Source: Thuidium tamariscinum (Eukaryota > Streptophyta > Bryopsida > Hypnales > Thuidiaceae). Taken from it: 64,000 bases of DNA. The stretch covers positions 23,773,067 through 23,837,066 of the forward strand of contig OX344758.2 of NCBI GenBank assembly GCA_947034885.2, written 5' to 3'. Shown here piece after piece: positions 1-64,000 of this stretch. The position numbers and the translations under genes are program-made. The notes below the pieces were generated by a model that saw nothing but the letters and a program-made list of their open reading frames with translations, was not told the origin of the DNA and did not search any database. Position 1 is the first letter of the stretch, and each line of letters begins with the position of its first letter.

Positions 1-3000
1 TGTATTTCAACATTTATAAGGTAGATTGTGTAATGTCTTTGATAGCTTTTCATGTGAAATTAAGTTTTTTGAAAGTGCATTTCAGAGTGTGTCTTAATAC
101 TCTTTGAAGTTGTTTATGTCATTTCCTATCCAAAAAAACTTTATTTGCAAATTTTTGAAACAATGTGGTGAAAGATAGAATACCGAAAATAAAAAACTTA
201 CATTTCCTTTGTTATAACCTTACAACTCCTATGCAATTTTGCACTCCTAGTTTGTATACATACTAATAAGCAAATCATTACTTTAATCATCTTCATAGTT
301 AGATTTTGAAAAATAAAATGATTTGATTCATTGGAGAAAACTACAAGCTCGTGTTCTTTTTTCATAGTCAAAATACACTTGGAAAGGCTTGGACATTTAG
401 GAATTAATAGGTTATGATTAGCATGAAATCCTCATCACCCTCTTAGGATTTAGGATTCCATCAATATAAAATCTATGTATGCAATTCTATACTTAGATGA
501 CCTAGAAGGAGTCTTTATACGTTTACCAAGCATCATACAAAATGATCAATGTTAGCACTAGTAGTACATATGGATTTTTTATTATCCTTAAATTTTCTTT
601 ATTGGCTCCGTCTTTTGGACAAAGTCCATGGCATCAATTGTGGTGGGTTTTGAATCTCTATTTCCAAATCTTATCTATAACCATATTTATACTACAACAC
701 AATGAGGTCCACTTGTACAGACCCCTATTTGGTCAAGGGGGGGAGGCCACCTAGAACCTAGGTGGACCCTTGGTTGGCTAAGGAGGGTTGCTTGAACTAA
801 CTTTGTTGAGTTCACTATTTATTTCATTTTAATATTTTTGTTTAATTTCCCCTCTATTTCATATTTTAGCATTTTCTAGCAATATAACCAATGTTATTGT
901 CCACCTAAGATAGAGCCTCATAATTATACCATTCTTGTTTCTTTTCACTATGAGAAGTTTAACCTAGTAAGCATGCAAAGTATCAAAGTATCTAGGAAGA
1001 GACTTTTAGAATAAGCATTGATGCTACTATTTATTCATAAATCAAATCAATTTTTGGATGAATACCTTTGCTTAGGGTGTGCCTTTCCAAAGCTAATCCA
1101 ACAAGGTCACCAAAGCTAAATAGTAGATTATAATGGCCACATAAATCTTGTTCATATTAAAATATAGATGATTTTTATTCTTTTTTTGCATACAACTTTC
1201 TTATCTATTCCCTTTGTCTTGAAATAAACTGAGGGATGGCTAGATTATTGGATGAGTTGTTCCTATTTTCAAGGAATTGTAAACATATTGTAGCTTTTCC
1301 TAAACCCCACTAGGTTTAAGAGAATGGAAGTCAAAAGTTGAAGCAATATGTGTTGAAAACAAGTGGCAGAAGCGAAATTTTTTTCCTTTTCTAAAATTGT
1401 TCTTATTGTATTAATTTTGGTCATTCTTCAAGCAAAGTTGATTTAGTAACATTTGCTTATGTCTTCTCTATTTGACTTCAACAATGTCTTATGATTCAAC
1501 TCCAAGAAGTTCTCAACAAGAGATTTCTTAGTAGTGATTTTGAGACAAAGGGAGTAAATTTTTTAAATTGATATAAATTTTAATAGCTAATTTAAGACTC
1601 TAGAGTGGTTTACTTTGATTCTTTTTGGATTGTTTTAAGATATAAATAGAGATGTATTTGGAATTGCAACTTATGTTGTATGGATACTAAGTGCCTATCT
1701 ACTTAATACATTTATTTGAAATGAGAGTGAAGTGATGAATTTATTGTCAAAACAATTTGTCTAGTGTGTCATTGAAAAACTCCATTTACAAATATTAATT
1801 CCAACCATCTTTTTTTGAATGTTTAAAATCCACCCTTACATTTAGACATTGCACATCCTAAATTATAATTAACTTTTCAAATGGATGTTGAATACTTGTC
1901 TAATTGTCTTTTTAACAATGGACAAATTTTGGTTTGGTTTTAGGATTCTAGGGTTACAAATATTATCCAAGATATATTTCAAATTCACATATTTCTTTGA
2001 ATCCAAACTTTGGTCCTAAGAATTAAGTTGACTGGTTTTTAATTTTAAACACTTCTAGTAGTATTTAATTTTAGTACATTCCAAAATGATAAAGTGTTGC
2101 AATCCAAAATTTCTAATAAAGTTATTTAGGCTTGCAATTTGGATGATATCAAATTTATTGGAAAATCTTCATTCACTAGGAGCTCTCAAAATCAAAGTTT
2201 GAAGATCAATTTGGAAATCAATCTTGAATCTCTTTATATCTTGAATTGACTTTGTTGTCTAATTTTCATTCAATACCTTATTACACTAATTTATAAGTTC
2301 ATCCTAATCTATCTCATAGGAGGATCAAATCATACTCAAAGGGACCACAAAAAGGATAAGATACTATGAAATCTACAATGTAACTTTATTTTAGCTATTA
2401 TTTTTTGAATCTAATCTACTTTAACTATAGATAAGTTAGTCCTAATACTTTAAGGCATTTCAAGCCTACTATTTTTTTATTCATCAAAAAATAAAAAATT
2501 CTTTACTAAAGTTCCAATAGAAGTTTAAACATCAACTTGTTAGGTATTTCAATGTTAGAAAAGGAGTCTAATTTCTAATGAATTATAATGTGATTGAATC
2601 AAGAAAAATTAAGTGTATATATAATCATATAAAAATGTAGAAGAAGACTCTTTTGCTATAGTTTGAATATTTTTCCATTTTCAATAATATTCAAAAGTAA
2701 ACATCCTTGTCAATATAAAAAATAATAAAAATTATGATTGTATTCGAACAACAAATGTACATATTATTCACATCCAGGTCCCTATGTAAGCTTTTTTTGT
2801 TTTTTTGTTTTTTTATTTTAAAATAAATAAATAGTTTTTTTCTCAAAACTCAATTAATTAATAAATAAAATTACACTATAGACACTAAATTTAGCCTTAC
2901 AACTCATGATTTATGTTCTTGTGAGAATTTTTTCTAAATTTTTTGATTGATATGTATACCAATCCAATAGTTTTCTAGGATTACAAAATTATTTTGCAAT

Positions 3001-6000
3001 TTGCAACAAGCTACATTTTCATGATTTTCCATTCAATATCTCAACCTATATATTACAAATACAAAAATGCAAGGCATTCATGGATACAACATTACACTTT
3101 ATGTGAAGAAAGTTACTTTAATATAATTTACCTTCCAAGAATGCACATTGAATTGAAGACAAGTCTCTTGGATGCCAACTAATTTATTTATTGATATTGC
3201 TCTTTGCATTCTCATAGAATTCATATTTCATGGTATATTTTGTTTTATGGAAAAAACAAGATTTTGTAGTCAAAAAATGCAAAAATTTAGATTCTTGGCA
3301 TGGAATATTTTGAATGAATAGACAATCAACTCACACTCAATGAAGGAGAAAGTATTGGTTTGAGGTTGCAATCATTCTTCTAAAAGATAGACATACACAA
3401 TATGTGTTTTAGTCTCAAGGGATGCACTATATAGGATGTTTGTTCATACTATGCTACAAAACCCCTATTACATGAGGGCTATGTAGGTAAATTTTATGAA
3501 TTGTCACACAACTATATTCATTAAAATTTCTAAATTTTTTTAATTTCATATACATTGTATTTCATTGGAAATTTTTTTGCACTACTTTTGTATATCCTAT
3601 AATCATTCAAAATAAAAATAAAACAACACTTTAAGCTACCTAAAATCATTCAAGCAATGCCTTCCATAGCCAAAATTATTTCAATTTAGTTTGGATGTCT
3701 ATTAATCCACTTTTCAATAATTCAAATTCTTTACACCATATCATCAAAGTAGGGATCAAAAAAATTTCCACCACTTAAAGAATAATTTCAAAATCAAGAT
3801 TTTTAAAACCATATGAATTTCAAAGATTCAACTTTAGTCTTTACATACATTGGAATTAATATTCTTCAAGAGTCTTTATTCTTGAGGTCCTAAACAAAGC
3901 TTTATTAACTAAAGTTGCATTGGTCATTAAATCACCAATATGCTTCAATATTCCTCCTTTATATACTATTAATGTTTTGTGTACAATAGTAATATGTCAA
4001 AACACCAAGTAGAACAATTTTAAACATGGCAAAATCTACATAACTTCAAAGTTTCATTTTGATGATCTACTAATTAAAGAATTACATGTTTCTTAACAAT
4101 GTTTACCGTTTGATATATTCCAACTATGGAACAAAAGTATGACCAACTACTTCTAAGTAGTCATTTTGGCATTAATCCCTAAATGCCCAAACTATATTTT
4201 TTTTTGGCAATATAGCAATTTTAGGCAACTCACTATGAGTAGAATTTTTATTTTTATTTTTTAAAATTTTCACACAATACTTTTCCAAAGAATTCCTTTA
4301 AGATTCAATTTTTTTTTTAAAATTTTGATTCTATAGATAAAAAGTTATCATATGATCTATAGTTTTGATTACTTGGCAAGTAACTGAGATAGCAAAAAAA
4401 ATTGTTTTAAAAACTACTTTAAAAAAAATTGAAATTGTTTTTTTAGATTTATATTTGAGTGGGAAGATTTGAATCATTCCATTTTGATCAATGTATCAAA
4501 AATGATGATGAGTTTTAGTTTGGGGTAGTTTGAAGGTAGTTATCTATCCTCTCTTTGGAGTCTTCCAGTACCTACAACTTTCTGTGTAGCATAAACAACA
4601 ACTAATAATGAATCCAACCATAAGATCTACATCATTCAAGTTAAGATGCTTATAACAAGACCTTAGTAGCTGCCAACATATAATTGCAACTTTAATATCG
4701 TTTAGAACCAATAAGGGACATATTGACTTGAATTACCCTGCCCTATATTCCCTTCTATAGAGTCATCAGCCCATGCAACACAAGCCATGTTGGATATACA
4801 AGAAACAACCTACAATGCATAGTTGTGTAAAAAATATTAAGGCCCCATGTGCCAACACTTGTTAAATTGTCATACAACTTGTAGAATGTGAACTCCATGA
4901 GAATGTGCATTTTGAAAACACTCTAGATGTCAATGTATTTAATTGCCAACAATTGAGGGAACGCTCATAATTCCAATGGAAATCATGTAGTATATTATTG
5001 CAACAAAAATACAACAAATACAACACTAACATACAAAGATGCTAAAGAATTTTAGCAAAGTCGCTTTAATATATTGATTGCATTTCTTCCAACAAAAACA
5101 CCGTCAACAAGGTTTTCTTCAAAATGACAATATCAAAACTAATAAGAAGGCTATTGTCTTTTGTGATGATAAAGCTAGACTACCAAAATGCTATATATTA
5201 TACATCACATAAAAAAACCAAGACTCACTATGCCTCAATTCCTTTGCTAGAAGTTTATTTCTGTTTCTTCTTAATATGATTCATTCAATTTTATTGTTTC
5301 TTCTTGCACTCCAGTTTGTTTTTGAATAAGTTGCAACCTTTACAGGAACAAGCCTTGGTCTATTTCATTCAACTCATTCTAGTTGACAACATTTATTTAT
5401 GTCTATTGGTTGTCCACGAGATTAATTTTTGTTAAAAGGAGTTAGCACTCTATCAAAAAAGTTATGTAGAATGATGTACAAACCATTTTCAAGACACAAC
5501 TCTTGTTAAAGTTAAGCACATGACAAAATTCAAAAGTAGGACCAAAAAACAATTCCTTACCATAAAACAAGTTGTTTGTATAATCAAGTTTTTCAACCAT
5601 AGATCGAAAGTGATTTGTATCCTCTTTAACTTCTTTTTCCATCTCCAAGCAAGCACTATCAACATTTGATGTGGCTTGAAGAGATATCAAATAAGATAAT
5701 ATAGTGATAAAAAAAAACTACACTTATCCAAAACTTGTAGTAGTAGAGAAGGCAAAATCGGCAATCAAAATTTTAAGCATTTATTCAAATACAACTCTAG
5801 TTTCATTGTTTCATTACTAACTGGATTGACACCTCATATCCAATTCCAAATTCTCTACAAAAAATTTTCATAGGCATCTTTGTATAGTGACATAATATCA
5901 TTCTTTATACACTAATACATATTCAAGTACCTAAGTTTCATTGCATTGATCTTCTGTTGAAACCTCACAAATATTTTGGACTCTGTAGGAGTTTTAGAGT

Positions 6001-6173
6001 AAGAAAACTTACTCATGAACTAAGTTCCAAATGAACCTAGTCCATGTTTATGTCAGTTCAACATAAACAAAAGCCGGTCTTTTTTAAGTTGTAGGGACAA
6101 CAATAACGTTTCATTTGTAGTCTATTTTGTTGGAATATCTAACGATAGTGAAGGAAGTAAACCTTGTACCAAA
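1..6173. other. AT-rich intergenic DNA, no gene recognised
   Basis: Long AT-rich stretch with many homopolymer runs. The only open frames are short (under about 85 codons) and look random. I see no splice-consistent conserved protein on either strand. Words shared with spacers elsewhere in the window occur (for example near 4,440-4,500, 'gaatcattccattttgatc'), so part of it is probably old, diverged repeat DNA. Confidence 0.6.
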
Positions 6174-6326
6174 TACTACAAGAAAAGAAGGGTATAAATG
6201 ACTTATCTACAATGATTACACCGACAACAATGATAGCAAAATGACTACAAACTAATTATTTTGCAGTCATTATTGTTGGTGAAGTCATTGTGGACAAGTC
6301 ATTTATACCCCCATTTTTTTGTGGTG
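6174..6326. repeat. 153-bp foldback MITE with CACTA-like ends
   Basis: The left end reads TACTACAAGAAAAG followed by GGGTATAAATGACTT. The right end, reverse-complemented, reads CACCACAAAAAAATG followed by GGGTATAAATGACTT. The arms pair over most of their length around a short centre near 6,250. The ends resemble the CACTACAAGAAAA termini of plant CACTA elements, so this is probably a small non-autonomous derivative. There is no coding capacity. A 3-bp target duplication could not be confirmed. Confidence 0.7.
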
Positions 6327-6984
6327 AAAACAAACTTAAATAGTAAGTCAAATACAAATAGGTTTATTAAAGAGAAAATCGATGACACTCGAGGGCTTTA
6401 GAGTAGAACACGATTTACCTTTTCTACTTTTTTGAGCCACCATCTTGCCCATAATGATTGTCAATCATTCTTAATATGGTTACAAAATTTTCTAACATGG
6501 ACATGACATGATGCTTGCAATAAAAAAGATAGTTCTCATAATGACTTTACATTAGAAAGGTGAAAATTCCTAAATCAATCTCTATAAACTCCATCACCAT
6601 CACCATTACACAGAGCATCAAATTTAGCCGTTAACCTACCTAATGAAGTGCTAATCTCATTAATGAGAAAAAATCTGCAATGAATTGATAGAAAACTAAA
6701 ATTGTGATGGATGCAATGGTGCGTTAGAGCATCCCCACCGCATGGGTCAGAATTTGACTCAAAATCAGGCCCTTTGCAGGGCAGATGATAATGACCCACC
6801 CGGCAAGAGTTGGAGAGCCCTACTGCTGAACAGTGCAAGCAACCCTCTAAAAGATGTTTTTATTTATTTATAATCAATTTTTCAGTTTGTTTTGCCTTGA
6901 ATTAGATCCCCAAAACATTGGGCTTTTTTTTCCTTCAAGGTCTCATTCTTCTTCCTTGAAGAGATCTCAAAATATTTTGAATAT

Positions 6985-7360
6985 GCAATGGGGCAAGGCT
7001 CCTTATATCCCCATGGGGTGGAGGGAGGTACTCCAACCCATGTGGGATATATGAACTCCAACTAGTTTGAATTAGGAATTCAAATTTTGAATTTCAAAAA
7101 CCAAAAAAACTTTGAATTTTCAAAATTCAAAATTTGAATTCTTAATTCCAACTAGTTGGAATTCATATATCCCACATAGGTTGGAGCACCTCCTTTTGCC
7201 CCATGGAGATATAAGGAACCTTGCTCCATTCCATACTCACTTCTTCCTACATACACTTCATAGTAAATGTAGGGAGGCATGTGATTCCATGAGATGTGGA
7301 ACTCCCTACATCCTCTTGGGGTGGAGGGAGGAGTCCCAATCCATGTGGGATAAAAGAGAC
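6985..7360. repeat. Foldback element plus an extra half-unit
   Basis: 6,985-7,105 and 7,110-7,238 are near-identical inverted arms of about 115 bp. They share 'ccttatatccccatgggg', 'catgtgggatatatgaa' and 'ttccaactagttggaatt'-type words around an AT-rich centre. A third, diverged arm (ggggtggagggaggagtccc, then catgtgggat) follows at 7,266-7,360. Related 'catatcccacatggattg' sequences occur near 46.71, 56.89 and 61.37 kb, so this is a dispersed family. Confidence 0.75.
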
Positions 7361-7689
7361 TATGAACTCATCTTTTTCTGAGATAAGAATTGTCTCATTT
7401 TTGTACATGAAATTGCTTGTAAGCATTTCACTTAAAAAAAAGAATTGAAATTGGAAGGTCAGCAGGGTTTGTACCTCAATTTCGGGGTCAAAAGTGCAGT
7501 CAAACTTCCTTCCGGCCCCTGGGTAAAACTCAGTATTTTCCCGTCTGCCCAGTAAATTTGGCCATATTTTGAGTCTTATTTTGCGTGGGGTGGGGTACAG
7601 ATAGTTGGCTGACCCGGCCAAATACCCAGTTTGAGCCAAATTCTGAGCTGCAGTGGGGATGGTCTTAGAGAGTTACCTGTCCTGGGCTA

Positions 7690-8265
7690 GTTTACCTTAA
7701 CTTAAGTTAAGCTTAGTGCCGATGCAGCCAGTACGCAACGCGAGCCTGGGGTGCGTCGGGAGTGAACGGCACCCGCACCGCACCCGCGCGCGCCTCGGCC
7801 CTGCCCAGCCGGAACCCCCCAAAGCCCTGGGACTTAGTGCCGAGGGGCGGCGGCTCACTTCTTCGCAGGAACGTTGAGGTAACCTGCTCTCAGCTCGCCT
7901 CTTCATCAAGCTCTATTTGTTTGACAGTGTAGGTGGTGGTTGAATTCGTCATTTGGTCTTTGCGCATCTTGCTGAACGAGAGTGACATTAAGCACGTGAG
8001 AAGAATCATCTTCTCTAGTAGTAACCTCGAAAACTCCTTGTGGCTTCATTTCGTCCGATCCTAGTTTCCAAGGTCAACTGTGTTGTTGTAAATATAATTA
8101 TTCTCTGCCAATTTAGGTGTCAAGAAGTATTGTGACAACCGCACTAGCGACTAACCATCAAATTAACTAGAGTATTAGTACCTTGCTTTTTCGAAAAAGA
8201 AACAAGGGAAGAGAGTAAAGAAGAGATAGCTGTGTGAGACTGCAGCCACATTCACGTCGGACCCG
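7690..8265 (+). promoter_or_regulatory. GC-rich 5' flank and leader of the methyltransferase gene
   Basis: Base composition changes sharply at about 7,690. From 7,735 to 7,870 the sequence is GC-rich with many CpG and GCGC steps, unlike the AT-rich DNA before it. It lies directly upstream of the start codon at 8,266, so it probably contains the promoter and 5' untranslated region. No clear TATA box was identified. Short open frames here on the minus strand look like composition artefacts. Confidence 0.5.
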
Positions 8266-11200
8266 ATGGAGCTTACCAGCAGTGAAAGCCAGGATGGTGA
8301 ACAAGTTCATTACTGGGATTCATTTTTCCGGGCACGAAACGGGCGAGCGATAGAGTGGTACAGTGACTGGACGGATTTGCAGGGATACTTGTCATTGCTG
8401 GTTCCCAAGAATGCCCCAAACCACAATTCCGTGCCGATTTTAGTCGTAGGATGCGGCAATTCGGAGCTTTCGGCGCATATGTATGATGCAGGGTGGCAGA
8501 GTATCATCAACGTAGATTTCTCGAAGGTGGTGATTGCGGAAATGTTGCGTTTGCATGTGCGCTCTCGTCCTCACATGCGCTGGCAAGTGATGGACATGTC
8601 CCACTTGCAGGTTTGCTGCAACACGATCTTTTGGTCTCATTGCTTTTTTTTTTTCCGTCCATGGTTCCTACATTTTAGTCCTCTGTGACAGTCCCCCTCC
8701 CCTGTACCTTCTGATCTTGGGCTCAAGCACGCACCTGCACTCGCCTGTCTGTGGGACTTAGTTTGTGGCATCATGAGCACGTTGTGATAAAGGATTATGA
8801 TAGGAAGCCCTTTGCTTTCTAATTGTCACCTTTAAGCATTGCATCCGGTATCACCAGGTTTTTTTGCATGCAAAGCCTTTGGAAGAGAGTAAGTCGAATT
8901 AAAGTCAACACACAATTTAGAGTTTAAGAGTGTCAATAACACAATTTCTAAAGAAGCGTAGATGTCTATCTTGAATTGTCGGAGATGTGGAGGGTCGTGG
9001 CAACATTATTGGGGAAATTTATGAGGTCTTGCCGAATGACGACATTTGTGGGTGCAGTTCGCGGATGCCTGTTTTGAAGTGGTTTTAGATAAGGGCAGTT
9101 TGGACTCGTTGATGGGAGATGCGACTGAGTGCTCTGTGGCAGTCAGAAGCTATCTTTCTGAGGTATGTGGTCTTGCGTGGTGCGTCTCTGCAATTTATTG
9201 TTACCTGAAACCTATTGCTTGTGCTACTCTGGTTCCTTATCTGTACTGCGCTTCATCTCGCATTGAGGTAGTGAGCAGGCACTAATCACTTTCTCTTGTA
9301 CATATCACAAACTATGAAAGCATATTCGCGTGAAACAAATCCTTCTAATGGCCATATATGCTTGGAATCTGTATTCACTACAGTGTCATAACACTTGTGG
9401 ATCAGACATATCCGTCCTGTTCACCAAAGTGATTCGACTTGTACTTCGTTGGGCTATTAATTTATCCCCAAACTTGCATGATTTTTCTGAATTCAATGAT
9501 CTACATGAGGATATATTTAAAGGTTGCGTAAATAATTAAAGTTTAAACTATCAAGATTTATCTTGATGCTCTAGGAGACTTCTTGTTCTGTAGAAGGTTG
9601 AATAATTGCTCCGCTGCTGCAAGAACAGGACTCTCCAGTCCACCTGACGTTGCGCTTTACTTGCATGGTGAGAATGTAGGCTTAAAGTACCGTCATTCTC
9701 ATGAATATTGGTGGTGATGGGGGTGTCCTTTTGGATTTGGGGCACAGGTTAAACGCGTCCTTCGACCAGGTGGGAAGTATGCTTGCGTGACAGGGGCTCA
9801 GAGCAATGTCTTAGGTTATGGTCAACCCATTCTTTGCATTTAGTTTTTTCAATTGTTTTCAGTGGTTATTGTCTTACATTTGTTTGGTATTTATGATGTA
9901 ATTTCAGCCTTCAGGATGTCAATCCGTTCATCTAAATTCGTTTTGACTTGAGTACCATTCATCCTTTTGTCCCTATTTTCCGTACACATATATTGTGTAC
10001 GGTGTTCTTTTCACTGAGGAATTCTGTAGATGCACCTCTCAGACACTTACATACTGTTCTTGTTGTTGCATCTCATGTAAGTGGCAAAGTATTAAACTCT
10101 GATCTATTCATAGGCCTTACATTTTAGCGTATTTCTGGTACGTGGGCATAATTATTTTCCGATCTCAACATTTTATATTTTTGTTATATATTACAAATAA
10201 TTTTGTACTCACAGTGAGTATTTGTCTTTTGGATTGTGACGGAACCAGGGTTGCTGCTGATGACTTTCAGGCAAGGTTGGCTGCTCAATGTACACAAAAT
10301 TCTGCTACCGTCTAATAATCCTACTCCGCAGTTACAACCATATCTGTTCTATGCTATAAAGATCAGTACAGAAGATATAGCACCAGTGCAGTGTTTCTTT
10401 GGAAACAGTGAGAATACATCTGCTGGAACTCAGGTATGCAATGAAAATCATCATCATTCTTTGCTAAGAATTTGCTGAAGCAAACGAGCCATTAGAATCC
10501 CAAGCAATTGACAAGTATCAAGATTAAATTGCGCATGTATTGGAGTGCAGGAGAGTCCTAATGAAGTCATCGTAGTGGGAATAACTGATTCGTTCTGTAC
10601 AGAAACATTATTGTTCTAGATAGTATTTCTCTCAGAAAAGATCCTATCTTTGCTGTGTACTAAGCAATTCCCAATTAGGTCTAGTTCCATCGGCAGTCTT
10701 CATGACTTAAAACTTGAAATTTGTGGGGATGAGGCATCTGGCAAGGGAGATGTATGTTTGCTAGAATGCCCTATGGGATGCACGTTTTCTCAATATGTTG
10801 CAAATGAGTCCTAACAGACCTGATTTAAGTTCTTTAAGCCTTGCATCTAATTTGCTTTTCTTTGTGGGTCGGGTTCTGAATGCAGAATTGTCCGGTCCTA
10901 ATTTTTACTATCGACTGGTGGGTCTAGTGGAAATGTAAATGATTGCTGGATATAGAAATACCCGTGGTCGATGACGACGACCAGGATCACATAATGTCAT
11001 AGAACTGGACCTGTGTTTATTCCTGGATTTGCAGTAAATTTGTTCCTTGATCTGCAGATGCATCTTGTTGTGGATTCTATCAAGGAGGAAAACACTCTCC
11101 GTTCCAAAGGATGGTTAACTGACCCTTCGGATGCGTTTGGACACCTCCTCCGAGGCCGGAGGACATCCGTAAAGCTGGCCGCACATTATCCAGGAGTTGT

Positions 11201-14200
11201 TCTGGATGCCAAACCTGATGCAGAGCCACCTGCCCACCGTTGTGGTGTTTTCGTAGTACCTAAGGTCTTTTTATAAACTCGTTGAGAGCTTCTTGGAGTC
11301 TGGTACAGATGAATTGGCAAAATTTAATACGTCGTAAATATTAATACGTCGTAAATTTAATACGTCGTAAAAAATAGTCAGACTATACCTGACATGAATA
11401 CGTGATGCCGTTCACAGAGCCGAGCACACGAGTGGCTATTTTCATCTGAAGAAGGACAGTGGCAGGTCATAGAAACTGTACAAGCTGGCCGCCTCATCCT
11501 GGTAGAGCATCAACATTACTGAATAAGGCTGTTGTTGGTCCAGCCACTATGTCGTTAGTGTGTCATTTTATCTGTGCTGAGCTTTTAGCCTTAATCTCCT
11601 TTCATTCGCGTAGTGACAATATTGTCGTAATAGCTGTATATCGTCGCTTTCTCATATTTAGTGACATTTCGTGATGAACCATTTTTACTTTACCAATTTG
11701 CGTTTAGTTTGTATTCTAGGTCACATTGGATGCTCAGCAGACAGACAACATGGACAACATCAAGGTATATTTTTTGTTACTTGAGCTCATATGAACTTTG
11801 AATGACTAAGAATCCAAACTTCATTGCTTGCCTTCCCAGAGAATATGATAGAGATGACGCTGATTGCTGATTTGGTCCTGTATCACTGTGATGAATGAAT
11901 TATTTCTTTCTTGGGTGCTCTATGTGCAGCAAGAGTTGTCGCCTTTGGTTAAGCCTTTTTTACCCTTGGACTGTCGAGACTCGGATTCGATTCCGTAAGT
12001 GTATGCTGACTTTGTTGAGTAACGTTGTTGAGATCCTTCTCAAGGACCAATTAGTACTTTTATAACTTCTGAGTCTTACAGAGTCTCTTCATGTGTAGTC
12101 AAGGTTTAAACGTACTAATCTCATGATTCTTGTCAGTTATATGACTACAAATGATGCTGTAAGCCAGAGGATTCTATTGGAGGAGGTACGTTTTCTGAAA
12201 CGACGTTTGTTCAGCATAGACAATTGGATGACCTTGATCTACGCGGCTGCTCCTATATGCATGCAAGATTGCCTGGTGCATGGAGTAAGGACCGAGTCTG
12301 GTGCAGATTGAGTCCCCTATGACTGGCACAATACAAGTAGAAGAGGTGGTGGTTCTATGCAAGGAATTATTTGTCAGCCGAGACGAAGAGCCGAAGTCAA
12401 AGCATTATCGGCGTCTTGTTTTTCGGAGGAATCCTAATTTGATTCAGTCAGAGGCTGTCTTGATATCCCTCAAGGTGAACAGTAATGGGCGCAACCGAAG
12501 TAAAAATGGGACTGATGTTGTGAGACGACATAGTGGAAATAAGAAAAAGCATAAAGCCAAGGTTTCCGCCTTGGGCTTTCGAGCAGGTGCATACGAAACC
12601 CGGGGTTCATCTTTGCATATTTTATTGTTATCCAGTCAGTTAATTTGGCGGGTATTGTATTGAGAAAAGGTATAGAAGTAATACTATCAGTTGAGTCCTC
12701 AATAGTCGTTGTCAACGATTTTATGGCGACATTTTTATTTGAAACAGTGCAAGTGTCTGACTATGCATTTCGGAAATGAACTTGAAGTACGTCATGGCAT
12801 TTCTGTTTCAGGTTCTAAGAATAGCCAGGACGCAGAGAAGGTCACTGATTTAATGTTGACTTGTCTAACTTTATAGTGGTCAGTGGTGCTCCAGTGTAGT
12901 GAGGACTGATGCCAAGTATACATGATTGTAGGTTTCGATGAATTAAGGGTAGATTTCAGTTACTTGGCGAGTGAATACCATGCTGGAATCATTTCTGGGC
13001 TGTCTTTGATCGCTCACAAGTTGGACGAGTGGATATCTGCGAAGGAGCCGGTATGTCTTCAGTCGTCATTTCTGTTGTTCAGACTCAATTGTTTTTGCTA
13101 TTCTACCTGCTAAGTACCCAATATGTCTGCACCTCATCTTCTCAATAAAATATGCTTAGAAGAACACAGATCTTGGAGTCGTTCTTTTAGGTTGCCGTGT
13201 AGACAATTGTTTTCTCGGGTTTAAAATATTGGTCCCTGCTGGTTGATTTTTGGGTTGTGCAGAGAAGAGCAATGATTGTTGGGCTTGGAGCAGGACTATT
13301 ACCCATGTTCATACACAACCATATCCCAGTGGATACAATTCAGGTGCTTGTAGTCTCTTGTAGTGGCAGTTGACTACAAGTTTCTACATTGAAGTCGCTG
13401 TAGGTGTCTAATTGCTAGCGAACAGCGAGCTTTCCAAGATGTCTCATATGTTGGTTAAAGCATCTCAGTTTGCAGCACATAATGTTGTCCTTGTAATTTG
13501 TGGGGACCAGAGCAGTTATACTGCAAATGAGGTATCTGCACGCGTATGCTCTTTCGCATGCCCGAGCTTACGGGTCTTTGTCTTACCTTCAACCTGCATG
13601 ATCTTGGTTTGTTTTATGATGCTTCCGTCTGAGTATGTTTGCATCACTAAAGTTCATTTCGATGTCAATACTTCATGAAGGTAATTGAGCTTGATGAAGT
13701 AGTGGGTGATGTGGCGAAGCGGCACTTCGGATTTGTGGAGAACGAACGTATGCAGGTGCATTCAATAGATCCTTCACTGCAGTCTAGTGTTTACCTCTCC
13801 TTATGACCTCTTCTCTGATAAGTCAGTAGCAGCAGCTTAAGTTAACACTGAGGTAATATGTTACGAAGATAAAATAATTCGATGCTTCCGTTTTGTTACA
13901 TTTAAGCTTTATTTTCATCGAATTGACACGGACAAGACCAGGTTATGATCTGTGGGTGCCTTCAGTATAATTCAAATAAAATTATGGTCGAATGTGGATT
14001 AACTCCTGGAGTCTGCAGAAAATATCTTTCTTCCGTTTTGCAATTGTGGTTAAAACTTACTGATTTCTTCGTTGATTACTTGCTCAGCTTTACATTGGTG
14101 ATGGAATTGAAGCTGTTTTCGGAATTGCAAGACGGAACTCAAGCATACCCACCTTTCCACCTTGCGACTTGTTGGAGAAAAACCTTTTTTCACTTGATCT

Positions 14201-15057
14201 GTCATCTAGAAAGTCCACGAATATGAAATTGACTAGCGAAGTCGACTCGAAAGTCTTGCTTGAAACTGACGTTGTGGCGGACCGCTTTCATTCAAGTGAA
14301 ATCTGTGGTCCAAATCGTGGAAACACCGATGAGTTCGAAAAGTTGCACATACTAATAATTGATGCAGACTCAGAGGATCCAAGGTAGGCTTTGTCTTTAG
14401 ATGTAATTTATACATAAAGGGTCGGTCCTGTTGGTAATACGTGTCTGACCTAGACAGCTGAGATAGGTTATGAATAGTGTGATGTGGCTGGATGTCGTAA
14501 GCTGTGACGATCAGTTGAGTTGATTGCTGGCTCTATGTGCGAAACTGTAGTAAGGGGTTGAGCTGCCCGCCTGCGGAGTTCTTGGAGGAGCCGTTCTTAC
14601 GATCAGCTAGAGAAGCTCTCGTGGATGGTGGCATCCTGGCAATCAACTTAGTGTCACGAGCGTCTTCCCCACATGCAACATCAGTTGCTCTGCTGCAGAA
14701 GGTGAGCAGAATGGCAGCAGCATTCATGTGAATATGCGAGTCCGTGATCTGCTTGGTGATTGTAACACGACTTGTCTTTGATCAAGGGAGTGAGTGATGT
14801 GTGCTTGAACCCACCGTTTGTGACAGGTGTTTGAGGAGGTGTATGATATAGAGATTGAAGAGCATGTGAATCGAGTGCTCTTCGCGCGACCACACCACAG
14901 CCGCAATAGTCACCGTCGTCACAGGGATGGGCAATTGCAGGCAGAAGTGATGGAGGATGCCAGGACGTGTTTTGAGAGACTGGCGAGAGCATTTGCCCCT
15001 TGGGAGAATGGTCCGTCAATGAAAGATTATGTAAAGAGGCTCAATCGTCTGAAGTGA
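8266..15057 (+). CDS. METTL13: METTL13-type dual-domain methyltransferase, 16 exons
   Basis: Exons: 8266-8610, 9058-9162, 9748-9814, 10249-10433, 11058-11264, 11418-11501, 11720-11764, 11930-11994, 12137-12185, 12307-12586, 12932-13050, 13263-13343, 13681-13755, 14088-14383, 14551-14701, 14827-15057. All introns are GT-AG and frame is kept throughout, giving 794 aa (human METTL13 is about 699). The N-terminal SAM-binding domain has VVGCGNSELS (about 60-69), then DKGSLDSL (exon 2) and KRVLRPGGKY (exon 3), as in class I methyltransferases. The C-terminal domain has MIVGLGAGLLP (about 521-531), VIELDEVV, and LSCPPAEF with ILAINLV in exon 15. The animal protein methylates eEF1A at its N terminus and at Lys55; the same role is inferred here. 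Exon 14 is longer than the animal counterpart, with an acidic/Ser-rich insert. The gene is convergent with the HVA22 gene downstream. Confidence 0.95.
11324..11372. repeat. Three tandem copies of TTAATACGTCGTAAA in an intron
   Basis: The 15-mer TTAATACGTCGTAAA, with small junction differences, occurs three times in a row in the intron between exons 5 and 6 of the methyltransferase gene. It looks like a recent slippage expansion. No function is implied. Confidence 0.8.
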
Positions 15058-15975
15058 GAATTGCATTTCACATTCACTTCGAGCAGGGATTATCGTTGTC
15101 ATCCTGTTGGAACCCAATGCCTGCACCAACAGTAATATTAAATTCGGTAGAACTTTAGGAGGGTGTACGAAACCATCTTGTTTCTGTTCAGAATTTTGAT
15201 TTCAGGCATTAGAAGATGGCCATTCTGCAAGTTAGTACAGTGCAGTACCACTTAATAATCTTACAAACTACTTAACCCCTTTACCAGTTTATGGCCCACA
15301 GTGGCCTACTGCTCAGGGTTTTGGGGATTGTGAGTGCAAGAATGACAGTATTTGGCAAATTTGGAACGGTCGCGTTTAGGGCACAATTATGAGTTAAATT
15401 TAGAAATTTTTCATGGACTGATCTGGCTCAACATATAAGTTCTATGCTTATGCAAAGAGTGGTCTTCTTGTATTTCTGTGTACATGACTCGAAAGCAAAG
15501 AGGTATCAGTATTTTGTGAAGCTCTGGCGTACTGCATGTTGACTGGCCAGGCCGGTGCAATTACCTTAACAACAAGCCTATTATTCTTGCAACAAAATTT
15601 CCAATAGGAAACCTTTGGGCATACTTTTTGAAGAAGAGAATCTTTACATGGCATTGAACAATTGTGCCAAGTTTGAGAGCTTGCAAGTTCCTATTGTGTT
15701 GTGTAGAAAGGTTTGAATTTTCTCTGCAGCAATTAGCAAGGTTACTCTAGTTTACCTACTTAAAAAGGCAGTACCGGTACTCGAGATATTCGAGATTTAG
15801 GCAAGGAAGCACCACGAACCTTCAGGGAATAAGGAACGCACCATCTTCAGAACCTTTGGGACCGTACTCAGAGAAACCTATTCGAAAGATCATAACAAGC
15901 CTTACTGTACAAGGATCGAATTCAAAAAACCTCTTTCTACAGTAATTACACATGGGAAACTAAACCTACGACCTT
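15058..15975. other. 3' flanks between two convergent genes
   Basis: Between the methyltransferase stop codon and the tandem repeat downstream there is no further open frame of note. It should contain the 3' untranslated region of the methyltransferase gene and part of that of the HVA22 gene. No polyadenylation site can be assigned with confidence. Confidence 0.5.
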
Positions 15976-16203
15976 TCAATTGACTGTCGTAACGGATTCT
16001 AGACTACGTAAAGACTATAGACTTAAAGCCAGATCAAAAGTCCTAATTCTTCAAGAAAATGCTACTGACTCGGTGAAGGCGAAGTAAAATCAATTGACTG
16101 TCGTAACGGATTCTAGACTACGTAAAGACTATAGACTTAAAGCCAGATCAAAAGTCCTAATTCTTCAAGAAAATGCTACTGACTCAGTGAAGGCGAAGTA
16201 AAA
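15976..16203. repeat. 114-bp tandem duplication
   Basis: Two head-to-tail copies, 15,976-16,089 and 16,090-16,203, begin tcaattgactgtcgtaacgg. They differ at one seen position (gactcggtg versus gactcagtg). The block lies just beyond the stop codon of the minus-strand HVA22 gene, probably in its 3' untranslated region. The near identity indicates a recent duplication. Confidence 0.9.
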
Positions 16204-16348
16204 TCAAGCTCCCATCTCTGTTTCTCGTTAATAAAAATATCGTAAGCTTCAGCACATCTACAGAACCACTCTACATGAACTGCGAAAGCAGCAGGCGCTA
16301 ATAGCAATTTAGAAGCCGGTACTTCATGCCATCTAGACGTCGGACAGT

Positions 16349-18751
16349 CTACTGATCCGATTGTCGTGGATGATCAGTGTAGATCCATCCAGCATCGTCA
16401 GTGCTTTCATCGTATGTTGAATCAGCTGGTGATGGCGGTGGTGGTGGGGTGATGCTCTCTTGACTGGACCTGCTTCCCGCTGGATTTGATCCTTCCTCTA
16501 AAGCTCTTGCAGATTGCAAAGCATCCTGTGCAGCTTGATACACTGCACCCACATTGTTTTCATTCAAGTTACTCAATATGTAATTCATCGAACTTGTAAG
16601 TCAACCATACAAAATGGAAATGACTGTCTTCGAACTGCTATTGCACGTCCACGACCAAGAATGAATTCAATATACTTGCCTACAATGGAGAACTTCTTGA
16701 TCATGCGTTGCACTGCTTGCACCTCGTGTTGGTGGCTAACAATAAATTTATTCTGCAATCAGGCCAGATCATTAGTGCCCAGATATCAGAGAAATGATGG
16801 CTCCCCAACTAGCCAGGATATCAAGAAAAAATCAGCCATTGCGATGACCCAATCATCCAGAAACCTTCGAGATTTCGTAACAAGAATATTCTACATAACA
16901 ATAAGAAACAGCCAGCAACTTAGTAAATTGCCGCACCATCTCATTGCGAGTGCCGTCAACAATGCGATCAAGTCTGACATGATGCTTCAGAAGCAACGGG
17001 CGCAAGAGACTACAATACAAGTGTCGAGCTCCCTGGAAGATAGCAACAGAATATTAGCTGTGTTATTCTACAGAAGGGCAGGTGACAAGATCGGACAGTG
17101 AACATCAGGAGTGTGAAGTGAATCAGTCCAACAAAAACGTTCCTTTCTACGACATGAAGTGAAAGGTCATATCAACAGACAGGTGAGCGAAAATCAAAAT
17201 GCACTTCCGGACAAAACCACCCATTATGCTACAAAAATATGCATTCGTAGCGTATACCACAAATAGAAATTCTCGAAGCAAGACTTAATATCACGAAGCT
17301 GTAAATGAGTTGATGGCAATGTTCCAGTCAACAGCGAACAGTGCGTATCAGAGACTTCAAGGAGATGATGATAGCAAAGCTGAAGTGTTCGATAATAAAA
17401 CGTACAAAATTCTTCGGGAGCTGAAGCCACACTAGAAACACGAACTTTGCATGATAATAAAAGGGACACCTGCAGAACCCAACAGCAGAGATTGTGTTTT
17501 AGTATACGCACGCTCATCAGTATTCCAGGGTTTTATCACTTTAAGAAGCTAGATTCTGCAAAAGCCTATACAAGAAATAGAGTTGGAATACATTGCATAC
17601 AGTGCGGGACATCAGAAACACATACCAAGACAAAAGTTTGTCAGAAAAAACTTCCGCCACACTGAAGCACCCATAAGCTGCATACCCCACAATAAAATTA
17701 GTAGGGTCGAACCTCATCCATCTTCTTTCCAACCTTCCAAGTGCCACGATAGGGACATAGACACTCCCAGTGGCGGTGATTACAACATTCTTGACTCATT
17801 TCCATCAAACGGTGGCTCCTCTAGAAACGATACTCTAATTAATAGAGCCCAAGACATAAAAAGCTGAGGGCATGTATGACTTAATTACCAGAGCATTATC
17901 ACACTAGAGAGAGTCGACATGGTCATACATGGCACCCGTTTTTTATTGAAAGGTGTACATGCCCATTAATAACTTGGTTCCGTCGTGGTTTTTTTTCTCG
18001 TAAATACAAATAGGGACCGAAGAAATTCAAGAAAACTTGATTTGATACTTTTATAATGTTCATTGGCAAAGAACGTCCCAAATTCAAGGGTTGGATGGAA
18101 CCGCCAAACAATACCTGCCCAATAAACAAGCCACTCTTCTTGTTCGGTGTGGTTGTTGGTCTCGATTGCTTTGTGAGTGGAGTAGATGGGAAATCCGATG
18201 CCAACCACAGTACTGCAAAATGCGGAACCACAAGAGTGACTTCAAAAACAATATGTTGAGAGAGTGAAAACAGCTCAAATATTATTCAAGACGCATAAAA
18301 TGCGGAATCACCATAACACCTCACGAGGTGCCCCTCCCATGAAAATAATAATAATCATAACATCTTGAAAGAAAGAAAGACAGAAAGAGGGCTCCATCCA
18401 TAGCCACTAGAAACGCCTAGTTCATGACGTTGGGGTGCGCCGAGCTATGACGGTGAAAACGACGGACCAGAAACTGGAATTGAGTAGGGAAGGTGGTGCA
18501 GGTACCAGGCAGTGCGCACAATGACATGAGAAGCGGCTGGCGTGAGCAATAGGCGCAATCCAAGCTGCACAAGGACGGAAGCCAGGAAATTAAACCGCGG
18601 AGACAGGAGGACACCGCAAGCACGGCAGACCAAAGGAAGGCAAAGGGCACGCGCGCAAGAACGAGAGCGAGAGCAAGGAATGCAAGAGCAGGCATCGATG
18701 AAGAATGCAGGGTCGCACCTCACCGCCTAAGGCAGACACAGCAGCAGCCAT
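16349..18751 (-). CDS. HVA22: HVA22/REEP-family membrane protein, HVA22k-like, 8 exons
   Basis: Minus-strand exons: 18751-18719, 18564-18506, 18212-18115, 17677-17626, 17469-17406, 17032-16920, 16735-16676, 16592-16349. All are GT-AG with consistent phases, giving 240 aa. The order of conserved blocks matches plant HVA22-like protein k: GLRLLLTPAASHVIVRTA, VGIGFPIYSTHKAIE, EEWLVYWAAYGCFSVAEVFSD, YYHAKFVFLVWLQLP, LLRPLLLKHHVRLDRIVDG and HQHEVQAVQRMIKKF. TB2/DP1/HVA22 proteins are hairpin membrane proteins that shape the tubular ER and are often stress- or ABA-responsive in plants. The hydrophobic TB2/DP1 segments lie at about residues 12-110. The tail, about 80 aa from MNYILSNLNENN, is Ser/Pro-rich (PPPPPSP) and ends GWIYTDHPRQSDQ. 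The exon 7-8 junction is the least certain. The gene is convergent with the methyltransferase gene. Confidence 0.93.
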
Positions 18752-18990
18752 GGTAAGAGGCGCCGGCGAAGCATAAGCAGGGCCGAGGGATGGGCTATGG
18801 CGATCAGAGGAAACCCTAACAGCACCACATAGACAGAGAAAGGGTAAGACAAGGGCCCTTTCGCTCCACTTCACGAACTTAACTTCCGCTTCAGTTCACT
18901 TCTTGGGGAATTGAACCCCTCGCTCAGCGAATGTACTGTACAGTACTGTGTACAGTGAGCTTACTGTACTGTATTTGTATTTGTTACCGA
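18752..18990 (-). promoter_or_regulatory. 5' flank of the HVA22-like gene
   Basis: The sequence just upstream of the HVA22 start codon at 18,751 is relatively GC-rich, then gives way at 18,930-18,980 to overlapping palindromic TACTGTACAGTA-type words (tactgtacagtactgtgtacagtgag). This is the expected promoter/leader region. The palindromic cluster may be a simple repeat or a regulatory element; the sequence alone does not decide. Confidence 0.4.
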
Positions 18991-21978
18991 TCAATAATAC
19001 TCTGCACTACCGTACGTGTAGGTCAGTTTCGTAAATAACTCGGGGAAATTTGGAAAATGTCGAAATTTAGAAAATTATCAGTACATTTCTTTCTAAAAAT
19101 TTGAAAAAATTGTTTTTGAAAAAAATTAGAAAAAGGGACACATTTACACATGGTTAGATAGAATCAATCCAAAATTAGGAGTATCCTCTTAAAGAGCCGA
19201 AATAAAAAATTTCCTATTTGTATGCCGAATTGTTGAAATGCCAAAACTAAACTATTTCGGCAAAAACTGCCAAAATAGACCTACACGTATGGTATGTATG
19301 AAGTAAGTCTAGCAAGTACATTGTAAAACTTTCACCATGGTAGGAGGTTCAAAAACCAACCAGCCAAAAATCGCTCCTATAGAAGGATAGAAAATGGTAC
19401 ATGGCATGTCTAAAATGTATTCGGTTTTGTACTATGGGCCCAATTTGAACGAAAGTGAATCCTTCTAGTATCTTTGTGAGGTCACTGAAACTGCAATTTA
19501 GTTTCATTTTGTGAACAAGTTATGGTAATAATTGAATTCATTTTAGTGTGGTAAGTTACTGTATGGCCAAAGAAATGCTAGACCCAAATTTCTGACAAGT
19601 GTTTTTTCATTAGAAGCACATGTGTATATAATGTCAAGAGTCCTTCTTTTCAAGCCACATAGAAAACAATCCATTTTTGCTTGTGTGCCAAACTTTACAA
19701 GCACTTTCAGAAAGTTTTGCATCATTGATTTGTCTTTGCATTTCAATTTTGAAAACATTCATCGAGTGCCTTCATTTCTTCACAAAGGTCTTCATCTTCT
19801 TACATAGTTGCTTTCTAGACCTCCTACTATAGTTACACTAGCCAGAGTACAAGAAAATTTCAAAAATGAGCATGACAGAGTAAAATAACTATACCTATAA
19901 TTGACTGAATGAAGCAACTCTGCATGATTCCATTATTATACTAAAAACAATTTGTACAATTTTATTGGTAGTCAAAAGAAGATTCCAGATTCTTTTAGAA
20001 TGCAATTTTTGGATATAGTATGAACAAACTATGAATATTCAAAGTGTTGAAAATAGGTGTTTCTAAAATTGACCCTAAATTCTTATGAATGCTAGGAATA
20101 TAATTTAGACAATATATATACAAATTAGACACAAGGACAAAATAAAGTGTAGTTTTTCTAGTAATATAAATTTGTAATAAGACAATGTAATTATGTGGGT
20201 TTCTATGTATAATCTTCATTCAAATTGTACATTATAGACTCTTTACCATCTATTTCTTGCTAAGTCTATGGTTTATGCTTGTCAAACCATGTGAATGACT
20301 ACTTATCCATCTATGGTAACTAGTGTAATACAACAAGGTTTTTTGGTTTATTTTATTTTATTTCACTAATGCATGCTTAGGCGTCAAGCCATTGTGTTTT
20401 GTAAGCAATGAATCTTTAATTTTGTATACTTAAATTTAGTCACAGTTGCAAAAAATGGCTCAAAAAGTGAGTTTAGTGTGTATTTTACAAATCTTAGTAA
20501 AATAACTAGGTCATTGTGGTTTTTTACACTAAAGGAGTCAAACAAAAACTAGTTATACCATCTTATAGATAATTATTTATCCTTTCTAAAAATGTGACAC
20601 TTGATCCAATCTAATTTTCTTAGCTTAAGTTATAGGTGGATGAAGTTTCACTATTGGAAAGGTTAATAGAATTTCATCTACAAATTTCTAGTAGATTTCT
20701 AATTCAAAATGAATCCAAATTTTGGATGAAAATTAAAGATATTAATTTCTATTAATAGTTCAATTTTGATATCTAGTAAGTAATTTCTCTAACTTGTCAT
20801 CCAAATCTCATTTAATACTTCATCATCCTATAATTTCCAATTTTTCTTCAAGTGAGAGACATCTATGGATTCTAATTTACTAGTTCTATAAGCCTGTGGT
20901 CTTAACTTCCCCTTTCTTATCTATTTTATGAATTCTTAATCGATAATTTGTAATTTTTAAGTCCTGGTCTAACTACTGTCAATCTATTATTTTAAGCTAT
21001 TTCATATCTTCTTTTTCTAGGTCCTAATTCTAGCTTTCTAAGTTGATATAATGCTTACTAATTTAACTTTTCTACTAAAAGTTATGAATGAATGAAGTTT
21101 GACCATTAATCAATTCATAAAATTGCATCAACATTTCCTTTCTAATCTACAATTCAAATTTAAGTTTTAATTTTACTTGTAGATTCTAAATTTTTGACCC
21201 TTTTCAATTTCCTCAATTTGTTCTAGAATTTGAAGTTCTAACTGTCTTTTTCATCTAATTTAAATTCTTAACTTCATTCATTCCTATCTTTCTCAATTTA
21301 AGTCCTATTTCTAATTTTGAGATGTTTTTGGAAACCTCCAAAATAAAAATCTACAAGATTTTGAATCTAAAACTTGAGAAAAATTTGCTCATGATTTTTT
21401 GACTTAGACTCTAATTTAGCTACTTGATATAATTGTGGAATTTTGAGAATTAAAAAAAATAGTGTAAGTTAGAATTTTACCTCAACGTGAGCTGCAATTA
21501 ATAGATTATTGACCATTCCTTTGAATTCTTCTTTGTTTGCCATCATTCAATGATATTTGGTAGTTTTGCCTACAACTTCAAGTAAGGTCAAAATTACAAT
21601 TGCGGGAATTTCTAACATTTACTTGTAAAAAATTCAATGTCCCAAAGTGTTGAATTTTTTTGTTCATGTAGTTGTTAATTAGGACGTGTTGAACTAGACA
21701 ATGATCAATAGAAAGTTGTTATGAAATTAACAAAAACTTTTTATTATCAAGAAAATCTTGTTCAATTTTCACAAAAAATTGTTGAAACTTTAACAAAAAT
21801 TTGTTAAATTTTTTATTGATTTGCCACGTGAGAAAACTTCACCACATGAGCATGACCTATGGGGTTCAAACCCAAGACCTTAGGGAAGTGGCCAAAGGGA
21901 CTAACCATCAAGCCAATTTCAAAACTACATGACCTCTAAGGACATAAGGACATTGAATATAGAATATTATACAATTTC
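18991..21978. other. AT-rich intergenic DNA, nothing recognised
   Basis: About 3 kb of AT-rich DNA with only short random open frames on both strands. No protein family, RNA gene or clear repeat boundary was recognised. Confidence 0.6.
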
Positions 21979-22194
21979 CACTAGTAGAAACCCCCGTTTA
22001 ATGTGACAAGGCCTCATTTTTCTTGACGGATTTTGCTAAGCATCTAAAGTAACAACCCATGTTTTTATGTCAGCATTGATGTTGTATTGAATATTTTTGT
22101 TGACATAAAAACATGGGTTGTTACTTTTGATGCTTAGCAAAATCCGTCAAGAAAAATTAGGCCTTGTCACATTAAACGGGGGTTTCTACTAGTG
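21979..22194. repeat. 216-bp near-perfect foldback MITE, CACTAG ends
   Basis: It starts CACTAGTAGAAACCCCCG and ends with the inverse, CGGGGGTTTCTACTAGTG. The arms of about 95 bp are almost identical (for example tgctaagcatctaaagtaac versus gttacttttgatgcttagca) around a short AT-rich loop near 22,080. The CACTA-type terminus suggests a non-autonomous CACTA derivative. Such similar arms imply a young insertion and a transcript that would fold into a long hairpin. A clean 3-bp target duplication was not found. Confidence 0.85.
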
Positions 22195-22212
22195 AATTCT
22201 CTGTAGCTTTTC

Positions 22213-22526
22213 TATTACATTGAGAAAATAGCTGACTTTAAGGCCATTTAGTTATAGGAAATGATGTTTTTTCTTAAAAAGTTGACCTAAGAAAAGTTGG
22301 AAAATGAGGTAAAATTTCATTGAAAAAAATTTGTTTGTGATTTCAACTTTCCAATCAAAAGTTATAGACAAAAATAACAAGTAGTTACTTTAAACACTGC
22401 CTCTAATTTTTGTCCATAACTATTAATTGGAAAGTTGGAATCACAAATGGATTGTTTTCAATGAAATTTAACCTCATTTTCCAACTTTTTTAGTTCAATT
22501 TTTTTTAAAACATCATCTTCTATGAC
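22213..22526. repeat. Foldback repeat, interrupted by the giant hAT element
   Basis: The left arm (about 22,213-22,375) and right arm (about 22,390-22,526) are inverted copies: gtgatttcaactttccaat versus attggaaagttggaatcac, and aaaatgaggtaaaatttcat versus atgaaatttaacctcatttt. The right arm stops abruptly at 22,526, where the giant element begins. Its remaining bases (taaatggcc...) reappear at 43,855, immediately after the element's right target duplication, and match the left arm word ggccatttagttata. Confidence 0.9.
22519..22526. repeat. Left 8-bp target-site duplication TCTATGAC
   Basis: The eight bases directly before the left CAGGG end of the giant element. They are identical to 43,847-43,854 directly after its right CCCTG end. 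An 8-bp duplication is the hallmark of hAT insertion. Confidence 0.95.
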
Positions 22527-22537
22527 CAGGGTTGACG
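22527..22537 (+). repeat. Left terminal inverted repeat of the hAT element
   Basis: CAGGGTTGACG. It matches the reverse complement of the right end (CAGGGATGACG) at 10 of 11 positions and resembles the CAGGG/TAGGG termini of Ac-like hAT elements. GGACGTCC palindromes follow at about 22,574-22,592, as they do just inside the right end. Confidence 0.93.
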
Positions 22538-22559
22538 AATCGCTACGTCTAGGGCAAAA

Positions 22560-22750
22560 TTATGTCCAAAATCTGGACGTCCGGACGTCCGGACTTAGTG
22601 GACGTAGTGGACGCTGTCCTCGGCGACCGGCGGACGGAGCAGCGGACGGAACTGCAGACGGCCAGACGGGCGGTCGGCCAGCGGACGGGCGGACCCAACT
22701 ACGGACGGGCAGACGGGACTGCGGATGGGAGGACGGATGAGCGGGCGGTC
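22560..22750 (+). promoter_or_regulatory. Left subterminal GC-rich island (island A)
   Basis: GC-rich block of degenerate CGGACGG/GCGGACGG words that starts with the palindromic GGACGTCCGGACGTCC. It lies 35-220 bp inside the left end. In hAT elements subterminal repeats are transposase-binding sites, and that is the likely role here. Unlike the other four islands it is not followed by a GTATAAG box and ORF. Short open frames across it are composition artefacts. Confidence 0.75.
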
Positions 22751-23819
22751 GATTGCATTTCTGGATTTAGGGTTTTCAAATAACATGTAAAGTAGATGGC
22801 TTGAAAAGCGACCCTTTAAGGGCTCTTTGGTTTTTTTGATGGGTTGAAGATGCCCAAAAATATTTCCCCTTATTTTTCGTTTAAAGAACCATTGATGCGA
22901 AATCTAAACCAAATGGTTTCATATTTTTCCAAGCATTTATAAATTACTTATGTTTTCAAAGAATTCTAGCATAGGTATGTATTTGTGATTCTAGGTCTTG
23001 CAAGTTGCAAAACCCACACATGCGCAGTCTGGAAAAAACCATGGCTTGACCAAAAACAAGCAATGAAGCGCTGAAAAAGTAATACTTCAGGTTCCTAAAT
23101 GTGACCTTTACTAAAATTAAGCCCTAAAACCAACATTGTCTTCATGTACTTTTAAATCCAATTGAAAGTGCTATAACTTTTGTATCCGATTTCCAAATTC
23201 AACAAAACTTGTTGGAAAATTTGCACACTCTCTTCTAGTTTGTGTGATAAAATTTTTAGAACAATCTCAATTATACACTTATACTGATTTCTTGGGAGTC
23301 AATCAAAGTTCACAAATTCAATTTGAATTCACCAAACTGCATTGAGATGGCTTCAACTTCAGGGGCCTGTATCTTTTTCATCAAATGTTAGTTTTCAAAA
23401 AAATGTGTTGGGTTATGTTTTCCTTGAAGCCTAATTATTGTCGTAAAATTTTATGGATTTATTTATTTTTGAAACAAATGGAATTCCATTCCAATTTCCA
23501 AAGGTCGATTTTTGAGCTTTTTATAGGGATGCTTCTAAATAGACTATCGCAATTCGAGCCACCTACCTTATCATGTTTCGTCCATGTGACCATATCCACG
23601 AACCAAACATTGTCACAATTTAATTTTTGTTCATTATTTTTGAATACCATGAAACCAAAAAATCAAAAAACAATAAATCATAGTGACGTTTCCAACATGC
23701 GCATGAAAACTTATATTACTTTCAAAGGTTCAAACAAACCATTTCCATTACAACTTACAAGCTCCATGTTACCATGTACCATGAATATCTAAACACCTAA
23801 GTGTACATTCCTTTAATTT
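22751..23819. other. Non-coding spacer between left end and transposase tail
   Basis: AT-rich DNA of about 1.07 kb downstream of the minus-strand transposase unit, probably including its 3' untranslated region. Open frames here are short and unconserved to my eye. I did not find the AT-rich 3' module that follows the three cargo genes. Confidence 0.5.
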
Positions 23820-25097
23820 CTAAGGCTTGTAATCAACGTCTCCTCTCACCTCAGCTCCACTACTATGACCTCTTGAATCCCATTCCGAGTCTTCTTCATC
23901 ACTTGTGCTTTCCATACTATCGGATGAAGACTGTAGAGCTCGCTCTTTTCTTCCGGATATTTGCTTTGATGCAAGCGATCTCTTGCGTCTACCCTTCTTT
24001 TGCTCTTTCACCATGTCTCTAACTCCTAATGTAGACTTCCCAATCCCTTTTTCGAGACCATTAACCGGTTTCACTTTGCTTTGTGAAAAAGGTTCACATA
24101 CATCAAGGGGGGTTCGACCTAGACTTTGCCGCTTCGATGGTGATCTTGCAAAGGCCTCCAGTATTCTTTTATTTTTAGCTTTCTTGGACTCTTTCATTGT
24201 TGGTTGTCTTGCTTTTGATCCGCTTGGAATGATGATCTCATTTGCGCCCAAAGAAAGTGATCGATCCGATGACTTCAGCGAACGTGGACCAAACATGGAC
24301 TCCAACGTTTCATCTTCTTCTGGATCCTTATCTCGGTAGCGTAAACTACCGAGACCACCTAAACTTGCATTGCCGCTTTTGAATAGTATGCGTGGAGGAC
24401 CGCTACGTGGGGGTTTAGTTGGATCTTGTGCGAGGGGCTTCTTGCCTTTGCCATTCTCAAATGACATGGGGCTCCCAGACTCCATCATACCTACATCTAC
24501 ATGTGTTGCTACTCCCCGTGCTTTACCTTTCTCGATACTCGCAAGACAACTTTTCTTACACGCCAATACTTCACAGAATACAACACTTGTATCACCTACA
24601 TTTTTGTCCACCTTCACTCCACTGTCTCCCAAGTCGTTCTATTTGCCAAGTTCTTCTGCTTCGACCCCTACTGGCGATGGACATTTAGAAATTGGAATCA
24701 ATTCATCTGGGGTCGAAGTCCCACCGATGTTCATCGTTGCCCCATTTCTCTCTTCCATTGCCACATTAGTGTCCCGGCTATGTGCTCGAACATTCTCACT
24801 ATTCAATACTGTAGTTCCATCCATAAATTTAGCTTTTGATGGGACACCCTCATCATAGTCGTAATTCTCCTCGTCCGCTTCAAAATTGAAGACATCCAAT
24901 GGATTGTCTTCAAAGTCTTCATCATTATGATGAGGGTCTTGGGATGGTTCATCAACCAAATTAGTCACATTGTATTCCGCATCATATTCATCATCAAATA
25001 GGGGATCTCTCTCTTCACCATCGCCATGATCTTCACCACCCTCATCCTTGACATGGACTCTTCCATATCCACATTCTCGAATTGCTCTTCGTACCAC
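23820..25097 (-). CDS. Acidic and basic C-terminal tail of the transposase unit
   Basis: Two minus-strand open segments in one frame, 25,097-24,639 and 24,638-23,820, separated by a single TAG at 24,639-24,641. The first is strongly acidic (DEGGEDHGDGEERDPLFDDE and further D/E-rich stretches). The second is Ser/Lys-rich with nuclear-localisation-like basic clusters (KKGRRKRS, KESKKAKNKR) and ends in a Ser/Asp/Glu patch. It overlaps the end of the transposase frame by 133 bp in another phase. The acidic frame continues the sense of the transposase better than that ORF's own Met-rich end, so a one-base frame shift near 25,060 or an intron is likely. No known domain was recognised. It could be a tail of the transposase or a separate small gene. 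Confidence 0.5.
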
Positions 25098-26848
25098 TTC
25101 TTCTCATCATTTTCTTGAGATGCGGAAAGGACTTTAGTATTGGTGTACACATACACCAAATCTTGTGCTCTCTGTGGCATCAACTTGTTTCGAGATTTGT
25201 TGTGAACAAATGAATAGCTACTCCAATTTCGTTCACATGAAGAGGAAGATACCGGTTGGGCCAAAATATGCTTGGCAATTGGAGCAATGAACTTCCCGCA
25301 CGCGCCTTCAAAATCCCACCAAGCATGCGCCGACAATTGTTGTTCGTCAGGGTTCAACATATTGTGGAAAGGGGGGTCCCTATGTCGAAAGGCTACAAAT
25401 TCCTTCACAACAGCGGCATACTCTTCTGTGGTACATACTTTCATTAAAACACGCTTGCATGCATCCATTGCATCTTGATCATCAGCAAGCTCTTTGTCGT
25501 GAAGAAGATAGGGATTCAACAAAGCCCCTGCATAATGTAGATCTGTCTCTACCATCGCTTGCCGTTCGTGAAAGGCTTCTTGTAGTTGGATGGCTAAATC
25601 CAAGGACAAACTAAAAGGTGCTTCGTCCAACGACAAAACGTGCTTCTGTATTTTCTTCATGATATGTAGCACCTTCCCCATACATGGCCTTTTTGCATCC
25701 AAATCGCGTAGACCATGTACCACCGGAGCCGATAAATCCTTGAAATTTTGACAACGCTGCCAAAAATGCTCGTTCAAAATGATGTCCTTCACCCTTCGGC
25801 ACACACTGCGAGCATTAGTATTCCGCCCTAATGTTTTCACGTACTGTTCCCACTGTGGGTCCGTCACCGTTTGCTGTAACTTCCCCTTCACCTTCAACAT
25901 ACGGTCCACCATGTTGTAATTCGAAGCAAACCAAGTTTTCACCGCCATCAACAACATGCAGTCCGGCGAGTACCTTCGAAATATTGCAAGAGGCATGTGC
26001 CTCTTTTTGAAGAATTTCACTACGTTACAGGCATTGCCCACGACCTCCTCAATCCACCATTCGTTGCCCCAATCTTTCAATAATAAATTCAGGGCATGGA
26101 CCACGCAACCCTGGTAAAATATATGAGGGTACTTCGGAGATATCAAGTTGTATGCGGCTTCATTCACAGGCGCATTATCTGCGGTTATTTGTACTATTTT
26201 GGAAGGACCCACTTCTTTTATGAATTTTTCCAAAATGGAGGCCAAATAGGCGGCATTCTTCTCTTTTCCTGTTGTATCCTCCGATCCTAGGAATTGCTCG
26301 CCTGCAGAAGACACGAGCATTGCATTTACCAATGGGCAATTTGCCGCCGAAGTCCACCCATCAATAGACAATGTTGCTCCAAACTTCCTGATGCTGTCTT
26401 CTGTTCGCTTGTTGATATTCACTTTAATGTCTGCCTTCGCTTGATCAAGCAACTTATGTCGTAATTCATGGTATGACGGTGGGGTATAGGGTTTATGAAA
26501 CTCAGCCGTTTTTTTCACCGCTTCTTTAAATGTTGCATTCCGTGCCACCGAAAATGGTATGTTCGCAGCATAAAAAAAATTAGCCCACACTGCATGCAAT
26601 TTCCGCCTATTCGCTTCTTCAAAGCCATCTCCTATCCGCCTCTGCACCAAAGGCCTACTAGTTGATCCTACCGCTGTGTCTCCTTCATCAGATGCTTGAG
26701 TACTTGCAAGTGCTCCAGAAGACACGCGGACAATTTCTTCTGGTATTGTACAAGAATCTTCCGGTGTAAGACGTATTGACGGTGTCAAGGGTCTCTCATT
26801 TGCTGCATCATTTACAACCGTGGCCTCCACTGTCCCGTTTCCACCCAA
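24965..26848 (-). CDS. hAT-superfamily transposase core
   Basis: A minus-strand frame of 627 codons from a non-ATG position, open back to a TGA at 26,867. It shows the plant hAT order: a region with LSIDGWTS (catalytic-domain first aspartate) and QITADNAPVN, then the Cys/His motif YQGCVVHALNLLLKD of the DUF659/RNase-H-like fold, and near the C terminus the hAT dimerisation block WWDFEGACG...LAQPVSSSSCERNWSSYSFVHNK. The length is typical for a plant hAT transposase. The BED finger ORF lies immediately upstream in the same frame behind one stop codon. It would cut and paste DNA at CAGGG-ended termini, and its own element is the one described here. The extreme C-terminal residues read as frame-shifted. 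Confidence 0.9.
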   Translation of the reverse strand: MGGNGTVEATVVNDAANERPLTPSIRLTPEDSCTIPEEIVRVSSGALASTQASDEGDTAVGSTSRPLVQRRIGDGFEEANRRKLHAVWANFFYAANIPFSVARNATFKEAVKKTAEFHKPYTPPSYHELRHKLLDQAKADIKVNINKRTEDSIRKFGATLSIDGWTSAANCPLVNAMLVSSAGEQFLGSEDTTGKEKNAAYLASILEKFIKEVGPSKIVQITADNAPVNEAAYNLISPKYPHIFYQGCVVHALNLLLKDWGNEWWIEEVVGNACNVVKFFKKRHMPLAIFRRYSPDCMLLMAVKTWFASNYNMVDRMLKVKGKLQQTVTDPQWEQYVKTLGRNTNARSVCRRVKDIILNEHFWQRCQNFKDLSAPVVHGLRDLDAKRPCMGKVLHIMKKIQKHVLSLDEAPFSLSLDLAIQLQEAFHERQAMVETDLHYAGALLNPYLLHDKELADDQDAMDACKRVLMKVCTTEEYAAVVKEFVAFRHRDPPFHNMLNPDEQQLSAHAWWDFEGACGKFIAPIAKHILAQPVSSSSCERNWSSYSFVHNKSRNKLMPQRAQDLVYVYTNTKVLSASQENDEKKWYEEQFENVDMEESMSRMRVVKIMAMVKREIPYLMMNMMRNTM

Positions 26849-26866
26849 ATTCTCGTTTTCACCTCT

Positions 26867-27085
26867 TCATGGGATTACCCCCTTGCACTGACGAAATAGC
26901 TTCTGAACTTGGGATGTGAGTCGTGGATATAGACTGATTCCTCGATCACGAGACCCCGATGCACCTTCATAACCAAGATGGCTAAACATACGGCATGTTT
27001 TTTTGGCAAACACTAAGTTGCAGGCTTTGCATTGTACTTTCCCAACTGAAGGGGCGCCATACCAAGAAGACCAATCCTTGCTCAT
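26867..27085 (-). CDS. BED-type zinc-finger N terminus of the hAT transposase
   Basis: 72 codons from ATG at 27,085: MSKDWSSWYGAPSVGKVQ, then CKAC and FSHLGYEG, a BED-like C-x2-C...H pattern near the N terminus, as in plant hAT transposases. The fourth zinc ligand is not obvious (Arg/Asp replace the usual Cys/His region). It ends at TGA 26,867-26,869 and the transposase core continues in the same frame. An intron starting at GGG|GTAATC could bypass the stop, but the acceptors within 90 bp are weak, so a nonsense mutation is equally possible. The BED finger would bind the subterminal CGGACGG/GGACGTCC sites (inference). Confidence 0.75.
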   Translation of the reverse strand: MSKDWSSWYGAPSVGKVQCKACNLVFAKKTCRMFSHLGYEGASGSRDRGISLYPRLTSQVQKLFRQCKGVIP

Positions 27086-27342
27086 AATGATGAATTTTTA
27101 GTGCTTCTTTGGAACTTCAAATTCCAAGTGTAACCACAAAAAGGGTGAAGATCTCCGCAGGAATAAAAATCGTCAATAAAGTAACCGATACAGTTAAAAT
27201 GAAGCTTTGGAAACCAAAGCCCCCCTGACCACTGAACTATGCATTACCAAGCAAGGGACACAACCGAAATTGCAGCGCCTAGCCCTTGGAAATCTTAGCG
27301 TTCAGCTTTACAGGAGTGCTTGCAAATGACAATTTCTCGAGA

Positions 27343-27349
27343 CTTATAC
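27343..27349 (-). promoter_or_regulatory. GTATAAG TATA-like box of the transposase unit
   Basis: CTTATAC on the plus strand reads GTATAAG on the minus strand (context GGAGTATAAGTCTCGAG). It lies between GC island B and the BED-finger start codon, 258 bp upstream of that ATG. The identical heptamer lies in the same place before the three cargo units. Confidence 0.65.
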
Positions 27350-27379
27350 TCCTCAGTTCTAAGGTTGCTCTTCGTGACC

Positions 27380-27732
27380 GTTGCAACGGACGGGAGACAA
27401 TCCCGATTGACAGTGCGGACGAAACAGCGGACCGAACTGCGGACGGCCCGACAGGGTACTCCGATCGGCGGACGGACCTCCAGTCGGACGCCAGCAAGGG
27501 CAGACGGGTCTAGCGGACAGCCACCACGAGGCGGACGGCCCCCGATCGGACGGCCTTCCGTAGCAGAAGAATCGTGCGGACAACGACGACTAGCGGATGG
27601 CCTAGATTGGACGGCCACCACGAGGCGGACGGCCCCCGATCGGACGGCCTTCCGTAGCAGAAGAATCGTGCGGACAACGACGACTAGCGGACGGCCTAGA
27701 TTGGACGGCCACGACGAGGCGGACGCATCCAC
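27380..27732. promoter_or_regulatory. GC island B upstream of the transposase unit
   Basis: GC-rich block of CGGACGG/GATCGGACGGCC words. It contains a 94-bp tandem repeat: 27,521-27,614 and 27,615-27,708, with a third partial copy from 27,709. It sits upstream of the GTATAAG box. Probably a promoter/enhancer derived from the element's subterminal DNA. Open frames across it on both strands are composition artefacts. Confidence 0.75.
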
Positions 27733-28099
27733 AATTCCAGATTAGTAATTTCTACCATTTCAATGGACATGTATCCTTTTTTTTACACTAACAAATTCAA
27801 ACACCTCCACTTCACGATGTCACATTTGTATGAAAAAATGTTGAAAATGTTGGTTACTCTTTACATTTATTTCGCAATGGAAGTTACTTATGTGATTGAA
27901 GAACTTCAAATCATTTGGAATTGTACAAATAATAGGAAAAAAATAATAAATAGAAAGAAGTATGAAGTGCTTCAAAATAATGAAATGTGAACAATTCATT
28001 TTCGCAAGTGAAAATTACCGGTTTCAGTACTTTAACCCCCAAAGGACCAAGAGTCCATTTGGGGGACTTCAAGAATTTGGGCAGGTACTTGTCACTTCA

Positions 28100-28900
28100 A
28101 TTTTGAATGAATTTGCTTGAAATTTTCACATAACTCAGATAGAAAACTTCATTAGCTTTGTGGGAATATTATTCTTTTCCAATTGGTGACCATGAGCCAT
28201 TGAGCCAAAGTTATGCCATCTTTAATATTATTTTCATGTCGTCGGGAAGAAAAAAAATCATAAGAAACTTCAGAATTAAAATTTTTTAATTTTTTTTATT
28301 GATTTTATTTTTGTCTACAAGTGAAGCTTTGATTCATTCCATTTGGATTAGTGATGTGAAAGTCATGAACAATCTTGTTTTTCGGACAATGTAAGCATGT
28401 TTTTGGAAAAAAAAAATTTAGGATTAATTTGTGAATGCAATTTCCACAATTTTCAATAAAAAGTTGTTGGACAAGGTTGGTTTTGCTTGCTAAAACAATT
28501 TCACCATTGGGATTATAGTGTTTCAATTCAATGTATGAGATATTTGCAATTCACTTTCTCTTTCAATCTTGAACCTACATCTACTTCACAATTTTCTAAA
28601 GAATAATTATAAAAAAAACTTCATTTTCTGAATTTCTTTTCCTAAGCTGTTACCCCAATTTCTCAATAGAAAAAAGTTTAAATTCAAAGTTTGTAGACTG
28701 TAGTGCAAAAAAATTACAGAAATGGAGGACCCTAAACCCTAAACCCTAAACCCTCATTTGAAGTTGCAAACTCAAGTTTAAAAAAACATTGTTTTCCAAC
28801 TTTGAATGCTCATATCTTCCTATCTATACGGTCAAACTTCATGAAATTTCCACCACATTGGACACATCTTGTGTGAAAATCTGAAAGACAAACCCTAAAA
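28100..28900 (+). repeat. AT-rich 3' module, copy 1 (after the RING unit)
   Basis: Homologous to 38,460-39,190 (inverted) and 41,080-41,650 (direct). Shared words include 'gaagctttgattcattcc', 'acaatcttgttttt', 'caccattgggattat', 'aacctacatctactt', 'actttgaatgctcatatctt' and 'cggtcaaacttcatgaaa'. It lies just beyond the 3' end of the minus-strand RING unit. Probably a shared 3' untranslated/terminator module or an old dispersed repeat; a further copy lies outside the giant element at 61.96-62.30 kb. Confidence 0.75.
28730..28754. repeat. Interstitial telomeric repeat (CCCTAAA)3CCCT
   Basis: Perfect plant-type telomeric repeats within copy 1 of the AT-rich 3' module. The other copies (near 41.5 and 38.55 kb) lack them at the matching place, so the block was added after the duplication. 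The strand orientation is opposite to the TTTAGGG block at 33.4 kb. Confidence 0.95.
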
Positions 28901-29535
28901 AAAACCCATTCATAATGAGCTGCTCGATATTGCTATGTTCCAAAAAACCCAGTTTGGTCTTTCAGGGCTTACAATTATACTGAAATTGTTATTACAACTG
29001 GACTTCAAACATCTAAAACTTTGTTTTAGAGACAACAAATCACAAATGACTTTCTTGTAGACTAAATTGAACTTGGTTTCTTTAAACTCTTTAAGATCAT
29101 GGTAATTTCAAAAAGATTTGGAAAAAAATATGGAATGATCAAAAATGAATTTATAAAGTTCTGCAGTGAACACAATAATTTTATTTTTTTCCCTGCATAG
29201 AAGAAAACCTTGATTCACATATCCCATTCTCTTCTGGAATTAAAATTAGCCTTCTGCATCATCAAAAAGAAACATCTTCATATATGATCAATTGATCATA
29301 TGATGGTGCATGTCAGACTTCAACTAAAATAAAATTCTTGAAATGTATACACATTTGCAACTCTGTATTTCACACATATTTTCGTATTGATAAAAAAAAT
29401 ACAAACCATACTATAGCTACTATGAATGATTTGCAATGAATCTCCGAAAGATTCAAAGTTAAAACAAATCCTCCGTAATATAATATCTAACAGCTAATAA
29501 AAGATCCACTTCTACTATATCTTTTCACGAATACC

Positions 29536-31791
29536 CTACGGTGTAACATGAGATGGACCCTCTCTATCCCTAAGTCTTGCACTTGTACGGCGAGTGTGAG
29601 GACCGGGGCTTCCTTCGCCAGTGGACCCTCTTGAAGCCACTGCCATGTCAACCGCACTGAATTGTCTTTTTGTTTCTGGAGAGAAGTCATCCTCATCTTC
29701 CACCCTCCGCTTATTCTTTCGCTTCTGAGGTAGATTCACTTCATGTGCCTTTAATGCTTCCAAGGCATCATCTACTGAAGATACCATCAAGTTCAGTGTT
29801 ACATTGACATCTCCAACGGAAAACCAGTGCGGGCCGGGGCCATCTCCTCCCACTAAAAATTTTCGAAAAGACATTACGGCCTCGCTCATCCTCCTGTCAA
29901 AAGCCCCTGCCACTTCCACAATTGACTGTGAGGAGTTGGAATCCCCGTCTAACTCTACAAGAGCTCGAACCTTGGCAGCTTCTTCCAACTTTGACAGGAA
30001 GAGGGCCCTCCCTATCAATGTGTGATTGTACGCCCCGTATCGCTCTTGCAACTCTTTTGTATGCTCCACATCCACCCAATTGCCATCTGGTCCTTTGTTC
30101 ACTTCCTTCTCTGGAAATCGAAAGAACTTGTGATGGTCTATGCTCCAGTGTCCACCCATGCCGCGGCAAAACAATTCGCGAGCTTCGGCATCTTCAATAC
30201 CCCTTGCTCGCAATTCCACGTGTCGATCTCTGGTCATCCACACAAAGGGATCCAGCGGCACCATTGAGTCTTCATACAACCCATGCTTGTCTTCCAATGA
30301 ATCCCACGTGAGAGGTTTTCCCCAATGCATATAATTTTGGAAGTAAAACGGGGCTTGATCAAGTGGAAGGGTCCATCGATTGTATTCATGACTAGGGGGC
30401 ATACATTCCAAGGTCCCAACCATTTCGTAGAACCTGGAACTCAAAGGAGAACGACACTCCAGACAAACCGAGCGAACGAGTGAGGCTTTGATTATGCACG
30501 TCACATGGAAAGTGTGACGACATTGGCCCATAGTTAGGGCTCCCTCGGGACCAAATGGACCTTGACAAATGCTGCATTTACCTTCCAAGATCCCTCGAGA
30601 AGTGTGAGAAGCATGCACCACTGTCTTCTCATTGTCCTTGATGTGTGGCGAAAGAGTGTTGTACGGAACCCAACCTTCTTCTACCTCCAAGGCCCAATTG
30701 ATGTGGGGTGATTCTTCTTTCTTTGTGTGGTTCAACCGCTCGAACATCGCATCCATGTCTCCCCAACACGTGATTTCTGTAGTCCCCTTCGGATGTGTTT
30801 CAAACCTCTTCCTCAAACTCATCAGTGAAGATTCTACTATTTGCTTTTGCTCATCCGATTTTCCTACCAATTTGAGAAGCCCTTTCATTGCTCGCGAAAC
30901 TACGGTTGGTTTGTCTTCTAGTTTTTGAATCCATGCCAACCATCGATCGTCTTTGCTACTCTTTGGAAGGTAGTCATCCAATCGAACAACATGCTCTAAT
31001 CGTTGCAATTCACTCTGCAAAGACGCGTTCTCTTCGGTGAGCTTATCCACTTTCTGCTTCAATTCATCAACTTCATGGCATTCTGTTTGAATGGAAGCAT
31101 CTTGAAATGAAGATGCGCGATTTTCAATGGCGACTACAGGTGTCACTTCCTGTATCTTGTTTTTCTCATTGCCACTGAAATGCTTAGCTCCATCTTTTTG
31201 CTTAGCTTTGGGAAACTCAGCTTTTTTGATTACGTCCTTCAATGTCCCAACTTCTGACTCCAAAGCTTCAATACGCTCAGTTTGCCATTTCACTGTTGCA
31301 ACCTGAAAGTGTGCCTCATTCTTGGAAACCCTCAATTGCTCTACCATTTTGTCTGAGGTTTCCTTGAATTCTTCCTGCAACGCCACGAACTTCGTATTTT
31401 CTTCCAAGAAGGCCACCAATTGGCGCTTGTCCTCGAAGCGCTCGTCCAAAAATGGAAACAAGGACTCTGTGAACTTATGAAACGTCAATGCACTTGCCAA
31501 CAATTCAGGTGACAATTTTGCAAAGTCCTGTGCCACCTCTGTAAGTTGCGGAGATACTTCAGCTACAAATCGACCTAGATTTGCCAATGTCACTTGGATT
31601 TCAGCAACACTTGCCCAACTGCGACGATTGGCTTCACCTTGGGTTGCATTGCTTGTGGTGGCCTCACTTGTCTCTTCCGACCGGTTTAGGTCAAGAAGGT
31701 GAGACCGAAACATAACTGAAGCCTCCAACAACCGTTCCAGCTCTGCGGCATTCGGCATGTTCGAAAGAGCCTCCAATTGTGATGTATTCAA
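29536..31791 (-). CDS. Coiled-coil RING-H2 protein (cargo gene)
   Basis: A minus-strand frame of 751 codons. The listed 5' edge is a TTG, the first ATG is 11 codons in (MPNAAELERLL), and the frame stays open upstream to a TAA at 31,879. The first about 290 residues are long, charged helices with coiled-coil character (for example VDKLTEENASLQSELQRLE). In the middle is a RING-H2 motif: CSIC, then QCRHTFHVTC, then CLEC (C3H2C3 spacing), followed by SPLSSRFYEMVG. The C terminus is basic (RKNKRRVEDED) and Ser/Gly-rich. RING-H2 domains usually act as E3 ubiquitin ligases; no substrate can be inferred. It may be the C-terminal part of one gene with the CKKYVKM ORF upstream, split by a stop and a frame break. 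The family was not recognised beyond the RING. Confidence 0.82.
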   Translation of the reverse strand: MNTSQLEALSNMPNAAELERLLEASVMFRSHLLDLNRSEETSEATTSNATQGEANRRSWASVAEIQVTLANLGRFVAEVSPQLTEVAQDFAKLSPELLASALTFHKFTESLFPFLDERFEDKRQLVAFLEENTKFVALQEEFKETSDKMVEQLRVSKNEAHFQVATVKWQTERIEALESEVGTLKDVIKKAEFPKAKQKDGAKHFSGNEKNKIQEVTPVVAIENRASSFQDASIQTECHEVDELKQKVDKLTEENASLQSELQRLEHVVRLDDYLPKSSKDDRWLAWIQKLEDKPTVVSRAMKGLLKLVGKSDEQKQIVESSLMSLRKRFETHPKGTTEITCWGDMDAMFERLNHTKKEESPHINWALEVEEGWVPYNTLSPHIKDNEKTVVHASHTSRGILEGKCSICQGPFGPEGALTMGQCRHTFHVTCIIKASLVRSVCLECRSPLSSRFYEMVGTLECMPPSHEYNRWTLPLDQAPFYFQNYMHWGKPLTWDSLEDKHGLYEDSMVPLDPFVWMTRDRHVELRARGIEDAEARELFCRGMGGHWSIDHHKFFRFPEKEVNKGPDGNWVDVEHTKELQERYGAYNHTLIGRALFLSKLEEAAKVRALVELDGDSNSSQSIVEVAGAFDRRMSEAVMSFRKFLVGGDGPGPHWFSVGDVNVTLNLMVSSVDDALEALKAHEVNLPQKRKNKRRVEDEDDFSPETKRQFSAVDMAVASRGSTGEGSPGPHTRRTSARLRDREGPSHVTP

Positions 31792-31878
31792 GGTGGAAAA
31801 ATGCGGGTATTGGTTGGGGATGACTTCAACATCGATGACTACTTCTTTTCCTTTTCCTTGAGATGCCTCTCCATTTTT

Positions 31879-32202
31879 TTAGGCAGTAGCTGCTTCAATT
31901 GTTGCACTCTGTACGGGGCTGGAAACGCTCGGTTTGCTCAAACATGATGGTTTGGAATGTACAAGCCCGAAGATGTCGAGAGCATTACTGTCAATCATAT
32001 CATGAATTGTAGCATTGGCCTCTGCAATTTCTCCCTCGGCTACCTCTTCCGTATCTTCACTACCTTCACATCGAGCCAATGGGGGCCCACCTTCTTTCTT
32101 CCCACTCTGTATATCTTCAAGAATGCCCTGTTCAGCCACCGTCGTAACATTTGGAGTGCATATTACATCCGTAGGAGGAGTTGCAAACACTTCTCCTTCC
32201 AC
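31879..32202 (-). CDS. Acidic linker segment between CKKYVKM ORF 1 and RING ORF
   Basis: An open segment in the same frame as the RING ORF, separated from it only by the TAA at 31,879-31,881 beside an A7 run. It overlaps the end of the CKKYVKM ORF by 40 bp in another frame; the reading sense moves from one to the other around 32,170-32,260. The composition is acidic and low in complexity (EGSEDTEEVAEGEIAEANAT). It is best explained as the linker of a formerly continuous CKKYVKM-coiled-coil-RING protein with one indel and one nonsense change, although small introns cannot be excluded. Confidence 0.45.
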   Translation of the reverse strand: MEGEVFATPPTDVICTPNVTTVAEQGILEDIQSGKKEGGPPLARCEGSEDTEEVAEGEIAEANATIHDMIDSNALDIFGLVHSKPSCLSKPSVSSPVQSATIEAATA

Positions 32203-32846
32203 ACCTTCACCTTCAGTTCTTCCATTGTCCTCAAAGTGTGTGTAGGCTGCAAGCGTGGTCCATCACTTGGTACCTCTGAGACTTTTGTTTCAATTTTTCT
32301 AGTATTTTTTAATACTCTTTTGGGCTTCGGTACCTCACTTGGCCCTCCTTGAGGATTGTACAAATCGGGAATGTCTTTTCCATTCATTTCTTGTACAAAT
32401 GGAGTTTGTGCTGTCGCCGGATACGTGCTCCAATCCACCTTGCGTTCCAATATCAATTCTGCATACACCATAGAAGCCAAGCTGTAGTTTATGTATCCTT
32501 TACTCATTGCTTTCTTTCCAAAGAGGGCCCGCCAAACCTCCAAAGCGCGATGCACAAAATGAACGTTATTGCAGTTGGTGGGTTTGCAAGCAAAACCACG
32601 TGTATGAAGTTCATGGGCCTCCCTAGGCCACAACTTGTCAATGTGGTACATTTTCACGTATTTTTTGCACATTTTCGAAGACCAATACGGTGCTGCCTCC
32701 TCCTCCCATCTGTTTTCTGCTTTGATGTTTGGATCATCCAGAATCTCATAATGTAATTCGTGGTTGGCGCCCTTTGGCTTATGCCTTCGATTGCCACCAC
32801 CCGCTGCATTTATTCCCCCACCACGTTCATTACCCTCACTTGCCAT
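32163..32846 (-). CDS. CKKYVKM-domain protein 1 (cargo, unrecognised family)
   Basis: First in-frame ATG at 32,846 (MASEGNERGGG); the frame is open further upstream, to 32,927, from a non-ATG codon. 227 codons. After a Gly/Asn-rich start comes W-SSKMCKKYVKMYHIDKLWP, then a cysteine-containing loop, HFVHRALEVWRALF, and INYSLASMVYAELILERKVDW. The same blocks in the same order form the N-terminal domain of CKKYVKM protein 2 at 42,025-43,095, so the two are paralogues inside one transposon. No known family was recognised. The conserved Trp, Cys and His positions hint at a structured, possibly nucleic-acid- or metal-binding fold (inference). The end of the frame is probably shifted into the linker segment downstream. 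Confidence 0.75.
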   Translation of the reverse strand: MASEGNERGGGINAAGGGNRRHKPKGANHELHYEILDDPNIKAENRWEEEAAPYWSSKMCKKYVKMYHIDKLWPREAHELHTRGFACKPTNCNNVHFVHRALEVWRALFGKKAMSKGYINYSLASMVYAELILERKVDWSTYPATAQTPFVQEMNGKDIPDLYNPQGGPSEVPKPKRVLKNTRKIETKVSEVPSDGPRLQPTHTLRTMEELKVKVWKEKCLQLLLRM

Positions 32847-32988
32847 GACTTCGAGTCCACGAGTGTCGTGAAATAAACAATCAGTTTGATCATCCAACTC
32901 TCCACCTCGTAGGAGCAACTGGCACAATGAAGCAACAGTAGAACCTCCGACAAGGTTGAACCCAATAATGGAGAGAGGAGTGAAAGAA

Positions 32989-33245
32989 ATCCGTCCGCCG
33001 TCTGCCCTTATACCCGTCCGACCCCGAACCTAACTTGAATCGGCACCGAGCGTCCGCCCGAACAATGCGAAGCGGCCACGAGGGCGGACAGTCCGCTGCT
33101 GTCCGCTCCCGACCCTAAAAGCGCCGCCGAAGCTCCCGTCCGCGCGCCCAAACCTAGTCCATCCGCCCGTCCGCAGGTGCCGTCCGCGCGTTAAAGTCTG
33201 GGATTCTCCTTTGCGTGTGTCCTCGGATTCGAAGTCCGCCAGCAA
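32989..33245. promoter_or_regulatory. GC island C upstream of the RING/CKKYVKM-1 unit
   Basis: GC-rich block dense in GTCCGCC/CCGTCCGC (CGGACGG on the minus strand), immediately 5' of the minus-strand cargo unit. It is less tandemly ordered than islands B and E. Role inferred from its position and from the same arrangement in front of the three other units. Confidence 0.72.
33007..33013 (-). promoter_or_regulatory. GTATAAG TATA-like box of the RING/CKKYVKM-1 unit
   Basis: Minus-strand context CGGGTATAAGGGCAGACGG, 161 bp upstream of the ATG at 32,846, inside GC island C. It closely resembles the kinase-unit context AGGTATAAGATGGGCGGACGG. Confidence 0.7.
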
Positions 33246-33401
33246 AGCAAGCAGCGCGCAAAGAGGAATTCAGGATAGGGATCCAATGTTGAAGTTATTT
33301 AAATTTAGTTCTTGTAAAATTATTCAAGGAATTTAAAGCAAGCAATGGTAATATGTGCAATTTTTTAATATTTCTGAGACTTTCTGAAGGTCGAGGGTTT
33401 A

Positions 33402-33445
33402 AGGTTTAGGGTTTAGGGTTTGTAGGGTTTAGGGTTTAGGGTTTA
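33402..33445. repeat. Interstitial telomeric repeat (TTTAGGG), two short runs
   Basis: ggtttagggtttagggttt, then tgtagggtttagggtttagg on the plus strand. Plant-type telomeric repeat about 160 bp upstream of GC island C. With the CCCTAAA block at 28,730 it brackets the RING/CKKYVKM-1 unit in outward, chromosome-end-like orientation. Short telo-box motifs also occur in plant promoters, so a regulatory role is possible. Confidence 0.95.
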
Positions 33446-34695
33446 TTGTTTAGTGGCAATTTTCATATTTCATGACATTCTATTGAAAAAGAAATTTGTA
33501 TGCCAAATTTCATCATTATATAAATGATTAAAGTGAATATCCAATAATTTAGAAGAGAGACACAACGACACATTTATGAATTTGCTTTCGAATGCACTAC
33601 TTTTATATTGTCATGTACTCATGTCACTAATCAAAATAGAATGATTTGAACTTTACATGTATATATTGGGCAATTCTTGGTCTATTCTAACTAATTTTTC
33701 ATCGTTATAGGGAATCCCTTCAAGCATTCTATGAATACTCTTTTTTGTTGTTTTTTACCAAGCTAATTCTAAAATTGAGCAATAAGCAAAATAAATAAAA
33801 TTTCAAGGATTAGGTGGAACTATAGGATTTACAACATCCAATACTTTTACTACTTAGTCCACAATGTCCTCTAACTTATGTTTGACAGAAGCCATTGTTG
33901 GACACAAGGTAATTCGTAGTCATTCATGTTTGACTTCACTAGGTCTACAGTACACATGTTTAGCCACTGTTCGTACGATTGTACCCAAAGGGTCTTATAT
34001 AAATACATAATATAGAGCATACGTGAAATTTTTAGGAAATTTTACTTGCCCATATAAAGTTTTGACAAATTTGTTTCACTATGACTACTAGCACTCATGC
34101 CCCCAAGGGATGTAAAACACATTAGTTATATCCAAACAAACCTCCTAAAGTATTTGTACCCCAACCCCATGTATACCAACCCTATACACTTCAATCTTAT
34201 CTGACGCAATCATGTCTGTCTGTTTGTCAAAACCTTAATTATTGAGGCACCCTTCCCTCACCTTTTTAACCAGATTTCCTTCACCGTCCAAGCTCTTGTC
34301 TTACCTGACTCCATCCACCAAGAGCGAAAGACCCCATCTACTGTGATGTCTAGGTCTTATCTATATTACACTATCCATTTGTTCACAAATTGAAAGTCCT
34401 TTGCTCAAACATTGGATTTTGAACTGTAGATTTTTGCTTTCAAAAATTGGTATTAATGGATCAAATATCCAATAGAGCATTAATGTATGAAAAGATAATT
34501 ATATATATATGTTTTTATTTTTAGAAAAAGAGAATCTTGACAATGTTGGTATAGGTAATATACTAATATGCAAACGGAATCTAAAATTCAAAGTCTAGAA
34601 CTTTGATTTGTACATTCATCAATTCTAAAATATTTGTCCAAATAATATGGGATGATGATTTTTTTCCAATCTTCTATTTTTAAGAAGATTATAAA
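33446..34695. other. AT-rich spacer inside the giant element
   Basis: About 1.25 kb of AT-rich DNA between the telomeric block and the nested hAT remnant. No coding region, RNA gene or clear repeat was recognised. Confidence 0.5.
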
Positions 34696-35251
34696 TGTTT
34701 AAATAAGGGATTACTAGAAAATAATGAGGAGTTTGGTGCAGATATAAAATTTGTGGCACATTTCTTGGACATTTCTCGAGGTGGTAAAATTAAGTTCCAA
34801 GACTCCACAAGAGTTGTAAATTCAAATATATTGCATTATGCACCATTGCCGCATGCAGTTGAATTTGGTGGTGATGGCACCTTACACGGGTGTACAGTGA
34901 TTGCACAAGCTTATGTGCTCAAAGTGTGAGAGACGTTGCGACAACGATTTCCAGATTTGAAGATCTTCAATGCAACTACAATCTATTTAGCCCCATTTCT
35001 TTTTCAGCAGATTTTGGTAGCCTCACATGTCCAACCTGTGGCAAAGTATTCTTGTAATTCCCTCTAGCACAGCTTCTTGTGAGAGGGGATTTTCTACTCA
35101 AAATCATATTAAGTCTAATTTACGTTCTAGTTTAGTATTGGAGACTTTGGAAGGAGAAATGAGAGTTGCAATGGCAAAAATTCATATAGAAGCCATTGAC
35201 TTTGAACAAGTTTGGGTGAAATGGTGTGCCATGAAAGGTCGCGGCTTGTAG
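34696..35251 (+). pseudogene. C-terminal remnant of a second, different hAT transposase
   Basis: The last 74 codons (35,027-35,251) contain VIPSSTASCERGFSTQNHIK and SNLRSSLVLETLEGEMRVAM. This is the hAT dimerisation motif in the S-ASCERGFS form, distinct from the SSSCERNWS form of the element's own transposase. Upstream, about 34,700-35,026, broken frames (FPDLKIFNATTI and others) look like the preceding part. Stops and shifts make it a pseudogene. It is probably an older hAT copy captured within, or nested in, the giant element. Confidence 0.75.
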
Positions 35252-35824
35252 GTTTGTTTTCTTTTGTACGCTATGGTATATAGTGACTCTTTTCATTTGT
35301 AACAAAAACTAAGATACTAGGAATTAAAAAAGTATATCTGTTTTTATCATAACAAATGTTTTATTCACAATTCTAAAGCCTCAATATGGTATACAAACAG
35401 GTTGTGCAATCAGTAAATGAGAGGAGGTCCTAAAAGTGCTCAAGACCGAAGACCACCCACTTCTTCAAATGTAAGTTATTTAAACATGTTGTTTTCCTAT
35501 ACCCTTCAGCAATGTGCAAACAATGTACATTTTAGGAGGTGGGCGATTTTAGATCCCCATGCCATTTCAACTCTAAACATTCATAACTAATTTGACATAG
35601 TTCCACAAAGTTCCAAAGAACTTGGTTTACATGCTAATTGCACATATCTTTCAAGGACAATTGACCATTGAAGGATTAAAAGTAAATAATAGGTAGGTAA
35701 AACTTCTTGAGGTAGTTCTCAAAAATATTCCCTTTCAAGACAAGTGGAATTGATGTGTACCCCATTTGGTTTTGTATTTTTTAAAGCTTCGTAGAATTAG
35801 TTATGAAATTTTGAAGTTGGAATG

Positions 35825-36152
35825 CCCCGGGGCCGTCCGATCGGACGGCCACAGTGATCGGACGGCCCCAAGGACGACAACCCCGACGAGGTGAGGCGGA
35901 CGGCCCCGATCGGACGGCCTGCGCGATCGGACGGCCCCGAGGACGACGAGGCGGACGGCCATGACGAGGACGACGCGGACGGCCCTGGTCGGACGGCCAG
36001 CGCGATCGGACGGCCCCGACGAGGCGACGCGGACGACCAACGCGATCGGACGGCCCTGACGAGGCAAGGCGGACGGATCGGACGGCCTCGACGAGGTTGC
36101 GGACGGGTCGGTCCGTCCGCAAGGTATAAGATGGGCGGACGGCCCGTCCGCA
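35825..36152. promoter_or_regulatory. GC island D upstream of the kinase-like gene
   Basis: GC-rich block built from repeated GATCGGACGGCCCCGACGAGG-type units on the plus strand, the most regular of the islands. It lies immediately upstream of the GTATAAG box and the kinase ORF. Open frames through it on both strands (Arg/Pro/Ser-rich) are composition artefacts. Confidence 0.78.
36124..36130 (+). promoter_or_regulatory. GTATAAG TATA-like box of the kinase unit
   Basis: Context AAGGTATAAGATGGGCGGAC, at the 3' edge of island D and 216 bp upstream of the ATG at 36,346. The same heptamer and a similar flank occur before the RING/CKKYVKM-1 unit. Confidence 0.7.
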
Positions 36153-36345
36153 ACCGCATTCTTATCTTCCCCCTTGTGTTTCACAAGAGAGAGCGGAGAG
36201 CTTGGTGGTTAATCCTCCATTGGCTCCTTTCTAAGGGAAGTTAGGAGTGGGATTTAGGGCCAACTTGTTGCCCTTTTTTGTATATCGTTTTTGCATTGTG
36301 CTTGAAATCAAGAGTTTTTAAACTCTTATCATTGATTTGATCACG

Positions 36346-37833
36346 ATGCCGAAAGGAAAGAAGGTAGCAAAGGCAAGACCTGTAGTGCTAGACATTGAGG
36401 ACATGCCTTCGGATGATTGCAAGGCATATGTCATCCGTGTCATAGTGCAGTTTTATGAGGAGGAGAGCATTGCATCCCTTGATACCAAGTACATCCGATA
36501 CGAAGAGGAGTGCATTGAGAAGTTCAAATCGGATATGACAAAGAGGATGACGGATGCTCTCTTTGTTCCAGGATGGATTCATAAAACGGAGAAGAGGGGC
36601 TTTCAAAGTTTTCTGCAGAACAGGGTGCAAGATTCATTGTGGAATGCCAAAGTGGTATTGACAAAGTACGGGAAGGAACATCGTGTGGATGATCCCACAT
36701 TTGAAGAAGTCATTTTGAAGGCGGACTTGTTTGTACAACAATGTGCTCCGTTTACAAAGAATGCAAGGAAACGGAAGGGACAAGGATCATTGGGGTGGTG
36801 GAACACGGATGAAGGAGCTCTAGAATTGCAACGTGGGCGGCGGCATCTTGTGGCATTGCCCATTACCGCAAGGGTGATTCCACAAGACAGTACGGTCTTG
36901 AAGGGGGGCTATGCAACAATCCAGAGGGTGCGAATTGAAGGATGTGTTGAGATACCTACATCTTGGGAGTTTGCAGTGAAGGTATCGCATCAACAACGCT
37001 TGAGGCCTCAACTCGCAAAGTTGGAACACCAGAACGAGTCAATGGCAGTGCGGATTCCACATGACGGAATTATACGATTCGCAGCTGTGCATGCAACAAG
37101 TAATGAAGGGTACATGTATTGGTGGAATGGCGGAACGTTGAGGAAAATGTTGAATATGGATAGGGACTATCCAGATGACATTCACAGTCGATTGGCTTAT
37201 TCCAAGCCATCACCCGAAGAGGTGAATCGAGCATTCTTTCTAGCTCGATGGAGAAAGAAACAAACGGAGCTCGCATGGGCATTGGTGCACATTTTGCATG
37301 CGGTGCATCAAGCTGGGCATCTACACAACGATCTCTCGCCGGACAACATCATGTTTCACTTTCCGGATGATGAGTCACGTGTATATATTGGGGTTTGCGA
37401 TTGGGGCATGACTACTGTACATAGTGATCCACCCAAATCCTTGTACACTTTCACATCTGAAAGTGAGAAGAAAGAAGCTTTGCAAAGAAGATGGTGGGTG
37501 GATCCGTCTATTGTATATGTGCATAAGAAAGATGCAGATGTGGAAACGATTCCACATTTATCACGTAAATCAGAGGAGTTTGTGGTTGGTAAACTAGCTC
37601 AACAGATCAACAGGCAATGCATGTCCAAGGAGTATGCGGTGCTCCATCGTGATAACAGAGGACATACGAAGTGGAGCCACCATGAGTTAGGAATTGTGTT
37701 TCACAATTATTTGGAACTTCTGTGTTCTACAGATGTAGAGAGGGCAGTAAGTTTGACTAAAATCGTCCAACGATTTACTAGCCCAGGTTACAATTGGCCT
37801 ATCCCAGATGAACATTTCCGCCATTCATATTAG
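36346..37833 (+). CDS. Protein-kinase-like protein (cargo gene), intact
   Basis: 495 codons, uninterrupted, from ATG 36,346 (MPKGKKVAKARP); the nine bases upstream are in frame but have no ATG. The N-terminal about 150 residues are unrecognised. The kinase domain follows: a degenerate Gly loop LKGGYATIQRV, the lysine block EFAVKVSHQ, the catalytic loop HNDLSPDNIMF (HND for HRD, with Asp and Asn kept) and CDWGMTT (DWG for DFG). Lys, catalytic Asp and metal-binding Asp are all present, so it may be active. The usual APE region is not obvious. It has a GC island plus GTATAAG box upstream and the inverted AT-rich 3' module downstream. It is an eukaryotic-type kinase of divergent class; no substrate is inferred. 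Confidence 0.85.
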   Translation: MPKGKKVAKARPVVLDIEDMPSDDCKAYVIRVIVQFYEEESIASLDTKYIRYEEECIEKFKSDMTKRMTDALFVPGWIHKTEKRGFQSFLQNRVQDSLWNAKVVLTKYGKEHRVDDPTFEEVILKADLFVQQCAPFTKNARKRKGQGSLGWWNTDEGALELQRGRRHLVALPITARVIPQDSTVLKGGYATIQRVRIEGCVEIPTSWEFAVKVSHQQRLRPQLAKLEHQNESMAVRIPHDGIIRFAAVHATSNEGYMYWWNGGTLRKMLNMDRDYPDDIHSRLAYSKPSPEEVNRAFFLARWRKKQTELAWALVHILHAVHQAGHLHNDLSPDNIMFHFPDDESRVYIGVCDWGMTTVHSDPPKSLYTFTSESEKKEALQRRWWVDPSIVYVHKKDADVETIPHLSRKSEEFVVGKLAQQINRQCMSKEYAVLHRDNRGHTKWSHHELGIVFHNYLELLCSTDVERAVSLTKIVQRFTSPGYNWPIPDEHFRHSY

Positions 37834-38459
37834 TATTTTAGTGTTTTACGTAGAAGTATAGAAGTATTGAATAGATGTACCGGCAAGGAAATATATCCCT
37901 ATGTACCTCAAGTCCTGAACTATATCTTAAAAAGATGTGTGCATCACAAATTTTCCCAAATATATGTGCAATTCACTTCTATCTCACATTTGTTTTTGCA
38001 TGTTTTGGTCTTTTGGAACCTGTCATGATGAGTTGACCCTTGAAGCCTTGAAGTATTGGTTCTTTAGATTTTGATCTACTTGGAAAGTTTTGAATAATTC
38101 CATTTTGATTTGTAAGATGAACATTAGGCCCTATGGGACTTACTAATTTTTCTGGAATTTTGTGTACATCTCCCAATTAGTGCACTAGAAGATCTTAGAG
38201 TTACATGTGTCACTTCTAGTTAAAAATTTTAAAGTATGACCCATGGTTAAAGCCATATCGATAACTCTATTGCTATGTCAATTAGATTTTTAAAATGAAA
38301 TTGTACATTAATTGGGAAATCCTTCTTACCCCTAAAGGACCAAGGCCTTCTTTTTGTCAGAAACTCTCAAAATTGCCAATTCTATTGCATTCATCGAAGA
38401 AAACAAAAAAAAAAAAATTTAAGAATCTAACCGTAGGATCTTGTACTTAACTTGATTGA

Positions 38460-39190
38460 GATGAAGTGGTAAAAATTTCATGAAGTTTGACCGTATAGAT
38501 TGGAAGATATGAGCATTCAAAGTTGGAAATACAAGTTTTTTTGAATTGTGGTTTGCAATTTCAGATGACTTTCACTGGAATTTGTATTAAAAAATTACAC
38601 TGAAGACTTTGAATCTGTAATTTGTTGTGTCAAGAAATTGAGTTGAGAGTCTAAGAAAAAAATTTCACACAAAAAACACTTGATTTTCATTCTTTTGCAA
38701 TTATTAAGTAGATGTAGGTCCAAGATTGAAAGAAAAAATAAATGGTTAATAACTCTAAGATGGGATCTAAATACAATAATCCCAATGGTGAGATTGTTTT
38801 AGAAAGTAAACCTTACCCTGTCCAACAATTTGTTTTGAAAAATTGTGAAAACTGCATTTTTAAATGAATCCTATATTCCTATAAGTTATTTTTTCAAGAA
38901 ATTGTTTAGATTGACTGAAAAACAAGATTGTCCATAACTTTCTCATTATAAGTCCAAAAAGAGTGAATCAAAGCTTCACATGTAAGCAATATTATATTAT
39001 TTTAGGAAAAAAAAATTAAAAAATTAAATTCTGACTTTTTGCAAAAAATAAAATTCTGCCCGCCGAATGAACATTTGGGCTTTTTGTGGTATAACCTTTT
39101 CTCCCGGTCACCAATTGAAATAAAATTTACATTCCCATGAAGCTAATCAGTTTTCCTATCTTATGAGAAAGTTTCAAAAAGATTCATTAG
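38460..39190 (-). repeat. AT-rich 3' module, copy 2 (after the kinase gene)
   Basis: Reverse-complement homologue of 28,100-28,900. Words such as 'tttcatgaagtttgaccgta', 'agatatgagcattcaaagtt', 'aatcccaatggtgagattgt', 'acaagattgtccataact' and 'gtcaccaattgaaat' match the other copies in order. It is inverted relative to copies 1 and 3, as the kinase gene is inverted relative to those genes, so it keeps the same position relative to transcription. Confidence 0.75.
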
Positions 39191-41079
39191 AAATTGAGGT
39201 CAAACAATTATTTAAATAATTTTAATCTTCATAATAATAACATAATAGTTTTTAAAATAAATAAATAAACCTCATATGGTTAATTTTACAAAAAAGTATT
39301 GTGTTTAACAATTTGAATAAATTTAATTGTTTACTTGCTAAAAGTTACCATTACAAATAGTTCATACTTTTCTACTTCATTGTTGGGAACTTGGGAGTTG
39401 GGAATTTGGGATGTAAAAGGAATTTCCTATAGACCAAAGAACGCAACATTTGGATACTATATTATATTTTTATGTTTCAAAATAGTTTTAGTAAAATATG
39501 CTAGTCTACTTTTCAAGCTACTATTTCATATCTTATTGACTTTTCAAAGAATTTGAGCTCCTTCAAACAATTTTCAAAGAATTGTAGGAACTAGGAAGAG
39601 TAAAGTTGAATTTGGCATTTAATTGAAGTCATTTTATATTTTCACATAAATGAATTTTGTAAATTAGTAGCACATCAAATCCTCCATCTTCCTTTCAAAC
39701 ATCTAAAACCTCTTTCTATAGCCATTCTAGCGCTAGTCTGCTAGATAGTATGAAATTTCAATGAATTTTTTTCCTTGATAGTCCATCTTATACATCTTTG
39801 AATGGTCTCATTAAATTTGCACCACCTCCCAGTCTCCCACTAATTTGTAAGGTAAAGAATTTGTAGAAAAACAATGTTTTTATTTTGGAAGTAAAATAAA
39901 TAGGAAGAAAATAGAGAAACAAAAACAAAAATTTTGTTGTTTATTTTTCTATAAAGATTAGAGGTAGAGAAAAGATAAGCACGCATATTTTTAAGTTTTT
40001 AAAATTTTTTTTAATTGATTTCATTGAGCATTGAGAAAATCTAAGAGAACATGAATTAGAAATTGGGCCTTAGAATCCAGCCTAAGGGGTTTATATTAAC
40101 AAGGGCCGCATGGGAAAATTAGGGCCGGATTGAAGGCCGGATTGAAGGCAAATCCGGCCGACTTTCCATTCGGCCCCAGGCCCAATATAAACCGGCCCTT
40201 AATACCTTGTGCTGTTAGAGGTTGAATATTTTGCATGTCTTTATAAGTCAATAAAAAAAAGAATTTACACCAATCAAGAAGAATTTCGAACCGTAACAAT
40301 CGAAATTGTATTTTTGGTGAGGTATTGAAATTTTAGATTCAACATTCATTTAAAAATAATCGGAATTTTTTCTTTACTTCGACTGGATGGGTACTGTCTA
40401 TTTTTTGTGCTTTACATTATCTTCTAATTCTTCTTTGATACTAACTTCAAAACAATCGTAATGTTAATATTTTATAACACATTTGGGTTTTGTCCTAACC
40501 CGTTGGGGTTATAGGGGTTCAAAATGCTTCGACCTTTTGAACTTGTTCATTATTTGTTAAGAAAAAACAATGTGAAGATGTACTAAAGTACTAATTCTAC
40601 AGTCTCAGGAGTCCTATATATTCAAGGACTTTTGAAGGTTTGGGGTATGGAAGTGTTGAAGAAGTACACTTCAACTAAGTTTGTGGCAACAAATTCTGGG
40701 CCTTTTTTCGGTATGGGAAAATTGATCAAGTTTTTGGTAATATAATTTTATTTCAATTGTTTTTTGAGAGAAAATTTATTCCCCCTAAGGCCCAATGTAG
40801 GCAATAGAAAGAAAAACAAGCATGATTTTTAAAATTACATTTTTTTTTAATAGCAGTTTTTTCTACGTAGATAAACTTAATTTATTTTCATTGCCCACGA
40901 CGTTGTGACGGCTATGAATCTTCTTGTTTTTCAAGCAATAACAATAAACTTTTTAGAAGAAGATGCATTACATCCATTTTAATAGTTGAATAGAGAATTG
41001 CATAAGGTTTAGTTTGTTTTTTTGAAAACGGTTTCACCATTGGAATTAATGCGTTTCAATTTGATGCAAGACCTATCAC
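39191..41079. other. AT-rich spacer with a small GC-rich foldback
   Basis: Mostly AT-rich non-coding DNA. At about 40,088-40,197 a short foldback has arms 'ggtttatattaa...gggccg' and 'cggccc...aatataaacc' with internal GGCCGG words; it looks like a nested MITE. The stretch at 40,985-41,075 partly repeats the 3' module (tttcaccattggaattaatg). Confidence 0.5.
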
Positions 41080-41650
41080 CAATTTAGTTTTTGTGTCCAT
41101 TTGAAGCTTTGATTCATCCTATTTGGACTAATAATGAAAAAGTTATGGACAATCTTGTTTTTTGGACAATCTACGCATCTTCTTGAAAAACAACTTGTAG
41201 AATTCATTTTTGAATGCAATTTTAAATTTTTACCATTTTTTTTTTCTTAAAGCTTAAGTTTGTTTTGAAGAACAATCCCACCGTTCGGATTATGGTTTTT
41301 TTATTCAATATAAGGGCTATTAAGAATTCAGTTTTTTGTTCAACTTTGGACCTACTTCTACTTAACAATTTTTTTTAATGTGGAAATCAAGTGTTGGCAT
41401 TGTAAAATTTTTTTTACGAACTCTCAACTCAAATGCTTAAGATAAAAAATTTTGACCTCATGGTGTGTAGTGCAAAAAAAATCCAGAAATGGCCATCAAA
41501 GTCACCTGAAATTGCAGGGCGTAGTTGAAAAAAACTTTGTTTTCCAACTTTGAATGCTCATATCTTCCAATCCGTACGGTCAAACTTCATGAAATTTTTA
41601 CCACATGTTGTTAGAGAAGTGAAGTACAAGATCCTACGGTTAGATTCTAA
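41080..41650 (+). repeat. AT-rich 3' module, copy 3 (after CKKYVKM gene 2)
   Basis: Direct homologue of 28,300-28,880: 'tgaagctttgattcatccta', 'ggacaatcttgttttttgg', 'cacttctacttaac'-like words, 'tagtgcaaaaaaaatccaga' and 'cggtcaaacttcatgaaatt' in the same order. It lacks the telomeric block of copy 1. It lies about 350 bp downstream of the minus-strand gene's stop codon. Confidence 0.72.
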
Positions 41651-42024
41651 GAAAAAAAGTGTTTTTAGGTTTCTTGAGTGATTGCAACAGAAATGGCAGT
41701 TTTCAGTGGTTTGACAGTCAGAAAATGCCTTGGTAACTTAGGGGTTAATTTGTTTTTGGGGCAAACATAATGAACACACAAACTCACAGCTTTGGAAATA
41801 AGGAGGCAGCATAGAAGCTTCACAAAGAAAATGGGACATAATTGGATCGGAATTTACAAATAGGCATACTCAAAATTTGTATTCAAAAAATGGCGAACAT
41901 CCTCATATCGTCCTTATGCCAATCTATATCCTAAGGCAAGAATATACAAAAATCGATTGCTAATTACTATATTTCTATTTTAAAGCAACCATTGTTTCGC
42001 TACAATCTTCCAAACACTAAACCT

Positions 42025-43095
42025 TCACTCAGATTCCGAATCGGTGTCATCTTTGCGAGTTGGGCCAGTTGAACCAGATCCAAAAGTCCCGAGAAATGGT
42101 CCACCACCCCATATGTCTCCAAATCTGCTTGATGCACCTCCATGCCCATAATTTCCATAGTAAGGTCCTCCAAAAGTTGGAGGAGGAATTGAATCATCAC
42201 GCTGAGATCCCCTGTGCCGTGTATCATTATAAGAACTACTTCCAGAGAATCCAGGATAGTACTGAGAACTACCTTGGTTGGAACCATAATCATGTGTGGT
42301 TCCTTGGCTACCTTGGTAGTTGCCATAGCCACCTCGAGGGTCATTACTGTAGTGTGGATCACTTTGGCGATTCTGGGTCCCATAAACACCATGGTCATGT
42401 TGATACGATCCATGATGCCCATGTGGTCGACCACGATCCTCGAGACTTCGTTGCATTGCATCTCGCATTTCTTGCTCGTATTGGATGTTTTCGCATTCTT
42501 GTCTACGCCCAGGTATCTCTCCAAATGACACAGGCGCTGAAGCATCTTTCTCCTCCTCCTCCGACCAATCATCCTCAGCATCTGGCAATACAACTGGTGC
42601 ATATCCAAGTTGGCCTCGGTTAGACCACTCTGGCATATAATCACTTATACCAGTCCAACTCGTATAAATAATAGCATCAGTACGATGCAGTTCGTGGACA
42701 TTTTTGCCGTAAATTGTGCGCCAATCTACATCTTTGTGGAGCACAATCTCTGCCCAAACCATGGCCATGTTGGAGTAGTTCATCACATTTGGTTTGGAGT
42801 CACGTATTTCAGCTGACCGTGTAACTTCCTCATACCGGTGGACAAAGTGCTTGCTTAGGCACGTCGAAATTTGTCCCTCCCAACGACGAACTTGCTTTTC
42901 AGCACGTTCTCTTGACCACATTTTTGAGAGGTGCGTCATTTTGACGTACTTCTTGCATGTTGTGCAGTCCCAAGATTTCTTCGGCTCCTCCTCCCATCCA
43001 GGTTCTGCTACACACAAAGGGTGTGCCCAATCCTCCCAATTCATGTCTTGGGATTTGCCCTTGGAACTGGATTTTGGTTTATCGTTGCGAGGCAT
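42025..43095 (-). CDS. CKKYVKM-domain protein 2 with Gly/Ser/Tyr-rich tail (cargo), intact
   Basis: 356 codons from ATG 43,095 (MPRNDKPKSSSKGK) to a stop after DDTDSESE. The N-terminal about 150 residues hold the domain shared with CKKYVKM protein 1: WDCTTCKKYVKMTHLSKMW, KHFVHRYEEVTRS, MNYSNMAMVWAEIVLHKDVDW. A short acidic stretch (DAEDDWSEEEEKDAS) follows. The last about 150 residues are low-complexity Gly/Ser/Tyr/Gln/His (HHGSYQHDHGVYGTQNRQS, YGNYQGSQGTTHDYGSNQ), typical of disordered, condensate-forming tails. It has no RING or coiled coil, so it shares only the N-terminal domain with its paralogue. It is read inward from the element's right end; island E and a GTATAAG box lie upstream. 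The function is unknown. Confidence 0.85.
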   Translation of the reverse strand: MPRNDKPKSSSKGKSQDMNWEDWAHPLCVAEPGWEEEPKKSWDCTTCKKYVKMTHLSKMWSRERAEKQVRRWEGQISTCLSKHFVHRYEEVTRSAEIRDSKPNVMNYSNMAMVWAEIVLHKDVDWRTIYGKNVHELHRTDAIIYTSWTGISDYMPEWSNRGQLGYAPVVLPDAEDDWSEEEEKDASAPVSFGEIPGRRQECENIQYEQEMRDAMQRSLEDRGRPHGHHGSYQHDHGVYGTQNRQSDPHYSNDPRGGYGNYQGSQGTTHDYGSNQGSSQYYPGFSGSSSYNDTRHRGSQRDDSIPPPTFGGPYYGNYGHGGASSRFGDIWGGGPFLGTFGSGSTGPTRKDDTDSESE

Positions 43096-43264
43096 GGTAA
43101 TAAAATTACCCCAAAGTTCAGAATTAGGGTGATGGGAATTTCGGGGCCCGCAAAAGCAAATAATAATTAAAACTCAATACTATGAAAGTATTCAAGTTTT
43201 AATCACAACCATCTCACCAAAATGAAAGGGGCTCACAGAGCTCGAGGCACTGGATTACCCACTT

Positions 43265-43835
43265 CGGAAGGCGGACGATTGTGCTTGAATGAGCCGTCTG
43301 CGATGCTACTTATACTCGCGGACGGCGGGCGACGTCTCCATCGAGATCGGACGGCCTTCAGCGCGGACAGGAGATCGTGCGGCCAAAATTGATCGCCGGT
43401 CGGATTCGGCGGTGCGGACGGCCTGTGGACGGACTTCGGACAGCCTGACGGATTGCGAACGCTGCGTCGGCGGACTGCAGACATGCGGACGGACTTCGGA
43501 CAGCCTGACGGATTGCGGACGTTGCGTCGGCAGACTGCGGACACGCGGACGGCCTACGGACGGGCGGACAGAGTGCGGACAGACTGCGGACGGACTGCGG
43601 ACGCTCTCCGCACCATCCGCCCGTCCGCAAGGCGTCCGCAATCCGTCCGCACTCTGTCCGCCCGTCCGCAAGCCGGCGGCGTGCCCGTCCGCACTGTGTC
43701 CGTCCGAAATGCCGTCCGCGGAAGTGTCCGGTCGTCCGTCCGCTGGACGTACGTAAAAAAAATTTCAAATGTCAATGGACGTCCGAGGGTTAGCGCCTAC
43801 GTCCCGTGGACGTCCAGACGGACGTCCGGACGTCC
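43265..43835. promoter_or_regulatory. GC island E: right subterminal region and promoter
   Basis: The largest island. The inner half carries CGGACGG words on the plus strand, including a 60-bp tandem duplication at 43,427-43,486 and 43,487-43,546. The outer half carries the inverse CCGTCCG words. A 23-bp word at about 43,558-43,580 (ggacgggcggac, then agagtgcggac) has its exact reverse complement at about 43,646-43,668, so this part can fold into a hairpin. The outer edge has ggacgtccagacggacgtcc next to the right end. It probably serves both as transposase-binding subterminal DNA and as the promoter of CKKYVKM gene 2. Confidence 0.78.
43309..43315 (-). promoter_or_regulatory. GTATAAG TATA-like box of CKKYVKM gene 2
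   Basis: Minus-strand context GCGAGTATAAGTAGCATCGC, at the inner edge of island E and 214 bp upstream of the ATG at 43,095. Same heptamer as before the other three units. Confidence 0.7.
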
Positions 43836-43846
43836 CGTCATCCCTG
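43836..43846 (-). repeat. Right terminal inverted repeat of the hAT element
   Basis: CGTCATCCCTG on the plus strand, reverse complement CAGGGATGACG, matching the left end CAGGGTTGACG at 10 of 11 bases. Confidence 0.93.
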
Positions 43847-43854
43847 TCTATGAC
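43847..43854. repeat. Right 8-bp target-site duplication TCTATGAC
   Basis: Identical to 22,519-22,526. The sequence after it (taaatggcccccaaagtgtg) completes the right arm of the foldback repeat that starts at 22,213. Confidence 0.95.
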
Positions 43855-44571
43855 TAAATGGCCCCCAAAGTGTGTTTTTTTCAATATGGAATTTTTGTAA
43901 TTGATTAATATTCTTTAAACCCTTGAATGCCCCACAAGACAAAATGTGGCCTCCCATAATTCTTTTTCAAGCCATAAATCTTTGGATGATGGATGTATTG
44001 CTCCACAAAATTAAAAAAGGTAAGAGGCTGTACTACATTGATGGAGGGGAGTGGTGGATGAAGGTTCAATGTACATATATTGGAGTGGAGTTCATCATTC
44101 ACGTGAGTTGTACATTGTTTAGCATTTATTAGGAAGTGTGCATTTCTTGCAGGTACCAAAAGCACCGATTGCAACTAGTTGCAAACCATTGAAAATTGGG
44201 TGCGCTTTGGAAGACGATAGAGGGAAGACAATGAAATACCCAACACAAGTCTCTTTACGTAGTAGAAGGGAGGGGTCTAGGCTATGAGTGCGGAAAGAGG
44301 TTTAGATTCCAAGAAATTTAGGTTTATACAACTCAATCATAGCCCACATTGGATTCTCTCCCACGTTGGTTATTTAGTAGGGTTTACTCAAAGTTGTGTA
44401 GGGATCGGTCTCGGAGAAGAGAGGAATTGCATTGCAATTGGAATTTCTTGGATCATTGAGTGCCGAGAGTGGCGAGCATTGGATATTTGTTGCGCCATCA
44501 TCATAGAAAGAGTGGTTGCACAAAGTGCATTTTGTCTAGCAATACAACAGTGGAAGGTCTTCGATTGCAAA

Positions 44572-45479
44572 TTTTGGCGCCCTCTACAGGAGACATGGCG
44601 GCACTTAGCGGAGAAGACAAGTTGCCTTCAAATTTAGTGTTCAAGAGCGAGGAGCTAAGGGTTTCAGCTACGGAGTTGGCAGACATTGAAGCAACCTTCT
44701 GGAAGTAGGTGATTACATGGCATCATGCATTGCCGGAGGCAATGCAAAGAGTCATATCCTATTTGCAAGAAGAATTCCTCTTCAAACTAAACGAGCCTTC
44801 TGCCAATCACTACTAGCCTTTAAATCCTCGAGCAAATTGTTGTACTACCTCTTCGAATTCCAACAACAATGCTTTAGGGTACTTGGCGTCTAGGATTGTC
44901 TTCCGGAAGGGCATCTAGATGGCTTGCCAACAATCGTCAACATTCATTTGTAGCAAGTGGTGGCCAGATGTTGATTTGGAGCAATCCCCCTGTAGACGGA
45001 GTACACTTCGTGAACTCAAGCAAGAAACGAGGTAGACGACATGGAGCCACACAGGAGTATAGAGAGTGTGCATGATCAAGCCCCTACAACTAGAATTCGA
45101 CAATGGGGGTAGTTTAGGCAAGGATCATAGCTTGCAAACAATTCACGTACAAATCCATTCCAATTGGATGGGGATGGGCTCTACACCCTCATGAGATCAA
45201 GAATGAGGATTGCAGCTAAAGGCAAGGTCGCATGTATGGAGGGGGGGACAAGGGCGTAGGAAGGAGGGGAGGGTGTGGATGGGGAAGAATTCTAGTTACT
45301 CCTTGTCTACAAATTTTTAACGTGCATAACTTGCCCTACATTCTAGATTTGAATGTAGCTCTACCATTTGATGGCAAAGATAATGAGAATGAAAGGAGGG
45401 CCATGGATAGAGCAATTGCTACGTCTCGAAGCAAAGGATGACAAAGAGGGGGGGATGAGTACAAAGGGTTGCTACTAGT
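44572..45479 (+). other. Possible LTR-retrotransposon leader/gag remnant
   Basis: attttggcgccctctacagg at 44,572-44,590 resembles the TTTTGGCGCC...-type leader seen after the primer-binding site of plant gypsy elements. An ATG at 44,595 opens a 37-codon frame (MAALSGEDKLPSNLVFKSEE), and after a stop related-looking peptide continues (VITWHHALPEAMQRVISYLQ). No protease, reverse transcriptase or integrase was seen, and no LTR pair was identified. Low confidence. Confidence 0.3.
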
Positions 45480-45712
45480 GTTAATTCCTTCCCATGGTCT
45501 TTAGCAATTATACCTTGAGGAAGAGGGCGACTAAGGGGGTGAGCAAGAAGGGCGGCTTCTATAGCTGATTCCCTTCCAAGGTCTTCACCAATTACGCCTT
45601 GAGGGAGAAGACAACCGAGGAGGCGAGGGATCATTATTGGTTTTGATTCCCTTCTAAGGTCTTCACCAATAACAACTCAAAGGAGAAGACAACTGAGGGG
45701 GTGTCCCAATGA
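45480..45712. repeat. Three degenerate tandem repeats, about 80 bp each
   Basis: Units begin near 45,482, 45,568 and 45,645 with 'attcccttccaaggtcttcacc'-like words (third unit: attcccttctaaggtcttca) and end 'gagaagacaactgaggggg'-like. Short open frames across them are repetitive. They may belong to the internal region of the decayed retroelement upstream. Confidence 0.7.
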
Positions 45713-48700
45713 ACGAGGAGTTTACACGATGACTCAGTTTTTTGCCGTTCTTTTGATATGTCATTTGGTAGTTCACCATTGTCATTCGGATGTTGCCTAA
45801 GCATAGTCATTTAATTCAGTAAAAAGCCTTGTTTCTTCTTAGCATTCTAGTCATTTTCTTTTAGTTTCCAAAGATTTCAGAATACAAATATACAATCAGA
45901 ATACAATCTACAATTTAATTACTAAGTTCAAGGCAATAGTTTATACATTACCATACTTGGCTGGTAAGTTTAGCATAAATTTGTTGAGAAAAAGGGCTGA
46001 ATTTTTTGGCTAATTCTAGGACCACATAGCCAAATCTGCAAGTAAATGAAATTATGATCCATTATAAATTCTAAGAAATTCAATTACAATCCATTAAGCT
46101 AAAGATAAATCTATAATTTGACCTTATACTATTAAGAGATTTTTTAATGGCAATTTGAAGGAGTTACTTCATTGAAAACAAATAGTAAAGAAGACTTTTT
46201 TAAGCAATTCTCATTGTTTGTTATGAATCTTTAGAAGATATGGACAATTTGAAGATGAGAGATTGATCGCTCATTGTCAAAAACATAGGAATTGTGCTAA
46301 AAGTAGAATTGTAGACCTTATTTTAATATAGTAGAATATATTTTTTCAAAAAACTTTGAACTAAAAAAAGTTGATGAATCAAGCTAAGTTTTATTTCCAA
46401 AAATTTATATGAAAATTTGAGACTCCACCTAAAAGTTATGGGCAATTTTCATAGAGGAGTTTGAAGGGACATTTTTTTGGACATTTTCAAAGACACATTC
46501 TGATTTTTGTCCATAACTTTTAGTTGAAGTCTCAAAACCTCAAACGGATTTTTGGAGTTGAAACTTAGCTTAATTCACCAACTTTTTTTAGTTCAAAGTT
46601 TTTTGAAAAAAATTATTCTACTATGTTGAAATGAGGTTTGAAATTTTACTTTGAACACAATTCCTGCTTTTTACTTCACTATGAGTGATTGAGCTTCTCC
46701 TAATACTACTTTACATATCCCACATGGATTGCTTTACTTCCTACCACCCACTTGTATAAAGAGCTTGTCTTCTCCTTCATATTCATTCCACAATAGAGGC
46801 CTAAGAGTCCATGTGATACTATTGATGGACATTTATTTCTCTTAAAGTTTAAGTTGAATATATCCTAGGGTTCTCCAACTAAGAACCGGTAGGTGCATTT
46901 ATAGGGCAGTTGAAATCTGCTTCTACTAAATGATGGATGGATGAAAAGCCGTCATCTCACTTTCCTAAATAGTTCATTTCCTATACTCTTAGTTTTTCAA
47001 TAGGTTATACGACCTAAAATGCAAAAATTAAATCGGTAATTCAAGGATTTCATTCAGCTGATTTTCTATTAGCCGCCGGATCTTCCCATACATTGGAGTG
47101 TCCCCCAAGAGGAGGGCACGCGAGGGATTTAGGACATCAATGTCCAAGTTTAGAAGGCTCTCAGTTTGAAGGGCCTTTGAATGCACACGCAATTCCACCT
47201 GTAGATTGGTCTCCGCCAAGCATTTAGCTGGTAGTACCATCACTACATTGTTTGCGGCAACCCCGTACAGCAGTATGGCAACCATATACACCCTGGAGCA
47301 ACACTGGGCCTGAAGCAATGGATATAGCAAGAATAAATGTGGGAGAAGGAAGGGAAAACTTCTCTTTGAATTTAGTACAAGGCCACCATCGACGGCAATA
47401 GCGACTTACTAGTAGAAGGTCAATTTCTCAAAATACTTGCGATTTACTTTCATGATTTCACTATTTCATCTTCTATAACTGGCCGAGATTCTAGTAGTCC
47501 CCCACAATGCCCATATGCATAGAATATCACTAGTCAGAAACAATAATATAAAACACATTTGCAACTAAATTGACATCATGGGCATTAGTAGTTTTATGCA
47601 AAGAGAGGTAGTCCTAGTTCAAGTACTCAGTGTGGGCTATTGCACACATTATTTTGTAGCTTTTATGCGAGTGGAAGATTAGCTACGGCAAAATCCTAAC
47701 TCAAACACCAAAGGGAGGAATGGGTATGTATCTAACTTCCCTCATTTGGAAGGGCTATATAGGAACCTCCGTCCATGCGCCCTTTGCCAAGTGTTGTATG
47801 TGCGGCTTTACTTGTCCTAGGTTTCAATCTTACGGACTGGGACGGTGTCCGTCATTTAGTGGGAGAGCCATGGCAGTGGTGGCAAGAGAGGTGTGAGCCG
47901 TTTTTCTTCGTAGTCTTCTAAGGCAACATCAAAGGCAGGAAAGTTTGAGTAGCCAACTACTAGCCCATCAATAGCTCTAAGGCTTGCAATCCAAGCAGAG
48001 AATACGGAGTTGAACCATCAATGCCATAAGGGGTCATTGCAAGAAACGGTGGTACTATTTTGTTGTCACAATTGGACATACTCTCTCATTGTCTGCAATA
48101 ACTTTTGAAGTACGAGTTGAATGAACATGAAATTTTTATTGAAGATGTATAACTTTATTGTTATTACATCTTTTATTTTTTAGAAATTAAAAAAATCATT
48201 TTATATTTAAAAACTATTTTTGTTAATTTGTCTCAAGTTGAGGTTTAGGGATTTTCACTACGTTATGAGCCCCTAAATTTAAATATTTGGAGTTGAAACT
48301 TTCATGGTCCACTTGCATAATAAAAAACTCATATCTACCAAAGTAAATCTAAAAATACATTATTTTAAGTCCTCCACATGAGTACAAACAACACTTCTGT
48401 TGCGTACAATTTTTTAACATTGAAGATGGTTCTTGGATCTTCTTTTTTGGTGAAATGTCATCAATACCAACTCTTCCTAAATAGACAATTTTTAGTTTTA
48501 AAAAAAAAATCCTTTCTCTATTTTCTATAAATTAAAATGTGAAATTACAATGACAAAACTACTTTCATGAGATTTTGCACTTTTCTAGTTCACCTACTTA
48601 GAAATTTTTTCTATACTTTTCCTTCTTGGGATACCTTTTTCTTAAAGATACATGTATGAAACTTATTTTTTACCTTTTTAAGAAATTATTTTTCTAATTT

Positions 48701-49019
48701 TAAAGTACTCCCGAAAAAAACAGGAATATTATGAAAAATGCTATGCTTTTTGAATGCCGTGTCTTGTAATGACCTTAAGAAGATGTGTCATCGTGCAGTT
48801 CCATCCTACATTTTGGGATTCAATGCTTGAATGATGACCTCTAAGCTCCCGTCATGAGAGAGTATATATAGTCACCTGCGTTTTTTTAAATTTTGACTAT
48901 TTGTCTTTTACAGTGAAAAACTACTAGTTAACATTCAGTTTGGGATTGATTGAAGTGAAAAGATAGACCAATAGTTATAGTTTTCCTATTACTAAGTAAA
49001 TGATAACTAGTAGTTACTT
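45713..49019. other. AT-rich intergenic DNA with dispersed repeats
   Basis: Contains an inverted pair at about 46,320-46,470 and 46,495-46,640 ('aaaaaactttgaactaaaaa' versus 'tagttcaaagttttttg'; 'acctaaaagttatgggc' versus 'gtccataacttttag'), followed at about 46,705-46,760 by 'catatcccacatggattg'. Both motifs recur near 61.35-61.8 kb, and the second near 7.0 and 56.9 kb, so a foldback repeat family is present. A 100-codon minus frame at 47,028-47,330 has no recognisable family. No gene is supported. Confidence 0.55.
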
Positions 49020-49480
49020 TAAAACTAATTGTCTTGGATCGGCAAACAACTAGTTTGTCGGCAGTTCAAGCGGTTTTCTTCCTCCATCTCTCCCGTAGCA
49101 TATAGTCTGACAATTCGAAGTTTTGTGCCCTACTCTTTCGGTTTTCTCAGTTTTCATTTCGGTTTTCAATCAAATTGTTTTTGTTGTAATGATGAACTCC
49201 TTCAAGTTTTAATACAAGTATATTTTTACAAATTGTGTTTGTGTTTGTTTGTCCAATGATTGGACTTGTTGTTTATTTGAGGTGGAGGCGTATACTAATT
49301 GTTTTCTTGTGTATCTAGTGATTGGATTTTGTGGAGTGTATGTGCGATTGTGTTTATTGGAGTAATCAATTGTGCTGATGTGTGATTGTGACTAATTGTT
49401 TGTTTGCTTTGTGAATTAGAATTCAAGAGTGAATTCCTGGACTGCGCTGCGTTTAAACAAATTGTCTATTAATTTTGTGA
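49020..49480. repeat. Cluster of AACAANTTGTT-like palindromic motifs (left)
   Basis: Repeated degenerate palindrome, for example aactaattgtc (49,023), aactagtttgtc (49,047), caaattgtttt (about 49,170), actaattgttt (49,391) and aacaaattgtc (49,456). The spacing is irregular, tens of bases. The same motif is dense at 53.4-55.3 kb. It may be a subterminal repeat of an unidentified DNA transposon. Confidence 0.5.
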
Positions 49481-52400
49481 TTTACAATTTAACGGATGGA
49501 TTTGGTGATGCTGTGTGTGTTTTTGCTTTGATTGTATATGTAAAGTGTGAAGGGGAAAATCTGTGTGTAGGATTGTGAGTCCCATCATTGTCACTCAAGC
49601 CTCGGATTTTTTTTCCGCTTATTGCTCATATTTAGGGTTATTATATGGTTAAAAATCAACTAAAAAGAGTATTCGTAGTAGGATTGATACAATTCCCGGT
49701 AATGATGAGGAATTGGTTCTAATTACTCCGGAGTACCTTAAAAGACTCCATAGAGCCAATTTCTACGTCTTATCAGGAGATTAGACATGATATTATGCAA
49801 TTACCAGGAAATAGCACTAACTAATACTCGGGAGACAATTTAGTGCAAAAGTATCAAGACAGTCCCTATCGGACTTTTCGAGAAGAATCTTAGCGGAATT
49901 TGGCTAACTGGAAATTATGGGATTGCGGTAGTCATTCAAGAGCGTCACAACGAAATTAACTTGTGGAGATTCCCTTGTACGGGAATGATTTCTCTCCGAA
50001 GGAATTAATTCCGTTAAAGTATAATTTCTACTTTATTTAGAAAGTGTGGGTTTTTAGCAAAACTTTGCACTTGACATTAGGGGGCTTCCCAAAAGGTCCC
50101 CTAAAAGTTTCGTAATTTTCTAGATGACAGAAATGACTCCATGGGAAGTCAACTGCTTTTACCAGCAATTGAAAATTTATAGAAAATTCCATGGTGATGG
50201 TAAAATCCCACTAAAAATTGGGATAGCATGTTTTAGCATAAATAAGCGTCCCACCAAATTTCAAGATATTATGATAGCGGAAAATACCAAAACTGACAGC
50301 GGGAACAAGTTTCCATGGTTTTACCAAAATTCTTGCAAGTTGACCGGCGAACGGGGGGCAGACGGTGTCCGATTTGAGTCAACTTAGACTCTTTTCTAAC
50401 ATTCCTAGACCTTCCCGACAACCTTGGCTAGTCAAAACCCTTGGAAAAAATCAATTCCAAAAGATAGATTTTCCACCCTTTTTACCAGTTCATAAATGTT
50501 AGTTTTTGAGCGCAATTAGGTTTTGGAAGTAAGGGGTAGGGGTTCTTCTAAACTAATTTGGGTCTTTTGAAGCCATTGGCGCTGTCCGTTTTGCGATTGG
50601 ACCATTTCTCCAAAAGATAGAGTAATCACAGCAGTAGTGTAGAATTTTAAAGGTTAAAGTTGACTTTTTAGATTACTTAGCAAGTAATTTGAGGGGGGAG
50701 GAGGCCTTGGAATTGTATAAAAGGCCTCCCCCTCCCCTCACTTCAAAACACAATACACATATACAACATCAATACCATTGCAAACCATAGCCATTATCCG
50801 ATCATTCTACACCATTTTCAATACCATTATCATTCTAATCTACATCCTTCTCATTCCATTCCATTCTCTTTAGTCTACACCAACTTACAAGCCCTTAGAT
50901 TCGTTTTGCACTCAAGGTTCAAGAGCTTCACCAACCTTGTTTGGTACACCTTCAAGGCCTTTCGGTACTTGTGTTTGTTTTGATAGAGTGTTTTGAACAA
51001 CTTGTGGTGTTCGAAATTCATAGTTGAAGCATTGCTAATTCTTCTAAGTTCACGTGGTGAGTCTATAGTCTTTTGCATTGTGATATCATAATTCTTTGTG
51101 ACTAGTCTCTTCGGGTGGATTTACAATCTGGATTGGTTTATCAAAAATCCCCCTCGGGCCTAGCCATTGCATTGTGATCCAAGTGTGGGTTTTAAAGTTT
51201 ATTTAGAACTCCAAGGACTAATTTCTCGCACGGCTCTTGCAAAATTTTGCCAGAATTTGAGGTCAAATCCTCTAAGACGGCGGAGCTTTCGTCCTGGAAC
51301 TTGTTTTTTGAGCAAAACACCTTCAAAGGTAAAGTTGTGAGAAAATTGGTTATTTCGCTTTAACTTAATTTCATTCCAATTTGGGTTTTGTTTAGAGGGT
51401 CCCCAAAGAAGACCCTGTTGGTTAAAGTTTGGCAAACCACCGCCAAAATATTGAGTTTGTTTTAAAAATCACAGTAGCTAGGCCACCTCGGCAGCCCAGC
51501 CACCTCTGGCCCAGGCTTGTCAGACAGTATACAGTTATCATTAAAACTCAAGGAGGCCAGACCCAAATTGGGTTCTAGACCCAAGGGGAAAAATAACGGC
51601 AAGACCATACATGCCTCACATCTGAATTCGGGGTAAGTTTTGGGAAACTATTTTATGTTCTTTTGGATTTTTGACAAAGAAGTGTGAAGCAGATTCTAGG
51701 CTCCAGAAAGGAAAAATTAGAATTATTTTAAACATACAAACAAAGAGAGAAGCCAGGGAGTCTTACATCCAAGTCATTGCAAATATCAATAGTACAATTT
51801 ATAGTTTTTGATTTCAAAGAGAGGAAGCCTGATAGGCAGTCCAATTACAAAGAAGAGTCAGTCAAACTGAGTTGACCAACTTGTCCTCTTACCCAGAGTT
51901 GCATACTTAAAACTCCAGGGGTGCAAGGTCTCCTATCACTCAAAAAAATCAAGTTTTGAATCCAAAAGTTGGGCTCACCCAAAAGGGCTGAACCCGGTCT
52001 AAGGGCCTCAAAATCTGAAGTCAAACTGAGTTGACCAGCAGGCTGAACCCAGCCTCACAAGGCTCAAAATCTGAAGTCAAACCGAGTTGACCAGCCCTCC
52101 CCCTTTGGGAGGCCACCTGCCCTCAACCTGCCAGCATCTAGCACTCAGTCTTGCAACCAGGACCCCAAAATCAGCCCATGGTAGACCTCCAGCAACCGAG
52201 CAAGGCTCCCCATTTTTTAAAGTCCTGAACCTACAAACACAATCTGATTCCAACTCCAACTCAACTCAAGTTCTTTCACAATCCTCTCACAATCCTCTCA
52301 CAATCCTCAAACTCTAGAATAATAGAAACGTGAACCCCAATTGTTGTTTAGAAGGAAGAGAGAGAGAGATGATGGAATCTTGAACCATTTTGACTTTGGA

Positions 52401-53379
52401 AACCATATTTTAATTTGACAAAAAAACAAATAGAAAAGACAAGAAGAAGAATAGTTTGACTTAAGGACCATTTAGACGTTTGCCAATTTAGGGAAAAGTT
52501 TAGAAAAGCTTAGTTGTAGGAAGGTTTGACTTTGAAGCCATTTAGTTAGTAATAAGAGTTTAGATTTTATTAGATTTTTAGACATTTGAAGGAAGAAGGA
52601 AGGGCCAAGAAAGGAATTGAAGGAGCTTTAAGACTAACAAGGGTACACCACATACCACATTCACATGCAAATCAACGGGATGGAAGTAGAGCTCATGCAC
52701 CGGGAGGAGTTATTCGGTGGGCACGAGGATTTTGAAGTCAATATGATCACCGTAAGTCTGTAAAATCCCTTTTCCATTATTTCCACACAACTAGAATTTA
52801 GAAGTCGGGAATTTGCTTTACAATTAGGATTAAACTATAACAAGTCAAAGATAGGTAAAAGCATCTAGATGGTAAATTCCAAGAAAAAGTAGAAGCTTAA
52901 TCAAGATTAGAAAATATTATCAATCAACTAGAAATTAGGAGTTCGATTTCGAGACATCACCAATTGAAAAATACGCATTGATTGGTTGTCCTTTCCGTGG
53001 ATCAATCAATAGAAAATAGAAGGTAGAATAAATAGATTAAGTAAAACCATTTAAGGAACATATAGCTCTAAAGTCCGTAGGAAGTCTAACAATCATTATC
53101 CAAATCACTTAGATAAGTTGGGAAAAACTCTTAAGCAATTATTTCAAGGAAAGAAGTAGGAGTAGCAGTTAGAAGATCCATTGCTTGGAAGGTAGAACTG
53201 GACCAAATATAGGTAGACACCCACTAGGAGTTAGACTTCATAGAATTGAACCTGGTTGTGTACACTTTATTCCAAGGGTGGAAATAAAGCACCCACAAGG
53301 ATGGAGAACCAACAAGTTGTTGGGATATGAATCTATTATAATCTTATATTTTGATCTTCACTACTTGTCGAATTTTTAA
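49481..53379. other. Unrecognised DNA between two motif clusters
   Basis: No long open frame. A TATA-like promoter motif lies at 50,715-50,724 (gtataaaagg) inside the palindrome gaggcctt...aaggcctc, followed by a C/A-rich stretch as expected at a plant transcription start. A short frame at 53,185-53,379 (MEGRTGPNIGRHPLGVRLHR) has protein-like composition but no recognised family. It may be the inside of a non-autonomous or decayed element. Confidence 0.4.
50715..50724 (+). promoter_or_regulatory. TATA-box-like core promoter
   Basis: gtataaaagg, flanked by the inverted repeat ggcctt...aaggcc and followed about 20-40 bp later by C/T-rich then A/C-rich sequence (ctcacttcaaaacacaatac), the usual look of a plant TATA promoter and start site. 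No long coding region follows, so it may drive a non-coding or transposon transcript. Confidence 0.4.
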
Positions 53380-55330
53380 ACTTCTGTTGATGAGTCTCTT
53401 GGAATAAAAGATTAATTGTTTGTGGAACTTTGGACTTCTTCATGGAGCTAATCAACGAATCGTTGGGGATAAACACGTTGTATTGGGGAAGCCAATGTCT
53501 TGGTTGCTGCTGAGGCAGATCAAGTTGGCATACTCTTGGTCACAACAGTGAAGACCTAGCACGCTGGACGATTTGTTGGAGATTTCGTAGGTGAAGGAGG
53601 TAAGAAACTTGTTACCTAATTGTTGTAATGCAATTTTGGAATAATGACAATGTCAATTGGTTGTTTCCTGGGTTGTTTGTGTGATTTGCTAATTAACTTG
53701 GAAGACTGGTAAGTACAAGTTGTCAAAACTAATTTATTAATTTGATTAATTTACAATTAGTGTTGATTCGATAATGTTGCAATTATGTATCTACAGACCG
53801 GTTGTTGTGACAATGAAATCATTAAACTTGTTGTGATTAATTTTGTGGAAGATTTATATTGAAAGATCAGTAACTTAGAAATAATTGTTGATAGAATTCC
53901 TAATTAATAGTTAAACAATTTGTCTAAAGGAATTAGACTCACAATGAATATTATGATTCATCAAACCTGAACCAATTGGGCTGTGTTGTGTCGATCATCA
54001 ACCATTTGTTTAGGATGTTGTCAGAGATTATACTGGAACAGGTTGTGCCTTGCAGTGTTGATTTTAAACTAATTGTTTTGTATATGTGTGAATAATTGTT
54101 TGATGTGCTGGATGGAGAGATGCATGAACTGAACCAGTTATATGATTAAGTTAGAATGCTAATGGATGCATGTGGGTGATGTTATGCTTGACCAAATTGT
54201 CCTTGTTGTATTTTGTTGAGATAATGATTTGGTCAAGTTAAACTAATTGTTGTGATTCCTGGATTGTGTATAAATTTGATTGGAGTAATCTGCATCAACA
54301 ACTGGTTGGAATATAATTATCTTGTTTTGTTGGGTCGATTCTTGGTTTTATCTTGTGAATTACAAGTAGTCAAGTTGTGGAAATTGTTAGTAAATCATGT
54401 GCTCAGCATTGAAACTTATTACAGACTAATTGTCGCTATGGGATGGAAACCAGTCGTATAAGTCTATGGATTATTAAAGGTTAATTAATTCATAATATAG
54501 CTTGTATTTTACAGTGACAAACGATTTGTAAAATGAATGGTTCTGTTATTTAAAATTTATGAATAACCATTTGTTTTAGAATCTGTTCTTTAAATTAATC
54601 ACCACATATTAGTCATACAGACTAGTTGTTTAGTGGATATTATCATCATAACAATTGGTTGAAATTGATAGTCTTAACAAGTTGGTCCTTTTGAAGAATT
54701 ATATGAACTAATAGTTTATGAGATATGGTTGTTGGGAAAAGAGGATTTGGTTTAGATATAGAGATTTTGCTCTAAACAAGTTGTCTTTAGGCTTAGTGTT
54801 TGGTATTTGGTCTTGTCTAGGCTTAATTTCAACCACTTGTTTGAATTTGGACATTAGTAATTAGTAAATTAATTGTAGGATGTTTTAACCAATGGTTGTG
54901 AAGTGCAGATAAAATAAAGGAGCTTGCATTACACACTCATGCCCTGCATTTAGATAGTGACAAATTGTTTTTAGATAGGACAGGGACTATTTCCTTGAGC
55001 ATCCTAATTAGTAATTTGGATAGCTAAATAGTGACAATAACAATTTGTTTGGTAAAGACAATTACTAGTAATTAATGAACCATGTGTTATTCAATTATTT
55101 CTATTATATAATATTAAATTTAAATTGCATTTAAGTCTAGATCATGCATGACAAATTGTTGGTTTACACGACTAATTGTTTATAGAAATTGAGCCACATA
55201 CTAGTGAAGAACTGGGACTGCACTCATGCGTCTATAGTATTATAAAGGACTAGCCAACAAATTTGTATACTTGGGAATAAGAGTGGATACTAATTGTTAG
55301 AATTTTAAGTGTTATTATTGTGTATTTCCT
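53380..55330. repeat. Cluster of AACAANTTGTT-like palindromic motifs (right)
   Basis: Dense degenerate motif every few tens of bases: aactaattgtttt (54,067), aactaattgttg (54,241), gactaattgtc (54,424), aacaagttgtc (about 54,775), gacaaattgtttt (54,960), aacaatttgttt (about 55,039), gacaaattgttgg (about 55,150), gactaattgttt (about 55,170), actaattgtt (about 55,288). The consensus is near AACAANTTGTT, an odd palindrome. It exceeds what the AT-rich background would give by eye. Possibly binding sites in a transposon end. Confidence 0.55.
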
Positions 55331-55611
55331 ATTTCATTTCTAATTACAAGTGACTTTAGCCACAATACGTTAGACTATTTCATCATTCCCCTAAATTTGA
55401 ACCCCTATACTATAGTCCTGGGTTTTGTAGGACATAAGAGGGTTTTTCAGGCGTTTGAGAGACTGTTTCAGCCTTGTTCCCCAGTCTGTGAACCCGTCAT
55501 ATTAAATAATAATAATAAAATATTAAAAATATTAAAAATAAAAAAAATTAATTAAAAAATTATTAAAAAAAATTTGGAAAAAAATTATTAAAATATTAAT
55601 TAAATATTAAT

Positions 55612-55644
55612 ATCTGATGTGGTAGTCTCTTGGCCACATCAGAT
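55612..55644. repeat. 11-bp perfect hairpin ATCTGATGTGG / CCACATCAGAT
   Basis: Perfect inverted 11-mers with an 11-base loop, directly after a very AT-rich run (55,497-55,611) made of attaaaa words. Possibly the remnant of a small foldback element. Confidence 0.7.
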
Positions 55645-56017
55645 CGCCTCTGTGGCAGCTTTCAACGAGTTCCCATAGTCCAAGAACTCATAGTCTTCTA
55701 TACAAGCTAAAAAACCTCTTATGTTTAGACAAAATTTAGACTACAGTATAGTTCTAAGGTTGATAGGGGTCATAAGGAGATTTAAGTAGGGGTCCATGAT
55801 ATCGTGCCAAGTAATGACTCTTGATAGTCTGAGTCGTATGTAGGGTTTTGCAACATCTCAGGTAATGACTCCTCTATTGCATATAGTGAATTGAAGTCAC
55901 ACAGTGACAAAGATAGCATTGCCCCTTATCATGAGATCAGAGTTTATGAAAATGATGGCAACTTAGACGATGTAGATTTCATAAGTTGCTACCACGATCA
56001 GTTTCTGCAGAGTACGG

Positions 56018-57364
56018 CACTATAAGAAACAGGTGTTTTTTGGCACATTAGAAAAAATAGGGAAATACGTCACTGTTGACAGGATTTTGATCAACGTTGA
56101 TGTCACCTAAAATCCGTATAAAAGACAAGCAAAAAACGTGCCAAAATTTGAGATGACGCGTTTGAATTTGGCTTGTTTTTTTTTGACATAAAATAAAACG
56201 AGGTCTTGCAAGCTTTGCAAAAGGCTACATGTGGAAGGGTTTTAAGTGCCACACAAGCTCTTTTGGGGATGGGCAGTGCCACATGGAACAATTTTTCATC
56301 CAATACCATTTTGACCAAGGTTGTGATATGGACTTGGAAAAAAAGTGACGTGGACCCCAAATTAAGCTGACATGGACTCCTTAATTATGTTGACGTGGAC
56401 CCCAATTATGTTGATGTAGCATGCTATGTTAGCATATTTTTGAAATTTTGAAATTTGAAATCATGTTTCTTGAGACATCAAATTAAAAGTTTTTTGAAAC
56501 ATCAATTGTCATATACTCCATCCATAAGGCAAAATTAACCCAAAAAAAAAATTTATTTAAAAATAAAATGAACAAAAAAATTTATTAAATTCAACAAGAA
56601 TTGAAGAAAACTTACCATCTACCATTATGAAATTTTTTGATGGCAAAATGAAGGAATTCTTTCATTTTAAGTTAATGAGAATGAAGGGAAGAGTGCCTGT
56701 ATTTATATCCTTTTCTAGCCCAAGGTGAGACAAAAGATATGGGATTCTAAAATATGGCACTCTGACCATTGAAGTGATTGAACATGTTGATGTCATTTCA
56801 AACATATACATGTTTTTTCAAACATGTATATGTTGTTTCAGACATCTTCACGTTGTTTTTGACATTTCACATTAAATACAATTCTTGACTTTCATATCCC
56901 ATATAGATTGTTTTTCTTCCTACCACTATACTAGGAAAAATACTAGTTGTTTTCATCCATCTTATACATTCAAGTCATCCATCCATCCCCATTTTTTTGA
57001 CAAAACATGCTATGTAGCTATTTTTTTCCAAATTTTTTCACTTATGGGCAATATTTTACTAATTACTACTAATTGCAATTATTTTTTTAAAAATTTCTAT
57101 AATCAAAATGAACTTTTTGTTGACGTGGCAATCTATGTTTCTTTGGATGTCACAAAAAAGCATGAACTTGTTTTCTTAAACATCATTATAAATATGTTTG
57201 TTGATGGTAACATCTACTTGTTCTCCAATTTAGCTGTATATGTTTTTTGAGACATGACATCAAATTTTTACTTTTTCACATGTTCACTACTTGACATGTA
57301 ATGCCCCCAAAAACATGACATGTTTTTTTGCTAACAACACCAAAATCGCAATTTTCTTATAGTA
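56018..57364. mobile_element. CACTA-like non-autonomous element
   Basis: The left end is CACTATAAGAAACAGGTGTTTTTTGG. The right end, reverse-complemented, is TACTATAAGAAAATTGCGATTTTGG. These are imperfect inverted repeats of the CACTA type. The interior lacks a transposase and contains short direct words (tgacgtggacccc, tgacatggactcc). The flanks are cgg and tgg, so a 3-bp duplication is not exact. The interior at 56,890 carries the 'catatcccatatagattg' word of the foldback family. Confidence 0.5.
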
Positions 57365-57439
57365 TGGAGACCACCTTGTTGGGTGACCAAGCATCATTTC
57401 AAAGACCATATCTTAGTTCCAAGGCCTGGGCTTCCCGTA

Positions 57440-58845
57440 CTAGAAAGCTAGCTCCCATTGACTTTTTTGGTTACTTTTTTGATGAGCAATGTTTTGCAGC
57501 AATTGGTTGATGAAATGAATGTGTATACGGAGTAGCAGGGCACGGAGAGGTTCTAGAGTACAAACGGTGGCCTACACTAGATATCAACATGTACACTGGA
57601 GATGTCCACTTTCATAGGCGTTACTATATTGATGGGAATAAAACTCATGCCCATTGTAACGAACTATTGGAAACGTAGTGAATTTTTGCACTGTAGTTAG
57701 ATACCACTAGTCTTCACCCACAATCGCTTCGAGTCCCTTCTATGTTGTTATCACTTAATAAACAATAATAGAGTGCATAGAAAGTGACAGTGAATCTCTC
57801 CGGTATAATAAGTTGGCAAAGGTTAAATGGATTATAAACAATTTTGTGATAAAAGTCGTGCTCTTTACAATCCAAATAAATTCGTATATTGCAATGAAAT
57901 AATGGTGGCCTATTTTGGCCACTATTCAAGCTTTCAACAATATATGCCAACAACGCCAACAAAGAGCAATTTCAAGTTTTTTGCTGCCGTGTGCAATCCC
58001 TCATACTATATCTATAATTTGTTCCCATATATAGGGGCTACTGGAGTTCCAAAGGTCCGGCAAGGCAAGAGAATTGTTCGAGATCTCACTATGGCTTTGG
58101 ACAATGTTGGGCACACTGTTGTGTGCGTCAATTTTTTTAGCTCCAAAATTGTTTGAGGACCTTTACTATTGTGGTATTTGCCTATCTGGATGACAGGAAT
58201 AGATTGAGAGAAGGGACCTCGGTTACCAACATCTCTCTATTTGGTCACAAGAGGGGCGACCACCCCTGTGGCACCTTTATGTAGAGGATGATGCATAGCG
58301 TTGAATGGCTTCAATATGTTGGTATGATTCTAAACATGTGTACTTGTTGTCTACGTCTATTGATCCGGTGGATGAAGGAGCATGCTCAATATGTTGGCTG
58401 AAGGATGTTTGTAAGTCCATCCTTTCTACACCACAGCAAGTGGAATATCAAGATTACATGTATGGAGTGGGCATTGTGGACTAGAATACTAGATGAGGAC
58501 AGATTATTCCATGCAATTTGATTCCTACAAATGGTGGCACAAGCATTTCTTTTTTACAATGGATTGTTGGCTCAATAATGCTTGGATTTTGTTGAAGCAT
58601 GATCGTTTTACTCAAAAGGAGCATGTATATCGACATTGTCTGCAATTCTACTTAGATGTAACTATAGTTCTCATTTCCCTGTGGTTGGATCAACCATCCA
58701 CTTGCAGAGTACAATGCCTATAGCATCCCACTGTGATACACTACAACAACCACGATTACAACGGTCTTGCATTGTTTGCAAGAGAAGGACTTATTTTTAT
58801 TATACTACATGCTCTAGTGCACATATATGTGTAGACTAGTGTTTG
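57440..58845 (+). pseudogene. Decayed piggyBac-type transposase
   Basis: Frames in the order of the DDE_Tnp_1_7 (piggyBac) family: PIDFFGYFFDEQCFAAI (57,453), TNYWKR...FTHNRFESLLCCYHLINNN (57,650-57,770), NEIMVAYFGHYSSFQQYMPT (57,890), NLFPYIG...IVRDLTMALDNVGHTVVCVN (58,015-58,135), SKHVYLLSTSIDP (58,330), QDYMYGVGIVD...MRTDYSMQFDSYKWWHKHFF (58,450-58,560), and a Cys-rich tail SCIVCKRRTYFYYTTCSSAH (58,765). Multiple stops and shifts interrupt it. The first catalytic Asp (usual DE-M motif) is Asn and the second (usual DNFF) is Val in VNFFSS, so it cannot be active. No TTAA duplication was located. Confidence 0.88.
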
Positions 58846-60945
58846 TAAAATTTCGCATGCAAACTAAGTGGGCGTTTTGAGTAAGACATCCTTCCAAGCA
58901 ATGAATAGACAACGTGAGTAGAGTTTCCCTAGGCTTTCTCATTTGTTGCATTCCAATTGCATGGGTTGAAGTTGTGGTGCAACGTATGAAGTATTTGGTT
59001 GTTTCTTTTATGTAGAGAGGTGACATGATTGTTGGCAGATTCAATATAGTATTGTGTTAGGCAATTTTGTATTTTATAGAGTATCTTAGTGCTTGGCGAA
59101 GGTTGTCATATTTCGGAGGAAGGACCATTGTGGCTGACTCTATTTCTTAGCGAGTTCCTACAATTTTTTTGGTTTTGAGCACAAAGAGGTTTTCTTCAAA
59201 CACTGTTTGTCCCAGTTTTGTCTCAATGTAGTTGGCCCGAGTGCCTTCATGGTGATGTCCTGATTTTATTAGCGGCAAACTAGGTTTTTGTAGTAGCAAG
59301 GCTTGGACTGCTCATTGTTTGAAGGGTATTTGAGGTGCCATGCTTAGCAGAAGTTGTATTAGGTCATTGACTAAAACTTATTAGGCATAGGTCAATTTCT
59401 CCCTGACTATTTCTATTGATGTATAATGTGAAGTCCTCAACAGCAACCTCATATTTTATCCTCTAGTTGAATATTGTAATTGTTACTTCCTTCTCAAGCG
59501 CATGTCTAGCTTCTACGGCCGGCATCGTTGAAGTCCGGTGTCAGTGTTGTGTATATCCTTTTGCGGGTGTATAGTAGTGAGCGCTGCCTCAATCCCGTTC
59601 AACTAGCCATGTAACAGTTGAGAAAGCAATGCGGGAGATCCATTATGTTAGGAAAGATCGTGCAGGGAAACTAGCAACGTGTCTAACATGTCGGGTTTTG
59701 CTTTCAATGCTCCCAGTCAATCTAGCAGTGTCCGATGTTAGTCTCGAACATTCAATGCTACAACGGTCATACATGTGGCGTCAAAAATTTGTGAATTTTG
59801 GTAGGCCCTCACAAGACATGAAGCTATAGAGTCTAGCCAAATTTGAAGGCAAGAGACACCATTTGTGAATTATAAAGTTTCTAGGGCACTCCAATTTCAG
59901 GCCCCATCTCATTTTCAATGGAGGTTTGACCTTTATAATCTACTCGTTTATATGGTCAACCTTTCTACAAAATTATCAAAACTTGTCGTTTATACCCCTT
60001 TTTGATTAAAAATGGTCAACTCTAAGTGATGTAATTTTTGAAGTGTTGGTGGCAACTTCTTTGCCAAATGGTCAATCAGGCCTCCATTTCAGTGTTCCAA
60101 CTCTAGGCGCTCAGGGATTAAATGTCATTGTACTAAGAAGACAACCTTCATTGTAAATTTCAAAATATTTTATTTTGGTATGCATTATAAACTTAAAGAA
60201 TGAAGCTTTAGGAGTTCAAATGCAATACCATTTTAAAATTTAAAAAAAACAAAGAACTTAAAGAATTGGTGCAATTGCAAGCTTTGAGTGTTAGAACTCA
60301 TATCACACCATTTTTTATATTTCCATTCAAATATTCTTTTTGTGAATTTAAAAAAATTCAAATTATATAATCATATTTTTATTTTGAACATTACGTATGG
60401 TGAAAACACTAGATTATTCAATTATACATTCTAATTGAAATAAGTTTTACTTCATCTTTTTCTTTAAAATTATAGCCTTTTCATTTATCTATACAAATCT
60501 TTGAAAATATCATTTTAAACAAAAAAATATTTTTTCTAATACAAAAATATAAAGATTGCATATATCAATTATATAATAGAATAAATATAATTTTGTAATA
60601 AAATTTGTCTTAAAGCTCAATACCATGGGTGTTTTAGATATATGAAAAAATTATTTTGAAAATGTTCACACTAATCTCCATTGCTACTTGTAGTTCTTAA
60701 ATAAATATAAAGGTGTTTCAATTATTACTGAAATATTTACAAATTCATTTTCACATTTACTTACAAAAAATTATAATTATGAAATTTTCACAAAAAAAGT
60801 GAAAAGTTTTGTAATGATTGAGAACTTGTAGTTTTAGACTAGAAACATTTAAGATTGGTATTTGAACACAATTTGAAGGGAAACTATAGCTCACAGTTCA
60901 AGTTTTGTCTATCTCAAAATAGATCTCATCATTAAGAAGTTATTA
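58846..60945. other. Intergenic DNA, nothing recognised
   Basis: Some of the first few hundred bases may still be piggyBac flank. Short open frames (for example 59,629-59,829) show no recognisable family. The sequence becomes very AT-rich after 60,150. Confidence 0.45.
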
Positions 60946-61075
60946 CACTACAAGAGAAAACTGTGTCCTAATTGACAAAAAAAGTGATAGGATTCTATCA
61001 ATTCTTTTATAGATTGGGAGACCGTGATTTAGACATCCAATTGACAAAATTCTGTCAATTTTTCTGTAGATTCGA
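60946..61075 (+). repeat. CACTA-type terminus with subterminal repeats, partner not found
   Basis: CACTACAAGAGAAAACTG followed by two related inverted-repeat words (aattgacaaaaaaagtgatagg...ctatcaattcttttatagatt and aattgacaaaattctgtcaattt). Typical of a plant CACTA end. No matching right end was found within the window. Confidence 0.5.
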
Positions 61076-61329
61076 ACACGAATACACATCAACAAGTCTT
61101 TTTTTTCACTCTTTTGCCACCGTGGATTTTTTTTGACACATCACTTAATTAAAAAAAATAAATTTATTATCCAAAGATTTAATAAAATAATTAAAATAAT
61201 GACCAAAAAAATTTGGATGAAATTTTATTGGATGAATAATAAATGTTTAGATGAATATTTTTGATTTAATAATTTTTTATTATTTTCAAAAGTATATGAA
61301 CCATTCGTAATTGTGAAGTGAATGGGGAA

Positions 61330-61830
61330 GGGAAGCTCTATATATACACATATGGAGGTAGGAGCACGGCCAATCCATGTGGGATATGTGCATTTTTGAA
61401 GTTAGTAGAGCTCATAGTTAGTTAGAAACTCGTAATTTGGTATAAAAACTAAGATTTCATACCTCAATTAGGCATAGAAGAATGTCTTTTTACAAAAGAC
61501 TTTGAACTAAAACTAGTTAGAATATAAAATAGAGTTTCAAGTCCAAAAATCTATTTGACATTTAAAGTTGTCAATCAAAAGTTATGGACAAATTTTAAAG
61601 AGAAAATTTGAAAAAATGTAAAAAGAACAATTTCAAACACCTATTTGAAATTGCAAAACTTTTGATTGGGAACTTGAATTGTGAGACGGATTTTTTGAAT
61701 AAAACTTCAATTAATAATCTAACTAGCTTTAGTTCAAAGTTTCTTACAAAAATACATACTACTATGCCTAAATGAGGTCTAAAGTCCTACTTTTTAATAC
61801 AATTCCTATTTCTAACTTGGCACCAAGACT
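61330..61830. repeat. Foldback-family repeat, related to 46.3-46.8 kb and 7.0 kb
   Basis: 'ccaatccatgtgggatatgtg' at about 61,368, and an inverted pair 'acaaaagactttgaactaaaac' (about 61,493) with 'tagctttagttcaaagtttc' (about 61,722). The same words in comparable order lie near 46.3-46.76 kb. A non-autonomous dispersed family. Confidence 0.6.
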
Positions 61831-61959
61831 TTTAGATTTTTAAAAAAAAATTGTTTCCTATAGAATAAACTATCAAGCATTTCACTATTAAATATTTTAC
61901 TCACAAAAAACAACTTTTTGAACTTAAACTTTTGCCAAAAATGAGCCACTCAACCATAC

Positions 61960-62300
61960 ATTTGCCCTCCTACAAATTATTTTTCAAGAAGATGTTTAGA
62001 TTGCTAGGAAAATAAGATTGTCCATAACTTTTACATTGCTTATCTATATGAAATTTATCAAAGCTTTCCATGTAGACAAAAATGTAGTCTTCAAGAAAAA
62101 AATTATTAAAAAAAATCCAGATTTTTAGATTCTTTTTGTTATTTAGTCTCCTAATATCAAGCACAATTTTTATTCCTAAGTATCAACTAAGAAAATCATT
62201 ATATCACCACAAAGCTAATCAATTTTTCTATCTTCAAAAAACAATTCAAAAAATCATGATAAAAATTGAAACCATACAGTTGTTCCTTCAAGGACAACTA
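61960..62300 (-). repeat. Diverged copy of the AT-rich 3' module, outside the hAT element
   Basis: Words shared with 38.88-39.16 kb in the same orientation and order: 'tttttcaagaagatgtttagatt', 'aagattgtccataactttt', 'caaagctttccatgtag' and 'aaagctaatcaatttttctatctt'. It shows that the module is not confined to the giant element. Confidence 0.6.
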
Positions 62301-63117
62301 GTAAGTCCTTTAAAAGTTAACCGGTCAAGGACCAAAGAGACACAATGTCTTATGAAGTTTCTATCACAAAGTGTTCTTTTGAAATTTCCAATGCAAATTC
62401 TTGATAGTGTTAAACAAATCTCAATATTTTGTAAACTAAGATTTTGTAGGATAAAAGTCTCTATATACTTATTCTATTTTTGGATTTTGAAAATTTGAAT
62501 GTCAGAAGTATTTAAAATTTTATTTAGAAAACTTAATCTAATAGAAAAAATGAACAAATATAATTTCTTAAAAACAAGAATTACAAGGATGGAATTTTTT
62601 TAAATATTGGACATTTCTAGTCTTTATTTGTACAAGGAAATAAACTTTAGATTTTGTTTTCCAAAGTTATAGGTTTAGCAATTTTACATATAAAAGGCTC
62701 AGTCAAGTGTGATTAAGAATACAAAATAATTAGAATGATTCCAATTTTCTTAAAGATGTTCTAAACAATATATCAATAATATTAATTTCTAAATTTCAAA
62801 AATTAATGCATATATAAATTATTCTTAGAATTCTAGAATCAATTGGCTAGGTTTAAATTACTACTCTTTCTATTAAAAAATTTGTACAAATTTGAGATTT
62901 TTTTTTAATTCTCTAATTTTAAAAATAAAATTAATAAATTTACTTTAAAGTCCAATATACTTTCTTTGAAGGGGTAAAAAAAGAATTCATCTCCTTATCA
63001 ATTTTCTTCTTTAAGAGTTGTATTTTTTTTTGTCTAGAAAGTTGATCAATATAAATTATTGTAGTTTAATAATCCAATTGTCAAAATTCTCTAGACAAAT
63101 TCTTTTTTTCAAAAGAG
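62301..63117. other. AT-rich intergenic DNA, nothing recognised
   Basis: Very AT-rich, with short random open frames only. Confidence 0.5.
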
Positions 63118-64000
63118 GCAATGGTTCTCTCTTCTCCACCTGAGGTTGCCCAAGATAAAAAGTTGCACATTCAAAATTGCCTCAGACAAAAAGTCTCCCT
63201 CCAAAAACTAGATTATAGTTTTTCTAAAAACTCAAGATAATGGCTCTTCCTTCTCCACCAGAGGTTGCCCAAGCCAAGAAGTCGCCCATGACCCAAGGTC
63301 ACCGAAGACCTAAGGTCGCATATCCAAAGTCACCCTAAACAAAAAATCATCCCAAAAAATATCAAAACATAGTTTTTTCTTAAACAAAAAATAATGGCTC
63401 TTCCTTCTCCACCTAAGGGTGCTTAAGACAAGAGTTTGCCCACCCAAAGTCGCCTCAAACAAAAAATCACCCCAAAAAAACCAAAACATAGTTTTTTTGA
63501 AAACACAAGATAATGGTTCTTTCTTCTCCACCCGAGGTCGCCTGTGACCCAAGGTCGCACAAGACAAGAGGTCGCCCACCTAAAGTCGCCTTGAACAAAA
63601 AATCACCCCCAAAAAATCAAAAACATTGTTTTTTGAAAATACAAGATAATGGCTCTTCTTTCTCTACCCAAGGTCGCCCATAATCCAAGGTCGCAGGTCG
63701 CCCACCCAAAGTTGTCCTAGACAAAAAGAAACTACCAAAAGAATCAAAACATAGTTTTTTTTCTAAAAACAAAAGGCAATGGCTTCTTTTCCACCCAAGG
63801 TCGCCCAAGACCCACAGTTGCCCACTTGAAATTGCCCCAGATAAGAAGTCACTCAAAAAATACAAAATATAGTTTTTCTAAAAAGATAAGGTAATGGCTT
63901 CCTCTTATCTACCCGAGGTTGCCCAAGATGAGATATTGCCCAAGACCTATCCAAAGTTGCTCTGGACAAAAAATAACCACCAAAAAAATCAAAATATATT
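63118..64000. repeat. Degenerate tandem array, period about 115-155 bp, runs off the window
   Basis: Seven units, each marked by 'aatggctcttccttctccacc'-like starts at 63,120, 63,239, 63,393, 63,512, 63,648, 63,778 and 63,893. Each contains gaggttgcccaag, aaggtcgcc and 'aaaaaatcaccccaaaaaa'-like words and an 'aaaacatagtttttt' end. Spacings are 119, 154, 119, 136, 130 and 115 bp. Minus-strand open frames here are repetitive by-products of the array. It continues past 64,000. Confidence 0.88.

Follow-up and report, generated by a model that had tools for sequence, protein, structure and literature searches.

A giant, multi-copy hAT transposon with four genes in Thuidium tamariscinum

The segment at 22,527-43,846 of the window, the window being the whole stretch of 64,000 nucleotides that was analysed, is a slightly decayed representative of a giant cut-and-paste hAT element that is present in many copies and whose usual form is approximately 22 kb. 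In this usual form, the element contains four genes, each consisting of one open frame: a transposase, a protein combining a CKKYVKM domain with a coiled coil and a RING domain, a kinase-like protein, and a CKKYVKM protein. hAT elements are usually small and contain one gene; in both size and complexity, this element goes well beyond what is typical of the superfamily. We are highly confident that the two ends delimit a single unit that transposed whole, that two other copies share the four-gene layout, that every gene is open in one copy, and that relatives of three of the genes are listed on contig sequence of a single length in a distant relative. The original prediction of a 21.3-kb, multi-gene hAT element was confirmed, with the number of genes now set at four, two of them broken in the window copy.

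Boundaries and genomic copies

A perfect 8-bp target site duplication (TSD), TCTATGAC, flanks the element on the left (22519..22526) and on the right (43847..43854). The terminal inverted repeats (TIRs) are 11 bp each and match at 10 of 11 bases: CAGGGTTGACG at 22527..22537 on the + strand, an end shared by other copies, and CGTCATCCCTG at 43836..43846 on the − strand, which reads CAGGGATGACG inward and recurs in 15 of the 20 other copies followed. These are exactly the ends and the duplication that had been noticed originally. A scan of the window for exact 8-bp direct repeats with 11-bp TIRs (≤2 mismatches, 300-30,000 bp spacing) yielded 25 pairs, as compared with 3-15 per shuffle in 20 Markov shuffles. 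CAGGG was present on both sides in the 22,527/43,846 pair alone, and none of the 20 shuffles contained such a pair. Similarly, CAGGGWTGACG matched only the two element ends at zero mismatches and nothing in the window at one mismatch; the 12 matches at two mismatches were at chance level (14 found in all versus 14.5 expected). A chance pairing of the ends was rejected based on the shuffle scan and the TSDs of other copies. The octamer GGACGTCC, a palindrome, occurs six times in the 64 kb, every time at an element end: twice at 22575..22590 and four times at 43777..43835. Searching the window with the joined flanks revealed no empty site; the left flank itself belongs to a dispersed repeat.

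The unit is repeated within its own 363-Mb genome. A left-end query returned 40 scored places, among them that of the window itself (the best 40 of 266 candidates), and the right part was retrieved for the 20 best others, 10 kb being fetched at each. The same right TIR was located 21.7-26.3 kb from the left end in 15 of these; in the other five, the right end was not found in the 10 kb fetched. Perfect 8-bp TSDs, each different, flanked 11 of the 15 complete copies. As for the remainder, the TSD of L012 matched at 7 of 8 bases, and L020, L024, and L026 had unlike flanks. The TSD boundary was set at the first element base, such that L016, L019, and L023, in which the left TIR has a changed base, count as perfect. 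The other complete copies are independent jumps in the same genome. Indeed, this left-end search produced the copies of similar length with 8-bp duplications that were to be expected had the element moved as one unit, and in none of the 15 complete copies did the ends flank unrelated short elements. Although all of the sequence comes from a single assembly, there is practically no chance that an assembly artefact united unrelated sequences: the 15 additional both-ended copies lie at different places, and the perfect TSDs of 11 of them differ.

The internal CGGAC arrays resemble subterminal regions and three related non-coding units lie inside the element, as would be the case had several smaller elements, hAT or otherwise, become nested by successive insertion and the terminal sequences been those of a short element. 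Such a nested composite is nevertheless very improbable. We rejected it based on the lack of internal TIRs of the family, at 0 or 1 mismatch, and on the layout of other copies: blocks, arrays, and units occur in the same order in two of them (91-97% over aligned blocks, with arrays and non-coding units in place). Moreover, 14 of the 15 complete copies are 21.7-22.6 kb in size. A 3.1-kb candidate nested element at 38485-41585, delimited by an 8-bp repeat and 11-bp TIRs, was also rejected because these repeats sit within the approximately 600-bp non-coding units, and the units are positioned identically in two other copies.

The four genes and their conservation

The transposase gene (23820..27085, − strand) encodes a Cys/His-containing N-terminus, DUF659, a hAT dimerisation region, and a long tail ending in SSGAEVRGDVDYKP. 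The gene is broken in the window by two in-frame stops and one frameshift and is open, at 1,089 aa, in another copy. Pfam matches to DUF659 (E = 5.7e-33) and Dimer_Tnp_hAT (E = 7.8e-9) established that the hAT transposase noticed originally is real. DGW, DNA, and CER would be the candidate positions of the catalytic D/D/E residues. At the N-terminus, a C-x2-C...SHL block is conserved among homologues. The precomputed Pfam domains of the 15 homologues include no recognised BED domain.

The CKKYVKM-domain/coiled-coil/RING gene (29536..32846, − strand) has a zf-RING_11 match that exceeded its cut-off (5.8e-8). The gene contains one frameshift and one stop in the window and is open in two other copies (1,103 and 1,105 aa). 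The ORF at 32163-33029, which had been considered a second CKKYVKM paralogue, was rejected as a separate gene: it contains the N-terminal portion of the RING gene and is separate from the RING ORF because the frameshift and stop split the gene here.

The kinase-like gene (36346..37833, + strand) is open and encodes 495 aa with the motifs AVKVS, HNDLSPDN, and CDWG. Its Pkinase match (2.1e-7, 31.0 bits) is just below the cut-off of 31.7 bits, and the comparison with solved structures returned two CaM-kinase chains at E of approximately 7e-4. The structure model was unusable (mean pLDDT 31). The CKKYVKM gene (42025..43095, − strand), also open, encodes 356 aa comprising a folded N-terminal domain of approximately 140 aa and a low-complexity tail. 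CKKYVKM proteins share conserved Cys/His residues and have a highly variable tail. In the members scanned, the domain matched no Pfam family above cut-off, its profile matched no solved structure (best E 0.53), and a fold search, using a model confident only over about residues 10-155, returned no match. The CKKYVKM domains of the RING type form one clade (100/100). An Rfam search yielded no match at gathering score.

Gene set and order were identical to those of the window copy in both copies read end to end, in one of which (copy A) the transposase and CKKYVKM genes are broken. In a 22,518-bp copy at C2:13395186-13417703, all four genes are open and follow the order of the window copy, encoding the transposase (1,089 aa), the CKKYVKM/coiled-coil/RING protein (1,105 aa), the kinase-like protein (495 aa), and the CKKYVKM protein (359 aa), together with the same five CGGAC arrays and with GGACGTCC at the ends only. 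A RING query returned 58 scored places, counting its own locus, at 91-100% (the best 58 of 748 candidates), and the matched stretch was stop-free in 32 of them. The RING gene was 6.9-8.1 kb inside, on the expected strand, at 27 of the 40 left ends (own included; chance approximately 0.001 each). The CKKYVKM gene was at the same place in all 15 complete copies and was open over at least 356 aa in 11.

Between copies, dN/dS was mostly well below 1. The values were lowest for the kinase (0.14-0.33 in five of six pairs), with 0.43 for the RING gene, 0.43 for the CKKYVKM gene, and 0.57 for the transposase. In the sixth kinase pair, window-L014, dN/dS was 1.11 at a dS of 0.019, and the ratio was not below 1 in four of 59 usable CKKYVKM pairs. 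Relatives outside the source genome were searched for the transposase, RING, and CKKYVKM genes. Among the matches listed, P0060 (transposase, 63%), P0052 (RING, 51%), and P0004 (CKKYVKM, 53%) are each on a 17,649-bp contig of a distant relative, which we take to be one contig; the trio is therefore old. The matches listed include 10 distinct contigs of at least 12 kb: one holds all three genes and nine show one, these nine including five with close relatives (P0056, P0064, P0069, P0070, and P0071). No relatives were confirmed in viral contigs or prokaryote genome contigs.

These data bear on whether the accessory genes are passengers that contribute nothing to transposition, either host genes captured by chance in the manner of Pack-hAT and Ds-l4 or Starship-like cargo benefiting the host. 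Gene-fragment capture is described for hAT elements (PMC8903248, PMC3260210), and hosts commonly have domains of the RING and kinase types. We nevertheless consider passengers unlikely, given the shared order in both end-to-end copies, the invariant position of the CKKYVKM gene, and dN/dS ratios that do not exceed the transposase's save in one close kinase pair. Three of the genes are apparently together in the distant relative at 51-63% identity, and each gene is accompanied by a repeat array characteristic of the element. The accessory genes seem to form a fixed set rather than variable, Starship-like cargo.

Repeat arrays and a proposed regulatory role

Every gene is preceded by an array of GCGGACGG, and such arrays are also found at both ends. 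The left subterminal array (22579..22706) has 9 CGGAC sites; those upstream of the transposase, RING, and kinase genes have 16 (27387..27724), 10 (32993..33238), and 19 (35835..36150), respectively; and that upstream of the CKKYVKM gene, which extends into the right end, has 36 (43272..43831). In the window, CGGAC/GTCCG occurs at 97 sites inside the element versus 20 outside, with a maximum per 350 bp of 28 inside, 2 outside, and 5 in 200 Markov nulls. The arrays are dense, tandem, non-coding, and, within the window, confined to the element. The non-coding units of approximately 600 bp are located 661 bp past the RING stop (28270..28875, + strand), 495 bp past the kinase stop (38328..39034, − strand), and 280 bp past the CKKYVKM stop (41082..41745, + strand); a partial unit at 40904-41091 adjoins the third.

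We infer that this is a lineage of giant autonomous hATs in which the accessory genes work on behalf of the transposon itself, probably via the repeat arrays. The Cys/His N-terminal region of the transposase would bind the subterminal repeats and the enzyme would cut at the TIRs, with the GGACGTCC palindromes marking the true ends, much as the palindromic subterminal repeats of Hermes do. The CKKYVKM proteins, the transposase, or both could, in addition, recognise the GCGGACGG array preceding each gene, which would provide a single protein-DNA code for transposition and for coordinated expression or anti-silencing of the element. DNA binding by CKKYVKM proteins is a guess from their conserved Cys/His residues because the fold search returned no match. 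Host or transposase proteins may be the targets of the RING and kinase proteins, whose action would favour movement. Tentatively, and as a reading somewhat less likely than not, we propose a self-regulating, four-gene giant hAT encoding zinc-domain DNA-binding proteins together with a RING ubiquitin ligase and a protein kinase, which would jointly counter host silencing or tune transposition, genes and ends being on one GCGGACGG code. If true, this would constitute a virus-like regulatory programme within a cut-and-paste transposon.

It is also possible, if doubtful, that the system is a VANC-type anti-silencing or regulatory kit, in which a sequence-specific protein binds tandem arrays of its motif in non-coding sequence, causes hypomethylation, and keeps all of the element's genes on. 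In their density, tandem arrangement, non-coding nature, and confinement to the element in the window, the arrays resemble the motifs described for VANC (PMC5735166), and the conserved Cys/His residues and highly variable tail of the CKKYVKM proteins are consistent with such a role. However, the arrays may serve the transposase alone.

Relation to known transposons

The giant element has these features of the hAT superfamily: an 8-bp TSD, short TIRs (11 bp) of the C/TAGGG type, a transposase with a hAT core and a C-terminal dimerisation region (DUF659 and Dimer_Tnp_hAT), and subterminal short repeats. Starship cargo varies between elements. The comparison with Starships made originally holds insofar as both are large eukaryotic transposons with genes beyond the transposase; it is otherwise loose because the accessory genes here behave as a constant component, recurring as a set in the two end-to-end copies and, for CKKYVKM, in 15 of 15. 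In the six long ORFs scanned, no tyrosine recombinase domain (DUF3435), as carried by the captain at the 5′ edge of Starships, was found at E ≤ 0.1. Starships have a tyrosine recombinase captain (PMC12506042, PMC12134995), whereas this element has a hAT transposase, TIRs, and an 8-bp TSD. Pack-hATs are non-autonomous and contain captured fragments without a transposase; here, a transposase gene is present and is open elsewhere. VANDAL/Hiun elements belong to a superfamily other than hAT, and we know of no counterpart in them of the RING and kinase genes. These MULEs, which encode the anti-silencing protein VANC, are likewise DNA transposons that carry accessory genes and in which a short motif is densely repeated in tandem in non-coding sequence (PMC5735166).

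In Hermes and Tol2, a BED finger reads subterminal repeats, and a palindromic subterminal repeat adjoins the TIR (PMC10368747). Palindromic repeats are also beside the TIR here, but the motif is GGACGTCC and arrays also occur upstream of every internal gene. Among plant DNA transposons, En/Spm and the soybean CACTA element Tgmt* (20.5 kb) resemble the present element in size, in their subterminal repeat arrays, and in having a second function, that of DNA binding (PMC2613891); they differ in having a CACTA transposase, a 3-bp TSD, and one complex gene. The 14-kb fungal ToxhAT/ToxTA was once classed as a cargo-carrying hAT but was moved to Tc1/mariner based on its TA duplication and 74-bp TIRs (PMC12506042). 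Among the matches listed, the titles and abstract openings of the open-licence literature name no giant multi-gene hAT.

The recurrence of a 22-kb unit, accessory genes included, at independent sites indicates that the hAT superfamily is able to move much larger loads, and to keep accessory genes under purifying selection. The element also provides a direct system for investigating what a kinase and a RING protein bring to a cut-and-paste transposon, and whether VANC-type anti-silencing arose independently in another superfamily.

hAT TIRs are 5-27 bp (PMC12506042). Maize Ac, at 4.6 kb with one transcript and an 807-aa transposase, shares with the present element an 8-bp TSD, 11-bp TIRs, subterminal short repeats, and a hAT transposase (PMC3260210). 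In contrast, the element described here is approximately 22 kb and has four genes and a long-tailed, 1,089-aa transposase. The 5′ end of Ac, C/TAGGGATGAAA, is nearly the same sequence as CAGGGATGACG here (PMC3260210).

Ends and genes of the element

The ends, 8-bp duplication, and coordinates noted for the element (22527..43846) were exact on re-reading. The window was scanned for exact 8-bp direct repeats around 11-bp inverted repeats with up to two mismatches, which yielded 25 pairs versus 3-15 per shuffle in 20 Markov shuffles. A single pair carried CAGGG at both sides, versus none in the 20 shuffles. With zero mismatches, the end sequence occurred only at the two element ends; with one mismatch, it occurred nowhere in the window, and two-mismatch matches were at chance level. 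The element is inserted adjoining a dispersed, partly hairpin host repeat (22242-22510, 46285-46652, and 61446-61809).

The larger ORFs of the window are genes, based on homology or domain matches; the Pfam match of the kinase, at 31.0 bits, fell just below the cut-off of 31.7. Three lesions break the transposase gene (27,085 to 23,820): stops following codon 72 and at 24,639-24,641, and a frameshift at about 25.03 kb. Full-length relatives each consist of one uninterrupted frame, the longest 1,123 aa, and most have the C-terminus SSGAEVKGD-x-DY. The RING gene, encoding a CKKYVKM domain, a coiled coil, and a RING domain, is also broken. Specifically, the four longest relatives of its product measure 1,102-1,140 aa and carry an N-terminal CKKYVKM domain, and the three others listed are shorter pieces. 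The minus-strand alignment of these relatives to the window spans 32,846 to approximately 29,550 and is interrupted once by a frame change (at about 32.2 kb) and once by a stop (at about 31.88 kb). Because the full-length relatives align across both, the ORF at 32,163-33,029, originally predicted to be a separate gene, and the RING ORF are one broken gene. Two genes are open: the kinase-like one, of 495 aa, and the separate, shorter CKKYVKM gene near the right end (356 aa). Short telomere-type plant repeat arrays (ACCCTAA and AGGGTTT units) lie within the element at 28729-28754 and 33394-33453.

Copies elsewhere in the genome

The genome (363 Mb, 19 contigs) was searched using the left end of the element, and 40 of 266 candidates, including the window's own, were scored. 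The first 40 of the 80 left-end matches listed started at element base 1 or 2 and covered 167-234 of the 234 query bases. From each of the 20 best other places (L009-L028), we took 300 bases at the left end, along with a 10-kb stretch spanning the predicted right-end position. The predicted existence of further copies of similar length with 8-bp duplications was borne out: a right terminal inverted repeat (TIR) was found in 15 of the 20, separated from the left end by 21,682 to 26,319 bp, and 14 of these 15 complete copies span 21.68-22.56 kb. With the boundary set at the element's first base, the target-site duplication (TSD) was perfect in 11 of the 15 (L009, L010, L013, L015, L016, L018, L019, L021, L022, L023, and L027), each TSD being unlike every other. 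The left TIR has a base change in L016, L019, and L023. In L012, 7 of 8 flanking bases agree; the flanks of L020, L024, and L026 disagree. The right end was absent from the 10-kb stretch fetched for L011, L014, L017, L025, and L028 (5/20). L014 is longer, as its kinase gene sits at 21.5 kb. L022 (C8:19320369; 26.3 kb, perfect TSD) contains approximately 4 kb extra between the kinase and CKKYVKM genes, probably a later insertion. Finally, the right flank of L026 (GTTATACA) is the left flank of L025; both copies are on chromosome C3 with left ends approximately 54 kb apart, which suggests an inversion by exchange of halves between two opposite element copies.

Two other copies were read end to end. 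Copy A (C11; 21,983 bp) has open RING (1,103 aa) and kinase (498 aa) genes, an N-terminally cut transposase (896 aa from an internal ATG), and a broken CKKYVKM gene. In copy B (C2:13,395,186-13,417,703; 22,518 bp; TSD GTGGACCT), all four genes are open: transposase, 1,089 aa; RING, 1,105 aa; kinase, 495 aa; and CKKYVKM, 359 aa. Copies A and B match the window copy in gene order and orientation and have the same five CGGAC arrays and terminal GGACGTCC; their aligned blocks are 91-97% identical to it. Both also contain, past the RING, kinase, and CKKYVKM genes, the three 600-bp non-coding units. Outside the element, approximately 135 bp at 61968-62103 are related to this unit (E 5e-21) and are perhaps a remnant of another copy.

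The CKKYVKM gene was present in all 15 complete copies. In 11 of them, its frame stays open for 356 aa or more; it is shortened in L009, L010, and L018 and frame-shifted in L023. The kinase gene was found in 10 of the 20 right-part stretches, mostly as its 3' end (the stretches start at 16.5 kb), and copy A's kinase gene was found in a further stretch. In six followed copies, the expected kinase position precedes the fetched stretch; no kinase match was detected in the stretches of L011, L025, and L028. The RING query matched at least 58 places at 91-100%, its own included (58 scored of 748 candidates), 32 of the 58 lacking stops in the matched part. At least 27 of the 40 left ends, again including the window's own, have a RING gene in the expected orientation 6.9-8.1 kb into the element.

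Selection and spread of the genes

Selection was evaluated between copies using NG86; the dN/dS ratios are descriptive, and the pairs are not independent. For the kinase, five pairs gave 0.14, 0.33, 0.29, 0.26, and 0.21; the closely related pair of the window copy and L014 (dS 0.019) gave 1.11. The ratio was 0.43 for both RING (A-B) and CKKYVKM (B-window), and 0.57 over 896 codons for the transposase (A-B). The 13 CKKYVKM sequences, including the frame-shifted L023, form 78 pairs, of which 59 were usable; the ratio was <1 in 55 of these, with a median of 0.57. Judging from these values, the accessory genes appear to have been conserved to roughly the same degree as the transposase, and the kinase more strongly. 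Once a copy has inserted, neutral decay would raise such ratios.

In a midpoint-rooted tree of the CKKYVKM domain (46 of 58 sequences usable; long-branch warning on P0055), the six RING-type domains formed one clade (100/100 support) apart from 40 stand-alone domains, a topology indicating an old duplication. Twenty-seven CKKYVKM proteins among P0013-P0042 form a separate branch; one is on a 109-kb contig, and the C-terminal part differs in some. Other elements or hosts may thus also make use of the domain.

The same contig size, 17,649 bp, is given for relatives of the transposase (P0060, 63%), RING protein (P0052, 51%), and CKKYVKM protein (P0004, 53%). As three equal sizes by chance are very unlikely, we took these to be on one and the same contig. 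The matches listed include 10 distinct contigs of at least 12 kb: this one, with all three genes, and nine with one. Three of the nine carry CKKYVKM relatives: P0026, of a different branch, and P0049 and P0050, which match 15% of the query. P0072 is a hAT transposase just 21% identical. The others, P0056, P0064, P0069, P0070, and P0071, are close relatives, and no partner was found on those five contigs.

CGGAC arrays, known elements, and surroundings

CGGAC/GTCCG occurs at 97 sites inside the 21.3-kb element versus 20 in the 42.7 kb outside. The maximum per 350 bp was 28 inside, 2 outside, and 5 in 200 Markov sequences matching the element in composition. The five arrays lie at the left end and upstream of the transposase, RING, kinase, and CKKYVKM genes, the last reaching the right end; their sites share the core GCGGACGG. 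All six occurrences of GGACGTCC in the 64 kb are within 80 bp of an element end. Hermes BED fingers bind palindromic subterminal repeats adjoining the TIR (PMC10368747), the AAACGG repeats located in the outermost 200 bp at either end of Ac are bound by its transposase (PMC3260210), and VANC proteins target dense tandem arrays in non-coding parts of VANDAL elements (PMC5735166). The terminal GGACGTCC resembles the Hermes arrangement, and the CGGAC arrays are comparable to those of VANDAL; by analogy, the arrays may bind an element protein.

Judged by those features with a clear outcome, the element is a hAT. KDZ elements are another large, multi-gene type; a table row in PMC12477816 lists them. 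Ac has a single gene in 4.6 kb (PMC3260210), and ToxhAT, once classed as a hAT with a working cargo gene, has been reassigned to Tc1/mariner (PMC12506042). We found no other printed hAT-classed transposon with a working cargo gene, and no giant multi-gene hAT was among the literature matches listed (open-licence papers). No prior description of this size and gene content was found for a hAT.

The host is probably a plant, with which an ORF containing a methyltransferase domain (8,230-8,688) and TTTAGGG-type repeats agree. An imperfect tandem repeat of approximately 136-bp units (63112-63928) may, judged by eye, encode RGRPPK-like AT-hook repeats. Two tandem 114-bp copies, 99% alike, occur at 15976-16207.
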